DNA from: Hoylesella nanceiensis DSM 19126 = JCM 15639
GTDB lineage: Bacteria > Bacteroidota > Bacteroidia > Bacteroidales > Bacteroidaceae
DNA: 64,000 nucleotides
Assembly: GCF_000379965.1 (NCBI RefSeq)
Contig: NZ_KB904328.1
Coordinates: forward strand, 310,001 to 374,000
Direction: 5' to 3'
Of the stretch, positions 1 to 64,000 are shown piece after piece. The position numbers were made by a program, and so were the translations under genes. The notes below the pieces were generated by a model, which saw nothing but the letters and a program-made list of their open reading frames with translations, made no database searches and was not told the origin of the DNA. Every line of letters begins with the position of its first letter. Within the stretch, counting starts at the first letter, position 1.

Positions 1-1
1 G

Positions 2-1120
2 GAATGGTTTTTGCATCACCACGACACCGACGAACGCTACGACAACGTTATTCTTCATGTGTGTGGTGAGGTAGACGACATTGCAACAACGAGCAAAGGG
101 CGACCAATTGAGCAGATGATTCTGCCCATTCCTGCCCCCATCGAGGCGTGTTATCAAGAGCTAATGTCTCCTCACAACTCGTCTGCTCCATGCTATCTGC
201 ATGCTGCCAACATGCCTAAAATTAAGCAAAGAGCGTGGCTCAGCGCATTGCAAACAGAGCGGTTAGAGCGCAAAACGAAGGCGATCTTTGAGCGACTCGA
301 CAAGTGTAACAAGTCGTGGGAGCAGGTTTTCTTCGTAACACTCGCCCGAAATTTTGGCTTTGGCATTAACAATAACGCCTTTGAAGAATGGGCTTTCAAT
401 GTGCCTTTGCACGTAATTGACCACCATAGAGACGATTTGTTGCAGGTAGAAGCTTTGTTCTTGGGGCTTGCAGGCTTGTTAGACGAGGGTCAGATGAATG
501 ACGAACAGAGCCAAAAAGTGGCGAACGACGCCTATTTTGCAAGGCTCAAGCAAGAGTATAACTATCTTTCGCACAAGTTTTCTCTCTCGTGTATGAGGGC
601 TTCGCACTGGAAATTCTTGCGTCTTCGACCTCAAAATTTCCCTCATCTGCGCATCGCTCAGTTGGCAAGTTTGTATCATCTGCGCCAAATTGGGTTGAGA
701 TCGATGCTCGAAAGCAAGGATATTGCCTCTATTCAAAAGCTTTTTTGCTTTGAAACGAGCAGTTATTGGCAACACCACTATACGTTCGGAACGCCCTCGA
801 AAAAGGGGTCTAAGCAGCTTTCTAAAGGCTCGATAGAGCTCATTACCATTAACACCATCGTGCCTTTGCTGTTTGCTTATGGCAAATATAGCAACAAAGC
901 GGAATTGTGCAACACTGCACTCGACTTTTGGGAACAGCTCGAACCCGAACAAAACCACATCGTTACGCAATGGAAAAAAAGTGGTTTTTGCATCGAATCG
1001 GCTGCCGACACGCAGGCACTTATTCAGCTTCACAACGAATATTGCGCCACGAAAGATTGCTTGAGATGTCGCTTTGGCTTCGACTTTCTGCGCTCTTGCA
1101 CGGCAACCAACAATAAATGA
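2..1120 (+). CDS. DUF2851 family protein (5' end outside window)
   Basis: The reading frame is open to the left edge, so the N-terminus is missing; the in-frame TTG at 11 is not a convincing start because family-like coding (EWFLHHHDTDERYDNVILH) precedes and spans it. The match to the DUF2851 family is by recognition of this H-rich, D-containing segment and the C-terminal cysteine/arginine motif (CLRCRFGFDFL). The molecular function of the family is not known to me. It ends 24 bp before the thioesterase gene on the same strand, so the two may be co-transcribed. Confidence 0.75.
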   Translation, partial: EWFLHHHDTDERYDNVILHVCGEVDDIATTSKGRPIEQMILPIPAPIEACYQELMSPHNSSAPCYLHAANMPKIKQRAWLSALQTERLERKTKAIFERLDKCNKSWEQVFFVTLARNFGFGINNNAFEEWAFNVPLHVIDHHRDDLLQVEALFLGLAGLLDEGQMNDEQSQKVANDAYFARLKQEYNYLSHKFSLSCMRASHWKFLRLRPQNFPHLRIAQLASLYHLRQIGLRSMLESKDIASIQKLFCFETSSYWQHHYTFGTPSKKGSKQLSKGSIELITINTIVPLLFAYGKYSNKAELCNTALDFWEQLEPEQNHIVTQWKKSGFCIESAADTQALIQLHNEYCATKDCLRCRFGFDFLRSCTATNNK

Positions 1121-1144
1121 GATATAAATTTAAATAAGATAAAA

Positions 1145-1555
1145 ATGGAATATGTATTTACTATGAAGATGAGCGTTCGTGACTATGAATGCGACTTGCA
1201 GGGTATTGTGAACAACGCTAACTATCTTCACTACATAGAACATACACGACACGAGTTCTTAAAGCATGCAGGGGCTAACTTTGCAGAGCTTCATCAAAAC
1301 GGAATAGATGCGGTTGTGGCTCGCATGAACCTACAATATAAAACGCCATTGCGCAGCGACGACACCTTCGAATCGTGCCTCAACCTCACTAAAGAGGGTA
1401 TTCGTTACACTTTTTATCAAGACATCTACAATGCCACTACCCGCCAATTGTGCTTTAGAGCCAGTGTTGATGTGGCGTGCATTGTGAACAACCGACTTGG
1501 AAGGAGTGAGGAGTTAGATGCTATTCTCGAGCCGTTCTTACTCAAAAAACCATAA
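1145..1555 (+). CDS. Acyl-CoA thioesterase, 4HBT hotdog fold (YbgC/FadM type)
   Basis: This 136-aa protein is the right length for a single hotdog domain. The N-terminal block RDYECDLQGIVNNANYLHY matches the 4HBT signature, with the catalytic Asp before the Q-G-I-V-N-N-A-N-Y stretch and the helix ending in HYIEHTRHEFL. Family members hydrolyse thioester bonds of short or aromatic acyl-CoAs in the cytoplasm; the substrate cannot be read from the sequence. The stop precedes the likely dprA start by 31 bp. An ATG at 1518 in another frame would make dprA overlap this gene, but it adds a non-conserved extension. Confidence 0.85.
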   Translation: MEYVFTMKMSVRDYECDLQGIVNNANYLHYIEHTRHEFLKHAGANFAELHQNGIDAVVARMNLQYKTPLRSDDTFESCLNLTKEGIRYTFYQDIYNATTRQLCFRASVDVACIVNNRLGRSEELDAILEPFLLKKP

Positions 1556-1586
1556 AATCGACCTTCAAACCCCACCCCACCTTCAA

Positions 1587-2723
1587 ATGAAAACTACACC
1601 TCAAGAAATAATCAACGCCATAGCAGTGAGTAAGATGGGCTTTTACAAGCTATCTGAAACGCTCGAAATACTGCAAAAACTAGGCTCGGCAACTGCCATC
1701 ATAGAACATCGAAACAATATAAAAGATGTGCTCCCCGATGCCTCTGTTAAACTGGTTGAAACGCTCAAAAATACTGATCGCTTTTTAATTCAGGCGGAAC
1801 AGGAATTTATTTGGACTCAAAACAATGGTGTAGAGGTGCTTTGCTGGGGCGACGAACAATATCCACAACGATTGAAGGAGTGTGCCGATGCTCCCCTAAC
1901 GCTGTTTTATAAGGGTTCTGCCAACCTCAATAAACAACGCATTATCTCGATTGTGGGAACAAGAAAATGCACGCATTATGGGCAAGACCTTATTAAACAT
2001 CTAATAATGGAATTGCAACGGCTCTGCCCCGACGTGCTCATTGTGAGCGGTTTGGCTTATGGTGTAGACATCAATGCACATCGCATGGCTCTCGATCATC
2101 ATTTCGAAACGGTGGGAGTGTTGGCTCATGGGCTCGATTATCTATATCCTCACGCTCATAAAGAAACGGCATTACAAATGCTTTCGCAGGGCGGTTTACT
2201 CTCAGAGTATTGCACAAACACGAAAGCCGACAAGATGAATTTTGTGAGAAGAAATCGTATTGTGGCTGGAATGTGCGACGCTTGTATTTTAGTGGAGAGT
2301 GCTTTGAAGGGCGGAGGCTTGATAACTGCAGGTATTGCGAAGGACTATTCGAGAGAGGTTTTTGCCTTTCCCGGGGCAGTAGGTGCTCCTTATAGCGAGG
2401 GTTGCAACGCTCTTATTGCTCAAAATGGGGCGGCTCTCATCACTTCGGCTAATGACTTGGTGGAGAACATGAATTGGGACAACATCTCATTGCTCAACAA
2501 AGCAAAAGAAAAGGGTATCGAACGAGAGTTGTTTCCCACGCTCAATGACAACGAACAACAGGTGGTTGAGGCTTTGAAAAAGCACAATAACCTACAAATT
2601 AACATGTTACTTGCCCAAACAAACCTGTCGGTTGGTGAACTATCGGCGGTGCTCTTCGAGCTGGAAATGAAGGGTATTTTGAGGGCAATGGCGGGCGGAA
2701 GCTATCATTTATTGATGTTATAG
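1587..2723 (+). CDS. dprA: DNA-processing protein DprA
   Basis: This is the Rossmann-like single-stranded DNA binding protein that loads RecA during natural transformation. Core motifs are present: VGTRKCTHYGQ at about residue 122, SGLAYGVDINAH at about 152, the FVRRNRIVAG loop at about 218, then VVES-like LVESALKGGGLITAG and FPG. A C-terminal winged-helix-like region follows (about 310-378). The ATG at 1587 is preferred because the upstream in-frame ATG at 1518 lies inside the thioesterase gene and adds 23 residues of low-complexity sequence. Confidence 0.93.
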   Translation: MKTTPQEIINAIAVSKMGFYKLSETLEILQKLGSATAIIEHRNNIKDVLPDASVKLVETLKNTDRFLIQAEQEFIWTQNNGVEVLCWGDEQYPQRLKECADAPLTLFYKGSANLNKQRIISIVGTRKCTHYGQDLIKHLIMELQRLCPDVLIVSGLAYGVDINAHRMALDHHFETVGVLAHGLDYLYPHAHKETALQMLSQGGLLSEYCTNTKADKMNFVRRNRIVAGMCDACILVESALKGGGLITAGIAKDYSREVFAFPGAVGAPYSEGCNALIAQNGAALITSANDLVENMNWDNISLLNKAKEKGIERELFPTLNDNEQQVVEALKKHNNLQINMLLAQTNLSVGELSAVLFELEMKGILRAMAGGSYHLLML

Positions 2724-2807
2724 CCCAACAAAAGAACAGACTTTTAAGGATAACTCATTATATATCAAACTAAAGGGCGAAGGCTCTTACACACGAATAA
2801 TTGAACA

Positions 2808-3809
2808 ATGAAGATAAGAAATATAGACCTTGGCGAGAAACCTTTGTTCCTTGCGCCAATGGAAGACGTTACAGATATTGGCTTTCGAATGCTTTGTAAG
2901 CGTTTCGGAGCAGCGATGGTATATACCGAATTTGTTAGTGCTGAAGCATTAGTGCGCAACATTAAATCTACTATCAACAAGCTTTCTATTGCGGATAGCG
3001 AACGACCTGTGGGCATTCAGATATATGGTCGTGATGTAGAATCGATGGTTGAGGCGGCTAAAATCGTTGAACAGGTGTCGCCAGATGTGATCGATTTGAA
3101 CTTTGGTTGCCCCGTTAAAAAGGTGGCAAGTAAAGGAGCTGGATCGGGAATGTTGCGCAATATCCCCCTTATGTTAGACATTACGAGAGAGGTTGTCAAA
3201 GCTGTTAAAACGCCTGTAACGGTGAAAACACGTTTAGGTTGGGACAGTGAGAACTTGATTATCACCACTCTTGCCGAGCAATTGCAAGATTGTGGTATCG
3301 AAGCTCTAACCATTCACGGTCGAACAAGGGCTCAAATGTACACGGGAAATGCCGATTGGTCGCTTATTAAAGAGGTGAAAAACAATCCCAGAATTCATAT
3401 ACCTATCATCGGAAATGGCGACATCACCACTGCCGAAGAGGCGAAAATGGCTTTCGACCAATATGGCGTTGATGCTGTAATGGTGGGTAGAGCGACCTTT
3501 GGACGCCCATGGGTGTTTAAGGAAATGAATGAGTTGATTCAGGGAATTGACGGCAAAAGCACGGCTCTTACTATCGACAACAAAATCGATATACTAAAAG
3601 AACAACTCGAAATCAATGTCGAAAAGATCGATGAATATCGTGGAATTCTTCACACTCGACGTCACCTTGCATCGAGTCCGATATTCAAAGGGATCCCAGA
3701 CTTTAAACAAACCCGCATCGCTATGCTAAGAGCTAACACGGTAGACGAGCTGAACTCGATATTAGAAGACTGCCGAGTGCGCCTAAAGAGCATCGAACCT
3801 GCAGAATAA
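2808..3809 (+). CDS. dusB: tRNA-dihydrouridine synthase (DusB type)
   Basis: The 333-aa protein is an FMN-dependent TIM barrel that reduces uridine to dihydrouridine in tRNA D-loops. It starts with LFLAPMEDVTDIGFR, contains the Dus signature DLNFGCPVKKVASKGAGSG with the catalytic Cys, and has the barrel motifs TIHGRTRAQMYTG, GNGDI and VMVGRATFGRPWVF. Length and domain order are typical of the family. The gene lies 84 bp after dprA on the same strand. No convincing terminator was seen before the next promoter. Confidence 0.93.
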   Translation: MKIRNIDLGEKPLFLAPMEDVTDIGFRMLCKRFGAAMVYTEFVSAEALVRNIKSTINKLSIADSERPVGIQIYGRDVESMVEAAKIVEQVSPDVIDLNFGCPVKKVASKGAGSGMLRNIPLMLDITREVVKAVKTPVTVKTRLGWDSENLIITTLAEQLQDCGIEALTIHGRTRAQMYTGNADWSLIKEVKNNPRIHIPIIGNGDITTAEEAKMAFDQYGVDAVMVGRATFGRPWVFKEMNELIQGIDGKSTALTIDNKIDILKEQLEINVEKIDEYRGILHTRRHLASSPIFKGIPDFKQTRIAMLRANTVDELNSILEDCRVRLKSIEPAE

Positions 3810-3903
3810 ACCAAACCCTTTTGCAGAACAGTCTGAGCATAGGACGAATGAAAAATAAATTGTAAAGGTTCGATAAAAAGCACGTTTTCTGCATTATTTT
3901 TAT

Positions 3904-3911
3904 TACCTTTG
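3904..3911 (+). promoter_or_regulatory. Promoter -7 box of the DEAD-box helicase gene
   Basis: TACCTTTG matches the Bacteroidota -7 consensus TAnnTTTG and lies in the AT-rich spacer after dusB. No clean TTG -33 element is visible. Transcription from here would give a leader of about 150 nt. Confidence 0.55.
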
Positions 3912-3985
3912 CACCCGATTAAAGCTTTAACCCACTCGTTGCAAGTGAGCAGAGATGGCGTTGAAGCTTTTGTTTAAATAGAAAG

Positions 3986-4035
3986 TTGAGCATATATGGT
4001 GTCATTATTGTGACGGGGACACACAAGATGCTCAA
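3986..4035 (+). promoter_or_regulatory. Long leader hairpin upstream of the DEAD-box helicase
   Basis: TTGAGCAT (3986-3993) pairs perfectly with ATGCTCAA (4028-4035). Inside it GTGTC (3999-4003) pairs with GACAC (4018-4022). The hairpin ends 28 nt before the start codon and has no terminal T-run, so it is more likely a structured 5' UTR than a terminator. RNA-helicase leaders are often autoregulatory; that role here is inference. Confidence 0.5.
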
Positions 4036-4063
4036 ATAGTTTTAATAATAAAAAAAGAAAAAT

Positions 4064-5989
4064 TTGAAGACATTTGAAATGTTAGGCATTAGCGAAGAGA
4101 TTCGCAAAGCCATCGAAGAGTTAGGTTTTGAGCATCCAACACCTGTACAAGAAGAAGTTATTCCATATTTGTTAGGAGAAGGAAACGATGTTATTGCACT
4201 TGCACAAACAGGTACTGGCAAGACTGCAGCATACGGTTTACCACTCATTCAAAAAGTTAATCCACAACAAAAGCACACTCAAGCACTCATATTATCACCT
4301 ACCCGTGAGCTATGTTTGCAGATTTCTGACAGCTTAAGCGACTTTTCTAAATATATCAAGGGCTTAACTGTGGTGCCTGTTTATGGTGGAACATCTATTG
4401 AAACACAAATTAAAGCACTTAAAAAAGGTACTCAAATTATTGTAGCAACACCAGGACGACTCATCGATTTGATTCATCGTGGAGTGGCAAAGCTCGAAAA
4501 TGTAACCAATGTTGTATTAGATGAAGCCGACGAAATGTTGAACATGGGCTTCTCTGAAAGCATTAACGAGATCTTAGAGTGTGTTCCTAAAGATAGAAAC
4601 ACTTTGCTCTTCTCGGCTACAATGAGTAAAGAAATAGAGCGAATTGCACGCAATTATCTCACCAATCACAAGGAAATAGTGGTAGGAAGCCGCAACGAAG
4701 GAGCCGAAAGCGTTAATCATATCTACTATATGGTGAACGCAAAGGACAAATATCTTGCCCTAAAGCGCATCGTTGACTATTATCCAAGCATCTTTGCCAT
4801 TATCTTCTGTCGCACAAAACGTGAGACTCAAGAAATTGCAGATAAGCTTATTCACGACGGATACAACGCTGAAGCATTGCACGGAGACCTCTCTCAACAA
4901 CAAAGAGACCTCACTATGCAGAAATTTAGAAAGCATACAACGCAGTTTCTCGTTGCAACTGACGTGGCAGCACGTGGCTTAGACGTTGATGATCTTACCC
5001 ATGTTATTAACTTTGGATTGCCCGATGACATCGAAAGTTATACCCACCGAAGCGGAAGAACAGGTAGAGCAGGTAAGAAAGGTACATCTATTTCGATTAT
5101 ACACACCCGTGAACGCAGTAAGATGCACGCCATTGAAAAGGTGATTAGCAAAGCTTTCGTTGAAGGAGAAATACCCGATGCAAAGGCAATATGCAGTAAA
5201 CAGCTTTACAAGGTGATGGACCAAATATTGAAAGCGGACGTGAACGAAGAAGAAATTGCACCTTTCTTGGCAGAAATCAATCGTCACTTTGAATACGTAG
5301 ACAAAGAAGATATCATCAAAAAGATTGTTAGTATGGAGTTCGGTAAATTCCTTGAATACTATGCTAACGCTCCTATTATCGAAAAACCAAGTAGAGGAAG
5401 AGGCGAAGACCGAGGCTCGAAAGGTGGCAGAAGAGATGGTAGTGGACAACGAAGAGGTGGCGAACGCCGTGCACCTCGTGCGGTAGAGTCGGGTTTCAAG
5501 CGTCTTTTCATCAACTTAGGAAAGGCCGATGGCTTCTATCCTGGAGAGATAATGCAATTCATCAACAAAAATGTTAAGGGTAGACAACAAGTAGGTCACA
5601 TCGATCTTCTCGACAAAATATCTTACATTGAGGTTCCCGAAAGAGACGCAAACAAGGTGATGAAGGCTCTAAGCGGAAGCATTTACAAGAACAGAGAGGT
5701 TCGTTGTAACGACGCAGAAGAAGGATCTAACGGCAGAAAAGGACGCTCAACTGGTGGCAGAAACGCTGGTGGCGACTCGGACAACAGATACGAAAAACGC
5801 TCAAGACAACGCAATTCGAATGGCGAAAGACGTCAAGGCGGCAGAAACTCAAAGGGTTATTACACTGAAAGAGGCGAAGAATCGGGCGATTGGCGTCAGT
5901 TCTTTAACGATAAAAAGGTGAACTTAAGAGGTGAAGAACCAGACTTTAGCGAAGATGGTTGGGCACGTCGTAAACCCAGAAAGAAATAA
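4064..5989 (+). CDS. deaD: DEAD-box ATP-dependent RNA helicase with DbpA-type RNA-binding domain
   Basis: All helicase motifs are in order: the Q motif (GFEHPTPVQ), AQTGTGKT, PTRELCLQ, TPGRLID, VLDEADEM, SATMS, HGDLSQQQRD, ATDVAARGLD and HRSGRTGRAGKKG. After about residue 440 there is an R/G-rich linker, then a DbpA-like RNA-binding fold (GFKRLFINLGKADGFYPG) and a second R/G/N-rich tail. Family members remodel rRNA and mRNA and assist ribosome assembly. The TTG at 4064 (MKTFEMLGISEEI) is favoured because the added residues resemble homologues; ATG at 4079 is the alternative. A strong terminator follows. Confidence 0.92.
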   Translation: MKTFEMLGISEEIRKAIEELGFEHPTPVQEEVIPYLLGEGNDVIALAQTGTGKTAAYGLPLIQKVNPQQKHTQALILSPTRELCLQISDSLSDFSKYIKGLTVVPVYGGTSIETQIKALKKGTQIIVATPGRLIDLIHRGVAKLENVTNVVLDEADEMLNMGFSESINEILECVPKDRNTLLFSATMSKEIERIARNYLTNHKEIVVGSRNEGAESVNHIYYMVNAKDKYLALKRIVDYYPSIFAIIFCRTKRETQEIADKLIHDGYNAEALHGDLSQQQRDLTMQKFRKHTTQFLVATDVAARGLDVDDLTHVINFGLPDDIESYTHRSGRTGRAGKKGTSISIIHTRERSKMHAIEKVISKAFVEGEIPDAKAICSKQLYKVMDQILKADVNEEEIAPFLAEINRHFEYVDKEDIIKKIVSMEFGKFLEYYANAPIIEKPSRGRGEDRGSKGGRRDGSGQRRGGERRAPRAVESGFKRLFINLGKADGFYPGEIMQFINKNVKGRQQVGHIDLLDKISYIEVPERDANKVMKALSGSIYKNREVRCNDAEEGSNGRKGRSTGGRNAGGDSDNRYEKRSRQRNSNGERRQGGRNSKGYYTERGEESGDWRQFFNDKKVNLRGEEPDFSEDGWARRKPRKK

Positions 5990-6015
5990 TATTATCCTTC
6001 ACGACAATCCTGTTT

Positions 6016-6051
6016 GGCATTTAAATCCCCTGTGGTTTAAATGCCTTTTTT
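6016..6051 (+). terminator. Rho-independent terminator after the helicase gene
   Basis: GGCATTTAAA (6016-6025) pairs perfectly with TTTAAATGCC (6036-6045) and is followed by six T residues. Confidence 0.9.
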
Positions 6052-6483
6052 GTGCCCTTTTGGTTTCTGAATAATATTCTTAAAATGGAACAAAACAACT
6101 CATTTTAGACAACAACACCCCTCAAAAAGTCATTCTGCATCCCAAATCCGAAAAAATAAAATGTAAATGAAAAGCAATACCAATTGAAAAATATTGTTTA
6201 TTTTTGTACAAAACATTCATTAATCAATTGCAAGAGCCAGAAAAACGAAGAGGAAATGGAGCAAAAACACTGTTGTTCTATGCCCTAACTGCCTCGCCTT
6301 AAACAATTCAATCATGACAGATAAACGTAAGATATCCTACACTTTGCCACAATTATTATATTTTTTGAATGATATGTGCAAGAATCCTTAGCCTTAAAAA
6401 GTTAATTTTGCAAGCAAAGATTTGAATTAACTTCATATAAAACCCAAACAATCAGACAATATTTAAAATCACACCAGAACATC
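6052..6483 (+). promoter_or_regulatory. SusC upstream region with two -7-like boxes
   Basis: This AT-rich spacer carries TATTTTTG (6199-6206) and TAATTTTG (6403-6410), both matching TAnnTTTG. Neither has a TTG at the usual 19-21 bp. As the regulated spacer of a polysaccharide utilisation locus it should contain the binding site of the hybrid regulator, but no clear direct repeat was found by eye. Only short open frames occur here (for example 25 codons from 6314), with no sign that they are genes. Confidence 0.4.
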
Positions 6484-9400
6484 ATGAAGACGAAATCATT
6501 TTTAATTCTGACACTTTTAGGATGGCTTTCGGTTGCTACTGCAATGGCACAAGAACTGATCGTAAAAGGACTTGTTACTGATAATACCCAAGAACCACTT
6601 GTTGGCATTATTGTAAAAAGCAAGATTCAGTCGGTGGTGACCAATGCAAATGGTCGCTTTGAACTCAAAGCAAACGAGAACGACGTCCTGACTTTCTCGG
6701 GCATTGGATATGTTACAGCCACTCGAAAGGTGAACTCTGCCAACGAAATGACTGTCGTATTAGCTGAGAAAAACGAAAACATCGACGAGGTAATCGTGGT
6801 AGGAACAGCGATGAAACGTAGCGATCTTACAGGTTCATTGTCTACTGTTAACTCTCAAACACTGAATCAAAAGCCTGCAACTTCTATCAATGAAGCCCTA
6901 CAAGGACGTGTTGCAGGTGTATTTATCACACCAGGTCAAAGCCCATCTGATGGTGCTGGCATCAAAATTCGTGGTACTAACACCATTAACTCAGGCAGTA
7001 ACCCTATCTATGTCGTTGATGGTATGGTGATGAGCGATGCCTTTAACTTCTTTAACTCTATCAATCCAAACGATGTTGAGGAGATTCAAGTGCTTAAAGA
7101 CACATCTGCTACTGCCCTATATGGTTCTCGTGGAGCTAATGGTGTAGTGGTAATCACAACCAAAAAGGCTAAACAAGGCAAAGGACAAATATCTTATGAC
7201 GGCTGGATTGGCGTGACTACAATGGGTCATCGCCCTGCAACAATGAACACACAACAGCTTTATGACTTGCGTCTTGAGGCGTTTGCCAATGGCTATATGT
7301 ATAACAATCCAACAGCAGACCGCCAGTCTTATATAGATAATGTATTACTAAAGAACAACATGGCCTTCTCTGAAGAAGAGCTTGCAGGTTACAATTCGGG
7401 CAATACTTATAACTGGCTCGATCGTGTTTCGCAAACAGGTATCAAGCAAAACCACACTCTTAGCTTCTCTAAAGCTACCGAAGGCACCAACCTTTATGTG
7501 AGCTTCAACACTACGAACACAAAGGGTGTGATTCTTAATACACGCCAAAAAAGCTACACAGGTCGTGTTAATGCCGACGCAAACATTAATCAATGGGTGA
7601 AGATTGGTACCAATACTTCTTTCACATACACTGAAGATAACGTTCCTTCTGACAACGTATTCAACAAGTCTTTATGGGCAAATCCCATGATTGATTATGC
7701 TCCTTACGAAGCAGATGCAACTCGTCACCTAAAGGATTACAGAACTCTTTATTGGAGAGCGCATACAGAACAGAACAATAACGACTTCAATCCGTTCAAC
7801 TCTTTGGAGATTTCTCAAGACAGACAACGCAACTATTTGACTTCAGTTAACTACATTAACATCAATCCTATCAAGGGTTTAAACATACGTTCGACCTTCT
7901 CTTTGAACCACACTACACAGGCTTGGTTTGAATATATACCAACAGGTATTCAAGAAACTGAACGTAACAACAACGGAGATGCATTTTCTAAGCACGAGCG
8001 TTGGAGCACCACTACATGGCAATGGGACAACTCTTTGAGCTATGTTACAATGTGGGACAAACACCGACTCAACGCTATTTTGGGCACAAGTACAAGTAGA
8101 ATCACCAACAACTATACCCTTGCAGGTGGTAGTAGATTTGCAAGTAACGACCTAACTTATCACAAGTTAAGCGGAGCAGCTAACTTAGAAAAGCGTTTAA
8201 TCGATTCTGATTTCACCAATAGTAGCTTATTATCGTTCGTATCTCGTGTGAACTACGACTACGACAACCGCTACTTTGCTACCTTTACTGCACGCTATGA
8301 TGGTTCATCTAAGTTTGGAACAGGTCACAAATGGGGCTTAATGCCTTCGTTCTCACTTGCTTGGAACATGGCTGGAGAGCAGTTTATGCAACCTTATAGC
8401 TCTTGGCTTAACAAGTTAAAGATACGTGCTGGCTATGGTGTTACAGGTAATCAAGATATTGAAAACTATGCTTATCTAACACTTTATTACCCTCAAATAT
8501 CTAATGGAGTGGCTTCTTATCGCACAAGTGGACGCAGAGGTACACCTGGAATAACATGGGAAAAGCAACGACAAACGAACTTTGGACTTGATGTTGCTAT
8601 GTGGAACAACCGCCTTAGCATGAGCATTGATGCCTTCTTTATTACCAACGACGATCTTTTAATGAATCACTCTCTTAACAGAACATCTGGTTATACCAAC
8701 ACTTGGGAGAACATCGGAACCATGACTAACCGTGGTTTGGAATTCACTGTGAATGCAACTCCTATCCAAACTAAAGACTGGCAATGGAATGTTGGTGCTA
8801 ACTTATCGTTCGATCGCAATAAGATTACCCGTCTATACGGTGGCGTTAAAGAGATATTGAACGACACTTACAGAGAAGGAAACATCTTCTTAAACGAGCC
8901 TTTACACACTATTTATACTTATCGCACAGGCGGAATTGCTAACGAAAGCAACCGCTCTCAATGGGAAAACGTGAACTATAACGGTAAAACGGTGGCTCTT
9001 GGCGACCTATTCCCTGCTGATCTCAACAACGATAAGGTGATTGATCAAAAGGATAGAGAGATAGTTGGAACCACAACTCCTAAGTTCTATGGTGGTTTCT
9101 CTACTGACATTACTTGGAAAGGCTTAACACTTAACACTGTTTTCAACTATTCTGTTGGAGCAAAAAGAATTAGCTCTTACTACGAAAGCCTCATCAACAG
9201 TACTGGTGTAAGCAGCGCTTCAACTGATTTACTCGATCGTTGGACACCTCAAAATACAGGTGCTCAATTCCCAAGAGTAATAGATAATGTGACCTTATTC
9301 AATAGAGTTTCACCCTCAGACCTTGATTTCTCTATTCAAAATGCGTCATATCTAAGACTCTCAACTCTATCATTGAGTTACCAAGTGCCAAGAAGTATCC

Positions 9401-9552
9401 TCTCATCTATAAAAGTTAACTCATTGAAAGTGTACTTCACTGCATCTAATCTCTTCTGCATCACTCCTTATAAAGGCTTCGATCCAGAATTAGGAGATAG
9501 CAAATATCCTCCAACAAAGATGTTTGTTTTTGGTCTTAACTTTAGTTTTTAA
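6484..9552 (+). CDS. SusC/RagA family TonB-linked outer membrane protein
   Basis: This 1022-aa receptor has a signal peptide ending near AMAQ, a carboxypeptidase-like regulatory domain (GLVTDNTQEPLVGIIV), a TonB plug beginning EVIVVGTAMKRSDLTGS and the SusC motif SATALYGSRGANGVVVITTK. The barrel ends with aromatic VFGLNFSF, as expected for a BAM substrate. It imports oligosaccharides across the outer membrane with the SusD lipoprotein encoded 24 bp downstream. The following FG-GAP protein and glycosidase genes complete the locus. Full length, no truncation. Confidence 0.95.
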   Translation: MKTKSFLILTLLGWLSVATAMAQELIVKGLVTDNTQEPLVGIIVKSKIQSVVTNANGRFELKANENDVLTFSGIGYVTATRKVNSANEMTVVLAEKNENIDEVIVVGTAMKRSDLTGSLSTVNSQTLNQKPATSINEALQGRVAGVFITPGQSPSDGAGIKIRGTNTINSGSNPIYVVDGMVMSDAFNFFNSINPNDVEEIQVLKDTSATALYGSRGANGVVVITTKKAKQGKGQISYDGWIGVTTMGHRPATMNTQQLYDLRLEAFANGYMYNNPTADRQSYIDNVLLKNNMAFSEEELAGYNSGNTYNWLDRVSQTGIKQNHTLSFSKATEGTNLYVSFNTTNTKGVILNTRQKSYTGRVNADANINQWVKIGTNTSFTYTEDNVPSDNVFNKSLWANPMIDYAPYEADATRHLKDYRTLYWRAHTEQNNNDFNPFNSLEISQDRQRNYLTSVNYININPIKGLNIRSTFSLNHTTQAWFEYIPTGIQETERNNNGDAFSKHERWSTTTWQWDNSLSYVTMWDKHRLNAILGTSTSRITNNYTLAGGSRFASNDLTYHKLSGAANLEKRLIDSDFTNSSLLSFVSRVNYDYDNRYFATFTARYDGSSKFGTGHKWGLMPSFSLAWNMAGEQFMQPYSSWLNKLKIRAGYGVTGNQDIENYAYLTLYYPQISNGVASYRTSGRRGTPGITWEKQRQTNFGLDVAMWNNRLSMSIDAFFITNDDLLMNHSLNRTSGYTNTWENIGTMTNRGLEFTVNATPIQTKDWQWNVGANLSFDRNKITRLYGGVKEILNDTYREGNIFLNEPLHTIYTYRTGGIANESNRSQWENVNYNGKTVALGDLFPADLNNDKVIDQKDREIVGTTTPKFYGGFSTDITWKGLTLNTVFNYSVGAKRISSYYESLINSTGVSSASTDLLDRWTPQNTGAQFPRVIDNVTLFNRVSPSDLDFSIQNASYLRLSTLSLSYQVPRSILSSIKVNSLKVYFTASNLFCITPYKGFDPELGDSKYPPTKMFVFGLNFSF

Positions 9553-9576
9553 CCTCATTTTGAATCAATTAGAGTC

Positions 9577-11169
9577 ATGAAAATTAGTATAAAACACATT
9601 ATAGTGCCGCTATTTACAGGTTGTATCACTCTTTGTACATCTTGTTCAGATTTTCTTACAGAAGAAAGTTCAACGGCTTTATCTGAAAAAAAGATTTATT
9701 CTAATCTCCAATATGCAGAGCTTAACCTTGAAAGTATCTACACTCAATGGCGCAACAACTGCTTTAAAGACGAGCATGTGTGGATGTTCCTCATTGCAAC
9801 CGACGAGATACAGAGCGGTGCTTATCAAGCTTTAAAGTCGGGAGCACAACGTGCTGCGATGGAAACTTTCGACGCAAACCTCAACAGTCAGCACGAAAGA
9901 ATCACCAATGAGTGGAACAATCGCTGGCCATGCGTTACTTCTGCGGCTAAAATTATTCACGCATTGAATAACAATGGCTTACAAACCAACAAAGAGCAAG
10001 CAAAGATTTATGGCGAAGCATCATTCTTACGTGGTTGTGTAGACTATCAGTTGGCAATGTATTGGGGACGCATTCCTACCATAGACATGGGCAAAACAGA
10101 GCAATTAGGCTATGGACGTCAGTCGCTTAAAGACACTTGGCAGTTTATAATTAACGACTTCCAAGAAGCTGCTAAGTATTGTTCTGAAACCCAAAAGCCT
10201 GGTCGCGCCACTCGATGGGCAGCCCTTACCATGCTTGGAAAGGCGCTTATGTCGGCTCCAGAAGAAACTGGTTTGCGTGATTTTGCAAAGGCTCAAGAAT
10301 GCTTTGACGAAATTATTAAGTCTGGAAAGTTCAGACTTAATGAAGACTTTGCAGACCTTTGGGACTACAACAAGCAAAATACACCAGAGTCTATCTTTGA
10401 GTTTCAATTCAAAAATGCCTCTCCCGACAACAATCAAATACAGTTCCAAATAGGTAGTCGTGCTGCACAAAGCAAGTTTACAGACGCTTGTTACTTTGCA
10501 GGATACGACCATGCTGTACCCACTAAATATGCTTATTCAACCAAAGCAGATGGTGGTGTGTGGGAAGATGGCGATCTTAGAATGGCCGAAAGCATACGTA
10601 CCGACTTCACTTGGTTCAATGGTGAGACTCCAACTCTTCAAGGATTGGAATGGGAAGGACTTGGAAACGACTACGACGAGCTACTTCCTCATATCCGAAA
10701 GTATGAAGATTTCCGCACAGATAGCCACTCAGGACTTGGCGTTAACAACATGTGGCACTCTGGAAAGAATATCCCTTGGTTGCGTTATGCAGACGTATTG
10801 CTTCTCAATGCTGAATGTTTAAACGAGCTTGGTCGCACAACTGAAGCCATTAACCTCATCAATTCAACCATCAGAACACGTGCTTGGGGTGGCTCTTTGC
10901 CTGCAGATAAGCAATGGACAGCTATGAGTAAGGAAGAATTCCGCACACAAATTATGGACGAACGCATGCGTGAACTCTTCGGAGAGCAATGGAGACGTAT
11001 CGATTTAGTGCGTACAGGAAACTTCGAAAAGCTTGTAAAACTACGCAACGAGTGGTCTAAGCGTTTCGCAACCATACATTCTTACAACACTGTTCTGCCT
11101 ATTCCTCTCACCGAGATTCAACAAAATCCAGACATGAAAGAGGCTGATCAAAACGAAGGATACAAATAA
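9577..11169 (+). CDS. SusD/RagB family nutrient-binding lipoprotein
   Basis: The 530-aa protein has a lipoprotein signal with the acylated Cys in CTSCSDF, an N-terminal TPR-like region typical of SusD (GEASFLRGCVDYQLAMYWGRIP) and the C-terminal family ending VLPIPLTEIQQNP then QNEGYK. It should sit on the cell surface as the lid of the upstream SusC barrel and bind glycan. Sugar-binding aromatics cannot be assigned from sequence. It is 17 bp from the next gene, so the operon probably continues. Confidence 0.95.
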   Translation: MKISIKHIIVPLFTGCITLCTSCSDFLTEESSTALSEKKIYSNLQYAELNLESIYTQWRNNCFKDEHVWMFLIATDEIQSGAYQALKSGAQRAAMETFDANLNSQHERITNEWNNRWPCVTSAAKIIHALNNNGLQTNKEQAKIYGEASFLRGCVDYQLAMYWGRIPTIDMGKTEQLGYGRQSLKDTWQFIINDFQEAAKYCSETQKPGRATRWAALTMLGKALMSAPEETGLRDFAKAQECFDEIIKSGKFRLNEDFADLWDYNKQNTPESIFEFQFKNASPDNNQIQFQIGSRAAQSKFTDACYFAGYDHAVPTKYAYSTKADGGVWEDGDLRMAESIRTDFTWFNGETPTLQGLEWEGLGNDYDELLPHIRKYEDFRTDSHSGLGVNNMWHSGKNIPWLRYADVLLLNAECLNELGRTTEAINLINSTIRTRAWGGSLPADKQWTAMSKEEFRTQIMDERMRELFGEQWRRIDLVRTGNFEKLVKLRNEWSKRFATIHSYNTVLPIPLTEIQQNPDMKEADQNEGYK

Positions 11170-11186
11170 CTTAAAAGCTATAACAC

Positions 11187-12980
11187 ATGAACTATCGATT
11201 ACCTATTATGCTTTTAGTTGCAACTCTCTCTTCTACAGGGCTAAAAGCAGCAGACAAAGTAGAGAAACCAACCTTCTCTAAGGTTACAATCCCTACCACT
11301 TCTAATATGTTTCAGGGCAATCATGCCTTTGCAGATATGAACGCTGACGGCAAAATGGACTTGCTTGTTAAGGGCCGAAACCTTGACAATGGATGGAATC
11401 CAGAGGCTTTTGCCTTGATCAGCACAGGACAGTCGCTCGCCACTAAAATCTCTTTCGAGATCTCAAACGGCTGGCACAAGGTTGTAACTCCTATCGACTA
11501 CAACAACGATGGCTATCCCGATATATTGCTTTCTGCATCTCGTGGCGCAGAACTTTACCGCAACGACCAGGGTAAAAAGATGGTGAAAGTAAGCAATTTC
11601 GCCATTGAAGACCTTGAATTAGATAACGACGACAACAAAGAAATACGCTATACTGGCTTGGTTGCAGTGGCAGATTTCAATGCAGATGGTTGGCAAGATA
11701 TTGCCACTTTCGATAAATCTAGCAACCCTGTGCTCTACCTTAATAATCAAGGTACAGGCTCTTTCACCAAGAAAGACAATTCAGGTTTAGCAGCACAACG
11801 CAACGGAACAATTGCAGCTGCTGACTTTAACAACGATGGCCACATCGACTTAGCGGTGAGCGGATGGAGCGATTCTGCAGGAGGAACTTATCTATCTGTT
11901 TATAAAAACAATGGAGATGGAACCTTTACCGACATTAAAGCCGACACAAGTGCAGGCGGTAGCGTTGCAGGAACAGAGAAAGGAGACATCATGTGGGTTG
12001 ATGCTAATGCTGATGGACTCATGGATTTATTCATAACAGGAGCTTCTTCGCTTTATTCTTGGAACAGCAAAGCCTTACTATACCTCAACAAAGGCAACAA
12101 CACTTTCACCAAACACACTACCGATTTCGTAGGTGTTAAGAAGAGTGGAGCAGCTTGGTGCGACCTTAACAACGATGGAACAACCGACATTATCTATGCT
12201 GGCGAAACACAAGACGGCAAAGCTAAAACCATTGTTGCATTAGGAAAGAAAGACGGTTCGTTCGAGGTTTACGACAACTTGCTATCTGGTGTGCGCAGTG
12301 GAGCTGCAGTTTCTATTTTCGACTACAACGCTAATGGTAGCGCAGAAGTAGTTTGTATGGGTTGGGGCGACAACGAAAAGTTCGCTGTTTACACCGATGC
12401 CAACCTCAAAACATTGAACACTCGCCCTACAGCACCCACTAACTTGCAAATTCAAAACGAGGCTGATGGAGCCTTATTAACTTGGAATGCAGGTACAGAT
12501 AGAGAGACTCCCGTTGCAGCTTTGCGCTACAATGTGTTCATTAAGCTAAAGAACGGACAGGTTTTCACCATGATTCCTGCCAACATCACAACAGGTTCTT
12601 TGATCATACCCAATGTAAACAATGCCATTGCTACACGCTCTTTCAAAGTAAAGGCGTCTGCCTCTGACATCGAAAGTTGGGGAGTTCAAACCATAGATCA
12701 AGCTAAAAGCACCAGTAGTTTTGCTGTAGCTCAAACCACAGGAATAAGCAATACAACAGTTCAAGAAGGCAATGCAGATGTCACCTTCACTCAAAACGGA
12801 TTCCAAATCAACGCAACTCAAGATGCTCACATCTATCTATACGATGTAGCAGGAAACCTTCTTGAACAACAAACCATCAAAAATAACACGTCCTACACAT
12901 CCCATTTACCAAAGGGAGTTTACATTCTTAAAGTTCAAACAAACAAAAAGAATCAAACTTTTAAAGTAATAAGCAAATGA
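11187..12980 (+). CDS. FG-GAP/VCBS repeat surface protein with T9SS sorting domain
   Basis: The signal peptide ends near LKAA. About residues 45-405 hold repeated calcium-binding-like FG-GAP/VCBS units of the form DxNxDGxxD (ADMNADGKMDLLV, DYNNDGYPDILL, DFNADGWQDIATF, DFNNDGHIDLAV), consistent with a beta-propeller. A fibronectin-III-like segment follows (TAPTNLQIQNEADGALLTW). The last ~60 residues (IYLYDVAGNLLEQQ then PKGVYILKV) match a type A type IX secretion sorting domain. It is probably a surface glycan-binding protein of the locus; the ligand is unknown. It overlaps the next gene by 4 bp (ATGA). Confidence 0.85.
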   Translation: MNYRLPIMLLVATLSSTGLKAADKVEKPTFSKVTIPTTSNMFQGNHAFADMNADGKMDLLVKGRNLDNGWNPEAFALISTGQSLATKISFEISNGWHKVVTPIDYNNDGYPDILLSASRGAELYRNDQGKKMVKVSNFAIEDLELDNDDNKEIRYTGLVAVADFNADGWQDIATFDKSSNPVLYLNNQGTGSFTKKDNSGLAAQRNGTIAAADFNNDGHIDLAVSGWSDSAGGTYLSVYKNNGDGTFTDIKADTSAGGSVAGTEKGDIMWVDANADGLMDLFITGASSLYSWNSKALLYLNKGNNTFTKHTTDFVGVKKSGAAWCDLNNDGTTDIIYAGETQDGKAKTIVALGKKDGSFEVYDNLLSGVRSGAAVSIFDYNANGSAEVVCMGWGDNEKFAVYTDANLKTLNTRPTAPTNLQIQNEADGALLTWNAGTDRETPVAALRYNVFIKLKNGQVFTMIPANITTGSLIIPNVNNAIATRSFKVKASASDIESWGVQTIDQAKSTSSFAVAQTTGISNTTVQEGNADVTFTQNGFQINATQDAHIYLYDVAGNLLEQQTIKNNTSYTSHLPKGVYILKVQTNKKNQTFKVISK

Positions 12981-15295
12981 GATTTCAAATAAGACAACTA
13001 ACATTTTTATTAATACTTAGTGCTCTTACCAACTTTGTAAACGTACATGCGACGGATATTCATTCGAATGATTGGGATATAACACTCAATCCCAATCATT
13101 CGTTTACCTTCAATTATAAAGGAAAGACGCTGCTAAAGAATGCTTATGCACGAGCAATAAGCAGTGATAATGACGAGCTTTTGTCGTTAGATTACCCTGC
13201 AATAACACAGAGATTAGAAGCCATAAGCGATGCTTTTGGAACAGGAACAAAGTATATTTACACTTTTTCTGGACGACAAGGCAAACCCGATATGGAACAG
13301 GTTTTCTATCTATACAACAACCATAACTACTTGCTTACAGAGCTTTCGTTGGTTGTTTCATCAGGTAGAGTAAGCTCACATCTGCTTGCTCCCATCACAA
13401 CCACAACGGCATTGTCTTTCTTACCCACACAAGGCGACAACAGAGTGCTCACAGTTCCTTTCGATAATGATAAGTTCCGCACTTACAATGCCATGAAATG
13501 GTCGTTGCTAAGCATTGGTGCTACCTCGTCAGAAGTAACTGTTTTGTATAATGTTTCAACCCGTGAGGCTCTTTGTTTGGGAAGTATTGAACACGATACA
13601 TGGAAAACTGGAGTCGAAGTTCGCACTTCGGGAAGCAACACTTTAAAGCGACTTACCCTCTATGGAGGCTATGTTAGCTCTGCAACCAACGATGTGGCAA
13701 CACGTCATGGCAGTGTTTCTGGCACCCGAGTGAAGTCTCCTAAGATGTTTATCGGTTACTTTAACGACTGGAGAACAGCGTTAGAAACCTATGCAGACGC
13801 TAATGCTTTGGTGCGTCCAAAGAAAGAAAGCAACAAAAAAGGTATCTTTGGCTGGCAAAGTTGGGGTGGCATGGAGAAGAAAGTGAACTACGAAGGAGCT
13901 GCAGATGTGTCGGACTTCTTTGCACAACGCTTACAAAACGAATTCTCAAAAGACAATAGTCATAAGACTTACATGGTGCTCGACTCGTATTGGGACAACC
14001 TAAACGAATCGCAATTGCGCTCTTTTGCAAGTCAATGTACAGCCAAAGGACAAACCCCAGGCATCTATTTCACTCCCTTTTCTTTTTGGGGAAAGGAGTC
14101 GGAATTAGACTGGTCGGTACCTGGGACCAATGAACGATATAAGTATAAGGATATTGTTTTGCGTGTAAACAACAATCCAATAAAGGTGGGTGGTGCTTTT
14201 TCGTTAGACCCAACACACCCTGGAACCAAGCAAATGCTTGCAAGTAAGTTTGCACAATTCAAGTCGTGGGGCTATCGTTTCATTAAGTTAGACTTCTTAA
14301 ACAGCGGAAGTGTAGAGGCTGATCGCTATTACAATAGTGCTGTAACCACTGGTATGCAAGCCTATACTGAGGGTATGCAATATGTAGAAAGTCAGCTAAA
14401 CGATTTCTTTATCGACCTTTCTATCTCGCCATTGTTCCCCAATTTTGGTCATGCAAGACGCATTTCGTGCGACGCTTGGGGCAAGATTTCAGACAGTCAA
14501 TATGTTCTAAACAGTTTAAGTTTAGGCTGGTGGTTAGATAGATTATATCCTTTTAACGACCCCGACCACATTGTTTTTGCTGGAAACAACGACGGAGCGA
14601 ATCACATTCGCTACACAACGGGCGTCATTACAGGAATGATTTTGTTAGGTGATAACTTCAGCTTACAAGGCAGTTACAAAGGACTTGAGGCTTACAGACA
14701 GCAGGCTTTGCGCACAGCAACTAACAAAGAGGTGAACAATGTAGCTATGCTTGGAAGTTCTTTCCGCCCTGTTGAAGGCTCATTGGCTAACATCTTCTTG
14801 CGTGGAGGCACCGACAATGTGTTCTATTTAGATACCCCTGAGGCCTTCTATGTGGCTGTATTCAATTTCAATACCAGTCAAGAACTATCGCTATCGTTAG
14901 ACAAAAAGCGATTAGGAGTAGACAACATCACCAATATTACCGAGCTTTGGACAGGTCAAAAGCTATCGCTCTCGGGCGAAACTCTATCTGTAACCGTACC
15001 CACAGGTGATGCTCGTTTATACAAAATCGATAAAACAAGTACCTCTATTTATACCCTACAACGTGACACTTCTTCAGTGGAAGTGTCACATTTTGGCGAC
15101 TTATTGCACGTTTCAGCAGCAGAAAACATTCGTTATATCGAGCTTTTCGACCTAACAGGAAAGTCAATTGCTCGTCATAACATAGCGTCTGAAAGCACAA
15201 GTGCCATCCTTTCGGTTCCTGGCAAGCAATTAGTTATTGTTAAAGTGCAACTTGCTTCAGGACAAAAAGTAAGTAAAACTATTCAATGTTTATAA
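12977..15295 (+). CDS. Secreted clan GH-D glycosidase (alpha-galactosidase-like) with T9SS sorting domain
   Basis: The signal peptide ends near VHAT, followed by a beta-sandwich domain (about 30-280) and a TIM barrel (about 285-620). GWQSWGGMEKKV, YMVLDSYWDN and FIKLDFLNSGS resemble clan GH-D enzymes (GH27/GH36), with the Asp in KLDF as likely nucleophile and the Asp in SCDAWGK a candidate acid/base. The end (YIELFDLTGKSIARH then QLVIVKVQLASGQ) resembles a type IX secretion sorting domain, implying surface or extracellular location. The start overlaps the upstream stop by 4 bp. Specificity for alpha-galactosides is inferred from fold and neighbours. Confidence 0.78.
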   Translation: MRFQIRQLTFLLILSALTNFVNVHATDIHSNDWDITLNPNHSFTFNYKGKTLLKNAYARAISSDNDELLSLDYPAITQRLEAISDAFGTGTKYIYTFSGRQGKPDMEQVFYLYNNHNYLLTELSLVVSSGRVSSHLLAPITTTTALSFLPTQGDNRVLTVPFDNDKFRTYNAMKWSLLSIGATSSEVTVLYNVSTREALCLGSIEHDTWKTGVEVRTSGSNTLKRLTLYGGYVSSATNDVATRHGSVSGTRVKSPKMFIGYFNDWRTALETYADANALVRPKKESNKKGIFGWQSWGGMEKKVNYEGAADVSDFFAQRLQNEFSKDNSHKTYMVLDSYWDNLNESQLRSFASQCTAKGQTPGIYFTPFSFWGKESELDWSVPGTNERYKYKDIVLRVNNNPIKVGGAFSLDPTHPGTKQMLASKFAQFKSWGYRFIKLDFLNSGSVEADRYYNSAVTTGMQAYTEGMQYVESQLNDFFIDLSISPLFPNFGHARRISCDAWGKISDSQYVLNSLSLGWWLDRLYPFNDPDHIVFAGNNDGANHIRYTTGVITGMILLGDNFSLQGSYKGLEAYRQQALRTATNKEVNNVAMLGSSFRPVEGSLANIFLRGGTDNVFYLDTPEAFYVAVFNFNTSQELSLSLDKKRLGVDNITNITELWTGQKLSLSGETLSVTVPTGDARLYKIDKTSTSIYTLQRDTSSVEVSHFGDLLHVSAAENIRYIELFDLTGKSIARHNIASESTSAILSVPGKQLVIVKVQLASGQKVSKTIQCL

Positions 15296-15312
15296 AAAAA
15301 AGGTTAGTATTC

Positions 15313-15380
15313 GAAAGGAGATAGAAGGTCTAAGGGCAACTATTCAAGCTAAGTAGATACCACATCTCCTTTCTATTTAA
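15313..15380 (+). terminator. Long-loop hairpin after the glycosidase gene
   Basis: GAAAGGAGAT (15313-15322) pairs perfectly with ATCTCCTTTC (15364-15373) across a 41-nt loop, followed by TATTTAATAA. It probably ends the susC operon transcript before the regulator gene, though the U-run is poor. Confidence 0.55.
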
Positions 15381-15444
15381 TAACTAACAGAGCTATTGAA
15401 GGATACAACAGAAAAACATTATCAATAGTATAATTCACTCATAG

Positions 15445-18400
15445 ATGAACAGAACAGTGAGAATACCAACATTTTTATTAACGCTTTTGCTTCTATGTAT
15501 GGCCTCATACATACAAGCAAGAGACCATTTCTCATTCTCACACATCAACGGAAACAATGGTCTTTCATCTGGAAATGTCAAAACTATTCTTCAAGATAGT
15601 CGAGGATTGATGTGGTTCGGAACGAAAAACGGCCTCAACAGATACGACGGATATTACGTTAAACACCTCGACTGCTACGACCACCAACGCCACATTGGTA
15701 ACAATAACATCGGTGCTTTATACGAAGATGCACAGAAAAACCTGTGGATAGGCACCGACAGAGGCATCTATATCTTCTATCCCACCACTGCAACTTTTCA
15801 GTTTGTGGCTTCTAAAACCGCAAGCGGTGTAAGCCCCGACAACTGGGTTCAAGAGATTTGTGGCGACAAACGAGGCAATATTTGGGCGCTACTTCCCGAC
15901 ATGGGTGTGTTCCGTTGGAACAAGGGCGCAATGAGTTACTATCGCATCACACAAAAGAAAGGCATCAAAAAGCAAAACCCCACGAGTATTTGCGTGCAAC
16001 CTTCGGGCGATATTTTGGTAGGAACAGCAGGAGCAGGACTCTTTCGTTACGATGCTAAAGCCGACTGCTTTAATTACATTTACGAAGGCGATGCTTTCCA
16101 ACTACAAAACAAAAACATCATAAGTATTTGCAATGAGAACAACAATCATGCGCTCTTGAGTTGCGAAAATGGCAAACTTTATCGCTATAACCTATCTACC
16201 GGCAAGATCACTCCTATGACCTACTCTATGAGTGGACGCATCTTTTTGCGTGACTTGCAATGCATCGACAACGAATTGTGGATAGGAACACAACAAGGTT
16301 TGTATGTTATCGACCTAAAAACAGGCAATGAGCGGTATCTAAAAGAAGATTTAGAGAATCGTTTCAGCTTGTCGGATAATGTCATTTATTATATCTATCA
16401 CGCCCCAGATAAAAGCGTTTGGGTGGGAACTATGTTCGGTGGAGTGAACTATATCATGGGCAATCCCTTCTATTTCAAAAGCTTTTTATCGTCTAACTTC
16501 GCCTCTTCGAAAGAACATATACGCATAAGAGGATTGTCGAAGTTTGATAATGGGCAGATGATGATAGGTAGTGAGGCACATGGCACCTATCTTTTTAATC
16601 CCCAAACAGAGCAATTCACAAAGAATCAAGCCTCACACAACACCACAGGGGTTACGTTTATACGCAACTCTAAGGGCAACTTGCACATCGGATTGTTGCG
16701 CAATGGCTTGAGAACAATCGAGCAAGGCAAAGACTTTATCTTATCTGAAATAGACTCAGAAACCAACGATAACAGCGTATATTCATCGCTCACCGACCGC
16801 CAAAACAACCTATGGGTGGGCTTAGGATCGGGACTTTATGTGCGAAAAGCAGGCACAACAACTTTCCAACGCATTAAAGAAGTGGGCTACGATTGGGTTT
16901 TCGACCTCTTAGAAGCCAGCGATGGCACGCTATGGATGGCCACTATGGGTAATGGAATATGGCATTACACACCTCGAACCAACACTTTTAAACGATATGT
17001 TTACGATCCTCGCAAGCCCAATGGTCTTCGTTCGAACTCTATCAGTTCTATTATGGAAGACAAACAGCGCAATATTTGGTTTTCAACCGACCGAGGAGGA
17101 ATTAGCAGATACAATGCAAAGAGCGACAATTTTACATCGTGGGGCATTGCAGAAGGGCTTCCCGACGATGTAACCTATGATATTTTACAAGACGCAAAGG
17201 GCTTTTTATGGTTCGGAACCAATAAGGGATTGGTTAAATTTAACCCACAAAACGAGTCGATTAAGGTGTTTACTACTAAAGATGGGCTACCTGGAAACGA
17301 GTTTAACTACCACTCGGCGGGCAGTGACAACATGGGTAATTTCTACTTTGGAGGCATCGATGGCTTGGTAAAGTTCAATCCTTTAAAACACATTCCTCAC
17401 GCTCAAAAGCCTAAATTATACTTCACTCGCCTACTCATTGACGGCAAAGAGGTGGCAGGAAGCACCGACATCTTGTTTAAAGATAAAATCACTCTGCCCC
17501 ACGACTCTGCCAATATCGTATTAGAAATGGCTTCTCCCGACTTTGTTTCGATGGGCAACAAGCACTATAAATATAAGTTAGAGCCTGTTGATAAAGAGTG
17601 GATTGAGGTGAACATGCAAGGCAATGTGCCCTCAATATCTTATGCAAACTTGCCAATTGGCACCTACACGCTACATGTTTTGGTTGAAAACAACGGTCAA
17701 ATCAACGAGCGTCAAATAGAAATAGTGATCCTTGCGCCTTGGTATAGAACCTCTTGGGCATATATTTGCTATGGTTTATTGCTCATATTGGTGTTCTTCT
17801 TTTGGTTCAGATGGTATCGAAAATACAAAGACAGAGATATCAAAGTGCGCCAAAAGCTCTTGACCAGCGAGAAAGAAAAGGAGGTATTTGAAAGTAAGGT
17901 GCGTTTCTTTACAGAGATTGCGCACGAAATTCGCACGCCTTTAACATTGATAGAAGCTCCGTTAGAGTCGATGAGTGAGATGGAAATAGAGAACAAACAG
18001 ATGAGTCACTACTTAGATGTTACCCGCAGTAACACCAAACGTTTGTTACAACTCACCGAGCAGTTACTCGATTTCAGAAAGGTTGAAACGGCCAATTTGC
18101 AAATGCATTACGAAGAAACCAACGTCAACATGTTGCTCAACAACATTGTTTCTCGTTTCGAACCCACCATAACACTCAGGAGAAAGAATCTCATTTGCAA
18201 CATCACCGACGAGCCAATTATATCTGAAATAGATAGAGAAGCCGTTACAAAGATTGTGAGTAACCTGTTGAACAACGCTTTAAAATATACCCGAAGCACC
18301 ATTGTTGTGGAGTTAGAGTTGAAAGAACACAACTTTGAAATACGCATTATGAGCGATGGACGCAAGATAACTGCCGACGAGGCACGTCACATTTTCGACC

Positions 18401-19419
18401 CATTCTTCCAATTAGGCGACACCAACGACAAGCATGGTGGGGTTGGATTGGGCTTATCTGTTGCCCATTCACTTGCTGAAATGCACGGAGGAACGCTCTT
18501 TTTGGCCGCAGATAGCCACGAAGAGAACGTGTTTGTGTTGTCGTTGCCTTTTAAAAGCAAAGACGAAAAGGCTGCACAGCTATTAACCAACGAGGCAACC
18601 AACTATATATCGCTCGACGATTCGCCTCTACAAACGCCTAACCAACAAGGCTACACGCTGCTATTGGTGGAAGATCACGACGAGATGCGACAATTTATTG
18701 CCGAACAGCTCGAACTGCATTTCATTGTAGAAACTGCCTCTGACGGAAACGAAGCCTTGGCTATTTTGGGCGAAAGACATATCGACATCATTGTTACAGA
18801 CATCATGATGCCCAACATGGATGGCTTTGAACTATGCAAAAAAGTGAAGAGCGACATCAATATATCACATATTCCGATTGTCCTACTCACTGCAAGAAAC
18901 GACATACAAAGTAAGATCGAAGGTTTAAAAGCAGGCGCAGAATCGTATTTAGAGAAGCCTTTCTCTATTAAATACCTACGTCAGCAGCTCCTTTCTATCC
19001 TCGATAACCGCCGAAGAGAGCGCACTGCTTTCTCGCAAAACCCATTCTTCAGTATGGATAGTATGAAGACCAATAAGGCTGATGAAGAGTTTATTAATAA
19101 GGTAATATTGAAGATTGAAGAGCATCTTGCAGACGAAACGTTTAATGTTGAGACTATGGCAGACCTCTTTTGTATGAGCCGTTCGAGTCTACTTAGAAAG
19201 ATAAAGACCCTCTTTAACCTTTCTCCTGTGGAGCTAATACGCACCATTCGCATGAAAAAGGCGGCACAGCTCATTCAAGAAGGCAACCATTCTATTGCCG
19301 ATGTAGGCTTTATGGTGGGCATCACCTCACCCGCTTATTTCAGTAAGCAGTTTGGAAAACAATTTGGAATAACCCCCAAAGACTTCGAAAAACAATGCAA
19401 AGCAAATTCTAAAAGCTAA
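15445..19419 (+). CDS. Hybrid two-component system regulator (HTCS)
   Basis: This 1324-aa protein fuses sensor and regulator. It has a signal peptide (to about 25), two seven-bladed Reg_prop propellers built from repeats such as GLMWFGTKNGLNRYDG, a Y_Y_Y domain (about 690-765), one TM helix (about 772-793), HisKA with the phospho-His in FFTEIAHEIRTPL (about 828), HATPase (NLLNNALKYT, GVGLGLSVAHSLAEM), a receiver with phospho-Asp in VTDIMMPNMDG (about 1119) and a C-terminal AraC HTH (about 1215-1320). Such proteins bind an oligosaccharide in the periplasm and activate their locus. The alpha-galactosidase gene follows after 32 bp. Confidence 0.95.
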   Translation: MNRTVRIPTFLLTLLLLCMASYIQARDHFSFSHINGNNGLSSGNVKTILQDSRGLMWFGTKNGLNRYDGYYVKHLDCYDHQRHIGNNNIGALYEDAQKNLWIGTDRGIYIFYPTTATFQFVASKTASGVSPDNWVQEICGDKRGNIWALLPDMGVFRWNKGAMSYYRITQKKGIKKQNPTSICVQPSGDILVGTAGAGLFRYDAKADCFNYIYEGDAFQLQNKNIISICNENNNHALLSCENGKLYRYNLSTGKITPMTYSMSGRIFLRDLQCIDNELWIGTQQGLYVIDLKTGNERYLKEDLENRFSLSDNVIYYIYHAPDKSVWVGTMFGGVNYIMGNPFYFKSFLSSNFASSKEHIRIRGLSKFDNGQMMIGSEAHGTYLFNPQTEQFTKNQASHNTTGVTFIRNSKGNLHIGLLRNGLRTIEQGKDFILSEIDSETNDNSVYSSLTDRQNNLWVGLGSGLYVRKAGTTTFQRIKEVGYDWVFDLLEASDGTLWMATMGNGIWHYTPRTNTFKRYVYDPRKPNGLRSNSISSIMEDKQRNIWFSTDRGGISRYNAKSDNFTSWGIAEGLPDDVTYDILQDAKGFLWFGTNKGLVKFNPQNESIKVFTTKDGLPGNEFNYHSAGSDNMGNFYFGGIDGLVKFNPLKHIPHAQKPKLYFTRLLIDGKEVAGSTDILFKDKITLPHDSANIVLEMASPDFVSMGNKHYKYKLEPVDKEWIEVNMQGNVPSISYANLPIGTYTLHVLVENNGQINERQIEIVILAPWYRTSWAYICYGLLLILVFFFWFRWYRKYKDRDIKVRQKLLTSEKEKEVFESKVRFFTEIAHEIRTPLTLIEAPLESMSEMEIENKQMSHYLDVTRSNTKRLLQLTEQLLDFRKVETANLQMHYEETNVNMLLNNIVSRFEPTITLRRKNLICNITDEPIISEIDREAVTKIVSNLLNNALKYTRSTIVVELELKEHNFEIRIMSDGRKITADEARHIFDPFFQLGDTNDKHGGVGLGLSVAHSLAEMHGGTLFLAADSHEENVFVLSLPFKSKDEKAAQLLTNEATNYISLDDSPLQTPNQQGYTLLLVEDHDEMRQFIAEQLELHFIVETASDGNEALAILGERHIDIIVTDIMMPNMDGFELCKKVKSDINISHIPIVLLTARNDIQSKIEGLKAGAESYLEKPFSIKYLRQQLLSILDNRRRERTAFSQNPFFSMDSMKTNKADEEFINKVILKIEEHLADETFNVETMADLFCMSRSSLLRKIKTLFNLSPVELIRTIRMKKAAQLIQEGNHSIADVGFMVGITSPAYFSKQFGKQFGITPKDFEKQCKANSKS

Positions 19420-19451
19420 TAATATTATATACAATTTATTCACCTCAACTT

Positions 19452-21581
19452 ATGAAATATTTAGCATCAATACTCTTGTCAGTGGGCTTTCTACCGCTTT
19501 CTGCACAAGAAATTGTTATTAATACCAATAACACTGCATTGGTATTACATGTTGATAAAGACAAGCGAGTGTATCAAACGCACCTCGGTAAGCGACTCAT
19601 GCACGAAAATGAGTATGCTCTTTTGCCTCAAATGGGCGAAGTGTGCATTTCTAATGGCAACGGAAACTATTTCGAACCTGCCTTCCACTTCACCAATAGC
19701 AAGGGAAACGAAACGGTAATACTTAAATATGTGTCGCACCAAGTGAAGAAAAGCGACGGCAACAGCACTGAAACCATTGTGCTTTTAACCGACAGCGTGC
19801 GACAAAACAGCGTGCGTTTGTTCTACAAGGCCTATCCAAAAGAAAACGTTATCGTTACTCATTCTGAAATTATCAATAACGACAAAAAACCTATTGCGTT
19901 GAAGAAATATGCCTCTTCGATGCTTCATTTCAGGGCACAAGACTATTATCTCACCCAATTCAATGGCGACTGGGCTGCCGAAGCGGGCATCACTGAAAGT
20001 AAATTGGGCTTTGGAAAGAAAATCATCGATAGCAACTTGGGCACCAGAGCCAATATGTTTGCATCGCCCTTCTTCTTGCTTTCGCTCGATAAAAAGGCTG
20101 ATGAGAACAACGGACAGGCTATTCTTGGAACATTAGGGTGGACAGGTAACTTCCGCTTTACATTTGAAAAAGACCACGAAAACAAGCTAAGAGTGATTAG
20201 TGGCATCAACCCTTTCAACTCTGAATATCAGCTCAAGGCTGGCGAAACCTTCGTAACTCCTGAGTTCATCTTCACTTATAGCGACGAAGGAACGGGCAAA
20301 GCAAGTAGAAACTTGCACAACTGGGCTCGCAAATATCGTGTGAAAGATGGCGAAGGCGACCGCTTAACGCTGTTGAATAACTGGGAAGCTACGTTCTTTG
20401 ACTTTAACGAAAAGAAGATTGTTGACTTGATTAGCGAGGCGAAGTCGTTAGGTTTAGATATGTTCTTGCTCGACGATGGCTGGTTTGGAAACAAGTATCC
20501 ACGCAACGACGACAAAGCTGGTTTGGGCGATTGGCAACCTAATAAAAAGAAACTTCCTAACGGAATTAAGGCTTTAACCGATGCTGCTAAGCAACAAGGC
20601 GTGAAGTTTGGCTTGTGGATTGAGCCTGAAATGATTAACCCAAAGAGTGAGTTGATGGAGAAACACCCTAACTGGGTGGTGGCATGGAACGACAGAGAGC
20701 GTTACTATTTCAGAAATCAATTGGTGTTAGACCTTAGTAATCCTGAGGTTCAAAAGTATGTTTACGACATTGTCGACGGCTTGCTTACAACCTGTCCAGA
20801 CATCGCTTACTTTAAATGGGACTGCAATAGTCCACTCACTAACATCTACTCTAATTACGAGAAAGAACACCAGTCGCACCTATTTGTCGACTATGTGAAA
20901 GGACTCTACAAGGTGCTCGACCGCCTAAAGACTAAATATCCTAAGATTCCTATGATGCTTTGCTCGGGCGGTGGCGGTCGTACCGACTACGAGGCGTTGC
21001 GCTATTTCACTGAATTTTGGGCGAGCGACAACACCGATCCTATTGATCGTCTCTACATTCAATGGGGCTTTTCGCACATTTTCCCAGCCAAAACCATTTG
21101 CGCTCACGTAACAGAATGGAACCGAAAGGTTGACCTTAAATTTAAAGTTGATGTGGCAATGATGGGCAAAATGGGCTTCGACCTCAACTTCTCTACCCTT
21201 CCTAAGGCCGATGCAGACTTCTGTAAGAACGCAGTGAAGGCGTATAACGGCTTTAAAGACATCATTTTCAAAGGCGACCTCTATCGTTTGGTGTCACCAT
21301 ATAGCAACACTCACACTGCCACTATGTATGTAGACGAGGCACAAAAGCGTGCAGTGGTGTTTGCATTCGACATCTTCCCACGATATAGCACAGCTGAGTC
21401 TACCCGCCTAAAACTACAAGGATTGCAGGCAAACAAGATGTATAAGGTGAAAGAAATTAACCGCTACGACGGCAAAGACATCGAAGTGGGCACTTTCTCG
21501 GGCGACTATTTGATGACTGTGGGCATGAAAGCTTTCTCTGAACACCGCCTTCAAAGTAGAATTTTCTTGGTGGAAGAATAG
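19452..21581 (+). CDS. Alpha-galactosidase, family GH36
   Basis: The 709-aa enzyme has a short signal peptide ending SAQ and the GH36 layout: N-terminal beta-supersandwich, TIM barrel and C-terminal beta domain. Diagnostic motifs are LLDDGWFGNKYPRNDD, FGLWIEPEMINPKSEL and YFKWDCN, with the nucleophile Asp457. The acid/base is Asp526 in WASDNTDPIDR. It hydrolyses terminal alpha-1,6-galactose, as in raffinose-family sugars or galactomannan, probably in the periplasm. No type IX sorting domain is present, unlike the other two enzymes or binders of the locus. It lies 32 bp after the regulator and may be co-transcribed with it. Confidence 0.93.
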   Translation: MKYLASILLSVGFLPLSAQEIVINTNNTALVLHVDKDKRVYQTHLGKRLMHENEYALLPQMGEVCISNGNGNYFEPAFHFTNSKGNETVILKYVSHQVKKSDGNSTETIVLLTDSVRQNSVRLFYKAYPKENVIVTHSEIINNDKKPIALKKYASSMLHFRAQDYYLTQFNGDWAAEAGITESKLGFGKKIIDSNLGTRANMFASPFFLLSLDKKADENNGQAILGTLGWTGNFRFTFEKDHENKLRVISGINPFNSEYQLKAGETFVTPEFIFTYSDEGTGKASRNLHNWARKYRVKDGEGDRLTLLNNWEATFFDFNEKKIVDLISEAKSLGLDMFLLDDGWFGNKYPRNDDKAGLGDWQPNKKKLPNGIKALTDAAKQQGVKFGLWIEPEMINPKSELMEKHPNWVVAWNDRERYYFRNQLVLDLSNPEVQKYVYDIVDGLLTTCPDIAYFKWDCNSPLTNIYSNYEKEHQSHLFVDYVKGLYKVLDRLKTKYPKIPMMLCSGGGGRTDYEALRYFTEFWASDNTDPIDRLYIQWGFSHIFPAKTICAHVTEWNRKVDLKFKVDVAMMGKMGFDLNFSTLPKADADFCKNAVKAYNGFKDIIFKGDLYRLVSPYSNTHTATMYVDEAQKRAVVFAFDIFPRYSTAESTRLKLQGLQANKMYKVKEINRYDGKDIEVGTFSGDYLMTVGMKAFSEHRLQSRIFLVEE

Positions 21582-21623
21582 GCGAACATCTGCTTGAAAT
21601 AAATAATATCCTTACTCAATAAT

Positions 21624-21663
21624 CTCACGTTGGCACTCCTTTGCTGGCGTGAGGTTTTTCTTT
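21624..21663 (+). terminator. Terminator after the GH36 gene
   Basis: CTCACG (21624-21629) pairs with CGTGAG (21648-21653), followed by GTTTTTCTTT. Confidence 0.75.
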
Positions 21664-21672
21664 ATCCCCACC

Positions 21673-21753
21673 AAAAGCAATGCTTTTTAGTTGCAAAAGC
21701 AATGGAATTACACCCTAAAAGCAATGCTATTGCACTGAAAAAGCTATACTTTT
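21673..21753 (+). repeat. 22-bp array, family A, 4 units
   Basis: Units begin at 21673, 21695, 21717 and 21739, each exactly 22 bp apart, all starting AAAAGC. The third unit (AAAAGCAATGCT then ATTGCACTGA) is close to the family consensus. The array lies between the GH36 terminator and the acid phosphatase promoter and fills most of the spacer. The unit start is a near-palindrome (AAAAGCAATGCTTTT). Confidence 0.85.
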
Positions 21754-21890
21754 AAAATAAATAATTTTATACTTGAATTGCTCTAAAACGCCCTAAAAAT
21801 GGCTATTTATGGGCATTTTTTGCAAATAGTTGCAATTGAGAAAAATGGTAAAACAACAAATTACAACTATTTTATAAGATGATTTATATC

Positions 21891-21898
21891 TATATTTG
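21891..21898 (+). promoter_or_regulatory. Promoter -7 box of the acid phosphatase gene
   Basis: TATATTTG matches TAnnTTTG exactly, 45 bp before the start codon. No TTG -33 element is seen. Confidence 0.6.
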
Positions 21899-21942
21899 CG
21901 ACATAAATCAAATTTTAACATCACTAAATCAACTATTTCATT

Positions 21943-22725
21943 ATGAAAATCAAACACGCTTTACTTGCTGCTGCAGCGCTATTTGTTGCAACAAGCTCTT
22001 TTGGACAAGAAAAAATTAAAGATGTAAGAACTAAACCTGATTTGTATTTCCTACAAATTGGCGAAGTAGCTAACAGCTTAAAGCTTCTTCCTCCACCACC
22101 ACAACCAGGTTCAATTCTATGGTTAAACGACGTATCTCAATATCAATGGGGTAAGATGCAACGCAATACTGAGCGTGGAGATCAAGCAGTTGCAGACGCA
22201 AGAGTAAATGGTGATGGTGTGCCCAACGCCTTTTCTGATGCTTTCGGCATTCGTATTTCAAAAGAAACAACACCCGAAATATATAAATTAGTACTTAACA
22301 TGCGTGAAGACGCTGGTGACCTTGCTACACGTGCAGCTAAAGATCACTATATGAGAATTCGTCCTTTCGCATTCTTTAAAGAAGACACTTGTAACCCAGA
22401 ACAACAACAAGAACTTTCAACAAACGGTTCTTATCCATCAGGTCACACTGCAATTGGTTGGGCAACAGCTCTTGTTTTGGCAGAAATTAACGTAGATCGT
22501 CAAAACGAAATCTTACAACGTGGATTCGAAATGGGTCAAAGTCGTGTAATTTGTGGTTACCACTTCCAAAGCGATGTTGATGCAGCTCGTATCGTTGCAA
22601 GTGCTGTTGTGGCTCGTCTTCATGCTAACGACGCTTTCAACAAGCAATTAGAAAAGGCTAAGAAAGAATTTGCTGCACTTGTGAAAGCAGGTAAAGTGAA
22701 GAAAAGTACTTTCAAAGCAAACTAA
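21943..22725 (+). CDS. Class A non-specific acid phosphatase (PhoN-like, PAP2 superfamily)
   Basis: The 260-aa protein has a signal peptide ending SSFGQ and the three-part PAP2 phosphatase motif: KDHYMRIRP (about 137-145), NGSYPSGHT (about 161-169) and [14 protein letters not shown] (about 202-215), which include the catalytic histidines. It should release phosphate from organic esters in the periplasm. A porin-like gene and a histidine phosphatase gene follow on the same strand, suggesting a phosphorus-scavenging cluster. Confidence 0.92.
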
Positions 22726-22775
22726 GAAGAAACAAGAATATAGACAACATTTTTCATTCTCTCAACTCACATAAA

Positions 22776-24013
22776 ATGAAAAAATTAGTTGTAATGGGCA
22801 CGCTCCTTTTAAGCGGTTGGGGTGTGGCCCTTGCCCAAACAGACTCTACCGCAACTGAAAAAGGGGCTACTTTAGCAGCTACTCCTGTTGCAGTTAGCGC
22901 ACCTACAGAGACTGTTAGCAAGGTGAAAGAAGAACCAAAGTTGAGTGTTAAGCCAACAGGTAGGATTTTGTTCGATGCTGCTTTATTTGCACCAAAGAAT
23001 CAAAAAGATCTGTTTAACGACGGATTTGGTGTCCCAGACGCTCGTGTTGGTGTGGCAGCAAAATACGATAAGTGGTATGCTAAGGTGGATATCGGCTACG
23101 CATACGGCAAAGTTGGATTGAAAGACATTCTTCTTCAATATAGATTTAACGAACATCAGCTACTTAGAGGAGGTTACTTTGTGCATCAATTCGGTTTACA
23201 AAGTGCTACAAGTTCATCTTTCAAGATCTCTATGGAAGAGCCTATGAGCCAAGGAATATTCGGCGATCCTCGTCTATTGGGTTTGATGTATGTTCACAAC
23301 CTCGATAAGTTCTTCGGAACATTCAGTTTCTTCACAGAATCGAACTCAATGAAGATGCCTTCAGACCAGTTAGGAAATCAAGGCTTCGGAATGATGTCTC
23401 GCTTGCTATATAAGCCTTTCACAGAAGACGGAAATATTCTACATATCGGTATTTCAGGCGCATTCGAGACTCCACAATACGACAAAACAGCAGCACTTAA
23501 CCACAAAGTATATACTTTAGCATCACCTTTCCCAACCCGAGTAGCGAAAATCACGGCTATACAAGCAAGGGTAGAGAATGCTAAACGCTTGTTTAAAATA
23601 AGTCCAGAGATAACTGCTGCGAAGGGAAAATTGGGTATTGAGGCTCAATACTACTATTTAACTATCGCACTGACAATGGCTTTCAAAACTATAAAGCAAG
23701 TGGTGCATACTGCAGTTTGCGTGGCTTGATTAAAGGACCAGACTATAGTTACACTCATGCAGATGGCGGAATTGATACTCCAAAGCCTGGTTCTATGGAG
23801 CTTGTAGCCGCTTATAACTACACAGATCTATCTGATCACAAAGCAAATATATTGGGTGGACGAGCAAATGACTGGTCGTTAACCTACAATTACTACCTCA
23901 ATAAATACATGATTTGGCGTTTGCGTGCATCTTACACCAAAGTAACTGATCGTGCAGGATACGACAATAATCATGTGGGAATATTAGAAACCCGACTCCA
24001 AGTCAAGTTTTAA
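22776..24013 (+). pseudogene. Porin-like outer membrane protein, frameshifted
   Basis: The first frame (to 23729) has a signal peptide ending ALAQ and barrel-like sequence, then loses sense after GIEAQYYYL. From about 23658 another frame continues the barrel (NYRTDNGFQNYKASGAYC, SLRGLIKGPDYSYTHADGG) to a normal aromatic end LETRLQVKF at 24013. One missing base near 23651-23660, in a TATTTAAC context, explains both parts. The complete protein would be about 412 aa. Similarity to phosphate-selective porins is suggested by neighbours and barrel style only. The lesion could also be a sequencing error. Confidence 0.8.
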
Positions 24014-24035
24014 TTAACTTATCCTACCAAACATC

Positions 24036-25328
24036 ATGAAACGTAAGTACATCTTTCTATCATTATTACTGCTAAGTTTATGGCTCAACCCCATAACTTT
24101 AACAGCGCAAATCAAACGTAGCGATAGTTTCAAAGAAAAGTATTCGCTCAAAGAAGTCGTTGTTTTGAGTCGCCACAACATACGCTCTCCTCTATCAAAT
24201 GGAGGGAGTGTATTGGGCAAACTCACCCCACATCAGTGGACAGATTGGAGCTCTTCAGCGAGTGAATTAACCCTTCGAGGAGGTGCTTTAGAAACTATCA
24301 TGGGTCAATTTTTTAGAAAATGGCTCGTAAAAGAAGGATTATTTCAAGAAAATTATGTACCTTTGCACGATGACATATTGGTATATGCCAACAGTATGCA
24401 GCGCACAATAGCTACCGCACGCTATTTTTCTGCAGGATTTATGCCTATCGCAGACATCCAAGTTCACCATAGATTCTCGCCAAGTAAGATGGATCCTATC
24501 TTCTTTCCAAGGCTCACTAAGGTGTCAGAAGAATTCAAAAAGGAAGCTTTAAAGCAAATAGCTGCAATGGGAGGAAAACGTGGTATTGTTGGAATCAACG
24601 AAGAATTAAAAAGCAGTTATGATATCATTGAAAACACACTTGATTAAAAAAACTCTCCAGCTTGTAAGGAAGGCATCGCTTGTTCGTTTGATGATTACAA
24701 CACAAAGATACTCCTAGAGCTTGGAGAAGAGCCTCAAATGAAGGGTTCTTTGAAACTTGCAAACACTGCATCAGATGCTTTTATCTTGCAATACTACGAA
24801 GAGAGCGACGCAAAGAAGGCGGCTTTTGGCCACGATTTGACGCTATCGGATTGGGAAAAGATTGCAAAAGTGAAAGATGTATATGGAGATGTGCTCTTTG
24901 CAGCACCCATAGTGGCAGTGAATGTGGCTCATCCTTTGTTGGTTTATATCAACGATGAGCTGAATGCAGACAAGAGAAAGTTCACCTTTTTGTGTGGACA
25001 CGACTCTAATATCGCCAGTGTTGGCGCAGCATTGGGTATCGAACCCTATTCGCTTCCCAATACAATTGAAAAGAAAACGCCCATCGGATGCAAACTTGTT
25101 TTCGAGAAATGGGTAGATAAAAAAGGTGAGGTTTTCGTTGCATTGAATCTCGTTTATCAATCAACAGACCAGCTTCGAGGACTCAAACCGCTCGATCTTA
25201 AGACACCACCAATGGTGTTTGAGCTCAAACTTAAGGGATTAACGCCCAATAATGACGGTTTATATACGTTCAAAGACGTGAACAATCGATTTGTTGAGGC
25301 TATTCGTGCATATGAGAATATCAAATAA
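24036..25328 (+). pseudogene. Histidine-type acid phosphatase interrupted by an in-frame stop
   Basis: The frame from 24036 encodes a signal peptide and the histidine acid phosphatase motif SRHNIRSPLS (about 45-54), then meets TAA at 24645-24647. The same frame continues past the stop without a shift (KNSPACKEGIACSFDDYN) to 25328 and includes the second catalytic motif FLCGHDSN. Read through, the protein is about 430 aa, the family length. Function would be removal of phosphate from phytate-like or inositol phosphates outside the cytoplasm. Restart at ATG 24738 would lack the catalytic His, so the gene is probably inactive unless the stop is an error or is suppressed. Confidence 0.82.
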
Positions 25329-25358
25329 AATAAATCTGTTTTAATTATGTTACGTAAA

Positions 25359-25400
25359 GAATTCCGATGAGCTGTGAAGTTCGTTGGAATTCACTTTTTC
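25359..25400 (+). terminator. Terminator after the histidine phosphatase gene
   Basis: GAATTCC (25359-25365) pairs with GGAATTC (25386-25392), followed by ACTTTTTC. Confidence 0.7.
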
Positions 25401-25442
25401 ATTTTTCTTCTACTTAAAATGTGCTCCTATGGACACAAAATA

Positions 25443-25474
25443 AAGGGAAAGTGCTTGTGTAAGTACTTTCCCTT
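25443..25474 (-). terminator. Terminator of the tRNA-Arg transcript
   Basis: AAGGGAAAGTGCTT (25443-25456) and AAGTACTTTCCCTT (25461-25474) form a 14-bp stem with one G-U pair and a GTGT loop. On the minus strand it lies 61 nt beyond the tRNA and is followed by TATTTTG. Confidence 0.7.
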
Positions 25475-25535
25475 CTTCGTTATTTAGATAATCATCCTCG
25501 ATTACTTTTATTTCAAGTAGAATGCTTTTGCCTTG

Positions 25536-25607
25536 TACTCCCACCGAGAATCGAACTCGGATCAAAGGTTTAGGAAACCTTCGTTCTATCCATTTAACTA
25601 TGGGAGC
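25536..25607 (-). tRNA. tRNA-Arg (CCT anticodon)
   Basis: On the minus strand the acceptor GCTCCCA pairs with TGGGAGT, with A as discriminator. The anticodon arm AAGGT-TTCCTAA-ACCTT carries CCT (complement of 25572-25574), reading AGG codons. The T arm is CCGAG-TTCGATT-CTCGG. The CCA end is not encoded. Length 72 nt. Confidence 0.95.
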
Positions 25608-25911
25608 GAGGCTTTTCACCAAACGCAATGATGCTGTTTGTTGCTTCAATAATGGTGATTTGCACCTAAATATTAATGAAATGCTATTACAACTTAATCT
25701 TTTCGCTTAGTAAATTCAAAAAGATTCTCTTGAAATAATTGTTCAACTGCAAAGTTAAACATTAATTATGAAATCCCCAACCGCAAACGTTTTTTTTTGA
25801 TTGTCACACGTCATAGATCAGAATAAAAATGATGTTGCACTCTTTTTGAGGTGCTTTATAAAGGGAAATAGTCTTATTGAAAGCCGAAACCACCCTGAAA
25901 CCGCCCCACTA
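25608..25911 (-). promoter_or_regulatory. Promoter and long leader of tRNA-Arg
   Basis: On the minus strand TTG (25780-25778) and TAACTTTG (25757-25750) are separated by 20 bp, a good Bacteroidota promoter. Transcription would start about 137 nt upstream of the mature tRNA. The rest of the spacer up to the ABC gene shows no gene-like feature; a T7 run sits at about 25791-25798. Confidence 0.65.
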
Positions 25912-26649
25912 TTACAGGCTATATCCCAACTCAGCCACCTGCTTTTTCATCGCCTCATCATTGCATCTTCCCGTGATAAGTTGCCCTTCTGAAGACATAA
26001 ACCACAGCTCTGGGTCGGCTTTTAAGGCGATATCGAGATCGTGAGTGGATAGAATCACAATCTTATTGTATTCCTTTGCCAATCTATTGAGCTGTTGCAT
26101 CAGTTCCACTTTACTTGGATAATCCAAGAAAGCACTGGGCTCATCTAACAACATTAGCGGTGTTTCTTGCGCCATTGCCTTTGCTATAAACGCCTTTTGA
26201 CGCTCTCCATCGCTCAGCATCTGCACCTTTTTATGTTTCAAATGCTGAATATTCAAGAGCGAAATAGCCTGATTTACCATTTCGATGTCATGCTGATTCA
26301 ATCGCCCAAAGAAGCCAGTATGAGGCAATCTGCCCAACGAAACCAACTCAAAAACGCTCATTTCGCCCGTGTCTATCTTGTCGGTTAGCACCACACTCAC
26401 CAGCTTCGACAGCTCATTTGCAGTGTAGTTGCCCACCAATTGCCCGTTTATCAACACCTCTCCCGCCACAGGTGCAATGAAACCAGCCAGCGTTCGCAAC
26501 AGAGTTGTTTTGCCAACGCCGTTCTTTCCAATCAAACAAATCAGCTCATTGCGGGCTATCTCCACATCAAAGGCGCATTGGTTAATGGGCACCTGCTTTC
26601 CTTTTGAGGCATAACCCACCTGCAATTGGTTCAGTTTTAGTTCTATCAT
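25912..26649 (-). CDS. ABC transporter ATP-binding protein (siderophore/heme/B12 importer type)
   Basis: A single nucleotide-binding domain with Walker A GKNGVGKTTLL (about 40-50), signature LSDGERQ, Walker B MLLDEPSAFLD and switch His in LSTHDLD. The layout resembles FecE/FhuC/BtuD ATPases. No permease or binding protein is adjacent, so its partner must be encoded elsewhere. The start is ATG at 26649; GTG at 26652 is possible but lies only 2 nt from the -7 box. With ATG the box-to-start gap is 5 nt, implying a leaderless or nearly leaderless mRNA. Confidence 0.88.
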   Translation of the reverse strand: MIELKLNQLQVGYASKGKQVPINQCAFDVEIARNELICLIGKNGVGKTTLLRTLAGFIAPVAGEVLINGQLVGNYTANELSKLVSVVLTDKIDTGEMSVFELVSLGRLPHTGFFGRLNQHDIEMVNQAISLLNIQHLKHKKVQMLSDGERQKAFIAKAMAQETPLMLLDEPSAFLDYPSKVELMQQLNRLAKEYNKIVILSTHDLDIALKADPELWFMSSEGQLITGRCNDEAMKKQVAELGYSL

Positions 26650-26654
26650 CACTA

Positions 26655-26662
26655 CAAAGATA
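26655..26662 (-). promoter_or_regulatory. -7 box of the ABC ATPase gene (leaderless)
   Basis: CAAAGATA on the plus strand reads TATCTTTG on the minus strand. Only 5 nt separate it from the ATG at 26649. Confidence 0.65.
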
Positions 26663-26736
26663 CGTCTTTCGTTGTTTTAATGCACTGCTTCATTCAAAAA
26701 AGTAATGAAAATTAAATCGCCAATTACTTTTTTTCT

Positions 26737-26744
26737 TATCTTTG
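26737..26744 (+). promoter_or_regulatory. -7 box of the small gene at 26751 (leaderless)
   Basis: TATCTTTG is a consensus box placed 6 nt before the ATG at 26751, so transcription should begin at or next to the start codon. Confidence 0.7.
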
Positions 26745-26750
26745 TGCATC

Positions 26751-27137
26751 ATGATAAGACAAGATTATTTTATTCGATTAGTAAAAGAGTTTGCGGCTGC
26801 TTTGCAACGAGCAATGGCTAAAAAAGACTATGAAAAGCGCAGAGAAGCCATCAAAGACCTATACACTCAGTTCGTGGGAGACTATCAGTTCTACCACACA
26901 GCCACTATTGATGACGTGATGAAAGAGGCTGAAAGCTTTCCAGAAAACGAGCGTTTGGTGAAGTTAGAGATGCTTGCAGAGTTGTATTTTGCCGAAGCAG
27001 ACTACCTTTCTAACCCCTTTAAAGAAGTGATTTTGAATAAAGCTTACAGCTTATATCTATTTGTTGATAAATATAGTAACGACTACTCTATCGACAGAAA
27101 GCATAAGCTCGACACCTTAAAAGCACTACTTCCCTAA
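26751..27137 (+). CDS. Conserved hypothetical protein (DUF6483-like)
   Basis: A 128-aa soluble, largely helical protein with no signal peptide or TM segment. The start MIRQDYFIRLVKEFAAAL resembles the DUF6483 opening, a recognition I hold loosely. ATG at 26751 is chosen over the in-frame ATG at 26742, which lies inside the -7 box. The gene has its own leaderless promoter, divergent from the ABC ATPase. Its last 12 bp overlap the 3' end of convergent ribD. Function unknown. Confidence 0.7.
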   Translation: MIRQDYFIRLVKEFAAALQRAMAKKDYEKRREAIKDLYTQFVGDYQFYHTATIDDVMKEAESFPENERLVKLEMLAELYFAEADYLSNPFKEVILNKAYSLYLFVDKYSNDYSIDRKHKLDTLKALLP

Positions 27138-28124
27138 CAAACCGCCTTCTTTCACCAACACAAAAGTTTGGTTTCCGTCCCAATCCTCGTGCTCAATTAG
27201 TTTTGCATTAGCAGGAATTTGAGGCGCACGGGTGCCCTTTCCCACAGTGAAAGGAGCCGTTTCTATATGTATTTCGTCCCATAAGTCGGCCTCAATAAAC
27301 GAGTTATGGGTTTTTAATCCACCTTCAACCATTAGCGATTGAATATTTTCTGCGTGCAAAGACGATAGCAACTCGGGGATAGTTGTTTTGCTCGACAGCA
27401 CCACTTTCTTAGGATCTTGCCCACTCCAGTGGCGCACATTCAATCTTGGACATTCCTTTCTCTCTGTATTATTGCCCACAAGTATGGCGTCACTCTCGGC
27501 TCTTAGCTTGTGAACCAACATCGAAGTAAAAGGAATAGAGATAGCCGTTGCCTCGCCATTGCAATCGATAAAGCCGTCAAGAGTTTGCGCCCATTTCAAT
27601 ATAATGTATGGACGTTGAAGCGTGTTCGAGGTGATAAAGAATCGATTTAAGAACAAACATTCTTTTTCTAACACGCCTACAAGCACCTCAACACCTGCTT
27701 TTCGCAAGCGTTCTATGCCCCTTCCGCTCACCTCCGAATAAGGATCTACACAGCCCACAACCACCTTTTTCACTCCTTTAGAGATGATTAAGTCGGCACA
27801 AGGCGGTGTTTTTCCAAAGTGAGAGCAAGGCTCTAAGCTCACATACAGCGTGGCTTCGGGCAACAAATGCTCGTCTTTAGCCTCTACCGACGCAAATGCA
27901 TTGACCTCTGCATGCGCCTTTCCGTATTCAATGTGATAGCCTTCGCCTATAATTCTGCCGTCAACAACAATCACCGAGCCCACCATTGGGTTGGGTTTAG
28001 CACCTTCTCTGCCGTTCAAAGCCAAGTCAATACAACGTCGCATATAGCGTTCGTGTGTCGCATTGGTTGTGTCACTGCGTTCTAACTGGGGCTGTTCGGG
28101 GTTGTTTACTTTGTTTTCTTGCAT
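27126..28124 (-). CDS. ribD: Riboflavin biosynthesis deaminase/reductase RibD
   Basis: The bifunctional enzyme deaminates and reduces the pyrimidine intermediate of riboflavin synthesis. The N-terminal deaminase domain has the zinc site HAEVNAF and PCSHFGKTPPCADLI (about 55-95). The C-terminal reductase domain (about 155-325) begins PYIILKWAQTLDGFI and includes VEGGLKTHNSF. The start at 28124 (MQENKVNN) is preferred over an ATG at 28151, which lies beyond the divergent prmC start. The 3' end overlaps the convergent small gene by 12 bp. Confidence 0.92.
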   Translation of the reverse strand: MQENKVNNPEQPQLERSDTTNATHERYMRRCIDLALNGREGAKPNPMVGSVIVVDGRIIGEGYHIEYGKAHAEVNAFASVEAKDEHLLPEATLYVSLEPCSHFGKTPPCADLIISKGVKKVVVGCVDPYSEVSGRGIERLRKAGVEVLVGVLEKECLFLNRFFITSNTLQRPYIILKWAQTLDGFIDCNGEATAISIPFTSMLVHKLRAESDAILVGNNTERKECPRLNVRHWSGQDPKKVVLSSKTTIPELLSSLHAENIQSLMVEGGLKTHNSFIEADLWDEIHIETAPFTVGKGTRAPQIPANAKLIEHEDWDGNQTFVLVKEGGLLGK

Positions 28125-28132
28125 AATTTTAT

Positions 28133-28140
28133 TACTTTTG
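28133..28140 (+). promoter_or_regulatory. -7 box of prmC (leaderless)
   Basis: TACTTTTG matches TAnnTTTG and lies 4 nt before the prmC ATG at 28145, implying a leaderless transcript. Confidence 0.65.
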
Positions 28141-28144
28141 CAAC

Positions 28145-28990
28145 ATGGCATATTACACGGAGTTATGGCGCCAACTGGTGCCTTTATATGGCGAAAACGA
28201 GGCTAAAGCTATTGCGAAACTGGTGTTCGAGGTGGCTTTTAACCTGTCTTTCACCGATATATTGTGCAACAAAGATACACAATTATCTAAAGAACAAGAG
28301 CATAACCTACAAAAAATAACAGAGCAATTGTTGACTGGCGAGCCTGTGCAATATGTGCTTCAACAAGCGTGGTTTGCTGGTTCTTGGTTCAAAGTGCATA
28401 GCGGTGTGCTCATTCCTCGACCCGAAACAGAAGACCTTTGTTATTGGATTGCCGAACAACCCACCCTTTCTTCGCTTTCAAGTCCCAAGATATTAGATAT
28501 CGGAACTGGCTCTGGTTGCATCGCCATCACCCTCTCTCAGCTCATTAAAAATGCCCAAACAACGGCTTGGGACATAGCTCCTGAAGCCCTTTCGTTGGCA
28601 AAAGAGAATGCTAAGGCGATGAATGTGTCGCTCGAAGTGATAGAGCAAGATGCCTTAAATGCGCCTTGCGACCACGAGAAGTGGGATATCGTTGTGAGCA
28701 ATCCGCCTTATATCACACCGCAAGAGCAAAGCGAGATGGAGGCGAACGTGTTGCAGTTTGAACCCAACTGCGCCTTGTTTGTGCCTGAAAACAATCCGCT
28801 CATCTTCTATAAAGCCATCACCCACTATGCACAAAAGGCGTTGGTGCAGGGCGGAGCCTTATTCTTTGAAATCAATCCGCTCTTTGTTTCTGAAATGAAG
28901 AGCCTTCTTGCCGAATCGGGATTCGCTGATATCGAGGTGCTTATCGACCGCTTTGGAAAAGAAAGACATGTGAAAGGAGTGAAGAAATGA
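28145..28990 (+). CDS. prmC: Release factor glutamine methyltransferase PrmC
   Basis: A SAM-dependent methyltransferase that methylates the GGQ glutamine of peptide-chain release factors. Visible motifs are the N-terminal helical domain, LIPRPETEDLCYW, the SAM site ILDIGTGSGCIAI (about 118-130) and the catalytic NPPYI (about 186-190). Length 281 aa is typical. The stop overlaps the recX start by 4 bp (ATGA), so the two are translationally coupled. Confidence 0.93.
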   Translation: MAYYTELWRQLVPLYGENEAKAIAKLVFEVAFNLSFTDILCNKDTQLSKEQEHNLQKITEQLLTGEPVQYVLQQAWFAGSWFKVHSGVLIPRPETEDLCYWIAEQPTLSSLSSPKILDIGTGSGCIAITLSQLIKNAQTTAWDIAPEALSLAKENAKAMNVSLEVIEQDALNAPCDHEKWDIVVSNPPYITPQEQSEMEANVLQFEPNCALFVPENNPLIFYKAITHYAQKALVQGGALFFEINPLFVSEMKSLLAESGFADIEVLIDRFGKERHVKGVKK

Positions 28991-29469
28991 CTGAATTAAC
29001 TGAAAAAGAGATTATTAAGAAGCTTTCAACGGCATGCGTTAAACGTGAATATTGCACCCAAGACATGCAAAAGAAAATGCGCCTTTGGGGTGTAGATGCC
29101 GACACACAAGCCTCTGTTTTGACTTATCTCACCAAAAATAAATATGTTGATAACGCTCGTTATGCTCGTGCTTTTGTTTTCGACAAGGCTCGATATAACA
29201 AATGGGGACGCAAGAAAATTGACTATTCTCTACGTTTAAAGGGCATCGACTATGCGCTCTATGCCGACCTTTTAGACGAGGTAGAGGACGATGATTATCG
29301 TGAAACGCTGCTCCAAATACTCAAAACCAAACGCAAACAAATTAAAGATACCGACGAATATAAGGTGCGCAACAAACTCATTCGCTTTGCTCTTGGACGT
29401 GGTTTTACGATGGATCAAACCCTCAAAGCATTGAAAGAAATGGGACAAGAGGTCGACGATATTTTTTAA
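28987..29469 (+). CDS. recX: Regulatory protein RecX
   Basis: A 160-aa all-helical protein of the RecX family, which modulates RecA filaments. It contains three-helix repeat signatures: YCTQDMQKKMRLWGVD, YVDNARYARAFVFDKARYNKWGRKKI and a third repeat ending GFTMDQTLKALKEMG. It overlaps prmC by 4 bp. An array of 22-bp repeats and a terminator follow. Confidence 0.9.
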   Translation: MTELTEKEIIKKLSTACVKREYCTQDMQKKMRLWGVDADTQASVLTYLTKNKYVDNARYARAFVFDKARYNKWGRKKIDYSLRLKGIDYALYADLLDEVEDDDYRETLLQILKTKRKQIKDTDEYKVRNKLIRFALGRGFTMDQTLKALKEMGQEVDDIF

Positions 29470-29489
29470 GTCAATAACCCTTACTCACT

Positions 29490-29577
29490 AAAAGCACCCC
29501 TATCACCTTTTAAAAGCGTTGTTATTACCTGCTAATAGCAATGCTTTTATTGTTCAATAGCTATGCTCTTGCTTGTC
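29490..29577 (+). repeat. 22-bp array, family A, 4 units
   Basis: Units start at 29490 (AAAAGC), 29512 (AAAAGC), 29534 (AATAGC) and 29556 (AATAGC), an exact 22-bp period. The third unit (AATAGCAATGCTTTT) is the best match to the consensus. It lies between convergent genes. Confidence 0.85.
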
Positions 29578-29648
29578 AAGGTGTGTCTTGCCCTGTGGCA
29601 AAGGCGTTGAGGAAGCCTAACAAAGACGAAAGAAGCGGACACAAAAAA

Positions 29649-29693
29649 GCCAGCGAGCCCACTCTTTTTATATAGCAAGAGTGGTTCACTGGC
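29649..29693. terminator. Bidirectional terminator between recX and the DUF4876 gene
   Basis: GCCAG (29649-29653) and CCACTCTT (29659-29666) pair with AAGAGTGG (29677-29684) and CTGGC (29689-29693). An A-run precedes and a T-rich stretch follows, so it can serve both convergent transcripts. Confidence 0.75.
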
Positions 29694-29729
29694 GTTCTTC
29701 TTATCAAGAGAAATTTTATTCTTTTCTAC

Positions 29730-30959
29730 TTACTTTGTTAACAACGAAGGTGTTGTTTTTGGTGTAAAGTCGTTTGTTGAGTTGTTAGTATCAACATATT
29801 TGCCATTCTCCATTCTACGAATAACTGCTGTTCCGTAAGCTGTTTTGTCGCCTAAACCCTCAAGACAGTAAGTAAATCCAGCATCAAGTTTTGGAGAAAT
29901 AACATTCCACTTATATTCATTCTTCATACCAAGGTTCACTGCATCGATGATCCAAGAATTGGGAACGAGGTAGCCTTTGGTTGTCATTACCTTCTCAGTA
30001 GTGTTAAATTTGAATAGATAGGTAGCGTCATACTGATAGTCTTTCATATAAGTTTCTTTGCTAACAGGTATTCTTGCCAACGCATAAGTTTCAACACCAC
30101 CGCTGTGAAGCACTGTGATTGAAGCCGATTTAGCAAACCAACGATCAAGATTAGGAACGTTTGGTTGATCTTCGTCCACTACTCTATTGGTGCTAATATC
30201 GTAGATTTCGAAATTAGCTTTGCTCAAATCAGGACCATGAGGCACAAATTTTGAGTGGTCTTTTCCATTCAATGCAATCACAATACTCTTGCCTGCAGCC
30301 ACTGGAACATCTTTACCTGTACCAGGAATCATAAACAATGAGCCTGCAAGCATACTGTTACTGCGGAAGTCTTTGGTGTAGTCGTGTTTCAAACTACTAA
30401 TGTTTGCACTTTGAAGGAATACCAAGCTGTCTGCATAAAGTGTGTTATCGGTATTGTTAGTGATGATAACATACTGGCCATAAAGATAAGGTTTGCCCTC
30501 AGTTGTAAGCATTTGAGTGAAGAATACTTCAGAAATTACGAAGCCTTCTGCTGTGTTATACACCTCAGGAAGCAGTGTAATGCTGTTAGTTGTAGCGTTT
30601 TCACCAACCGAAACATTGTTTTGTTGAGCACGAACTTGTGACTCTAAGGTCTTGTTATCGAACTTATAGGTTGCTTTACCTGTCATTACTACATTGTAAG
30701 TACCCACATTTAAAGTAGCATCAGCCACATATTGGTTTCCTTTTTGTGTGAAAGTGTTCAAAACAGTCTTTGCTCCTGTTTGCACATTCACAAGAGTTAG
30801 CTCGATATTTTGCAAGGTTGCATCGGTTAAATCGGCTGGAACATTCACTGCAAAAGTGGCTTTCGACTGAGAAATAGTTTCCTCATTGTCTGAACAAGAC
30901 ACAAACATTGTTGAGCAACCAACGATGAACAACAATGCCATTAAAATTTTCTTTGTCAT
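29730..30959 (-). CDS. DUF4876 domain surface lipoprotein
   Basis: The lipoprotein signal ends at the Cys in FVSCSDNEE. An N-terminal beta-sandwich-like part (about 30-125) is followed by the long DUF4876 region (about 135-400, opening TAEGFVISEVFFTQML then GKPYLYGQYVIITN). It is the last gene of a minus-strand operon with a DUF6850 barrel, a small lipoprotein and a TonB receptor. By analogy with SusD it may be a surface ligand-binding partner of the receptor; no ligand is evident. Confidence 0.82.
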   Translation of the reverse strand: MTKKILMALLFIVGCSTMFVSCSDNEETISQSKATFAVNVPADLTDATLQNIELTLVNVQTGAKTVLNTFTQKGNQYVADATLNVGTYNVVMTGKATYKFDNKTLESQVRAQQNNVSVGENATTNSITLLPEVYNTAEGFVISEVFFTQMLTTEGKPYLYGQYVIITNNTDNTLYADSLVFLQSANISSLKHDYTKDFRSNSMLAGSLFMIPGTGKDVPVAAGKSIVIALNGKDHSKFVPHGPDLSKANFEIYDISTNRVVDEDQPNVPNLDRWFAKSASITVLHSGGVETYALARIPVSKETYMKDYQYDATYLFKFNTTEKVMTTKGYLVPNSWIIDAVNLGMKNEYKWNVISPKLDAGFTYCLEGLGDKTAYGTAVIRRMENGKYVDTNNSTNDFTPKTTPSLLTK

Positions 30960-31010
30960 GATTTGTTTGTTTTTGTTGTTTAATTTGATATTCTATTGTT
31001 TTTTAATTGA

Positions 31011-32519
31011 CTATAAACGTACACCTGCTTTGAGTGCAATGGCATACTGAGATACCTTTTGTGAGCTGCGAAGGAACGAGCCTTCGAGCTGTAAGAACAA
31101 GGCATATCCGCCCTTTTTCAAAGCATAATTGGCCTCAACCGATGCATTAACGCCCATGTAGTTGGCAGCTGCAAAACGATGATTGTGCTGCACATAGCTG
31201 GTGAAAGCAGGTGTCATGGTTCCGAAAGGCATGGTTATTTGCTTTTTAAGATTGTGCCAATAGAGGGCAGAAAGCTGTGTGTTGAGCGTTAATTGCTTGG
31301 TGGCAGGAATAAAAACCTGTGCTTTTAACACACTATTCCACATGGTATAGGCTGTTTTTCGCTGTGGATAAGCATAGTAAGACCTCACCGAATGAATTCC
31401 ACTTTCTAACGAAAGATAGTGTGGAAGGCGGTTATTTCGACCTACAATAGCCGTTAGTTGGGCTTTAGAAGCATATTGATGAAAGGTTGAAAAAGTGGCA
31501 ATAATAGGATAATCGCCCTTCGATCCGTCGCCAGGGACAGCCTCATCGCCTGTTGTTTTGGTAAAGTCGAAGGTGCCAAACACATCGTATTGCCATGCTC
31601 CCTCGTGCTTATAGCCGCCCGAAAGCACCGCCTTTTCTTTATAAAGTTGCGTTATAGGCAACGAATTAAACTCGTTGGCAATGCGCTCGTAGTGTCGTTT
31701 TGCGAGCAAGATGTCGCCATGCCAGCCCGTTGTTGCAGGTGCATCGAGGGTGAAACTCAAATCAACTCCACCGCCTTGGTAGAACGATCCCGTCTTTTTT
31801 CCACTGAAACGAGGTTGATAAGAGCCCAAACCTGTCATGAAATACTCGGGCGATTCGGTCGTTTCTCGATAGAAGTCGATATTCACTGTCTGCTTATATA
31901 CATTCACTCCAGCGTGCATCGCCACTCGATAACGATTGAAGAAGCGAGCCAATCCTGCGTTGAGTTGAAGGTCAGAAACGATACTTCTCATACGAGGGTC
32001 ATAGTCTCTGTATTCCTGTTGCGCTCTAAACGCCATCTCTCCACCTGCATTCCACTTGCCAAACTGAGCCGAATAGCCTCCCTTAAACCAATATTTTTCG
32101 AGGCGAGTGTTGCCTCCAATGCTATCGGCAATGATGTGCGGAGCCAGTAATTCATAGTCGGAAATAGAGTTCCAACGTATCTCTTTTTGTCGAGAAGTGG
32201 TGTAAGAAGCCTCTCCCCACGCACTACTGATGGGCGAAAGGCGCAAGAAGGTAGAGGCAAAAAGGCTGTGACTATTGGCGCCTTTGCCCTTTTCTAACAC
32301 AAAAGCAGTGTTTTGTTGACTGAAAGAACCTTGATAGTTAAACTGCGTAAGGGCGTGTTGATAAGCCATTCCGTGTATTGATGGATTGGCAAGAGCAACG
32401 CTCGAGGCAGGCGTCCACATGCTGTTATGCTCTACAATGGTGCTGTCTGGGGTGGCTGCGGTGATGCTGTTGGCAGACAACAACAAGACTATGATGCTTA
32501 AAACGATATGCTTTCTCAT
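31011..32519 (-). CDS. DUF6850-type outer membrane beta-barrel protein
   Basis: A 502-aa protein with a signal peptide ending SITAA and amphipathic beta strands throughout, ending YAIALKAGVRL as in outer membrane barrels. Family assignment to DUF6850 rests on recognition of the sequence style and on its place between the DUF4876 lipoprotein and TonB receptor genes. Its ATG shares a base with the stop of the upstream lipoprotein gene (position 32519), showing tight coupling. Possible role: surface partner or channel of the same uptake system. Confidence 0.7.
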   Translation of the reverse strand: MRKHIVLSIIVLLLSANSITAATPDSTIVEHNSMWTPASSVALANPSIHGMAYQHALTQFNYQGSFSQQNTAFVLEKGKGANSHSLFASTFLRLSPISSAWGEASYTTSRQKEIRWNSISDYELLAPHIIADSIGGNTRLEKYWFKGGYSAQFGKWNAGGEMAFRAQQEYRDYDPRMRSIVSDLQLNAGLARFFNRYRVAMHAGVNVYKQTVNIDFYRETTESPEYFMTGLGSYQPRFSGKKTGSFYQGGGVDLSFTLDAPATTGWHGDILLAKRHYERIANEFNSLPITQLYKEKAVLSGGYKHEGAWQYDVFGTFDFTKTTGDEAVPGDGSKGDYPIIATFSTFHQYASKAQLTAIVGRNNRLPHYLSLESGIHSVRSYYAYPQRKTAYTMWNSVLKAQVFIPATKQLTLNTQLSALYWHNLKKQITMPFGTMTPAFTSYVQHNHRFAAANYMGVNASVEANYALKKGGYALFLQLEGSFLRSSQKVSQYAIALKAGVRL

Positions 32520-32986
32520 TAATCTATATAAAATAATGAAAGACTACTTTTACTTGTTGGCAGACCAGTTATCTGCAAAAAGTCTTTGTAAACCCTAAAA
32601 CGTCGAATGCGTTGTTGCCCTTGTTGGTCGGTAAGGGTCACCGTTCCTTGGGCAAAAACCTTATAAATACCTTGCAAACATCTAATGTTGAGCTGTGTAT
32701 TTTGTTGTTCGGTGGCATTCACAACCTCGTTAGTATTGAGGTTAGTGAGCGTTATTGCCACTTCCATTTTATTGACTTGAACCGAGTCGCCCGCATCAAT
32801 TGTGATCTCTGCAGTGGTAAAAAGCTCGTCTTGATCTTTGTGACACGATGTGAACAAGACGCCCGTTGCCACGCAAGTTGCGACCATCAAGAACAAAAAG
32901 GGGCGCAATTGACTTGCAAAAGCAGTGTTTTTGCACTGCAATAGCAATGCTTTTATGCTCGAAAAGATATGCTTTTGTTTCTTCAT
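32519..32986 (-). CDS. Small lipoprotein with a repeat-derived N-terminal extension
   Basis: The start is ATG at 32986, which overlaps the TonB receptor stop (TTATGA). The protein is 155 aa. A lipoprotein-like hydrophobic segment (PFLFLMVATCVATGVLFTSC) ends at Cys48, much later than usual, because residues about 3-23 are encoded by a 22-bp repeat array at 32918-32979. The mature part (about 50-155) is beta-rich with a DUF4876-style opening (AEITIDAGDSVQVNKMEVAI). Translation might instead begin at Met34. Function unknown; probably an accessory to the receptor. Confidence 0.7.
   Translation of the reverse strand: MKKQKHIFSSIKALLLQCKNTAFASQLRPFLFLMVATCVATGVLFTSCHKDQDELFTTAEITIDAGDSVQVNKMEVAITLTNLNTNEVVNATEQQNTQLNIRCLQGIYKVFAQGTVTLTDQQGQQRIRRFRVYKDFLQITGLPTSKSSLSLFYID
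32918..32979 (+). repeat. 22-bp array, family A, 3 units, inside a coding region
   Basis: Units start at 32918 (AAAAGCAGTG), 32940 (AATAGCAATGC) and 32962 (AAAAGATATGC), 22 bp apart. The array lies in the first 70 bp of a minus-strand gene. Because 22 is not a multiple of three, successive units are read in different frames. Confidence 0.85.
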
Positions 32987-35712
32987 AATTTTACATTTAA
33001 CTCTAAACCAAAGTAAGGATTGACGTGACGTCGAATGAGAATGGTTCCACTTTTGTAGTCGGGTGTGTAGTCCCAAAGCTTATTACAGAACATAGCAATA
33101 TTGAGTCGGTCTCTAAAAAGCTTCTTGGTTACTTTGAAATTGAGGTTTAAGCTGAATGGAACAACATCTCTGTTGTAATACGATTGATTGTAGTCTCGCA
33201 CCAACCAACGCAAGGTTGCATCGTTTTCGTCGCCTGCTTGCCATTGATGCACATTGCCACTGGCGTCCATATAGCTGTCGGGAATGTTGCTAAGAGGTTT
33301 TCGTTGCGATGCAGTGAACCACAAACACTGAGCCGAAATAGAGAAACCAAGTTTTAAACGAGGTATGTCTGTATCGGCAGTAAAGTTGGTATTGGCCATC
33401 TCTGTGGTTAATCTATCGTTGTCTTTGTAGATACCTACGTATCCAATTTGGCGATTATTGAGCACTGCAGAGGGGCGAACCATCACCGACTGAGAGTTCT
33501 CATAGGTGGTTTTAAACCACGCTCCGTTGATGGTTAAACGTGTATGTATGCTCTCAAAACGCTTTGTTGAGAAGGTGTATTCTATACCTTCTTTCAGCGT
33601 TCTACTACCATTTGAGGTGCGTTCTCGTGAGAACAGCTCGCTCACAATGGTGTAAGGCAAGCCTTCGAGCGATGGAGGTGCTGTTAAAGTGTTAGGATTA
33701 ATGCCCGTAGCATCGTATTCTTTGTAGCTATAAGGAGCGTAAGCGGGTACTGAACGGAAGCCCGATGTCATGTTTTCTCTAAACAATGTGATCGAGAAAC
33801 GATAGCCATCGTAGTTCACATCACTGCTCACTTCCCACTTAAAGTTACGTGCTGGCTTCAAATCTTTATTCACTCTGTCGATGACATAGGTGCGAACATT
33901 GATGCGACGATAATCTTCATTGCTGTGATAATAGTTCAACTGAGTGATATCTAAGTAGCCATTTTCAGGATAAAGCTGATCTATTGTAGGATTTTTGGTG
34001 TGCGAGCCGATACCAAAGGCAAGACGCACGGTACCGAACTTATCTGCTATTTTGAAGCGAGGGAAGGTCCAACCAGCATTAAAACGTACGTCGGGATAGA
34101 ACTGTTTGGCAACAGTATAACTGCCATCGATATTGAACATGCGTGAAAAACGAACGCCACCAACCAGCTCAAGTCGGTTCTTTGCAATAGGAAGTTTGAT
34201 GTTTTCTTCCATATACATAGCGAAAGTGTGGTTGGCAGGAATATCTTTTAGGGCACGTTTGCGCAATGATGTGAGGGGATAAACAGGCTTAAAGGGGTCG
34301 AATATCTGTCCTTCTCCATAGTTTTTATCCATATTCCAGTCGGCACCTAACAACAAACTGTTATACCAACCCTTAACAGGTACGCTGAAAGTGGTATTCA
34401 CCTTCATGAAAAGGTTAAAGGGTTTGCCGTCTACCTTTTGTGTTGCTGTGTATTTATAAGGCAACAAATAGGCGTCGCTTTCGCCGTCTTCCATTAGATA
34501 AACAGCGGGAGTGGTGCGTTGAAGCTGTATAAATCGGGTGCGTTCTGATGTGTTTTGCTCGTAAGACGACGACAAAGTGGCTGTAAAAGCACGCCACCAG
34601 CCTTGCTGTTTGGCTTTTATTGAATAAGAAGAGCTAATGGCAAAGCGATTGAAACGAGTGCGGAAGGTTTCTTCATTGCCGTAGTTTAGCTCTGGATCGC
34701 TCTTCACTCCGTCGAAAGAACCGCCATAATCGAGGTTTAATTTAAAGTCGGATAGAGTCTTATCGTTACTCCATTTGCGTCCAGAACGAGCCGAAACGCT
34801 CAATCGTTTGTATGTTTCGAGCTTATTTCGAGGGTCGGTTTTCGAGTCAAGAAAATCGGTACTTAAATTCAAAGTCCATTTGTTTGCCCACTCAAAGCCC
34901 TTTGCAAGGTAGAAAAGTTTACTGCCCATATCGGCTTTAAGACGTGCATTGAGGTCGTTACCACCACGTTTTCGCTCTATTTTTACAAGTCCACTGGTTA
35001 AATCTCCATATTCAACAGAGGGTATTCCTCGCACAATTTCCACCTTATCTATATCGTCTGTCGAGATAGTTCGCATGTCAACGCCCTCGTTTACGTTCTC
35101 TCTTGCAGTGGCAAGTGTCTCCCATGCGCCCTTTAATCGTTGCATATTGGCATTCGTACTGATAGGTGCTCCATCGATAACAAAGCTTGTTCCCAACGAA
35201 GAAGTGGCGTATTGACTGTTGGAAGGGGGCGTTGCTTCACGCAAACGAATTTGATTTGGGGCGTTTAAACGTGGGTCTTTAGAGCGTCCACCGGGCAAAA
35301 GTTCGAGCAAATCGCTAAAACTTGAGGGTTGAAGATGCTCCATTGCGTGACGCTGAATGACTGATGCTGCGCCCAAAGAGCGGCTTTCTTGAGCCGTAAC
35401 AACTACCTCGCCCACTTTTGCTATCGCTGAAACCAAACGATAAGTGGCGTTGTTTTGGGCTTTAGCTGTTAGCTTTTTAAAGCCTAAAAAAGATATGGTG
35501 ATGTTCTTTCCAGCGGCATCACTGATGGTGAAACGCCCTGTGTTATCGGTAAAAGCGGTCGCTGTTTTATTGCCTTGAACGGTGATACTCGCCCCAATTA
35601 CGGGCTGATTGGTTTCTTGTTCGACAACAAGTGCGGTGATAGTGTTTTGTGCTTTGACGATAACGGATAATCCACTTAATAATAATATGAGGTATACCTT
35701 AATACAATTCAT
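32983..35712 (-). CDS. TonB-dependent receptor
   Basis: The 909-aa receptor has a signal peptide ending VKAQ, a carboxypeptidase-like regulatory domain (about 22-100), a plug (about 105-245) with EVVVTAQES and VEYGDLTSGLVKIE, and a 22-strand barrel ending GLELNVKL. It lacks the SusC-type SATALYGSRGA motif and is shorter than SusC, so it is probably not a SusD-paired glycan receptor. It is the first gene of a four-gene operon with a lipoprotein, a DUF6850 barrel and a DUF4876 lipoprotein. The substrate is unknown. Confidence 0.88.
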   Translation of the reverse strand: MNCIKVYLILLLSGLSVIVKAQNTITALVVEQETNQPVIGASITVQGNKTATAFTDNTGRFTISDAAGKNITISFLGFKKLTAKAQNNATYRLVSAIAKVGEVVVTAQESRSLGAASVIQRHAMEHLQPSSFSDLLELLPGGRSKDPRLNAPNQIRLREATPPSNSQYATSSLGTSFVIDGAPISTNANMQRLKGAWETLATARENVNEGVDMRTISTDDIDKVEIVRGIPSVEYGDLTSGLVKIERKRGGNDLNARLKADMGSKLFYLAKGFEWANKWTLNLSTDFLDSKTDPRNKLETYKRLSVSARSGRKWSNDKTLSDFKLNLDYGGSFDGVKSDPELNYGNEETFRTRFNRFAISSSYSIKAKQQGWWRAFTATLSSSYEQNTSERTRFIQLQRTTPAVYLMEDGESDAYLLPYKYTATQKVDGKPFNLFMKVNTTFSVPVKGWYNSLLLGADWNMDKNYGEGQIFDPFKPVYPLTSLRKRALKDIPANHTFAMYMEENIKLPIAKNRLELVGGVRFSRMFNIDGSYTVAKQFYPDVRFNAGWTFPRFKIADKFGTVRLAFGIGSHTKNPTIDQLYPENGYLDITQLNYYHSNEDYRRINVRTYVIDRVNKDLKPARNFKWEVSSDVNYDGYRFSITLFRENMTSGFRSVPAYAPYSYKEYDATGINPNTLTAPPSLEGLPYTIVSELFSRERTSNGSRTLKEGIEYTFSTKRFESIHTRLTINGAWFKTTYENSQSVMVRPSAVLNNRQIGYVGIYKDNDRLTTEMANTNFTADTDIPRLKLGFSISAQCLWFTASQRKPLSNIPDSYMDASGNVHQWQAGDENDATLRWLVRDYNQSYYNRDVVPFSLNLNFKVTKKLFRDRLNIAMFCNKLWDYTPDYKSGTILIRRHVNPYFGLELNVKL

Positions 35713-35736
35713 TCTTCATTGTTCTTCTCGAGACTG

Positions 35737-35767
35737 CAAAGTTCTATATTATACCCATACTATACAA
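35737..35767 (-). promoter_or_regulatory. Probable promoter of the TonB receptor operon
   Basis: On the minus strand TTG (35767-35765) lies 20 bp from GAACTTTG (35744-35737), one base pair of the TA dinucleotide short of consensus. The leader would be about 20-25 nt. Confidence 0.4.
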
Positions 35768-35888
35768 TACCTACAAATAGGTATTTTGATTCTAAAAAAT
35801 GTTATAAATATACTATTATTATGCAAAACGGCACCCTATCATTATGATTTAGAATTATAGAAACAATGCAATTAAACTTTTAATTTCT

Positions 35889-35918
35889 TTGATATTTGTA
35901 AGTTTTTCTTTATATTTG
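35889..35918 (+). promoter_or_regulatory. Promoter of the LRR lipoprotein gene
   Basis: TTG at 35889-35891 and TATATTTG at 35911-35918 are separated by exactly 19 bp, a full match to the Bacteroidota consensus. The leader is about 85 nt. Confidence 0.8.
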
Positions 35919-36007
35919 CAAGGTAATAACATTTCTACTCTACTGAAGAATGTTATCATTGAGAGTATCATTTTTATTTGTTCTAATCAAAAGAAAATTA
36001 AATGTTA

Positions 36008-37384
36008 ATGAAGAAAGGATTGAATTTTTACCTTATTGGCTTGTTATTATCGGTGCTTTGTTTAAGTTCTTGCTCGGATAATGACACCTTTTCGCCAGAA
36101 TTTAAGTTAGGTTTATCGACTGATACACTTAGGTTATATGTTGGAGATGTAGCCGAATTGAGCGCAATAGGCGTGCCAAGTGAAGCCACCACTCAATGGA
36201 ACAACAGCGATAATAGCGTGGCACAGGTGAGCAATGGCTTTGTAACTGCGTTGAAAGCAGGCTCGTCTGTGGTTGAACTAACAGCAAAAATAGGTAACGC
36301 AAGCGGTCGTTCTAAATGCTTAATATTGGTTTCTGAGCGTGATGAAAACAGCGCAATTGTGTTTAAAGACGCTAATCTTAAAAGATTAATTTTAGAGAGA
36401 TATCCTGCAATAGATCTCAATGGTGATGGCAATATATCTGCTCTTGAGGCAGAAAAGGTTACCACTCTCGACCTATCTCTCGAAGATAAGAACACAGCTC
36501 CTGCTGCTTCGGTAGTGAGAAGAATTGATGGTTTGCAACATTTTAAGAACCTTGTGACCCTAAACCTACGTCGTCAAAGTGTTACTAATGTTGCTCTTGT
36601 GAGCCAACTCACCAAGTTAGAGACTCTCAACCTTGGCGAAAACGACTTTGAAACCATCGACTTAAAACCTCTAACTCAGCTAAAAGACTTGCGTTTGTAT
36701 AAGAACGAACGTCTTAAAACAATCGATTTGAGTGCTAACACTGCGCTCGAACAGCTCTATTTGCAAAATACTGGCTTAGAAAAGCTCGACCTAACTGGCT
36801 TAAACAGCCTCATCAACATCACTGCCAACAACTGTAATATCACCAAGTTGGTGTGCTCTAACCTTCCTAACTTAGAGCGTTTAGAAGTGGTGAAGAACAA
36901 GTTAACCGAGCTAAATCTTAGCAACTTGCCTTCGTTGCGTGAGCTTCATGCCAACAGCAACGCTATCACTGAATTGAATTTAACACAACTTCCTGCTCTA
37001 CAAAGATTGAACTTGTATGGCAACCTCATCTCTTCTTTCTCTGCCGAGCTACCAACTTTGATGTTCTTGTTTATCTACGAGAACGTATTAACAAAGGCAG
37101 ACTTCTCTAAAACACCTCTTCTTTTAGAATGTATGATTGGTGGAAACAACTTGAAAGAGTTAGACTTCAGTGCAAACAGTCATCTTAGAACGCTCGAAGC
37201 AACCAACAACCCATTGTTGGAAACCATCAACTTAAAGAACGATTATTTTGATGAAGAAGCTGAATACGACATCATTTCGGGTAACAAAGCGTTGAAGACC
37301 ATTAAGGTTGACGCTGGAGCTGAAGAAGCATTGGTGAAGAAATTATATGGAATTAGTGCCAGTGTGAATGTCACAACTGAATAA
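36008..37384 (+). CDS. Leucine-rich repeat lipoprotein with Big_2 domain
   Basis: The lipoprotein signal ends at the Cys in LSSCSDND. A bacterial Ig-like (Big_2) domain covers about 30-105, with the typical WNNSDNSVAQV and AGSSVV motifs. A short segment with an EF-hand-like loop (DLNGDGNISALEA) leads into about twelve leucine-rich repeats of 20-22 residues (for example LKTIDLSANTALEQLYL). It is likely surface exposed and adhesive or host-interacting; no partner is evident. ATG at 36002 is an alternative start two codons upstream. It is divergent from the TonB operon. Confidence 0.85.
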   Translation: MKKGLNFYLIGLLLSVLCLSSCSDNDTFSPEFKLGLSTDTLRLYVGDVAELSAIGVPSEATTQWNNSDNSVAQVSNGFVTALKAGSSVVELTAKIGNASGRSKCLILVSERDENSAIVFKDANLKRLILERYPAIDLNGDGNISALEAEKVTTLDLSLEDKNTAPAASVVRRIDGLQHFKNLVTLNLRRQSVTNVALVSQLTKLETLNLGENDFETIDLKPLTQLKDLRLYKNERLKTIDLSANTALEQLYLQNTGLEKLDLTGLNSLINITANNCNITKLVCSNLPNLERLEVVKNKLTELNLSNLPSLRELHANSNAITELNLTQLPALQRLNLYGNLISSFSAELPTLMFLFIYENVLTKADFSKTPLLLECMIGGNNLKELDFSANSHLRTLEATNNPLLETINLKNDYFDEEAEYDIISGNKALKTIKVDAGAEEALVKKLYGISASVNVTTE

Positions 37385-37434
37385 ATTGGAACTGAAAGTC
37401 GTTAGTCAAAGGTGCTAACGGCACAGCCAAAAGA

Positions 37435-37472
37435 AAAGAGATGAAGTGCCTAAAACGCCTCATCTCTTTTTT
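37435..37472 (+). terminator. Terminator after the LRR lipoprotein gene
   Basis: AAAGAGATGA (37435-37444) pairs with TCATCTCTTT (37460-37469), followed by TTTATT. Confidence 0.85.
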
Positions 37473-37548
37473 ATTGTATCTCAACTTGCTCTCCCTTTGT
37501 TCAACAACCTGTTCTCCTTTCAACAGAACAAGGCGTTGACACATTTTG

Positions 37549-37746
37549 AAAAGCAGTGTTATTGCTATTGAAAAGCATTGCTTTTGCACCTTAAAAACAT
37601 TGACATTAGCACCTAAAAAGATTGCTTTTGTTCAAGGCTTCTTTCGACTTTCGACAATACTTATTTTCTCTTTCCCTCGTACCTCTTTTAACCTTCTCCC
37701 CCACTTATTTCGCCTTTGCCCTACACCTCTTTTAACTTAGAGTCAT
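37549..37746 (+). repeat. Continuous 22-bp array: family A passing into family B, 9 units in phase
   Basis: Family A units start at 37549, 37571, 37593 and 37615. After one intermediate unit at 37637, pyrimidine-rich family B units start at 37659, 37681, 37703 and 37725. All starts fall on one 22-bp grid. ACCTCTTTTAAC is repeated 44 bp apart (37681 and 37725), and ACTTATTT likewise at 37659 and 37703, suggesting a two-unit higher-order repeat. Confidence 0.85.
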
Positions 37747-37789
37747 GTTCGGCGTGCCATTGGTTGGAAAGAGAGGCGAATACTGCCCC

Positions 37790-38251
37790 TTATTTCTTTC
37801 TTCCAAAGTCGGCAGGAACCTCTCCCCACTGGGCAGTTTCCCACTTTCTCACCTCGGCATGTTGTGGATGTGCTCTCAACCAGCTCTCTGCTCGTGCAAT
37901 AATGTCAAACAAAGGAGCTGTTTTTTCGTTGCGTTCGAGCTTCGTTTTGCATTGCATCTTCTTCACCCAAAGAATGGCATTGTAGCTATCAGAATAGACA
38001 ATTTTGCCCTGTTCTTTGTTTTTTTCGATGAGAGCCAACGCATGAACGATGGCCAAGAACTCGCCTATATTGTTGGTTCCGTGCATGGGTCCGAACTTAA
38101 AAGCAACGGCTCCTGTGGCAAGGTCAATGCCTTGATATTCCATTGGACCTGGATTTCCACTGCAAGCAGCATCAACAGCCACTGCATTGGCACTTACTTC
38201 GAGTGGAAGAGGCAACACAGTGTCGTGGCGATAGTCGGGCGGATTGTGCAT
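37790..38251 (-). CDS. Ribonuclease H family protein
   Basis: A 153-aa RNase HI-like fold. Catalytic acidic residues are visible as Asp in AVDAACSGNPGP, Glu in GTNNIGEFLA, Asp in IVYSDSYNAI and a final Asp in VPADFGRKK. It would cleave RNA in RNA-DNA hybrids. The gene lies 45 bp downstream of argS on the same strand and is probably in the same transcript. An open frame on the opposite strand (37745-38257) is its shadow. Confidence 0.88.
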   Translation of the reverse strand: MHNPPDYRHDTVLPLPLEVSANAVAVDAACSGNPGPMEYQGIDLATGAVAFKFGPMHGTNNIGEFLAIVHALALIEKNKEQGKIVYSDSYNAILWVKKMQCKTKLERNEKTAPLFDIIARAESWLRAHPQHAEVRKWETAQWGEVPADFGRKK

Positions 38252-38296
38252 AAGTAAGGTGATTTGGGGTTGGAAAAGAGGGTGAATAAAGGGTTA

Positions 38297-40117
38297 TTAC
38301 ATACGCTCTGGAACCTCGATTCCAAGTAGACGCATACCGTTTTTAATAACTTTTGCCACACTCTTAGCAAGTACTAAGCGCACCATTTTCTTGTTATTGT
38401 CGGCCTCACCCAAGATAGTGTAATCGTGATAGAATTGATTAAACTCTTTAGTTAGCTCGTAACAATAGTTCGCAATGCCACTTGGTGAATAGTCTTTACC
38501 AGCTTGTTGCACTGCCATTTCATATTCGCTTAGCTTTTGAATCAACGCTGTTTCCTTCTCATTCAATGGTGCATCTTCTGCAAGTGTTGCAGGAATGTCG
38601 ATGTTTTCGGCCTTCGCTTTGCGCAAAATACTGCAAATACGAGCGTGAGTGTATTGAATAAATGGACCAGTGTTGCCGTTAAAGTCGATACTTTCTTCTG
38701 GATTAAAGAGCATGTTTTTGCGTGCATCGACCTTTAAAATGAAGTATTTCAACGCTCCTAAGCCCACAATACGAGCAATTTCAGCACGTTCTTCTTCGCT
38801 CATATCTTTTAGTTTGTCGGCCTTGTCGCTTGCTTCTTTAGCGTTGTTAATCATCTCTTCCATCAATTCATCAGCGTCAACGACAGTTCCTTCACGGCTT
38901 TTCATCTTGCCATTAGGCAACTCTACCATTCCATAAGAGAAGTGAACGAGGTCTTTTCCCCAGCTAAATCCGAGGCGATCGAGCAATATTGAAAGCACTT
39001 GGAAGTGATAATTCTGTTCATTTCCAACGACATAGATCATCTTATCGATTGGATATTCTTTGAAACGCAAGTCTGCTGTACCGATATCTTGGGTCATATA
39101 TACGCTGGTTCCATCAGAACGGAGGAGCAATTTTTGGTCAAGTCCTTCGTTAGAGAGGTCTGCCCACACGCTATTATCATCTTTTCTGAAGAACAAACCC
39201 TTAGCAAGTCCTTCTTCAACTTTGCCCTTTCCTTCTAGATAAGTGTCTGATTCGTAGTAGATTTTATCGAAACTTACGCCCATTTTCTTGTATGTTTCGT
39301 CGAAACCAGCATACACCCAGTTGTTCATCTTGCTCCAAAGCTCACGCACTTCGGGGTCGTTTTGTTCCCATTTAACAAGCATTTGGCGAGCTTCTTTAAT
39401 CAAAGGAGCTTCTTCTTTAGCCTTTTCTGCTGCCTGTTCTTCGGTTAATCCCTCAGCAATATATTGTTTTTGAAGTTCTTTGCACTCTTCTTTATAGTGT
39501 TTATCGAATGCCACATAGCAGTCGCCCACTAAGTGATCGCCCTTCTTTCCGCTTGTTTCTGGAGTTTCTCCGTTGCCCCATTTTTGCCAAGCAAGCATCG
39601 ATTTGCAGATGTGAATACCTCTATCATTCACGATATTGGTCTTTACTACCTTGTTACCATTTGCCTGCATGATTTGCGAAAGCGACCAACCTAAGAGGTT
39701 ATTTCGCACATGTCCTAAGTGAAGAGGTTTGTTGGTGTTAGGCGAAGAGTATTCGATCATCACAAGAGGAGAGTCGTTTTGAACGGCTTTTTCGCCGAAA
39801 TGCTCTTCTGTTGCAATGGTGTTGAGTTGGCTAACCCATGTTTGTGGGGCAACAACAAAGTTTAAAAAGCCCTTCACCACATTGAAACCACTAACCAAAT
39901 TGCTACAATGTTGTGCCACAAAGTCACCAATTTCTTGTGCAGTGTCCTCAGGTTTCTTCTTCGAAAGCTTTACAAAGGGAAACACCACAAGGGTTAAATG
40001 GCCTTCAAAAGTACTTTTAGTCTTTTGCAACTGCACTTGTTCTACAGGCACTTCTTGCCCGTATAACTCTTTCACTGCACGTAGAATGCTACTGCATATT
40101 TGCTCTTCAAATTTCAT
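38297..40117 (-). CDS. argS: Arginyl-tRNA synthetase
   Basis: A class I synthetase of 606 aa charging tRNA-Arg. It has the N-terminal Add-1 domain, the HIGH motif as NKPLHLGHVRNNLLGWS (about 120-136), the KMSK-like loop NGKMKSREGTVVD and a C-terminal DALR anticodon-binding domain (about 480-606) ending RLLGIEVPERM. The start MKFEEQI is supported by a -7 box 35 nt upstream. Confidence 0.96.
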   Translation of the reverse strand: MKFEEQICSSILRAVKELYGQEVPVEQVQLQKTKSTFEGHLTLVVFPFVKLSKKKPEDTAQEIGDFVAQHCSNLVSGFNVVKGFLNFVVAPQTWVSQLNTIATEEHFGEKAVQNDSPLVMIEYSSPNTNKPLHLGHVRNNLLGWSLSQIMQANGNKVVKTNIVNDRGIHICKSMLAWQKWGNGETPETSGKKGDHLVGDCYVAFDKHYKEECKELQKQYIAEGLTEEQAAEKAKEEAPLIKEARQMLVKWEQNDPEVRELWSKMNNWVYAGFDETYKKMGVSFDKIYYESDTYLEGKGKVEEGLAKGLFFRKDDNSVWADLSNEGLDQKLLLRSDGTSVYMTQDIGTADLRFKEYPIDKMIYVVGNEQNYHFQVLSILLDRLGFSWGKDLVHFSYGMVELPNGKMKSREGTVVDADELMEEMINNAKEASDKADKLKDMSEEERAEIARIVGLGALKYFILKVDARKNMLFNPEESIDFNGNTGPFIQYTHARICSILRKAKAENIDIPATLAEDAPLNEKETALIQKLSEYEMAVQQAGKDYSPSGIANYCYELTKEFNQFYHDYTILGEADNNKKMVRLVLAKSVAKVIKNGMRLLGIEVPERM

Positions 40118-40151
40118 TGTTATGTGCTTTTTTATTATTCTTTTTAGGCAA

Positions 40152-40159
40152 CAAAGTTA
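40152..40159 (-). promoter_or_regulatory. -7 box of argS
   Basis: CAAAGTTA on the plus strand reads TAACTTTG on the minus strand. Confidence 0.6.
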
Positions 40160-40202
40160 CTAAAAAAAAGTAAATGAGCGCCTTTTCATATACTATAATG
40201 TG

Positions 40203-40210
40203 TAACTTTG
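40203..40210 (+). promoter_or_regulatory. -7 box of the alpha/beta hydrolase gene
   Basis: TAACTTTG lies 23 nt before the ATG at 40234 and excludes an upstream in-frame ATG at 40174 as the start. Confidence 0.6.
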
Positions 40211-40233
40211 CCCACAATCAATTGTTTTTAAGA

Positions 40234-41187
40234 ATGAAAAAACCACTTAAAAGGATAACCATTGCAGGCGTTTCGGTGCTTTTATTGCTGTTAGTGGCAG
40301 GCTCTTTTTTTATGACTACCTATGCTTTGAAAGCCAATTCGAACCGAGTTGAACAGCAAGAAGACACTTGGAGGATAATGAGTGACCGCTATCCCGACCT
40401 AAAATGGTGGTTCGACAGCGTTCGACAACATCGTGTTTTGAACGACACCACCATCGAAATGCCCTCTAAATATCGTGCTCACGCCTACTATATGCGTGCC
40501 CCAAAGCCCACAACCAACACCGCTATTGTGGTGCATGGCTATAAAGAAAATGCCCTTAAAATGCTTCATTTGGCAAAGATGTATAGCGATTGGGGCTACA
40601 ATGTGTTGTTGCCCGACTTGTATGCGCACGGCTTGAGCGAGGGAGAATATATACAAATGGGGTGGAAAGACCGCTTAGATGTGATGCGTTGGAGCGAGGT
40701 GGCCAATGATTTGTTCCGCTCGTCGACCGCAGAAACACGACAAGTGTTGCACGGGGTGTCGATGGGTGCTGCCACGGTGATGTGTGTTTCGGGTGAAACA
40801 ACGCCCTCTTACGTTCGCTGTTTCGTGGAAGATTGCGGCTATACCGATGTTTGGAGCGAGTTTAAAAGCGAGCTAAAAAATCAATTTTCGTTGCCTGCCT
40901 TCCCTCTACTCTACACTTCGAGCTGGCTAACCAACCTGCGTTGGGGTTGGAACTTTAAAGAGGCTTCGCCTCTCGAGGCGGTGAAAAAGAGCACAAAGCC
41001 CATGCTGTTTATTCATGGTGGCAACGATAGTTTTGTGCCAACCCCTATGGTTTACGAGCTATACAAGGCGAAAAAGGGCGTTAAAAAGCTGTTGGTGGTG
41101 CCCAATGCCACGCACGCCCGCAGCTTTGCTGTGGCCAATAACGACTATAAAAACACGGTAAAGCAGTTTATTGAGGAGCAGAATTGA
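40234..41187 (+). CDS. Membrane-anchored alpha/beta hydrolase
   Basis: A 317-aa protein with an N-terminal hydrophobic anchor (about 9-28), then an alpha/beta hydrolase domain. The oxyanion strand reads AIVVHGYKENALKM, the nucleophile elbow HGVSMGAATVM places the catalytic Ser at about 166, and Asp and His candidates lie in HGGNDSFVPTPM and NATHARSF. Substrate cannot be deduced; family members act on esters or peptides. It is divergently transcribed from argS. Confidence 0.85.
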   Translation: MKKPLKRITIAGVSVLLLLLVAGSFFMTTYALKANSNRVEQQEDTWRIMSDRYPDLKWWFDSVRQHRVLNDTTIEMPSKYRAHAYYMRAPKPTTNTAIVVHGYKENALKMLHLAKMYSDWGYNVLLPDLYAHGLSEGEYIQMGWKDRLDVMRWSEVANDLFRSSTAETRQVLHGVSMGAATVMCVSGETTPSYVRCFVEDCGYTDVWSEFKSELKNQFSLPAFPLLYTSSWLTNLRWGWNFKEASPLEAVKKSTKPMLFIHGGNDSFVPTPMVYELYKAKKGVKKLLVVPNATHARSFAVANNDYKNTVKQFIEEQN

Positions 41188-41197
41188 TTTGGAAAAA

Positions 41198-41520
41198 ATC
41201 CTGTTTTCGATTTATGAAGAGCCAATTCCGACTTACGAAGAATCTGTTTTCGATTTGAAGAGAGCCGTTTTTTGATTAAAAAAAATCGATTTTCGACCTG
41301 CAAACAAGCTCAAAAAGGCACTCGGGTCGTTCTCTTTTCATCTCGCACATCGCCCTCTCGTTGCACCAACTCACTCACCTCCATTATCACCCTCATAACG
41401 CTTTGAACAACAGCTCTTTGCAATCGTTCTAAAATCTCAATGTTTTTGGTATGCAATAAGCCTCATTTTGCACCTCAATAGCAACGCTTTTGCGCCCCAT
41501 TAGCGATGCTTTTGGCGAGC
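41198..41520 (+). repeat. Spacer of 22-bp units: families C, B-like and A in succession
   Basis: Family C units start at about 41198, 41220, 41242, 41263 and 41285, with CTGTTTTCGATTT repeated at 41201 and 41244. A pyrimidine-rich stretch (about 41320-41430, CTCTTTTCATCTC) resembles family B. Family A units follow at 41433, 41455, 41477 and 41499 (AATAGCAACGCTTTT, ATTAGCGATGCTTTT). The last three A units are exactly 22 bp each; one C unit is 21. Confidence 0.75.
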
Positions 41521-41570
41521 GAAAGAAAAGAGACGAAGGAACGAGAAGAAAGAAAAAGGAAATAAAAAAG

Positions 41571-41601
41571 AAGTCGCCCTCTACAAAATAGAGGACGACT
41601 T
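41571..41601 (-). terminator. Terminator of miaB
   Basis: AAGTCG-C-CCTCT (41571-41582) pairs with AGAGG-A-CGACTT (41590-41601). On the minus strand it is followed by CTTTTTTATT. Confidence 0.8.
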
Positions 41602-41706
41602 TATTTATTAGAGTTCGATAATAATAGCTCAAGACAATGCTGTGATTGTCTTTTATCGCTGATTTTCACTTCGAAAAAGCCAACATTTATGTCTCAAAAC
41701 AGCGAT

Positions 41707-43032
41707 TTAATCTACTGCTTCGCCTAACAATGTGGCACTGGTAGAGCTGGTTATCTTCACCATTACACGCTCTCCAATGTGGTGATTACCCTTGTCGAAC
41801 ACCACCATCTTATTCTGTTCGGTACGTCCGCACAATTGTTCTCGACTACGTTTACTTGGTCCTTCAACCAAAACTTCAAACACCTTGCCTTCGTCTTTCT
41901 TGTTCGAAATAGCCGAAAGTTGGGTTTGTAGCTGAATCATCTCGTTCAAACGACGTAGCTTCACCTCTTCTGGTATGTCGTCGGGAAGGTGCTTTGATGC
42001 GTAAGTTCCTGGTCGTTCGCTGTATTTAAACATGAAAGACGAGTCGTAACCCACTGTTTTCATCAACTCAAGCGATTGCTGATGGTCTTCTTCTTCTTCA
42101 CCATGATAACCCACAAAGATGTCGGTTGAAATGCCACAATCGGGAATTATTTCCTTAATAGCCTTCACTCTGTCGAGATACCACGCAACGGTGTATTTGC
42201 GGTTCATCAACTTTAATACCTTATCGCTACCACTTTGCACTGGAAGGTGAATGTGTTTGCACACGTTTGGCTCTTCTGCAATGACACGAAGGGTGTCGTC
42301 GCTCATGTCTTTTGGGTGCGAAGTGCTGAAACGAATGCGCATGATTGGCACCTCACGAGCCACTAATCGCAACAAATCGGGGAAGTTAGTTACTTCGCCT
42401 GTCGCCTCGTTTTTAAACGAATAGCTGTTGACGTTTTGGCCGAGTAGAGTCACTTCACGGTAGCCTTGCTTGCAAAGATCACGCACTTCTGCCAACACAC
42501 TCTCTACATCTCTCGATCTTTCACGACCTCTTGTGTAAGGAACAATGCAATAATGACAAAAGTTATCGCAACCACGCATAATGCTAACGAATCCGCCTAT
42601 CTTGCTCAATGCAATACGTTGGGGCACAATGTCTTTGTAAGTTTCTGTCTTCGAAAGCTCGATATCAATAGCTTTACTGCCTGTTTCGGCCTGCGCAATC
42701 ATATCGGGAAGGTTGAGATACGAGTCGGGTCCCGCCACAAGATCAGCGTGATGGTTATTGATTAAATCGTCTTTCACACGTTCTGCCATACAGCCAAGCA
42801 CACCAAGAATGAGCTTTCGGCCCTTCTTTTGCTCTGCATGTAGGGTATCTAAGCGGTTGTAAATCTTGTTTTCTGCATTCTCACGAACACTACATGTGTT
42901 CATAAAAATAGCGTCTGCTTCGGCTTCATTGTCACACATTTCGTATCCAGCCATCTGCATTACAGACGCAACCACTTCACTATCTGCCACGTTCATTTGG
43001 CATCCATAAGTCTCTATAAAGAGTTTTTTCAT
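41707..43032 (-). CDS. miaB: tRNA-2-methylthio-N6-dimethylallyladenosine synthase MiaB
   Basis: A radical SAM methylthiotransferase modifying A37 of tRNAs that read UNN codons. The N-terminal UPF0004 domain has the three cluster cysteines (ETYGCQMN, NTCSVRENA, GVLGCMAER). The radical SAM site is CDNFCHYCIVPYTRG (about 157-171). A TRAM domain closes the protein (about 375-440). Length 441 aa is typical. Confidence 0.96.
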   Translation of the reverse strand: MKKLFIETYGCQMNVADSEVVASVMQMAGYEMCDNEAEADAIFMNTCSVRENAENKIYNRLDTLHAEQKKGRKLILGVLGCMAERVKDDLINNHHADLVAGPDSYLNLPDMIAQAETGSKAIDIELSKTETYKDIVPQRIALSKIGGFVSIMRGCDNFCHYCIVPYTRGRERSRDVESVLAEVRDLCKQGYREVTLLGQNVNSYSFKNEATGEVTNFPDLLRLVAREVPIMRIRFSTSHPKDMSDDTLRVIAEEPNVCKHIHLPVQSGSDKVLKLMNRKYTVAWYLDRVKAIKEIIPDCGISTDIFVGYHGEEEEDHQQSLELMKTVGYDSSFMFKYSERPGTYASKHLPDDIPEEVKLRRLNEMIQLQTQLSAISNKKDEGKVFEVLVEGPSKRSREQLCGRTEQNKMVVFDKGNHHIGERVMVKITSSTSATLLGEAVD

Positions 43033-43058
43033 TTCTTTTTACCTAATATTACAGCGTA

Positions 43059-43066
43059 CAAAGTTA
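43059..43066 (-). promoter_or_regulatory. -7 box of miaB
   Basis: CAAAGTTA on the plus strand reads TAACTTTG on the minus strand, about 26 nt before the miaB ATG. Confidence 0.6.
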
Positions 43067-43129
43067 ATAATTTATTTTTAAAGATATATTTTTATGGATA
43101 AATGTTGAATGTTCTTCGATAAATAATTG

Positions 43130-43137
43130 TATCTTTG
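43130..43137 (+). promoter_or_regulatory. -7 box of eno
   Basis: TATCTTTG lies 53 nt before the enolase start. A TTG at 43105-43107 is 22 bp upstream, slightly longer than usual. Confidence 0.65.
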
Positions 43138-43184
43138 CACACATATAAATAATAGATTTTTTAATTCAATCATTAATAAAATAA

Positions 43185-44498
<1,314 letters not shown>

Positions 44499-44540
44499 TC
44501 ATTATTACGCAAGTAATAAACAATTATATTCAAAAAACAA

Positions 44541-44571
44541 AGAGACATCTTGCAAAAGGTGTCTCTTTTTT
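44541..44571 (+). terminator. Terminator of eno
   Basis: AGAGACA-T-CTT (44541-44550) pairs with AAG-G-TGTCTCT (44556-44566), followed by a T-run. Confidence 0.9.
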
Positions 44572-44617
44572 ATTTGCTTATAATGCTATAAATTAGTGAG
44601 ATATAAGAAAAAAGCAT

Positions 44618-44625
44618 TATCTTTG
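44618..44625 (+). promoter_or_regulatory. -7 box of the GH2 gene
   Basis: TATCTTTG lies 45 nt before the ATG at 44671 and rules out the in-frame open stretch from 44596. Confidence 0.65.
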
Positions 44626-44670
44626 TATGTATTAGTCAGAATAACAATAAACAATCAGCAACAAATAAAC

Positions 44671-47058
44671 ATGAAAGTAGCATTACTAGCAGCATCTCTT
44701 GCAGCTTCGTTGTCATGCCACGGGCAAACAAGAAATGAGATTTTACTCAAGAAATGGGATTTTTCTCGTGACAAAGTAAATTGGAAACAAGTTACTGTAC
44801 CACACGACTGGGCTATTGATGGACCCTTTGATAAGAAGTGGGACATACAATATTTGGCAATTGTTCAAGACGGACAAGAGCGTCCTATCGAGCATACAGC
44901 TCGTTCAGGCGGTCTTCCTTGGATTGGAGAAGGCAACTATAAAACCACATTTAATATAAAGAAAGGTACCAAACACGCCCAACTATACTTCGATGGCGCA
45001 ATGAGTGAGCCAATAGTGAAGGTCAATGGCAAAGAAGTGGGACGTTGGATGTATGGCTATAACGCCTTCCGACTCAACATTACACCTTATATTAAAGACG
45101 GAGAAAACAGCGTTGAGGTACATCTTAACAACCTTGAAGAGAGCAGTAGATGGTATCCCGGAGCAGGATTGTATCGTCCTGTGAAGCTTATCACCACCAA
45201 TGAGAGCCGAATAGACGAATGGGAGACCTACTTTAAAACTGTTTCTGCCAACCACCAAAAGGCACTCTTAAAGGTAGACACACGCATAGAAGACGGCAAT
45301 GCACTTAAGAATTTAACCACAAAGGTTGAATTGTTAGATGCACAAGGCAAACAAGTGGCAACAGGTCAACAAAAGATCAACCAACAAGGAGCCGCAAGTT
45401 TCAACCTCGAAGTAACCAATCCACATCTTTGGGACATCGACACTCCTTATTTATATACCCTTAAAACAACTCTTTTAAAAGGCAAAAAAGCCATCGACCA
45501 AACCACAACTAAGGTCGGAATACGCACCATCGACGTGAGCAAAGAATATGGTTTCCGCCTCAACGGCAAGAGTTTGAAATTCAAAGGCGTTTGTCTTCAC
45601 CACGACTTAGGCGCATTAGGTGCAGCATTGAATAAGACTGCGGTGATACGTCAAATCGAAATGATGAAGAAGATGGGTGTTAATGCCATTCGAACATCGC
45701 ACAACATGCCTTCACAAATGCAGATGGACGTGTGCGACTCGTTAGGTATGATGGTGATGGCAGAGAGCTTCGACGCTTGGAAAGACCTTAAAGTGAAAAA
45801 CGGCTATGGCCGTATCTACGACGAATGGTGGCGCAAAGACCTCGAAAACCTCATCAAAGGACACCGCAATCACCCATCTATCGTGATGTGGAGTATCGGT
45901 AATGAGATTCCAGAACAAAGCAACAAAGCAGGTGCTGCACGTGCTAAAGCCATGACAGAATATTGTCATTCGCTCGATTCAACACGCACTGTAACTTGCG
46001 GAGTCGATGCTCCTCAACAAGCAGTAGACTGCGGTTTCTACGATGCAATAGACGTTCCAGGTTTCAACTACCGCATACAACTCTACGAAAAGCTCATTGG
46101 CAAGCTTCGTCAAGGATTCTTATTGGGATCTGAAACCACATCAGCAGTAAGTAGCCGTGGCGTTTATAAGTTCCCAGTGACCGTCGAAAAGATGAAAACT
46201 TACGACGATGGACAATGCAGTAGCTACGACACTGAATTCTGTGGATGGAGCAACTTGCCCGATGATGACTTCGCAAAGATGGACGATTTACCTTATGATA
46301 TAGGTATGTTTATATGGACTGGGCAGGATTATCTTGGCGAACCCACTCCTTATTACTCATATTGGCCATCAAGAAGTAGCTACTTTGGAGCCGTAGACCT
46401 TGCAGGATTGCCCAAAGACCGCTTCTATCTTTACAAGAGTGTGTGGAACAAAAAAGAGCCAACCCTTCACCTATTGCCTCACTGGAACTGGGAAGGTAGA
46501 GAAGGACAAACCACTCCTGTGTATTGTTATACAAGCTATCCATCTGCCGAGCTCTTTGTAAACGGCAAGAGCATGGGACGCATTCACAAGCAACCTAACA
46601 CTCAATTAGATCGTTATCGTTTGCGTTGGAACGACGTGAAGTATGCTCCAGGCGAAATTAAGGTAGTGGCTTACGACGAAAACGGAAAGCAAGTGGCTGA
46701 AAAGACCATTAGAACCGCAGGTCAACCAGCCGTTCTCGATATGAAAGAAGAACGTTCGGTTATTGCAAGCGATGGCGAAGACTTGGCATACATCACCCTT
46801 TCTATGCTCGACAAAGACGGCAACGAATGTCCAACAGCCAACCAATCTATCAGCTTCACCGTTGAAGGAGCAGGACAGTTTAAGGCTGCTTGCAATGGCG
46901 ATGCTACTTCGTTAGAACCTTTCACACAACCAAGAATGAAGTTGTTTAGCGGTAAGTTGGTGCTCATCGTACAAAGCAATGGCAAGAAAGGCGACATCAT
47001 TGTGAAGGCGAAGGCCGACAACGGAATCGAAAACAAATTGGTGCTTAAAGCTCAATAA
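44671..47058 (+). CDS. Secreted glycoside hydrolase family 2 (beta-galactosidase type)
   Basis: The ~795-aa protein has a signal peptide ending near SCHGQ, then the GH2 order: jelly-roll sugar-binding domain (VPHDWAIDGPFD), Ig-like domain, and a TIM barrel with the acid/base Glu412 in SIGNEIPEQ and a nucleophile Glu at about 487 in LLGSETTSA. C-terminal Ig-like domains resembling DUF4982 and an invasin-like repeat follow (about 590-795). Beta-galactosidase activity is the usual assignment for this architecture, but related enzymes have other specificities. GH20 and GH2 side by side suggest host glycan degradation. Confidence 0.87.
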   Translation: MKVALLAASLAASLSCHGQTRNEILLKKWDFSRDKVNWKQVTVPHDWAIDGPFDKKWDIQYLAIVQDGQERPIEHTARSGGLPWIGEGNYKTTFNIKKGTKHAQLYFDGAMSEPIVKVNGKEVGRWMYGYNAFRLNITPYIKDGENSVEVHLNNLEESSRWYPGAGLYRPVKLITTNESRIDEWETYFKTVSANHQKALLKVDTRIEDGNALKNLTTKVELLDAQGKQVATGQQKINQQGAASFNLEVTNPHLWDIDTPYLYTLKTTLLKGKKAIDQTTTKVGIRTIDVSKEYGFRLNGKSLKFKGVCLHHDLGALGAALNKTAVIRQIEMMKKMGVNAIRTSHNMPSQMQMDVCDSLGMMVMAESFDAWKDLKVKNGYGRIYDEWWRKDLENLIKGHRNHPSIVMWSIGNEIPEQSNKAGAARAKAMTEYCHSLDSTRTVTCGVDAPQQAVDCGFYDAIDVPGFNYRIQLYEKLIGKLRQGFLLGSETTSAVSSRGVYKFPVTVEKMKTYDDGQCSSYDTEFCGWSNLPDDDFAKMDDLPYDIGMFIWTGQDYLGEPTPYYSYWPSRSSYFGAVDLAGLPKDRFYLYKSVWNKKEPTLHLLPHWNWEGREGQTTPVYCYTSYPSAELFVNGKSMGRIHKQPNTQLDRYRLRWNDVKYAPGEIKVVAYDENGKQVAEKTIRTAGQPAVLDMKEERSVIASDGEDLAYITLSMLDKDGNECPTANQSISFTVEGAGQFKAACNGDATSLEPFTQPRMKLFSGKLVLIVQSNGKKGDIIVKAKADNGIENKLVLKAQ

Positions 47059-47160
47059 AAAACGCTTATAAAACAATAGGGGTGCTTTTGCATGGTAAAA
47101 GCAACGACATTGCCCCTTAATAACACAGCTTTTAAACCCTAAAAGCAATCCTTTTAAAGT
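47054..47160 (+). repeat. 22-bp array, family A, 4-5 units
   Basis: Units start at about 47054, then 47075, 47097, 47119 and 47141; the last four are exactly 22 bp apart. The third and fifth (AAAAGCAACGACATTGCC, AAAAGCAATCCTTTT) are closest to consensus. The first unit touches the stop codon of the GH2 gene and the last merges with the terminator stem. Confidence 0.8.
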
Positions 47161-47200
47161 ATCACTCGTGCGCAAAGGCTCGGGTGATACTTTCTTTTTC
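47156..47200 (+). terminator. Terminator after the GH2 gene
   Basis: AAAGTATCAC (47156-47165) pairs with GTGATACTTT (47184-47193), followed by CTTTTTC. Confidence 0.85.
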
Positions 47201-47209
47201 TACCCCACC

Positions 47210-47319
47210 CACTTCCTTTTCCCATCTTAGTTGCTCTCCTTTTCCGCCTCACTCACTCTTTTTTCTCACCCCACTCACGTTCTTCTCTCATCTTGCCCAC
47301 TCTCCTTTCCCACATCAAG
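47210..47319 (+). repeat. 22-bp array, family B, 5 units
   Basis: Pyrimidine-rich units start at 47210, 47232, 47254, 47276 and 47298, exactly 22 bp apart. Shared features are an initial CAC(T) and a central TCCTTTTCC or similar. The tract is almost purine-free on the plus strand. Confidence 0.75.
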
Positions 47320-47441
47320 AACCCCCATTTTGCATTTCTTTGCACCTCTTTCGCCACTCAACGGCTGACCATTGTCAACCTATAATACTTAATATACATT
47401 AATAAAATAGAGGCGTTTCGGCAAAAATAAACTTTATTTCC

Positions 47442-47449
47442 TATCTTTG
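47442..47449 (+). promoter_or_regulatory. -7 box of the GH20 gene
   Basis: TATCTTTG lies 35 nt before the ATG at 47485. Confidence 0.65.
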
Positions 47450-47484
47450 TAGAGAACAAGTTTAATCGTAATAACTAAAAAATA

Positions 47485-49137
47485 ATGTTTAAAAAAACAC
47501 TTTCTACTTTAGCACTATGCATGTGCTTGCTCGGTGCTAACGCACAAGTGGCAGATTATAACGTAGTGCCACTACCTCAAAATGTAACCGCACAAAAAGG
47601 CAAAGCATTTGCCCTTACCCCACAAACCACTATCGTTTATAGTGGCAACGACCAAGCAATGAAAGACAATGCCAATTTCCTTGCTGAATATATCCAAGTG
47701 ATAACAGGTTTCAAACCCAATGTTTCTACACAAAAGGTAAAGGGAACCAACACCATTTTGTTGACTCTTAACCCCAAAGTTGCAGGCAACGAAGCTTACA
47801 CTCTTACTGTAAACGACAAGCAAGTGACCATCGCTGGCTCAACAGCAGCAGGTGTGTTCTATGGCGTTCAAACCCTTCGCAAGTCGCTTCCAATAAGCGA
47901 AACCAACCCTAAAACTCCACAAAATCTACAAGAAGTGAGCCTTCCTGCAGTTCAAATCAGCGATAGCCCATTGTTCGGATATCGTGGTGTGATGCTCGAT
48001 TGCAGTCGTCATTTCTTCTCAGTAGACTTTATCAAGCGTTATATCGATATCCTTGCGCTTCACAACGTCAACACCTTCCACTGGCACTTGAGCGACGACC
48101 AAGGTTGGAGAATTGAGATAAAGAAATATCCTAAGCTAACAGAAATAGGCTCAAAGCGTAGCGGAACTGTTGTAGGTCACAACTCCGACGTAGACGATAA
48201 CATTCCTTATGGCGGCTACTACACACAAGAAGACGCTAAAGAAATTGTGAGATACGCTCAACAACGCCACATCACTGTAATTCCAGAGATCGACCTTCCA
48301 GGTCACACTCGTGCACTTTTAGCTGCTTATCCTGAAATGGGTTGTACCCAAGGTCCATACGAAGTGGGTCACAACTGGGGTATTTACGAAGACGTTTTGT
48401 GTTTAGGTAACGAAAAGATCTATCCTTTCTTACAAGACATCATCGACGAACTTATTCCTATCTTCCCTGCTCCTTACTTCCACATTGGTGGCGACGAGGC
48501 TCCAACAACACGTTGGCAAAACTGCGATCGTTGTAAAGCTTTAGCGCAAAAGCAAGGCGTTAGCCCTAAACATCTACAAGGTGGCTTTACTAACAGATTG
48601 GAAAAATACATCAATAGCAAAGGAAAGAAGATCATTGGTTGGGACGAAATCCTCGAAGGCGACATCAATCCAAGTGCAACTATCATGAGTTGGACTGGCG
48701 TTACACCTGGTGTTAAAGCAGCAAAGGCTGGTCATGACGTTATTTTCTCACCAGGTGAGTATGCTTATATCGACCATTATCAAACCAAAGAAATTCATAA
48801 AGAGCCTAAAGCAATTGGCGGTTACTTGCCAGTTGAAAAGGTTTACAGCTTCAACCCACTACCTGATACATTGTCGGTAGAGGCTCGTAAGCACATCATT
48901 GGCGTGCAAGCAAACCTTTGGACCGAGTATGTTCCCTACGAAACTCAAGCAGAATACATGCTTCTTCCACGTGTTGCAGCACTTGCAGAGGTGCAATGGT
49001 TGCCTGTAAACAAAAAAGATTACGACGCATTCCACAAGCGTTTAACTCGCTTAGCACGTCTATACGATCGCTACGGCTACACTTATGCACTTCATGCATG
49101 GCCCGAAAGATACAATCACCAACGCTCTGTTTGGTAA
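47485..49137 (+). CDS. Beta-N-acetylhexosaminidase, family GH20
   Basis: The 550-aa enzyme has a signal peptide ending GANAQ, a GH20b N-terminal domain (about 25-155) and a TIM barrel. Motifs include FHWHLSDDQGWRIEIKKYP, EIDLPGHTRALLAAYPE and the catalytic Asp-Glu pair at about 336-337 in HIGGDEAPTTRW. It removes terminal beta-GlcNAc or GalNAc from glycans, probably in the periplasm or at the surface. No C-terminal sorting domain is present. Confidence 0.95.
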   Translation: MFKKTLSTLALCMCLLGANAQVADYNVVPLPQNVTAQKGKAFALTPQTTIVYSGNDQAMKDNANFLAEYIQVITGFKPNVSTQKVKGTNTILLTLNPKVAGNEAYTLTVNDKQVTIAGSTAAGVFYGVQTLRKSLPISETNPKTPQNLQEVSLPAVQISDSPLFGYRGVMLDCSRHFFSVDFIKRYIDILALHNVNTFHWHLSDDQGWRIEIKKYPKLTEIGSKRSGTVVGHNSDVDDNIPYGGYYTQEDAKEIVRYAQQRHITVIPEIDLPGHTRALLAAYPEMGCTQGPYEVGHNWGIYEDVLCLGNEKIYPFLQDIIDELIPIFPAPYFHIGGDEAPTTRWQNCDRCKALAQKQGVSPKHLQGGFTNRLEKYINSKGKKIIGWDEILEGDINPSATIMSWTGVTPGVKAAKAGHDVIFSPGEYAYIDHYQTKEIHKEPKAIGGYLPVEKVYSFNPLPDTLSVEARKHIIGVQANLWTEYVPYETQAEYMLLPRVAALAEVQWLPVNKKDYDAFHKRLTRLARLYDRYGYTYALHAWPERYNHQRSVW

Positions 49138-49172
49138 TTTCGACGCATCAATATTAGCGTAAAAATAAATCG

Positions 49173-49226
49173 CATCTGCTGCTCTCTGCGTGCTATTCAG
49201 CCGCAAAGACGGCAGATGTTTTTTTA
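49173..49226 (+). terminator. Terminator after the GH20 gene
   Basis: CATCTGC (49173-49179) pairs with GCAGATG (49212-49218), followed by seven T residues. Confidence 0.85.
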
Positions 49227-49247
49227 TTCCCCTTTCGTTTCCCTTTC

Positions 49248-49340
49248 AAAAGCAGTGCTTTTAGTTCTCAAAAGCAACGACATTAGCTCGCAATTACAGC
49301 TCTTTTTCACTCTCAAAGCATTGCTTTTGCAAGCACCCCA
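49248..49340 (+). repeat. 22-bp array, family A, 4 units
   Basis: Units start at 49248 (AAAAGCAGTGCTTTT), 49270 (AAAAGCAACGACATTAG), 49292 and 49315, with steps of 22, 22 and 23 bp. The rest of the spacer to 49484 is AT-rich with no other repeat seen. Confidence 0.8.
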
Positions 49341-49483
49341 AATGCCCTCTATATCACCTCGATGCTCGTTTGGGGGGTAATTTACTCATTGTCAAGGTAT
49401 AAAAAAGATAAAAAAACTTCTTTTTAGCGAAGAAAATCGATTTATTCTCGGCAAAAAATCGAAATAACTCAAAATCTTTTATG

Positions 49484-49491
49484 TAACTTTG
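49484..49491 (+). promoter_or_regulatory. -7 box of the M16 peptidase gene
   Basis: TAACTTTG lies 79 nt before the start codon. Confidence 0.55.
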
Positions 49492-49570
49492 TAACCAACA
49501 AAAAACCTACATTTTTATATCGAAAAAATTGAATATAAAACCATAAATTTAATAGTAAGTATAGTATATC

Positions 49571-52387
49571 ATGATGCTTAAGAAACTCTTTGTGGCAGTA
49601 TTGTTGTTAATTTCAGCAGTCGCACAAGCACAACAACTTCCTGACATGCCTGTAGATCCTAAGGTAAGGATAGGAAAATTGAGTAACGGATTAACCTATT
49701 ACATCCGTCACAACAACTGGCCTGAGAAGCGAGCAAGCTTCTATATCGCTCAAAAAGTGGGTTCGTTGCAAGAAGAAGAAAGTCAAAGAGGACTTGCACA
49801 CTTCCTCGAACACATGTGTTTTAACGGTACCGACAACTTTAAAGGCAACGACCTTATTCGCTATTGCGAAAGCCTTGGAGTTCAATTTGGTGCCGACCTT
49901 AATGCTTATACCTCAATCGACGAAACAGTTTACAACATTTCTAATGTTCCAACTACACGTCAAACAGCCCTCGACTCTTGTCTACTTATCTTGCGTGACT
50001 GGGCTACTGGACTTACATTAGACCCTAAAGAAATCGACCAAGAACGTGGCGTTATCCACGAAGAATGGCGTTTGCGCACCAGTCCTGAAAGCAGAATGTT
50101 CGAAAGAAACTTACCTGCTTTATACCCAGGAAGCAAATATGGCCTTCGTTATCCTATCGGTTTGATGAGCGTTGTAGACAACTTCAAGTACAAAGAGTTG
50201 CGTGATTACTACGAAAAATGGTACCACCCAGATAATCAAGGCATTATCGTTGTTGGAGACATTGATGTAGACCACACCGAAGCTATGATTAAAAAGCTTT
50301 TCGGAGGCATCAAAAATCCAGCCAACTTATCTCCTATCGTAAAAGAAAATGTGCCCGACAATAAAGAACCTATCGTTATTGTCGACAAGGATAAAGAGTG
50401 CCAAAGCAACTCTGTTATGATTTTCTTTAAGCACGATCCCTATCCAGAAGCAGAGAAAAACAACTTGGTGTACGTCATGACAGAAACCGTTAAATCGGCT
50501 GCAATGAGCATGTTGAACAGTCGTTTAAGCGAAGCTACACTTAAACCAGAATGTCCTTACATTCAAGCAAGCGTAGAAGATGGAATGTATATCTTCTCTA
50601 AAACAAAAGATGCGCTATCTATCAACATCGTTCCTAAAGACCCTTCACGCACCAACGAGGCTATTACCACTGTTCTAAAAGAGGTGAGAAAGGCTGCAGA
50701 ATTTGGTTTCACAGAGTCTGAATTTGCTCGTTATATGGCAAAGATGCAAAGTGTTCTCGACAATATGTATAGCGAAAGAGACAAACGTTCGAATGATGCT
50801 TTCTGCAAAGAATATTACAAAAACTTCCTTGAAAATGAGCCAATCCCTTCAATGGAAGACTATTATGGCATCATGAAACAAGTTCTTCCAGGCCTATCTG
50901 TTGCTCCAGTGAACGAATTGATGGGTCAATTGCTTCCAAAAGACAACGAGAATTTGGTGGCAGTGAGCTTCAACAACGAAAAAGAAGGTGCAGTTTATCC
51001 AACAAAAGAGGGTATTCTTGGTGCTATCAACGCTGCTCGTGAGGCAAAAATCGAAGCTTATGTAGACAATACAAAGAACGAACCACTTATTGCTAAATTG
51101 CCAAAAGCTGGTAAGATCGTTAAAGAACAAAAGAGCAAGCAATTCGATTACACTGTTCTTACATTGTCTAACGGTGCGAAAGTGATTTTGAAGAAGACCG
51201 ATTACAAGAAAGATAAGGTGTCTATGACAGCTGAAGGCCTTGGAGGTTCTTCGCTTTACGGTCCACAAGACTACATCAATTTGAACAATTTCGATGGCGT
51301 TATCGGTATCAGTGGATTGGGTAAATTCACCAGTCTCGACCTAACTAAGGCACTTGCAGGTAAGATTGCGAACGCAGACTTAGGTATTTCAGGTAAATAT
51401 ACCAACATGTCTGGATCTGCAACTCCTAAAGATCTTGAGACAATGTTCCAACTTGCATACCTCTATTTCACTGATATCACAAAAGACCAAAAGGCTTTCG
51501 ACAGCATGATTAAGGGTCTTGAGGTGAACTTAAAGAACAGAGAATTGTCTGCAGACGTTGCCTTTGGCGACTCAATCTCAGCAACAGTATATGGTCATAA
51601 CCCACGACTCAAACCACTATTGCTATCAGATTTGAACAAGATCAACTACGATCGCATCCTACAAATCGCTAAAGAACGCACTGCAAACGCTGCTGGTTGG
51701 ACCTTTACATTCATTGGTAACTTCGACGAAACAGCTATTCGTCAATACATCTGCCAATACATTGCATCGCTACCTGCTAAGGGTAAGATCCAAAAGGGAC
51801 ACAAAACAACCTTTATGGTGAAGGGCGAAGTAACCAATAAGTTCACTCGTAAGATGGAAACTCCTAAGGCAACAGCCTACATGGTATGGCACAACGAGGC
51901 GCTTCCATACACTAACGAGAACGCAATTAAGGCCGATATCGCTGGTCAAATCCTCGAAATGGTTTACTTAAACAAGATTCGTGAAGAGGCTTCTGCAGCT
52001 TATTCGGTTCAAGCAGCAGGTCGTTCAGAATACTCTGAAGACTATCATAACTTCTCATTCGTGGCTTATTGCCCAATGAAACCAGAGAAACAACAAGAAG
52101 CAATCGACATTATGACAAAAGAACTTCCAGCTCTTGCAACTACTGTTGACGCTTCTATGCTCGACAAAGTGAAGAAGACTATGTTGAAGAACTACGACAA
52201 TGCATTGAAGACTAACGGCTATTGGAGCAAGGTTATCTATATGAACCAACGCTATGGATTCGACGTTGACAGCGATTATAGAAAACTTGTTGAAGCTCAA
52301 ACACCTGAAACTATCAAGGCATTCGTTAAAGAATTCTTGAAGAGCAAGAACAGAATCTCTGTTATTATGCTTCCACAAGCACAATAA
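49571..52387 (+). CDS. M16 family zinc metallopeptidase (insulinase/pitrilysin type)
   Basis: The 938-aa protein has a signal peptide ending VAQAQ. The inverted zinc motif HFLEH (His at about 77) opens the active N-terminal M16 domain, with the third ligand region in IHEEWRLR. Four M16 half-domains are expected over this length; the second half (about 510-930) lacks the HxxEH motif, as normal. It probably acts as a periplasmic peptidase on peptides of limited length. ATG at 49574 is an equivalent start. Confidence 0.92.
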   Translation: MMLKKLFVAVLLLISAVAQAQQLPDMPVDPKVRIGKLSNGLTYYIRHNNWPEKRASFYIAQKVGSLQEEESQRGLAHFLEHMCFNGTDNFKGNDLIRYCESLGVQFGADLNAYTSIDETVYNISNVPTTRQTALDSCLLILRDWATGLTLDPKEIDQERGVIHEEWRLRTSPESRMFERNLPALYPGSKYGLRYPIGLMSVVDNFKYKELRDYYEKWYHPDNQGIIVVGDIDVDHTEAMIKKLFGGIKNPANLSPIVKENVPDNKEPIVIVDKDKECQSNSVMIFFKHDPYPEAEKNNLVYVMTETVKSAAMSMLNSRLSEATLKPECPYIQASVEDGMYIFSKTKDALSINIVPKDPSRTNEAITTVLKEVRKAAEFGFTESEFARYMAKMQSVLDNMYSERDKRSNDAFCKEYYKNFLENEPIPSMEDYYGIMKQVLPGLSVAPVNELMGQLLPKDNENLVAVSFNNEKEGAVYPTKEGILGAINAAREAKIEAYVDNTKNEPLIAKLPKAGKIVKEQKSKQFDYTVLTLSNGAKVILKKTDYKKDKVSMTAEGLGGSSLYGPQDYINLNNFDGVIGISGLGKFTSLDLTKALAGKIANADLGISGKYTNMSGSATPKDLETMFQLAYLYFTDITKDQKAFDSMIKGLEVNLKNRELSADVAFGDSISATVYGHNPRLKPLLLSDLNKINYDRILQIAKERTANAAGWTFTFIGNFDETAIRQYICQYIASLPAKGKIQKGHKTTFMVKGEVTNKFTRKMETPKATAYMVWHNEALPYTNENAIKADIAGQILEMVYLNKIREEASAAYSVQAAGRSEYSEDYHNFSFVAYCPMKPEKQQEAIDIMTKELPALATTVDASMLDKVKKTMLKNYDNALKTNGYWSKVIYMNQRYGFDVDSDYRKLVEAQTPETIKAFVKEFLKSKNRISVIMLPQAQ

Positions 52388-52419
52388 GCAGTAGTTCATT
52401 CAACTCTCAAACATAATTT

Positions 52420-52467
52420 GTGGCAACTTAACCTCATTGCAAAGGTTGGGTTGCCACTTTTCTTTTG
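52420..52467 (+). terminator. Terminator after the M16 peptidase gene
   Basis: GTGGCAAC (52420-52427) pairs with GTTGCCAC (52450-52457), with AACCT/AGGTT extending inside, followed by TTTTCTTTT. Confidence 0.85.
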
Positions 52468-52553
52468 TCTGCGAACTATCTTGTTAGGAAGTTGATTGTT
52501 ACCATTTAATAGATAGTGTATAGGTAACAATTTAGAAATGAGCGAAGCTCTCT

Positions 52554-52679
52554 TCAATTCATTTCTACATCATTTTTTGGAGCGACACCAACTCCATTAC
52601 ATGCTTTCATCATCTCGCTTCCTATACATTGAAGGTCATTGGAAAGCAAAATTTCTTTGGGTGTCACATTTTCGTGCAT
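52554..52679 (-). CDS. Possible small or degraded gene downstream of the DNPH1-like gene
   Basis: The frame from ATG 52679 encodes 41 aa beginning MHENVTPKEILLSNDLQCIG. Protein-like sequence continues upstream in the same frame (SVNTIDKANCFIVLR) to a stop near 52733, without a start codon. A different frame there opens with ATG and MSIYVERK. Together they could be one small gene with a frameshift, or noise. I do not recognise a family. The remaining spacer (52468-52776) shows nothing else. Confidence 0.25.
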   Translation of the reverse strand: MHENVTPKEILLSNDLQCIGSEMMKACNGVGVAPKNDVEMN

Positions 52680-52776
52680 ACGAAGTACGATAAAACAATT
52701 CGCTTTATCAATCGTATTTACGCTCTACATAAATACTCATTTTTGTACTTCAGCTAAAACAAAGGAATTACAAACC

Positions 52777-53196
52777 TTATAAATTTCCCAATATAGAATC
52801 AATAGCAGAATATATTTCATCTTCCACTTCATAAGGAATAACGGTGAAATAAGAATTGCCATTCAACATAGCCGATATATTGGATTTCCCCTTATTATAA
52901 AAAATATAAACTGGAATATGATGTGCTTCTGCATAAGCTAATTCATAACCAACCCCCAAAGAGGAACAAGTACATTCGGCTATCAGCAAATCACACGACT
53001 TAAGCCATGCAGTATCACGCTCATAAATACGGGTATCAATTGCAAGAGTTTGTGCCTTCAAACTCATATTAGATTTACCAATATGTTCTGTAAGTACAAT
53101 ATCTGTCTTTTTAATATAGTCAATGATGCGCTTATACAAATCTGCATCGACCCTACCTCCACGAATGGAAGCGGCAAAATACACTTTATTATTCAT
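52777..53196 (-). CDS. 2'-deoxynucleoside 5'-phosphate N-hydrolase-like protein (DNPH1/Rcl)
   Basis: The 139-aa protein belongs to the nucleoside 2-deoxyribosyltransferase fold. It opens VYFAASIRGGRVD (substrate phosphate loop), followed by VLTEHIGKSN, then YERDTAWLKSCDLLIAECT and SLGVGYELAYAEA, where the Glu is the expected nucleophile. This pattern follows animal Rcl/DNPH1, which splits deoxynucleoside monophosphates into base and deoxyribose 5-phosphate. The gene has its own promoter and is AT-richer than its neighbours. Confidence 0.85.
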   Translation of the reverse strand: MNNKVYFAASIRGGRVDADLYKRIIDYIKKTDIVLTEHIGKSNMSLKAQTLAIDTRIYERDTAWLKSCDLLIAECTCSSLGVGYELAYAEAHHIPVYIFYNKGKSNISAMLNGNSYFTVIPYEVEDEIYSAIDSILGNL

Positions 53197-53252
53197 TTGT
53201 TATATATTTTCTTATCTGATTAATAGCTATATAGTCCTCTTCTACTTTTCTA

Positions 53253-53260
53253 CAAAGATA
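53253..53260 (-). promoter_or_regulatory. -7 box of the DNPH1-like gene
   Basis: CAAAGATA on the plus strand reads TATCTTTG on the minus strand, 56 nt before the start codon. Confidence 0.6.
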
Positions 53261-53299
53261 CAAAAAGCCCACGTCTTTTTAGGACATAAAGTTCTTTTT

Positions 53300-53527
53300 T
53301 TTGTCTGCTCCATCTATCTTTTTCACTTGTCCCATATCCCCCTTTCTCACTTACTCCACACCTCTTTCCTCCCCCTTTCCGTGTTCTTTCAATCCACTCG
53401 CACGCCCCTCACATACTTGCCCCACTTCAGTTGCGAAATAAAAGCAGCATTCTTAGTCTGCAATCACAATGCTATTGCCCTCTTATCTCACCCACTTTGC
53501 GCACCAATAGCAGCAACATTGCGCACT
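53300..53527 (+). repeat. Pyrimidine tract (family B-like) and 22-bp array of family A
   Basis: About 53300-53430 is a pyrimidine-rich plus-strand tract with repeated CAC and CTCTTTCC words and a loose period. Family A units follow at 53440 (AAAAGCAGCATTC), 53462 (AATCACAATGCTATTG), 53484 and 53506 (AATAGCAGCAACATTG), exactly 22 bp apart. Confidence 0.75.
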
Positions 53528-53575
53528 TCCTGTATACAAAGGGATTTTAAGAGGTTTTAGATTTGAAAAAGAAGG

Positions 53576-53664
53576 AGAAAACTGTTCGGTTAAAAAGAGA
53601 TGTTTTTAGGGTATAAAAAAGATGATTTTAGGGCATAAAAAGAGGTTATTTTAGAGCATAAAAA
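53576..53664 (+). repeat. 22-bp array, family C/D, 4 units
   Basis: Units start at about 53576, 53598, 53620 and 53642 (the last 23 bp). The second and third (AGATGTTTTTAGGGTAT, AGATGATTTTAGGGCAT, each then AAAAA) are nearly identical. The pattern AnnTGTTTTnnG resembles the family C units at 41198-41306. Confidence 0.75.
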
Positions 53665-53706
53665 AACCGCTTACACTTGCTACACAGCAAATATAAGCAG
53701 TTGGTT
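53660..53706 (-). terminator. Likely terminator of the DUF3127 gene
   Basis: On the minus strand AACC, GCTTA and TTGCT pair with AGCAA, TAAGC and GGTT as a stepped stem, followed by a run of seven T. It lies about 135 nt after the gene. Confidence 0.6.
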
Positions 53707-53839
53707 TATGTTTTTCTGTTGTCTGTTTCCGTGGCTATTTGGCTCAAAGAGGAACCATTGTGCGGTTAAGAAAGACTCTTATATCGCACCGCTTTGCCCC
53801 ATCTTACCCCTTAGCTGTTAACAACTCCAAGTCCTTTTC

Positions 53840-54250
53840 TTAGAAAGGAAGGTCGTCGCTACTTTCCTCTTGTGTTGCAGGTTGTGCTGGAGGGAATGGT
53901 GCAGCTGATGCTGTTGCTGCAGAAGCTGGTTGTGCTGGCGCTACATAAGGAGCACCTGCGCCCATCACTCCCACAGAGTTTGGATCGAGAACACGCACGT
54001 CAAAGGCTCTGATATTGTTGAACCAACGACCATTATATTCGTGTGCATCGATGTCGAAAGACACAGTAACTTCTTGTCCAACTTGTATATTAAAACGTTC
54101 TAAGCGGTCTGCACCAAACACACTAAACACCATTTTGCGTGGGTATTGGTCGTGAGTTTCTACCACAAAGTCTTGACTTTTCCACTCACCTCTTGCAGAA
54201 GTACCGCTTCTTGGTTCAAGAGCTGCAATAATCTTTCCTTGTAAATCCAT
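53840..54250 (-). CDS. DUF3127 OB-fold protein with SSB-like acidic tail
   Basis: The 136-aa protein has a compact N-terminal domain (about 1-88) of the DUF3127 family, with OB-fold-like strands (GKIIAALEPRSGT, VVETHDQYPRKMVFSVFG, VSFDIDAHEYNGRWFNNI). A low-complexity Ala/Pro/Gln linker follows, and it ends EESSDDLPF. Both the disordered linker and the acidic-Pro-Phe tip copy the C-terminal partner-binding tail of single-stranded DNA binding proteins. It may act with replication or repair proteins; dnaN lies divergently 180 bp away. Confidence 0.82.
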   Translation of the reverse strand: MDLQGKIIAALEPRSGTSARGEWKSQDFVVETHDQYPRKMVFSVFGADRLERFNIQVGQEVTVSFDIDAHEYNGRWFNNIRAFDVRVLDPNSVGVMGAGAPYVAPAQPASAATASAAPFPPAQPATQEESSDDLPF

Positions 54251-54355
54251 TTTATTTGTATTCTTTTTAAAATTTAATGCTTATTAATTTCAATAACTAT
54301 TGAATTGCGAAATTAAGAAAATAGTTTCAATATATAAAACTTTTCCTTCGTTTTT

Positions 54356-54385
54356 TTGATGTTCAAGATGTTTTTCGTATTTTTG
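54356..54385 (+). promoter_or_regulatory. Promoter of dnaN
   Basis: TTG (54356-54358) and TATTTTTG (54378-54385) are separated by 19 bp, a full consensus match, 46 nt before the start codon. Confidence 0.8.
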
Positions 54386-54430
54386 TAGAACATAGAAATT
54401 AAAGAAAACAACATATAAAAACATATCGCA

Positions 54431-55555
54431 ATGAAATTCAAATTATCGAGCACTTCCCTCAATAATAGCCTTCAAACTCTTGCAAAAGTTATTGCAAGTA
54501 AGAACACTTTGCCTATCCTCGAATCGTTTTTATTCGAAGTAGAAGGCAACGTTCTCACCATAACAGGTAGTGATAACGAAAACGTTATGCGCACCACTTT
54601 GCCATTGTTAGAAAGCGATGGAAACGGAGTGATTGCCATTCCAAGTCGCACAACCCTTGATGTTGTGAAAGAATTGCCTGAACAACCACTTGCGTTCGAT
54701 ATTGATACAAATACTTTCAACGTTGAGGTTACTTATCAAAATGGTAAGTATAACTTCACAGCTCAAGACGGAACAGCTTATCCAAAGCCTGAAGGTGTGA
54801 GCGAAGGAACAAGTGTTATCACCATTCCTGCAAACATATTGAATGCTAACATCACTCGTTCTATGTTCGCAATTGGTAGTGACGACATGCGTCCTGTGAT
54901 GAATGGACTCTACTTCGACCTACAAACTACAGGCTTATCTATCGTTGCAAGCGATGGACATAAATTGGTTCGCAACGTCATTAGCACCATAACAGGCGCA
55001 ACACCCGCTGCTTTCATTCTTCCAAAGAAGCCCGCAACACTTCTAAAGAACGTGCTTCCAAAAGACAACAGCGATGTGGTTATCAAGTTTGGAACCAACA
55101 GTGCAGAGATAATCTTTGCGGGTGGAACACTCACTTGTCGTCTTATCGAGGGTCGTTATCCCAACTATAGCTCTGTAATTCCAGAGAGCAACCCTAACCA
55201 ACTCACCATCGATCGTTTGTCATTGCTAGGTGCTTTGCGTCGTGTTTTGCCCTTTGCAAGCGAAAGCACACAGCTCATTCGTTTCAAATTAGAGGCAGGA
55301 AAGCTCGAAATATCATCAGAAGACATCGACTTTTCAACAAGTGCTAAGGAAGCAGTGAACTGCGATTACACAGGAAACAACATGAGCATTGGTTTCAAAG
55401 GTGGATCAATGACCGACATATTAAATAGTCTTGAGAGCGATGAAGTAACCATACAACTTGCCGATCCCAGTAGAGCTGGCTTGATTCTACCATCAGTTCA
55501 GCCCGAAAGTGCAGATGTATTGATGCTTCTAATGCCCATGCTATTAAACGATTAA
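54431..55555 (+). CDS. dnaN: DNA polymerase III sliding clamp (beta subunit)
   Basis: A 374-aa three-domain clamp that tethers the replicative polymerase. Recognisable features are MKFKLSSTSLNNSLQTLAKV at the start, SDDMRPVMNGLYFDL at the second domain, the IEGRYPNYSSVIPES motif and the C-terminal VLMLLMPMLL. It starts a conserved gene order with an exonuclease (2 bp downstream), coaBC, porD and recN. Confidence 0.97.
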   Translation: MKFKLSSTSLNNSLQTLAKVIASKNTLPILESFLFEVEGNVLTITGSDNENVMRTTLPLLESDGNGVIAIPSRTTLDVVKELPEQPLAFDIDTNTFNVEVTYQNGKYNFTAQDGTAYPKPEGVSEGTSVITIPANILNANITRSMFAIGSDDMRPVMNGLYFDLQTTGLSIVASDGHKLVRNVISTITGATPAAFILPKKPATLLKNVLPKDNSDVVIKFGTNSAEIIFAGGTLTCRLIEGRYPNYSSVIPESNPNQLTIDRLSLLGALRRVLPFASESTQLIRFKLEAGKLEISSEDIDFSTSAKEAVNCDYTGNNMSIGFKGGSMTDILNSLESDEVTIQLADPSRAGLILPSVQPESADVLMLLMPMLLND

Positions 55556-55557
55556 TT

Positions 55558-56415
55558 ATGAAATTAAACCTTCAGAGACCTCTCATCGTCTTCGATTTAG
55601 AAACCACTGGGCTCGATCTTGTTAACGATCGCATCATTCAAATATCGTATATCAAGGTGCATCCAGATGGAAAAGAAGAGCGAGAGAATCTCTTTATCAA
55701 CCCTCAAAAGCCCATTCCTCAAGAGGTAGAAGCACTTACTCACATCACAAACGATATGGTGAAAGATGCTCCAACCTTTGCAGAAATAGCCCAAAAGCTA
55801 TACGAAAAGTTCACAAATTGCGACTTTGCAGGCTTCAACTCGAACCATTTCGACATTCCAATGCTTGCCGAAGAGTTCTCAAGAGCAGGCCTTAGCTACG
55901 ATTTTAGTCGTTCAAAGCTCGTCGATGCACAAGTTATTTTCCACAAAATGGAACGCCGTAACCTTGCAGCAGCATACAAATTCTATTGCGGACGCAAGAT
56001 GGAAGACGACTTTAAAGCCCACCGTGCCGATGAAGATACAGAGGCAACCTATCGTGTTTTGATGGGACAAATAGAACGATATAGCGCAGAACAGCAACAA
56101 GAACCAGACAGAATTCTACCCAATGACATTGGTGCTTTGGCCGAATTCTCGAAGAATAACCGCAATGTTGACTTCGCTGGACGCATCGTTTGGAAAGAAG
56201 TTCTCGACAAAAACAATAAGCCTTTGCTCGATAAAAATGGCGAACCTGTTTTGCAAGAGACCTTCAATTTCGGCAAATACAAGGGACATAGCGTAACAGA
56301 AGTGCTCAACAGAGACCCTGGTTACTATAGTTGGATGCTCTCAAGCGACTTCACCAACAACACAAAAGAAGTGCTTACACGCATTCGTTTGAAAGAATTC
56401 AACAGCAAACAATAA
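55558..56415 (+). CDS. DEDDh 3'-5' exonuclease (DnaQ/PolC epsilon-like)
   Basis: The 285-aa protein has Exo I FDLETTGLD (about 12-20), Exo II FNSNHFDIPML (about 94-104) and Exo III HRADEDTEATY (about 152-162) of DEDDh exonucleases. A C-terminal extension (about 195-285) with a FNFGKYKGHSVTEV motif is common in Bacteroidota versions. It starts 2 bp after dnaN and probably proofreads or processes DNA 3' ends. Confidence 0.92.
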   Translation: MKLNLQRPLIVFDLETTGLDLVNDRIIQISYIKVHPDGKEERENLFINPQKPIPQEVEALTHITNDMVKDAPTFAEIAQKLYEKFTNCDFAGFNSNHFDIPMLAEEFSRAGLSYDFSRSKLVDAQVIFHKMERRNLAAAYKFYCGRKMEDDFKAHRADEDTEATYRVLMGQIERYSAEQQQEPDRILPNDIGALAEFSKNNRNVDFAGRIVWKEVLDKNNKPLLDKNGEPVLQETFNFGKYKGHSVTEVLNRDPGYYSWMLSSDFTNNTKEVLTRIRLKEFNSKQ

Positions 56416-56479
56416 ACATCATAGGGGGCGACAGACGTGCTTTTAAAGCCTTTGCAACGCCCCAATACAGAATAAGTGA

Positions 56480-56510
56480 CAAGAGATGAGCCCCTCATCT
56501 CTTGCTTCAT
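56480..56510 (+). terminator. Strong hairpin between the exonuclease and coaBC genes
   Basis: CAAGAGATGAG (56480-56490) and CTCATCTCTTG (56494-56504) pair perfectly with a CCC loop. The following CTTCATTAAAT lacks a T-run, so it may attenuate or stabilise rather than terminate. Confidence 0.5.
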
Positions 56511-56564
56511 TAAATAGAGATAAAAAGCAATCGCATTTCTAATAACCATTATTTGCAAAACAAA

Positions 56565-57788
56565 ATGCTAAAAGGAAAGAAGATAGTATTAGGCATAACG
56601 GGCAGTATTGCTGCCTACAAGGCTTGCCTCATCATACGAACACTCATCAAAAAAGGCGCAGAAGTGCAAGTGGTGATCACCCCTTCGGGCAAAGAATTCA
56701 TCACCCCTGTAACCCTTTCGGCACTCACTCAAAAGCCCGTTGTTAGCGAATTCTTTTCTCAAAAAGATGGTTCTTGGCACTCACATGTCGACCTTGGCCT
56801 GTGGGCAGACGCTATGTTGATTGCTCCTTGCACCGCCTCTACACTCGGAAAGATGGCCAACGGCATTGCAGACAACATGCTCATCACCACTTATCTCTCG
56901 ATGAAAGCACCCGTTTTTGTGGCTCCTGCAATGGATCTCGACATGTATCAGCACCCCACAACCGCTGCTAATATCCAAAAAATAGAAAGCTTTGGCAACA
57001 TCATTATCGAGCCAGGAAGCGGCTTTTTGGCGAGCGGTTTAGAGGGAAAAGGACGCATGGAAGAGCCTGAAGCGATTGTAGGAGTCCTCGAAAACTATTT
57101 CATCACCCACCCCACTAACAGCGAAACCACTTCGAATCTCTTTGGAAAAGAGGTGTTGATCACCGCTGGTCCTACCTTCGAAAAGATCGATCCCGTGCGC
57201 TTTATCGGCAATTATTCGAGCGGAAAGATGGGCTTTGCCCTCGCAGAAGAATGTGCCAAACGAGGCGCAAAGGTCACTCTTGTAGCTGGTCCTGTGGCTC
57301 TTTCGGCCTCAAAACGCATCGAACGCATCGACGTTGAGAGCGGAGAAGAGATGTACCATGCCGCTAACAAGGCGTTTAAAACGGCTGATGTGGCTATTCT
57401 TTGCGCTGCCGTTGCCGACTACAAGCCCCTAAACGAGGCGAAGGAGAAGATAAAACACAGCGAAGGCACCATGCAGTTGGAATTAATTTCGACTCGAGAC
57501 ATCGCAGCAGAGTTGGGCAAACAAAAGACCAACCAACAGCTTTTGGTGGGCTTTGCGCTCGAAACTCACAACGAAGAGTTCCACGCTAAGGAGAAATTGA
57601 AGAAGAAAAATCTTGACTTTATCGTCCTCAACAGTATGCGAAACGAGGGCACTACCTTTCAAACAGACGACAACCAAATTAACATTATCAGTGCCACTGA
57701 GAACAAAGCATTTGAAAAGAAGCCTAAAACGCTCGTGGCAAAAGACATCATCGACGAGGTAGAAGCACAGCTACAACGCAAGAAGTAG
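56565..57788 (+). CDS. coaBC: Bifunctional phosphopantothenoylcysteine decarboxylase/phosphopantothenate-cysteine ligase
   Basis: Two coenzyme A biosynthesis enzymes in one chain. The CoaC part (about 1-185) has GITGSIAAYKA, the active-site His in HSHVDLGLWADAM and PAMDLDMY. The CoaB part (about 192-407) begins LITAGPTFEKIDPVRFI and has NYSSGKMG. Where E. coli has catalytic Cys158 (ACGD), this protein reads LASGLEGKGRMEEP with Ser. ATG 56565 is chosen; a TTG at 56553 sits in a poor promoter-like context. Confidence 0.94.
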   Translation: MLKGKKIVLGITGSIAAYKACLIIRTLIKKGAEVQVVITPSGKEFITPVTLSALTQKPVVSEFFSQKDGSWHSHVDLGLWADAMLIAPCTASTLGKMANGIADNMLITTYLSMKAPVFVAPAMDLDMYQHPTTAANIQKIESFGNIIIEPGSGFLASGLEGKGRMEEPEAIVGVLENYFITHPTNSETTSNLFGKEVLITAGPTFEKIDPVRFIGNYSSGKMGFALAEECAKRGAKVTLVAGPVALSASKRIERIDVESGEEMYHAANKAFKTADVAILCAAVADYKPLNEAKEKIKHSEGTMQLELISTRDIAAELGKQKTNQQLLVGFALETHNEEFHAKEKLKKKNLDFIVLNSMRNEGTTFQTDDNQINIISATENKAFEKKPKTLVAKDIIDEVEAQLQRKK

Positions 57789-57815
57789 ACTTGCAAACCT
57801 TTCTCATCGATCAGT

Positions 57816-57877
57816 AACTCGTGCGCTTTTAGCTCACAACAGCAGTGCTATTGCACCCTAAAAGAATTGCTTTAGAC
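57816..57877 (+). repeat. 22-bp array, family A, 3 units
   Basis: Units start at 57816, 57838 (AACAGCAGTGCTATTGCA) and 57860 (AAAAGAATTGCTTT), 22 bp apart. The array separates coaBC from porD within an otherwise same-strand gene string. Confidence 0.8.
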
Positions 57878-57974
57878 ACTCTATATCAACGCATTTTCGT
57901 GGCCAACGCTAAGCACCTCGCCCACAAGCGTTTACACTTGGCAAGGCAACATCAACCATAAGCACTTTAACGAC

Positions 57975-58892
57975 ATGAAGTTTCACATTTTCAAACTATC
58001 GCTTTTAGCTCTTTTGGCAATCATTTTGCCTCACAAAGCGCACGCCCAAGAACTTCGTGCCCGCATTGTTATCAACCACAATCAAATACAAGGAACGGAC
58101 GTTAGCGTGTTCGACAACCTGCAAAAAAGTCTTGAGCAGTTTGTGAACAACAAGCAATGGACCGACTTGCAGTTCCGAAAAAACGAGCGCATTCAATGTG
58201 TCTTCAACATCACCGTGCAAGAATACGACAATAGCTCGAATCTCTTTAAATGCAAGGCGTTGATACAAGCCAACCGACCTGTATTCAATTCGAGCTACAA
58301 CTCGGTGTTATACAACAACTACGACAACAACTTTGAGTTTACTTTCGCACAGTTCGACCAGCTCGAATTCAACGAAGAAAACGTCCAAAATCAGCTCACC
58401 ACGCTCTTTGCATACTATGCTTATCTCATCATTGGCATCAATCTCGACTCGTTTTCGATGCTCGGTGGCGACGACATTCTGCAACGTTGCATGAACTTAA
58501 CCAATGCTGCTCAAAACCTAAACTACACGGGTTGGAAGGCATTCGACAATGATCGCAACCGCTTTGCGCTCATCAATGAATACTTAGATCCTGCTATGCG
58601 ACCCTTTAGAGAGTTTCAATACAACTACTATAGGAAAGGACTCGACGAGATGGTGACCAACCCTGAGCGGGGAAGGGTGAACATTTCGCAAACCATTGAA
58701 GAGCAATTGGCGAAGTGCAAGGAGAACAAACCGCTGTGTCAATGGCCCATTATATGGAGCGACTACAAAAAAGATGAACTGGCAAACATCTACCAAGGCA
58801 AGGGAACGCCTAAGGAAAAGGAAACGATATACGACATTTTCTTTAAAATAAACGCCAGTCAAAGCAACTTTTGGGACCGCATTAAGGAATAA
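57975..58892 (+). CDS. porD: DUF4835 family protein, type IX secretion PorD-like
   Basis: The 305-aa protein has a signal peptide ending KAHAQ and the family opening LRARIVINHNQIQGTDVSVF, with FNITVQEYD and FTFAQFDQLEFNEEN further on. DUF4835 proteins are annotated as PorD of the type IX secretion system; I assign this from memory of the family and from the coaBC-porD-recN order. The presence of two proteins with T9SS sorting domains in this window fits. Its exact biochemical role is not established. Confidence 0.82.
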   Translation: MKFHIFKLSLLALLAIILPHKAHAQELRARIVINHNQIQGTDVSVFDNLQKSLEQFVNNKQWTDLQFRKNERIQCVFNITVQEYDNSSNLFKCKALIQANRPVFNSSYNSVLYNNYDNNFEFTFAQFDQLEFNEENVQNQLTTLFAYYAYLIIGINLDSFSMLGGDDILQRCMNLTNAAQNLNYTGWKAFDNDRNRFALINEYLDPAMRPFREFQYNYYRKGLDEMVTNPERGRVNISQTIEEQLAKCKENKPLCQWPIIWSDYKKDELANIYQGKGTPKEKETIYDIFFKINASQSNFWDRIKE

Positions 58893-58960
58893 AAATGGCT
58901 CCCTTTTTCCATCTAAAAAGATATTTATCAGTCAACAAATAACAACAAACGGCAATAAAG

Positions 58961-60631
58961 ATGTTAAAGCATTTATACATTAAGAACTTCACTTTGATAG
59001 ACGAACTCAATATTGATTTCTTCCCTGGATTCTCTGTTATCACTGGAGAAACGGGCGCAGGAAAGAGTATTATCGTTGGAGCTGTGGGACTATTAAAAGG
59101 TAACCGTGCCGACATTAAAAGCATCAAGGCGAACAGAGACAAGTGTATTGTTGAAGCAACATTCAACATCTCTGCCTACGACATGAAGTATTTGTTCGAC
59201 GAATACGATATTGATTACGACGAAAACGAGTGCATCATTCGCCGAGAACTGAACAACAACGGCAAAAGTAGAGCGTTTATCAATGACATGCCTGTGCCTT
59301 TAACCACCATGAAAGCTATTGGTGAGTGTCTTATCGATGTGCATTCGCAACATCAAAACTTATTGCTTAATCAAGAAGATTTCCAATTAAACATCATAGA
59401 TATCATTGCTCAAAGCCAAAAACAATTGGCTCTTTACACTCAAGCCTACAACCATTATCGTGAGGCCAACAAGCAATTGGCTCTGTTTAAGGAGGCTATT
59501 GAAAAGAACAACGATAATAAAGACTTCATGAGATTTCAGCTCAACGAGTTGGAGAACATGCAGATTAAGGAGGGAGAGTTAGAGAGTATTGAGCAAGAGG
59601 TGGATCTTTTGGGTCATGCCGAGGAGATTAAAGGAGCGTTATACGATGCCTATTCGAACCTGTCGAACGACGATTCGGGCGTGGTGAACAACCTTAAAGC
59701 GGCTCTAAAGCGTGTAGAAGACATTGTGAATGTGTATCCCGACTTGAGCGATACCTCTGCCCGTATGGAGAGTTGTTACATCGAATTGAAGGACATTATG
59801 CAAGAATTGGGTAGAAAGGCAGACGACATCGAGCACGATCCTCAACGTCTTGCGTCGCTAACTGAGCGTTTAGATGCGCTCAACAACATCCTGCATAAAT
59901 ATCACGTAACATCTGAAAGCGAGCTATTGGCTATTCAGGCCGACCTTTCTAAACAGCTCTCTATGATTGATAATGCCGACGAGGAATTGGCTGAACTGGA
60001 ACAAAAAGCGAACGAATTGCTCAAGAAATGCACCGAACAAGCGGCTCTACTCACTCAACAACGCACAAAGGCTATTGCCGAAGTGGAGCAGAAAATGCTC
60101 GAGAAGTTGGTGCCATTGGGTATTCCTAACGCTCGTTTTAAGGTGAACATCGAGCCTAAACCGCTCTCGAACGATGGTTGCGACAAAATCACTTTCTTGT
60201 TTAGTGCCAACAAAAGTACCGACCTTCAGCCTGTAAGCTTGGTGGCTTCGGGTGGCGAAATTGCCCGTGTTATGCTCTCGTTAAAGGCTCTTGTGAGCGG
60301 TGCTGTGAAGCTTCCTACTATCATTTTCGATGAGATCGATACGGGTGTGAGCGGTAGTGTGGCTGAAAAGATGGCGCAAATTATGTATGAGATGGGTCAA
60401 AACAACCGACAGGTAATCAGTATTACGCACCTACCTCAAATCACTTCGATTGGCAGTAAGCATTATAAAGTGCTGAAGGAGGAGACTGCTGAGGGCACAA
60501 CGAGCACAATGACGCTTCTCAATATGGACGAACGTGTGGAGGAAATTGCAAAGATGCTCAGCGGAAGTAATATCTCGCAAGCGGCTATCGACAATGCTAA
60601 AATGCTCCTCGCCCATACAATGCGGGATTAA
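58961..60631 (+). CDS. recN: DNA repair protein RecN
   Basis: An SMC-like ATPase for double-strand break repair. Walker A is TGETGAGKSII (about 28-38), a coiled coil covers about 165-370, and the signature ASGGEIARVMLSLKAL (about 428) and Walker B TIIFDEIDTGVSG (about 452) follow. Length 556 aa is normal. The stop codon TAA is itself the first base triplet of a hairpin repeat, so the accessory sequence begins directly at the end of the gene. Confidence 0.96.
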   Translation: MLKHLYIKNFTLIDELNIDFFPGFSVITGETGAGKSIIVGAVGLLKGNRADIKSIKANRDKCIVEATFNISAYDMKYLFDEYDIDYDENECIIRRELNNNGKSRAFINDMPVPLTTMKAIGECLIDVHSQHQNLLLNQEDFQLNIIDIIAQSQKQLALYTQAYNHYREANKQLALFKEAIEKNNDNKDFMRFQLNELENMQIKEGELESIEQEVDLLGHAEEIKGALYDAYSNLSNDDSGVVNNLKAALKRVEDIVNVYPDLSDTSARMESCYIELKDIMQELGRKADDIEHDPQRLASLTERLDALNNILHKYHVTSESELLAIQADLSKQLSMIDNADEELAELEQKANELLKKCTEQAALLTQQRTKAIAEVEQKMLEKLVPLGIPNARFKVNIEPKPLSNDGCDKITFLFSANKSTDLQPVSLVASGGEIARVMLSLKALVSGAVKLPTIIFDEIDTGVSGSVAEKMAQIMYEMGQNNRQVISITHLPQITSIGSKHYKVLKEETAEGTTSTMTLLNMDERVEEIAKMLSGSNISQAAIDNAKMLLAHTMRD

Positions 60632-60841
60632 ATATCGCCGTCCGTCGTACGGACCCTCATACGATGGGGGCGAAAGTAGCATAAACTGAGAATAAATATC
60701 GCTGTCCGTCGTACGGACCCCCATACGATGGGGAGCGGAGTGCACAATAAGCCTCAATGAAAAACTTATACAATAAGGGATAAAAAAACGCCCTCCACCG
60801 TGTGGAGCTCGTACGATGTGGGGACGGAGTGCACAATAATT
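60629..60841 (+). repeat. Three copies of a double-hairpin repeat after recN
   Basis: Copies at 60629-60669 and 60693-60733 are 41 bp long and nearly identical. Each holds GTCCGT-CGT-ACGGAC and then a CCCCAT-ACG-ATGGGG hairpin. A divergent third copy at about 60783-60839 has CTCCAC-CGT-GTGGAG. Copies two and three share the tail CGGAGTGCACAATAA. The elements are GC-rich in an AT-rich spacer and resemble REP-type units. Confidence 0.75.
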
Positions 60842-60919
60842 CTCCTTGTCTGTTATCAAACAATGAACCATGCTATATTGCTTCTTCTCTCAAACAGTAT
60901 CTCTGTAAGGAATATAAAA

Positions 60920-61088
60920 GGCTATCGATGGATGGGTGAAATATTATAATGAGAAAATATTTCATGAATCGTTGTATAATCTTACACCTCGAGACATATA
61001 TTTAGAACAAGGGGAGAAAATCAAGAAAATACGAGACCTAATAAAGAAAAATTCAATTAATAAAAGATTTTTTATAATAAAACTATAA
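60920..61088 (+). mobile_element. Remnant of an IS3-type transposase (integrase C-terminus)
   Basis: A frame from 60920 reads GWVKYYNEKIFHESLYNLTP then RDIYLEQGE, the hallmark C-terminus of IS3-family transposases (YYN...H.SL..LTP..Y). The rest continues lysine-rich in this or an adjacent frame to about 61088. No N-terminal part, inverted repeats or catalytic DDE residues remain, so this is a fragment. Confidence 0.6.
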
Positions 61089-61106
61089 AATTTCAAAATA
61101 AATAAC

Positions 61107-61114
61107 TATATTTG
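61107..61114 (+). promoter_or_regulatory. -7 box of the cysteine-rich gene (leaderless)
   Basis: TATATTTG matches TAnnTTTG and lies 5 nt before the GTG at 61120. Confidence 0.5.
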
Positions 61115-61119
61115 CAGTT

Positions 61120-61344
61120 GTGCACTTTTGCTTGACAACGTACAAGTTGGCATCATGCAACTGCTCCCGCCATCCTGACGGAGCAAACCGCGGCCACCAC
61201 AAGCTCTATGAAGGCAGTAAGAAATCACAATACATCTGCAAGTATTGCGGGCGCAAGTTCCCAAGCATCATGCAGATGGTAGGTTGCTCGTGCACCTGTC
61301 ATCCAAAAGGAAGTAATAAGGGGAGTCATGCTCCTGCGTTGTAA
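61120..61344 (+). CDS. Small cysteine-rich protein with duplicated putative zinc site
   Basis: The 74-aa protein (GTG start) contains a direct internal repeat: C13-N-C-S-R-H18-P-D-G-A-N-R-G-H-H27 and C56-S-C-T-C-H61-P-K-G-S-N-K-G-S-H70, 43 residues apart. A CKYCG pair lies between them (40-43). This arrangement of Cys and His suggests two or three zinc sites. I do not recognise a characterised family. It is followed by the two-TM protein gene on the same strand after 34 bp. Confidence 0.65.
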   Translation: MHFCLTTYKLASCNCSRHPDGANRGHHKLYEGSKKSQYICKYCGRKFPSIMQMVGCSCTCHPKGSNKGSHAPAL

Positions 61345-61378
61345 AAAGTCGTATCATGAATACTTTGAATAAAGACAT

Positions 61379-62392
61379 ATGAGCAAAAATGACATATCGG
61401 TGCGTAACTATAGTGTTACAACTATAAACGACATAGAGAACAATCTTACAGTATTACATAAGGAAGCGGACCTATCAGTAGGCCATGCCTTAAATGCGCA
61501 GTTATGCGTCATAAATGTAGTAAAGTCTCCATCGCTTTACAGTAGTGCTATAGACCTGTTTTTTGAACACATGAAAAGTGGAATGAGCCTATGTAGAAAT
61601 GACGCTGAAATAAAAGAGTGTAGGCAACGATATTGCCTGATGCTTAATAATATGTTGTTCTTTACTCGCGCTAAGATTGAATTTGAGGTAAAAGCCAACC
61701 GAGAATTAGGACGCACCCTAATGCTACAAGCGATAGACCAATTATCCGATAGCATAGTTGATGTGGTGTCTCTGTGCGCAAGCGGTAGAATGATGAATAA
61801 GAAAGAAATTTCAGATATCTTGCTCAATAATTTTCTAAAAGACAAAAACGATAACATCCTTAAAAAAGCGTGGCGATGGTTTACAGAAAAACGTCGTTTA
61901 ACAGAGGAACTTAGAAAATTCCATAATAATGCGAATCGGCTTATCAACAAAATCTGGAAGCACAGGAAACTGATAGGTAAATCAGATATTATTGCCGGAC
62001 TAATAGACAATTATGCTGATGAGATGGTTGGTTTTGTAATGGATGGAGAGATATCTTATTATGAGAACAAAAGAGACAGCGCATTTGATGATATGACCGA
62101 CAGTGATTATATGACCGACTGGATTGTGTTCCCGTTAGTAGGTGCTTTAGGACTACAGATAGTTGTGCTTGTAGTTCGATGGATAATTTCATGGTTCTCC
62201 GACTATCCTGAGAATTGGGCAACAACCCAATGGATATGGTGCGGAATAATTGTAGGAGGATATCTGGCATGCTTCGTTGGATGGCGTAGTCTCAAATATA
62301 TATATGCGCATATGATGATGCGTAGAAAGCAAAAAGAAAAGAAAGAACTGTATAACCACTACCAAGAACTGTCAGAGTTCTTTAGTGAGTAA
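61379..62392 (+). CDS. Unknown protein with two C-terminal membrane segments
   Basis: A 337-aa protein with no signal peptide. The first ~240 residues are helical and charged, with scattered cysteines. Two TM helices follow (about 247-271, WIVFPLVGALGLQIVVLVV, and about 284-302, WIWCGIIVGGYLACFVG). A short basic/acidic tail ends SEFFSE. The bulk is expected in the cytoplasm. I cannot assign a function. It sits between the zinc-site protein and the TerB-like pseudogene, suggesting a linked accessory set. Confidence 0.7.
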   Translation: MSKNDISVRNYSVTTINDIENNLTVLHKEADLSVGHALNAQLCVINVVKSPSLYSSAIDLFFEHMKSGMSLCRNDAEIKECRQRYCLMLNNMLFFTRAKIEFEVKANRELGRTLMLQAIDQLSDSIVDVVSLCASGRMMNKKEISDILLNNFLKDKNDNILKKAWRWFTEKRRLTEELRKFHNNANRLINKIWKHRKLIGKSDIIAGLIDNYADEMVGFVMDGEISYYENKRDSAFDDMTDSDYMTDWIVFPLVGALGLQIVVLVVRWIISWFSDYPENWATTQWIWCGIIVGGYLACFVGWRSLKYIYAHMMMRRKQKEKKELYNHYQELSEFFSE

Positions 62393-62427
62393 TACTCAGT
62401 GATATAAACTAACAAGAATCAAATAAT

Positions 62428-63607
62428 ATGGGAATATCGGGAAAATACTGCTCAACGTTGGTATGAAATATGTTGAAGCTCGTGGTATCGATGGAGTTAT
62501 AAACGATGCGAGCAAAGTAGGAAATGCCATCGGCTCATTTGTATCATCCAATATGAAGGTTCAGAATGATGACGCTTGTGATGAGAGTGAAAGCTACGAA
62601 GCTTATCAAAGAAGCTTATCAAGAATCATGGAATAAGCTAACCGAAAAAGTGTATAAGTCCATAGAAAAAGGCAATTATTCTGGTGCTGAATCACAACTA
62701 AAGAACTTTTACCGAGACGGTGAAGAAGATCCGGATTATTATTACTTCAAAATATTGACAGACATATATACTCAATGATACTGGCACTTAGCAACAAGTG
62801 ATAATTGGAAGGACATTGAAAAACAAATAAACAAGAAACTTGACCAAACAAAGAAATACATAAATGCAGCCAGAAATTGTGCCGAAAATGATGAACAATT
62901 ATCAACTTGCGATGAATTGGACAATGACCTTAATAGGAATGAGGAATTGATTGTCCTCATTCGAAAAGAGGAAGAATTCGATAAATTAATGCGTAGTTAC
63001 CAAGAACAGGGTCAGTATAAGCGGGCATATCTCACATTCATCGGTATGAGCGAAGAAGTAAGAACCCTTTATGATGACTGTTTATTCTAGAGGAACAAGG
63101 AAAAGTTGGCTCTTGACTGGTATTTCTCCACAGAATCGGGCTTAACAGAGCAAAGAAAAAAAAGAAGTAGAGGAAGATATTCGTAGGTCTACAGAGTTGA
63201 CTGAGGATGAAGAAGTGCTGAAAGATTTGGCATTACAAGAAAAACGATTGGGAAACGCCTTAAACGTGTCAGGCACCAGTATATCCGCCAATGAGCAAGA
63301 GTATATTGACGAATACAAGTCTTGTATGGAAGATGGTGGTATTTCAGACAAAGAGCAACGTTTGTTGTCACGCTTGGCAAAATCATTGGGCATCAGTAAA
63401 CAAGGAATTATCGAACTTGAGAAACTGTGTTCACAACCAAGTTTGAGTGAAGAAGAAAATGAGTATATTACAGAATACCTTACTTGCTATGACGATGGCG
63501 AAATGTCTGATAAAGAACAACGCTTACTATCCCGACTTGCAAAATCGTTAGGAATATCAGCCGAAAGAGCTAAAGAACTCGAATCCATTGCATTAAGCAA
63601 AAATTAG
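62428..63607 (+). pseudogene. Multiply disrupted gene with C-terminal TerB-like tandem repeats
   Basis: A protein of about 390 aa can be rebuilt across five lesions. They are a frameshift in an A-run near 62443, a 13-bp tandem duplication of GAAGCTTATCAA(A/G) at 62598-62623 that shifts the frame, TGA at 62776, TAG at 63088, and slippage in an A8 run at 63156-63163. The intact tail (from 63197) has two copies of DGxxSDKEQRLLSRLAKSLG (about 37 residues) preceded by a YI(D/T)EY motif, resembling TerB-type helical repeats. The middle is helical and coiled-coil-like. Function unknown. Confidence 0.7.
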
Positions 63608-63665
63608 GCATACCATCCCTACCCGAACCCATTCCTGTTCGGGTAGAGATTATCATTTATAAACT

Positions 63666-64000
63666 ATGTTGACACAACAAGAAATCAGTTACATCCGCTC
63701 CGACACGGGTTGGAGCGATGAAATCCTCCGCTATATCCGCAGTATGGAAGAGGCGAAGATTTATATACGTGCCGGACTGAAGGAGGCTCGCGTGGGTGGC
63801 CGCTCTGCACTTATCCGTAGAGATATTGACTGGAGCGACTTCAGTTGCCGCCACAAGTGGCTGAAGGTACGGCTGGCCGATTGGGATAGTTGGCAAGACT
63901 ATAACAATGCTGACTTGATTGGCGAAGGTTATCCGCCACGCGACAAGAACGGCGACCCGTATGAGCTTCACCATATCGGGCAGCAGCAAGACTCGCCCTA
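63666..64000 (+). CDS. HNH/ENDO VII (LHH) nuclease toxin-like protein, 3' end outside window
   Basis: From ATG 63666 the 111 visible residues read MLTQQEISYIRSDTGWSDEI, then AKIYIRAGLKEARVGGRSAL, and reach DKNGDPYELHHIGQQQDSP at the window edge. The ELHHIGQ motif is the metal and catalytic core of the LHH branch of the HNH/ENDO VII superfamily, found as C-terminal domains of polymorphic toxins. No signal or delivery domain precedes it, so this is a short stand-alone version or a detached toxin tip. An immunity gene, if present, lies beyond the window. Confidence 0.8.
   Translation, partial: MLTQQEISYIRSDTGWSDEILRYIRSMEEAKIYIRAGLKEARVGGRSALIRRDIDWSDFSCRHKWLKVRLADWDSWQDYNNADLIGEGYPPRDKNGDPYELHHIGQQQDSP

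Follow-up and report, generated by a model that had tools for sequence, protein, structure and literature searches.

Tandem four-unit arrays of a dyad-symmetric site at 22-bp spacing in intergenic DNA of Hoylesella nanceiensis, and arrays of other palindromes with the same layout in related species

Introduction

Tandem dyad-symmetric sites are typical operators. The operators of Lrp/AsnC octamers, each octamer being made up of four dimers, consist of 15-bp palindromes in helical phase. Plasmid iterons, about 22 bp long, are direct, non-palindromic repeats confined to the replication origin, and the DNA uptake sequences of Neisseria and Pasteurellaceae are single motifs of 9–12 bp which also occur inside genes. 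To our knowledge, little has been established for Bacteroidota about how the chromosome is organised, about nucleoid occlusion or about landmarks for segregation.

The Noc sites of Bacillus subtilis (about 70) and the SlmA sites of Escherichia coli (24–52) are described as short palindromes distributed over the chromosome which, bound by their protein, act as spatial landmarks for cell division (PMC4331003, PMC4726725). REPs are described as extragenic palindromes of 20–40 bp present in high copy number, with families that differ between bacteria and many of which are tied to RAYT transposases; those at the 3' ends of E. coli genes are gyrase targets (PMC3733652). Within the open-licence literature, a scope outside which most subscription journals fall, no description of the arrays reported here was found. 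The main text of PMC5771137 does not contain the term "22-bp", and short repeats are not annotated there.

Results

The window, that is, the whole stretch of 64,000 nucleotides of H. nanceiensis DSM 19126 that was analysed, had been credited in a preliminary description with nine sites of 3–5 tandem units with a 22-bp period. The period was seen at all nine sites, eight of which scored at least 30 in the unit model, and the ninth (53440..53520, four units) proved weak, with a score of 21.4, below the main cut-off of 22. Tandem 22-bp units were confirmed, their number being typically four. The eight strong arrays, each of four units and, like the weak ones, without an assigned strand, are located at 21673..21753 (score 72.1), downstream of an alpha-galactosidase (GH36) gene; at 29490..29570 (61.9), in a convergent spacer just past a recX-like gene; at 32896..32976 (63.3), at the 3' end of a TonB-dependent receptor-like gene; at 37549..37629 (68.8); at 41433..41513 (45.8), in a convergent spacer; at 47075..47155 (59.8), just past a GH2 gene; at 49248..49328 (58.6), with a GH20 gene on one side and an M16 peptidase gene on the other; and at 57816..57896 (36.5), flanked by coaBC and a DUF4835 gene. 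Six of these starts were as first given; the start at 32918 was moved one unit upstream to 32896, and that at 47054, which was out of phase, to 47075. The weak array at 53440 shares its spacer, on the 3' side of the DUF3127 gene, with a second weak array at 53593..53674 (score 23.8, steps of 22, 23 and 22 bp), and several relatives have a 22-bp array of different sequence in this spacer. Directly after the array at 47075..47155 a hairpin followed by T-rich DNA was seen by eye. The 12-mer of the unit, with up to two mismatches allowed, matched 45 times in the window versus 15.3 times (sd 4.25) in shuffled sequence.

The unit consists of a dyad-symmetric 15-bp site, AA-W-NN-CA-N-TG-NN-W-TT, and a 7-bp spacer. 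A unit-model scan (main score cut-off 22) of 454 kb including the window revealed 73 arrays and one in the control; at a score of at least 30 the reversed-sequence control gave none. Exactly four units were present in 51 of the 73 arrays, and 238 of 244 unit steps were of exactly 22 bp. In the same 454 kb, lag 22 gave 60 non-coding segments with at least 36 identical positions out of 60, the other lags from 15 to 30 giving none or one each. The arrays were mostly outside called genes (72 of 76). The 22-bp arrays of this Prevotella-type genome are real, and extrapolation gives a genome total of about 265 when scaled by unit matches, or about 426 when scaled by length.

Intergenic regions nearly always contain at most one array, and arrays are rarely less than 2 kb apart (4 such gaps observed, 11.6 expected under one array per region, p = 0.0025). 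Convergent spacers were enriched for arrays (z = 3.2): 18 of the 73 arrays lie between convergent genes, and 15 of 17 convergent spacers of at least 300 bp carry one. Arrays in tandem spacers were nearer to the upstream stop than to the downstream start in 26 of 40 cases (p = 0.006), and several arrays begin less than 30 bp from a stop codon. An array was also present in 10 of 17 divergent spacers of at least 300 bp, where no called gene ends.

The arrays had been reported to lie all on one strand, a polarity that was taken to suggest a link to replication direction. The first statement was not confirmed and the second found no support. The unit is dyad-symmetric, and many array matches, among those listed, were found on both strands; whole-genome unit matches numbered 114 forward and 104 reverse, and orientations alternate along the contigs among the unit matches listed (about 100 of 218). 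The spacers had more C than G on the plus strand in 42 of 68 arrays (454 kb), and this excess varied with the strand of the flanking genes (15 of 17 arrays between two plus-strand genes, 9 of 22 between two minus-strand genes, p = 0.003); the skew of the spacers showed no correlation with that of the local intergenic DNA (rho 0.18, p = 0.15). The apparent one-strand polarity arises because C-rich spacers follow gene direction; it thus reflects spacer composition following transcription, and a link to replication, being therefore unsupported, was rejected. In genome G399 a stretch of low array density at 0.42–1.02 Mb, where the 7 pieces of 20 kb that were sampled had 8 arrays in all, was seen post hoc; it spans a GC-skew switch near 0.8 Mb which is not mapped as a terminus.

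Units were 0.573 identical within arrays and 0.562 identical between arrays, which bears out the earlier view that they are not products of recent slippage. The absence of unique CRISPR-type spacers was likewise confirmed: instead of near-identical repeats with unique spacers of similar size, the arrays have degenerate repeats and 7-bp spacers. Selection was assessed against a relative at 91% identity, in which 36 of 68 arrays were alignable for substitutions and indels. Substitutions per site were lowest at the AA/TT ends (0.039), followed by the inner dyad (0.11), flanking intergenic DNA (0.186) and mid-spacer (0.25), so that the AA/TT ends change about five times less than the flanking DNA; indel events were 13 in 3289 versus 65 in 5341 positions. 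Thirty-nine of 41 arrays with syntenic flanks were kept in both genomes and the other two had decayed, no clean empty site being found among these 41; 27 of the 68 were not scorable. Across 230 neighbouring unit pairs of the source genome (G000) no pair of positions showed excess complementarity, the dyad pair 2/12 being complementary less often than expected (z = −3.9) and three across-spacer pairs also falling below expectation (z −2.1 to −2.9). No Rfam family matched the arrays. Equal unit identity within and between arrays, lack of covariation, retention of 39 of 41 arrays and constrained AA/TT ends together make up the signature of protein binding sites, and these comparisons indicate that purifying selection acts on the dyad and on the 22-bp spacing. 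Counted without regard to the intergenic placement of arrays, several synteny breaks between G000 and G399 fall at arrays, with one junction inside arrays; a role as rearrangement hot spots was considered but not adopted.

Arrays with the 22-bp period and other palindromes, judged by eye in the comparative scans, were found in P. bivia, P. veroralis and P. conceptionensis, and further ones in five of five single-contig genomes of the same genus (40–80 kb sampled each). They include TTCYAG-N3-CTRGAA (G266), TACAAG-N3-CTTGTA (H. shahii, P. conceptionensis) and TATATG-GGG-CATATA (L079); G266, G271 and P. conceptionensis contain several families each. The sequence is species-specific. Genome-wide, the own palindrome was counted 318 times in P. 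bivia (control 33), 349 in P. veroralis (control 11), 196 in P. vespertina (control 12), 1037 in P. conceptionensis (control 9) and 152 in H. shahii (control 7). Exceptions were the P. bivia site in P. conceptionensis (35, control 12), which has a similar family of its own, the P. veroralis/P. vespertina site in G000 (21, control 5) and P. jejuni (22, control 13), and the P. conceptionensis/H. shahii site in G000 (38, control 3), G136 (31, control 10) and G399 (27, control 1).

At 80 named loci, lag 22 gave 32 segments, some of them non-palindromic, and lags 44, 21, 14 and 24 gave 22, 17, 14 and 12, many of those at lags 21, 14 and 24 being simple 7- and 8-bp repeats; a simplified general model detected only 7 arrays at these loci versus 2 in the control. 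In P. conceptionensis, lags 16, 24 and 32 gave 34, 22 and 23 segments, which are 8-bp-repeat signals, versus 17 at lag 22. Among five genomes of other genera of the family, G032 had arrays, G135 had one AT-rich lag-22 segment, and G149, G009 and G082 had no lag-22 segment. No palindromic 22-bp array appeared in 40 kb from each of six genomes of other families, among which G461 had a single G-rich lag-22 segment and G487 and G515 had AT-rich ones just below the cut-off. An array of the P. bivia palindrome lies directly after coaBC and before a recN-like gene in that species, with no DUF4835 match at the locus. Both genes stand in order at 60 loci, and at 58 of these the coaBC–DUF4835 spacer was shorter than 100 bp; the two spacers of at least 100 bp (H. 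shahii, P. conceptionensis) contained no 22-bp array. The evidence so far for conservation of array positions between distant species is weak.

The candidates compared, Lrp/AsnC and HU-HIG proteins, yielded no reader protein. Lrp/AsnC proteins are disfavoured: in one Lrp clade the same recognition helix, NVSGAAIHQRIQKL, is shared by five genomes (G000, P. bivia, P. veroralis, P. vespertina and G453) that have four different palindromes between them. This comparison covered 30 of 36 matches, without G399 and one H. shahii copy; specificity may lie outside the helix. HU-HIG proteins were rejected, since their copy number is out of step with the arrays (4 in G000, 30 in P. vespertina, 20 in G135), and in G135 no palindrome array was accepted in 40 kb despite the 20 matches; to judge from the E. 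coli control, ordinary HU is matched by the model as well.

Discussion

The earlier proposal of a protein bound to a single face of the double helix, with two turns to each unit, remains the best reading of the dyad symmetry, the strict 22-bp spacing and the purifying selection, all read from sequence. Each array would be a compound operator for a putative dimeric, sequence-specific protein recognising the 15-bp dyad, with typically four dimers side by side, one per two helical turns, binding cooperatively. The several hundred complexes per genome might serve as chromosome landmarks, in nucleoid organisation or in the timing of division or segregation, and not in promoter control; it is only from their distribution that we infer such a function. 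Protein and site would have changed together into species "dialects" while the geometry was kept. Taken as a whole, this model seems to us somewhat more probable than not. The convergent and 3'-side preference also fits a role at transcription ends, and the several families in some genomes fit several regulators as well as one landmark protein. The missing reader, the low complementarity of dyad pair 2/12 in G000 and the weak evidence for shared positions in distant species likewise count against the model.

If bound arrays halted RNA polymerase as a protein-based terminator at the ends of transcription units, their presence in nearly all long convergent spacers and their closeness to upstream stops would be expected, and convergent 3' ends with an array are somewhat poorer in terminator-like hairpins (13 of 34, versus 8 of 16 without one, by a crude rule). 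By the same crude rule tandem spacers are reversed (10 of 37 with an array, 6 of 74 without), and no called gene ends in the long divergent spacers with arrays; we regard such a road-block as unlikely. Slightly less likely still are operators of an ordinary transcription factor, or of several paralogues, acting on nearby promoters. Tandem dyad sites and the several families in some genomes would suit them, but not the several hundred arrays per genome obtained by extrapolation, the arrays between convergent genes or the bias towards the upstream stop in tandem spacers. Intrinsic curvature, in which A- and T-tracts every 11 bp bend DNA without a specific protein, would account for the AAAA/TTTT ends at this interval in G000, P. 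bivia and G005; phased A-tracts are, however, not common to all members, the palindromes of G266, H. shahii, P. conceptionensis and L079 keeping the 22-bp period without them (by eye), and we hold this reading to be improbable.

Two further readings are very improbable. On paper every site folds into a 6-bp stem closed by a 3-nt loop, and together with the arrays close to stop codons this would suit four small hairpins in 3' untranslated RNA. Such an RNA element was rejected, since compensatory covariation of stem pairs is absent (one genome), AA and TT are retained where conservation is strongest, Rfam gives no match and arrays also occur in divergent spacers. Equally improbable are mobile or once-mobile repeats of the REP/MITE type, spread by copying: dispersal between genes in several hundred copies, the synteny junction with G399 that falls inside arrays, and Y1 transposases in P. 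bivia, G166, G266 and G271, four of the 12 genomes with arrays that were searched, would agree with them. They were rejected on the equal unit identity, the sharing of 39 of the 41 scorable arrays with no clean empty site, and the missing Y1 transposase (PF01797), absent from the other eight genomes including G000 and G399.

The compound-operator model may be extended to a Prevotella-group "chromatin code", with several hundred fixed assemblies, typically of four dimers on 4 × 22 bp, formed by one protein; from species to species its recognition sequence would be exchanged altogether, with the geometry and at least some of the positions preserved. This extension seems to us less likely than not. 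PRDM9 sites and centromere repeats are fast-evolving landmark systems, and the code, if true, would be their bacterial counterpart. Conserved compound sites that number several hundred in each genome and have a motif readable in each species offer a direct bait for the protein, and the turnover of sites between related species under a lasting 22-bp layout raises the question of how protein and sites change together.

Among known systems, the arrays resemble REP/BIME elements in being extragenic, palindromic, numerous and of families that differ between bacteria, but their units are degenerate (56–57% identical), in fixed 22-bp register and not seen to move, with no Y1 transposase in G000; neither near-identical hairpins with a RAYT (Y1) transposase nor mobility with empty sites was found. 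Like plasmid iterons they are tandem, one site per two helical turns, whereas iterons are direct, non-palindromic and origin-confined. With DNA uptake sequences they share a genome-wide short motif, species dialects and frequency at gene ends, but those are single, also intragenic and without 22-bp arrays. Lrp/AsnC operators are similar in their phased 15-bp palindromes, and the four sites match the four dimers of the octamer, although the helix of one Lrp clade is identical where palindromes differ. Noc and SlmA sites are under-represented near the terminus, a gap not established for the arrays. Like these sites, the arrays are short palindromes dispersed over the chromosome; unlike them, they number several hundred, typically with four sites at fixed 22-bp spacing, and their sequence is species-specific within one genus.

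Array Detection and Unit Structure

The window and 390 kb of the same contig were analysed together (454 kb of the 2.65 Mb Hoylesella nanceiensis genome; the window is bases 310001–374000 of contig C2). Genes were called with a simple codon model, a unit model was trained and units were chained at about 22 bp; the control for array counts was the reversed sequence. At a score of at least 22, 73 arrays were found against 1 in the control, and at a score of at least 30, 68 against 0. Four units were present in 51 of the 73 arrays and five in 14, and 238 of the 244 unit-to-unit steps were exactly 22 bp. An assumption-free lag test of the non-coding DNA agreed with this count: at lag 22, 60 windows had at least 36/60 identities, and every other lag from 15 to 30 gave 0 or 1. 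The strict 22-bp period of the preliminary description was thus borne out. Of the arrays scoring at least 20 (n = 76), 72 were mostly non-coding, one partly so and three coding. Over the whole genome one unit pattern gave 218 matches (60 inside the 454 kb) versus 3 in the control; the estimated total is about 265 arrays when scaled by unit matches or about 426 by length, and the four-unit model gave at least 161 matches, both strands counted.

The unit is a 15-bp dyad, (C/T)AA-W-NN-CA-N-TG-NN-W-TT(A/G), followed by a 7-bp spacer. Since it reads nearly alike on both strands, the arrays have no clear intrinsic direction, and orientation fitting of 49 arrays gave answers that differed with the starting point. 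The one-strand reading proposed earlier was not confirmed: the direction arose from spacers such as GCACCCT, which follow the gene strand (C-rich on the plus strand in 15/17 arrays between two plus-strand genes versus 9/22 between two minus-strand genes, p = 0.003), and the impression came from the predominance of plus-strand genes in the window. One unit beyond the four, AA and TT keep a weak phase. Immediately after two arrays lie pyrimidine-rich stretches (37637–37746 and 47186–47273) with a T-tract rhythm of 22 or 44 bp by eye but another sequence than the arrays, as if a second phased array followed the first.

Placement in the Genome

Arrays occupied 54 of the 95 intergenic spacers of at least 300 bp (convergent 15/17, tandem 29/61, divergent 10/17), with an effect beyond spacer length for convergent (z = 3.2) and none for divergent spacers (z = 0.1). 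In tandem spacers the upstream stop was the nearer side in 26/40 (p = 0.006). Among spacers of at least 150 bp a single one held two or more arrays that passed the cut-off. Inter-array gaps below 2 kb numbered 4, whereas 11.6 would be expected if each region held one array (p = 0.0025). At gathering scores Rfam matched a single feature of the window, a tRNA gene (25536–25607, minus strand).

In G399, a relative with 91% identity over aligned blocks, arrays occurred along both sampled contigs and were sparser at 0.42–1.02 Mb of C1 (8 arrays in seven sampled 20-kb pieces, L259–L265; about 3 per piece in the comparison stretch, 1.11–1.51 Mb). The thin stretch spans a GC-skew switch near 0.8 Mb, and a terminus effect, noticed post hoc, is possible.

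Unit Independence and Selection

Unit identity was 57.3% within one array and 56.2% between different arrays; the arrays therefore do not stem from recent duplication, as the preliminary description had held in dismissing recent slippage. Among 230 neighbouring unit pairs, complementary bases were not in excess, either inside the dyad or between positions on the two sides of the spacer. In the 36 of 68 arrays alignable with G399, substitutions per site were 0.039 at the AA/TT positions and 0.13 next to them; the inner dyad had 0.11, the dyad centre 0.19 and mid-spacer 0.25, compared with 0.186 for the intergenic DNA alongside. Indel events were about three times rarer in arrays (13 in 3289 positions versus 65 in 5341).

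Sharing with G399 was scorable for 41/68 arrays (27/68 were not scorable), and 39 of these 41, which have syntenic flanks, were present, the other two looking decayed. One G399 array (L068) aligned to two H. nanceiensis arrays about 9 kb apart (L009–L010) with a 76-bp overlap, a synteny junction that suggests recombination between arrays; several further synteny breaks fall at arrays.

In P. bivia an array directly follows coaBC, like the window array at 57816, and the next gene differs; in H. shahii and P. conceptionensis the coaBC spacer is long enough and lacks a 22-bp array. In the window, two weak arrays lie in the 3′ spacer of the DUF3127 gene, and among 28 relatives with a scorable spacer lag 22 was best in eight and any other lag in at most three. 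By eye, about six of these eight look like separate palindromes; the L117 signal is weak, and that of L134 comes from an 11-bp repeat. Array position is therefore firmly kept between H. nanceiensis and G399 and, less surely, suggestively so between species with different palindrome letters.

The Same Geometry with Other Letters in Relatives

The 80 best relatives of the coaBC protein (66–73% identity) were all, by title, Prevotella-group or Bacteroidales records, with the renamed genera counted in the Prevotella group. The H. nanceiensis unit pattern was near noise in 150 other genomes of the family (at most 13 matches versus 218); in G399, outside that set, a near-identical pattern matched 140 times (control 0). 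The four-unit sequence model, for which some 15 candidates per genome were scored, matched 144/299 same-genus genomes, H. nanceiensis included, and among the 20 loci listed for it, again including H. nanceiensis, the inner letters drift (AAAAGCATAGCTTTT, AAAAGGGCTGCTTTT, AAAACCGGCGCTTTT). A phylum scan of 197 other genomes gave matches in 8, all weak.

The P. bivia palindrome AAAAGGTNACCTTTT had 318 site matches, both strands counted (control 33), with several runs of four among the matches listed; AAGAGGGCGTTTCTT had 349 in P. veroralis (control 11) and 196 in P. vespertina (control 12), and AAACGCACTGCGTTT 1037 in P. conceptionensis (control 9) and 152 in H. shahii (control 7). The 22-bp steps were read directly in P. 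bivia, P. veroralis and P. conceptionensis; P. vespertina and H. shahii are known from site counts alone. Most other genomes searched were near control for the three palindromes, with some exceptions. By these counts, palindromes are therefore common to P. veroralis and P. vespertina, to P. conceptionensis and H. shahii (each pair presumably close kin) and to H. nanceiensis and G399, and are not shared by others.

All five single-contig same-genus genomes sampled carried their own palindrome arrays at 22-bp steps, and in G266 (L247–L248) and G271 (L253–L254) these belonged to several unrelated families. Such arrays were also present in G032, a genome of another genus; none was accepted in four other-genus and six other-family genomes sampled. 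Beside 22-bp arrays, palindrome arrays with 21-bp steps (L077 476, L114 3017) and 23-bp steps (L138 7108, P. vespertina) were seen. Strong intergenic 8-bp tandem repeats occurred in L096 and L129 (AACTCATA-like) and in P. conceptionensis (G448, L205–L210; lags 16, 24 and 32).

Candidate Readers and Comparison with Known Systems

The strict spacing of two helical turns, the symmetry of the dyad, the selection acting on both, the independence of the units and the genome-wide palindrome fit a putative dimeric DNA-binding protein that assembles on about four sites in a cooperative manner. A role as landmark or in chromosome architecture would fit better than promoter control, given the occupancy of 54/95 spacers of at least 300 bp, convergent and divergent ones included, and the minimum spacing. 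The Lrp/AsnC octamer comprises four dimers, which makes this family attractive as the reader; it is disfavoured because its recognition helix is the same across species whose palindromes differ, although specificity could conceivably lie outside that helix. HU-HIG was rejected as reader, its copy number not tracking the arrays.

No account of such arrays was found in the literature searched, which was mostly open-licence. In appearance the nearest parallel is the REPs (PMC3733652), and the REP features tested in H. nanceiensis were not found. None of the known families tested shares the defining trait of these arrays, in which typically four sites follow each other at a fixed 22 bp and the letters are particular to the species; the proposed binding mechanism is itself of a familiar sort, and the nearest parallel in function is the Noc and SlmA division landmark sites (PMC4331003, PMC4726725).
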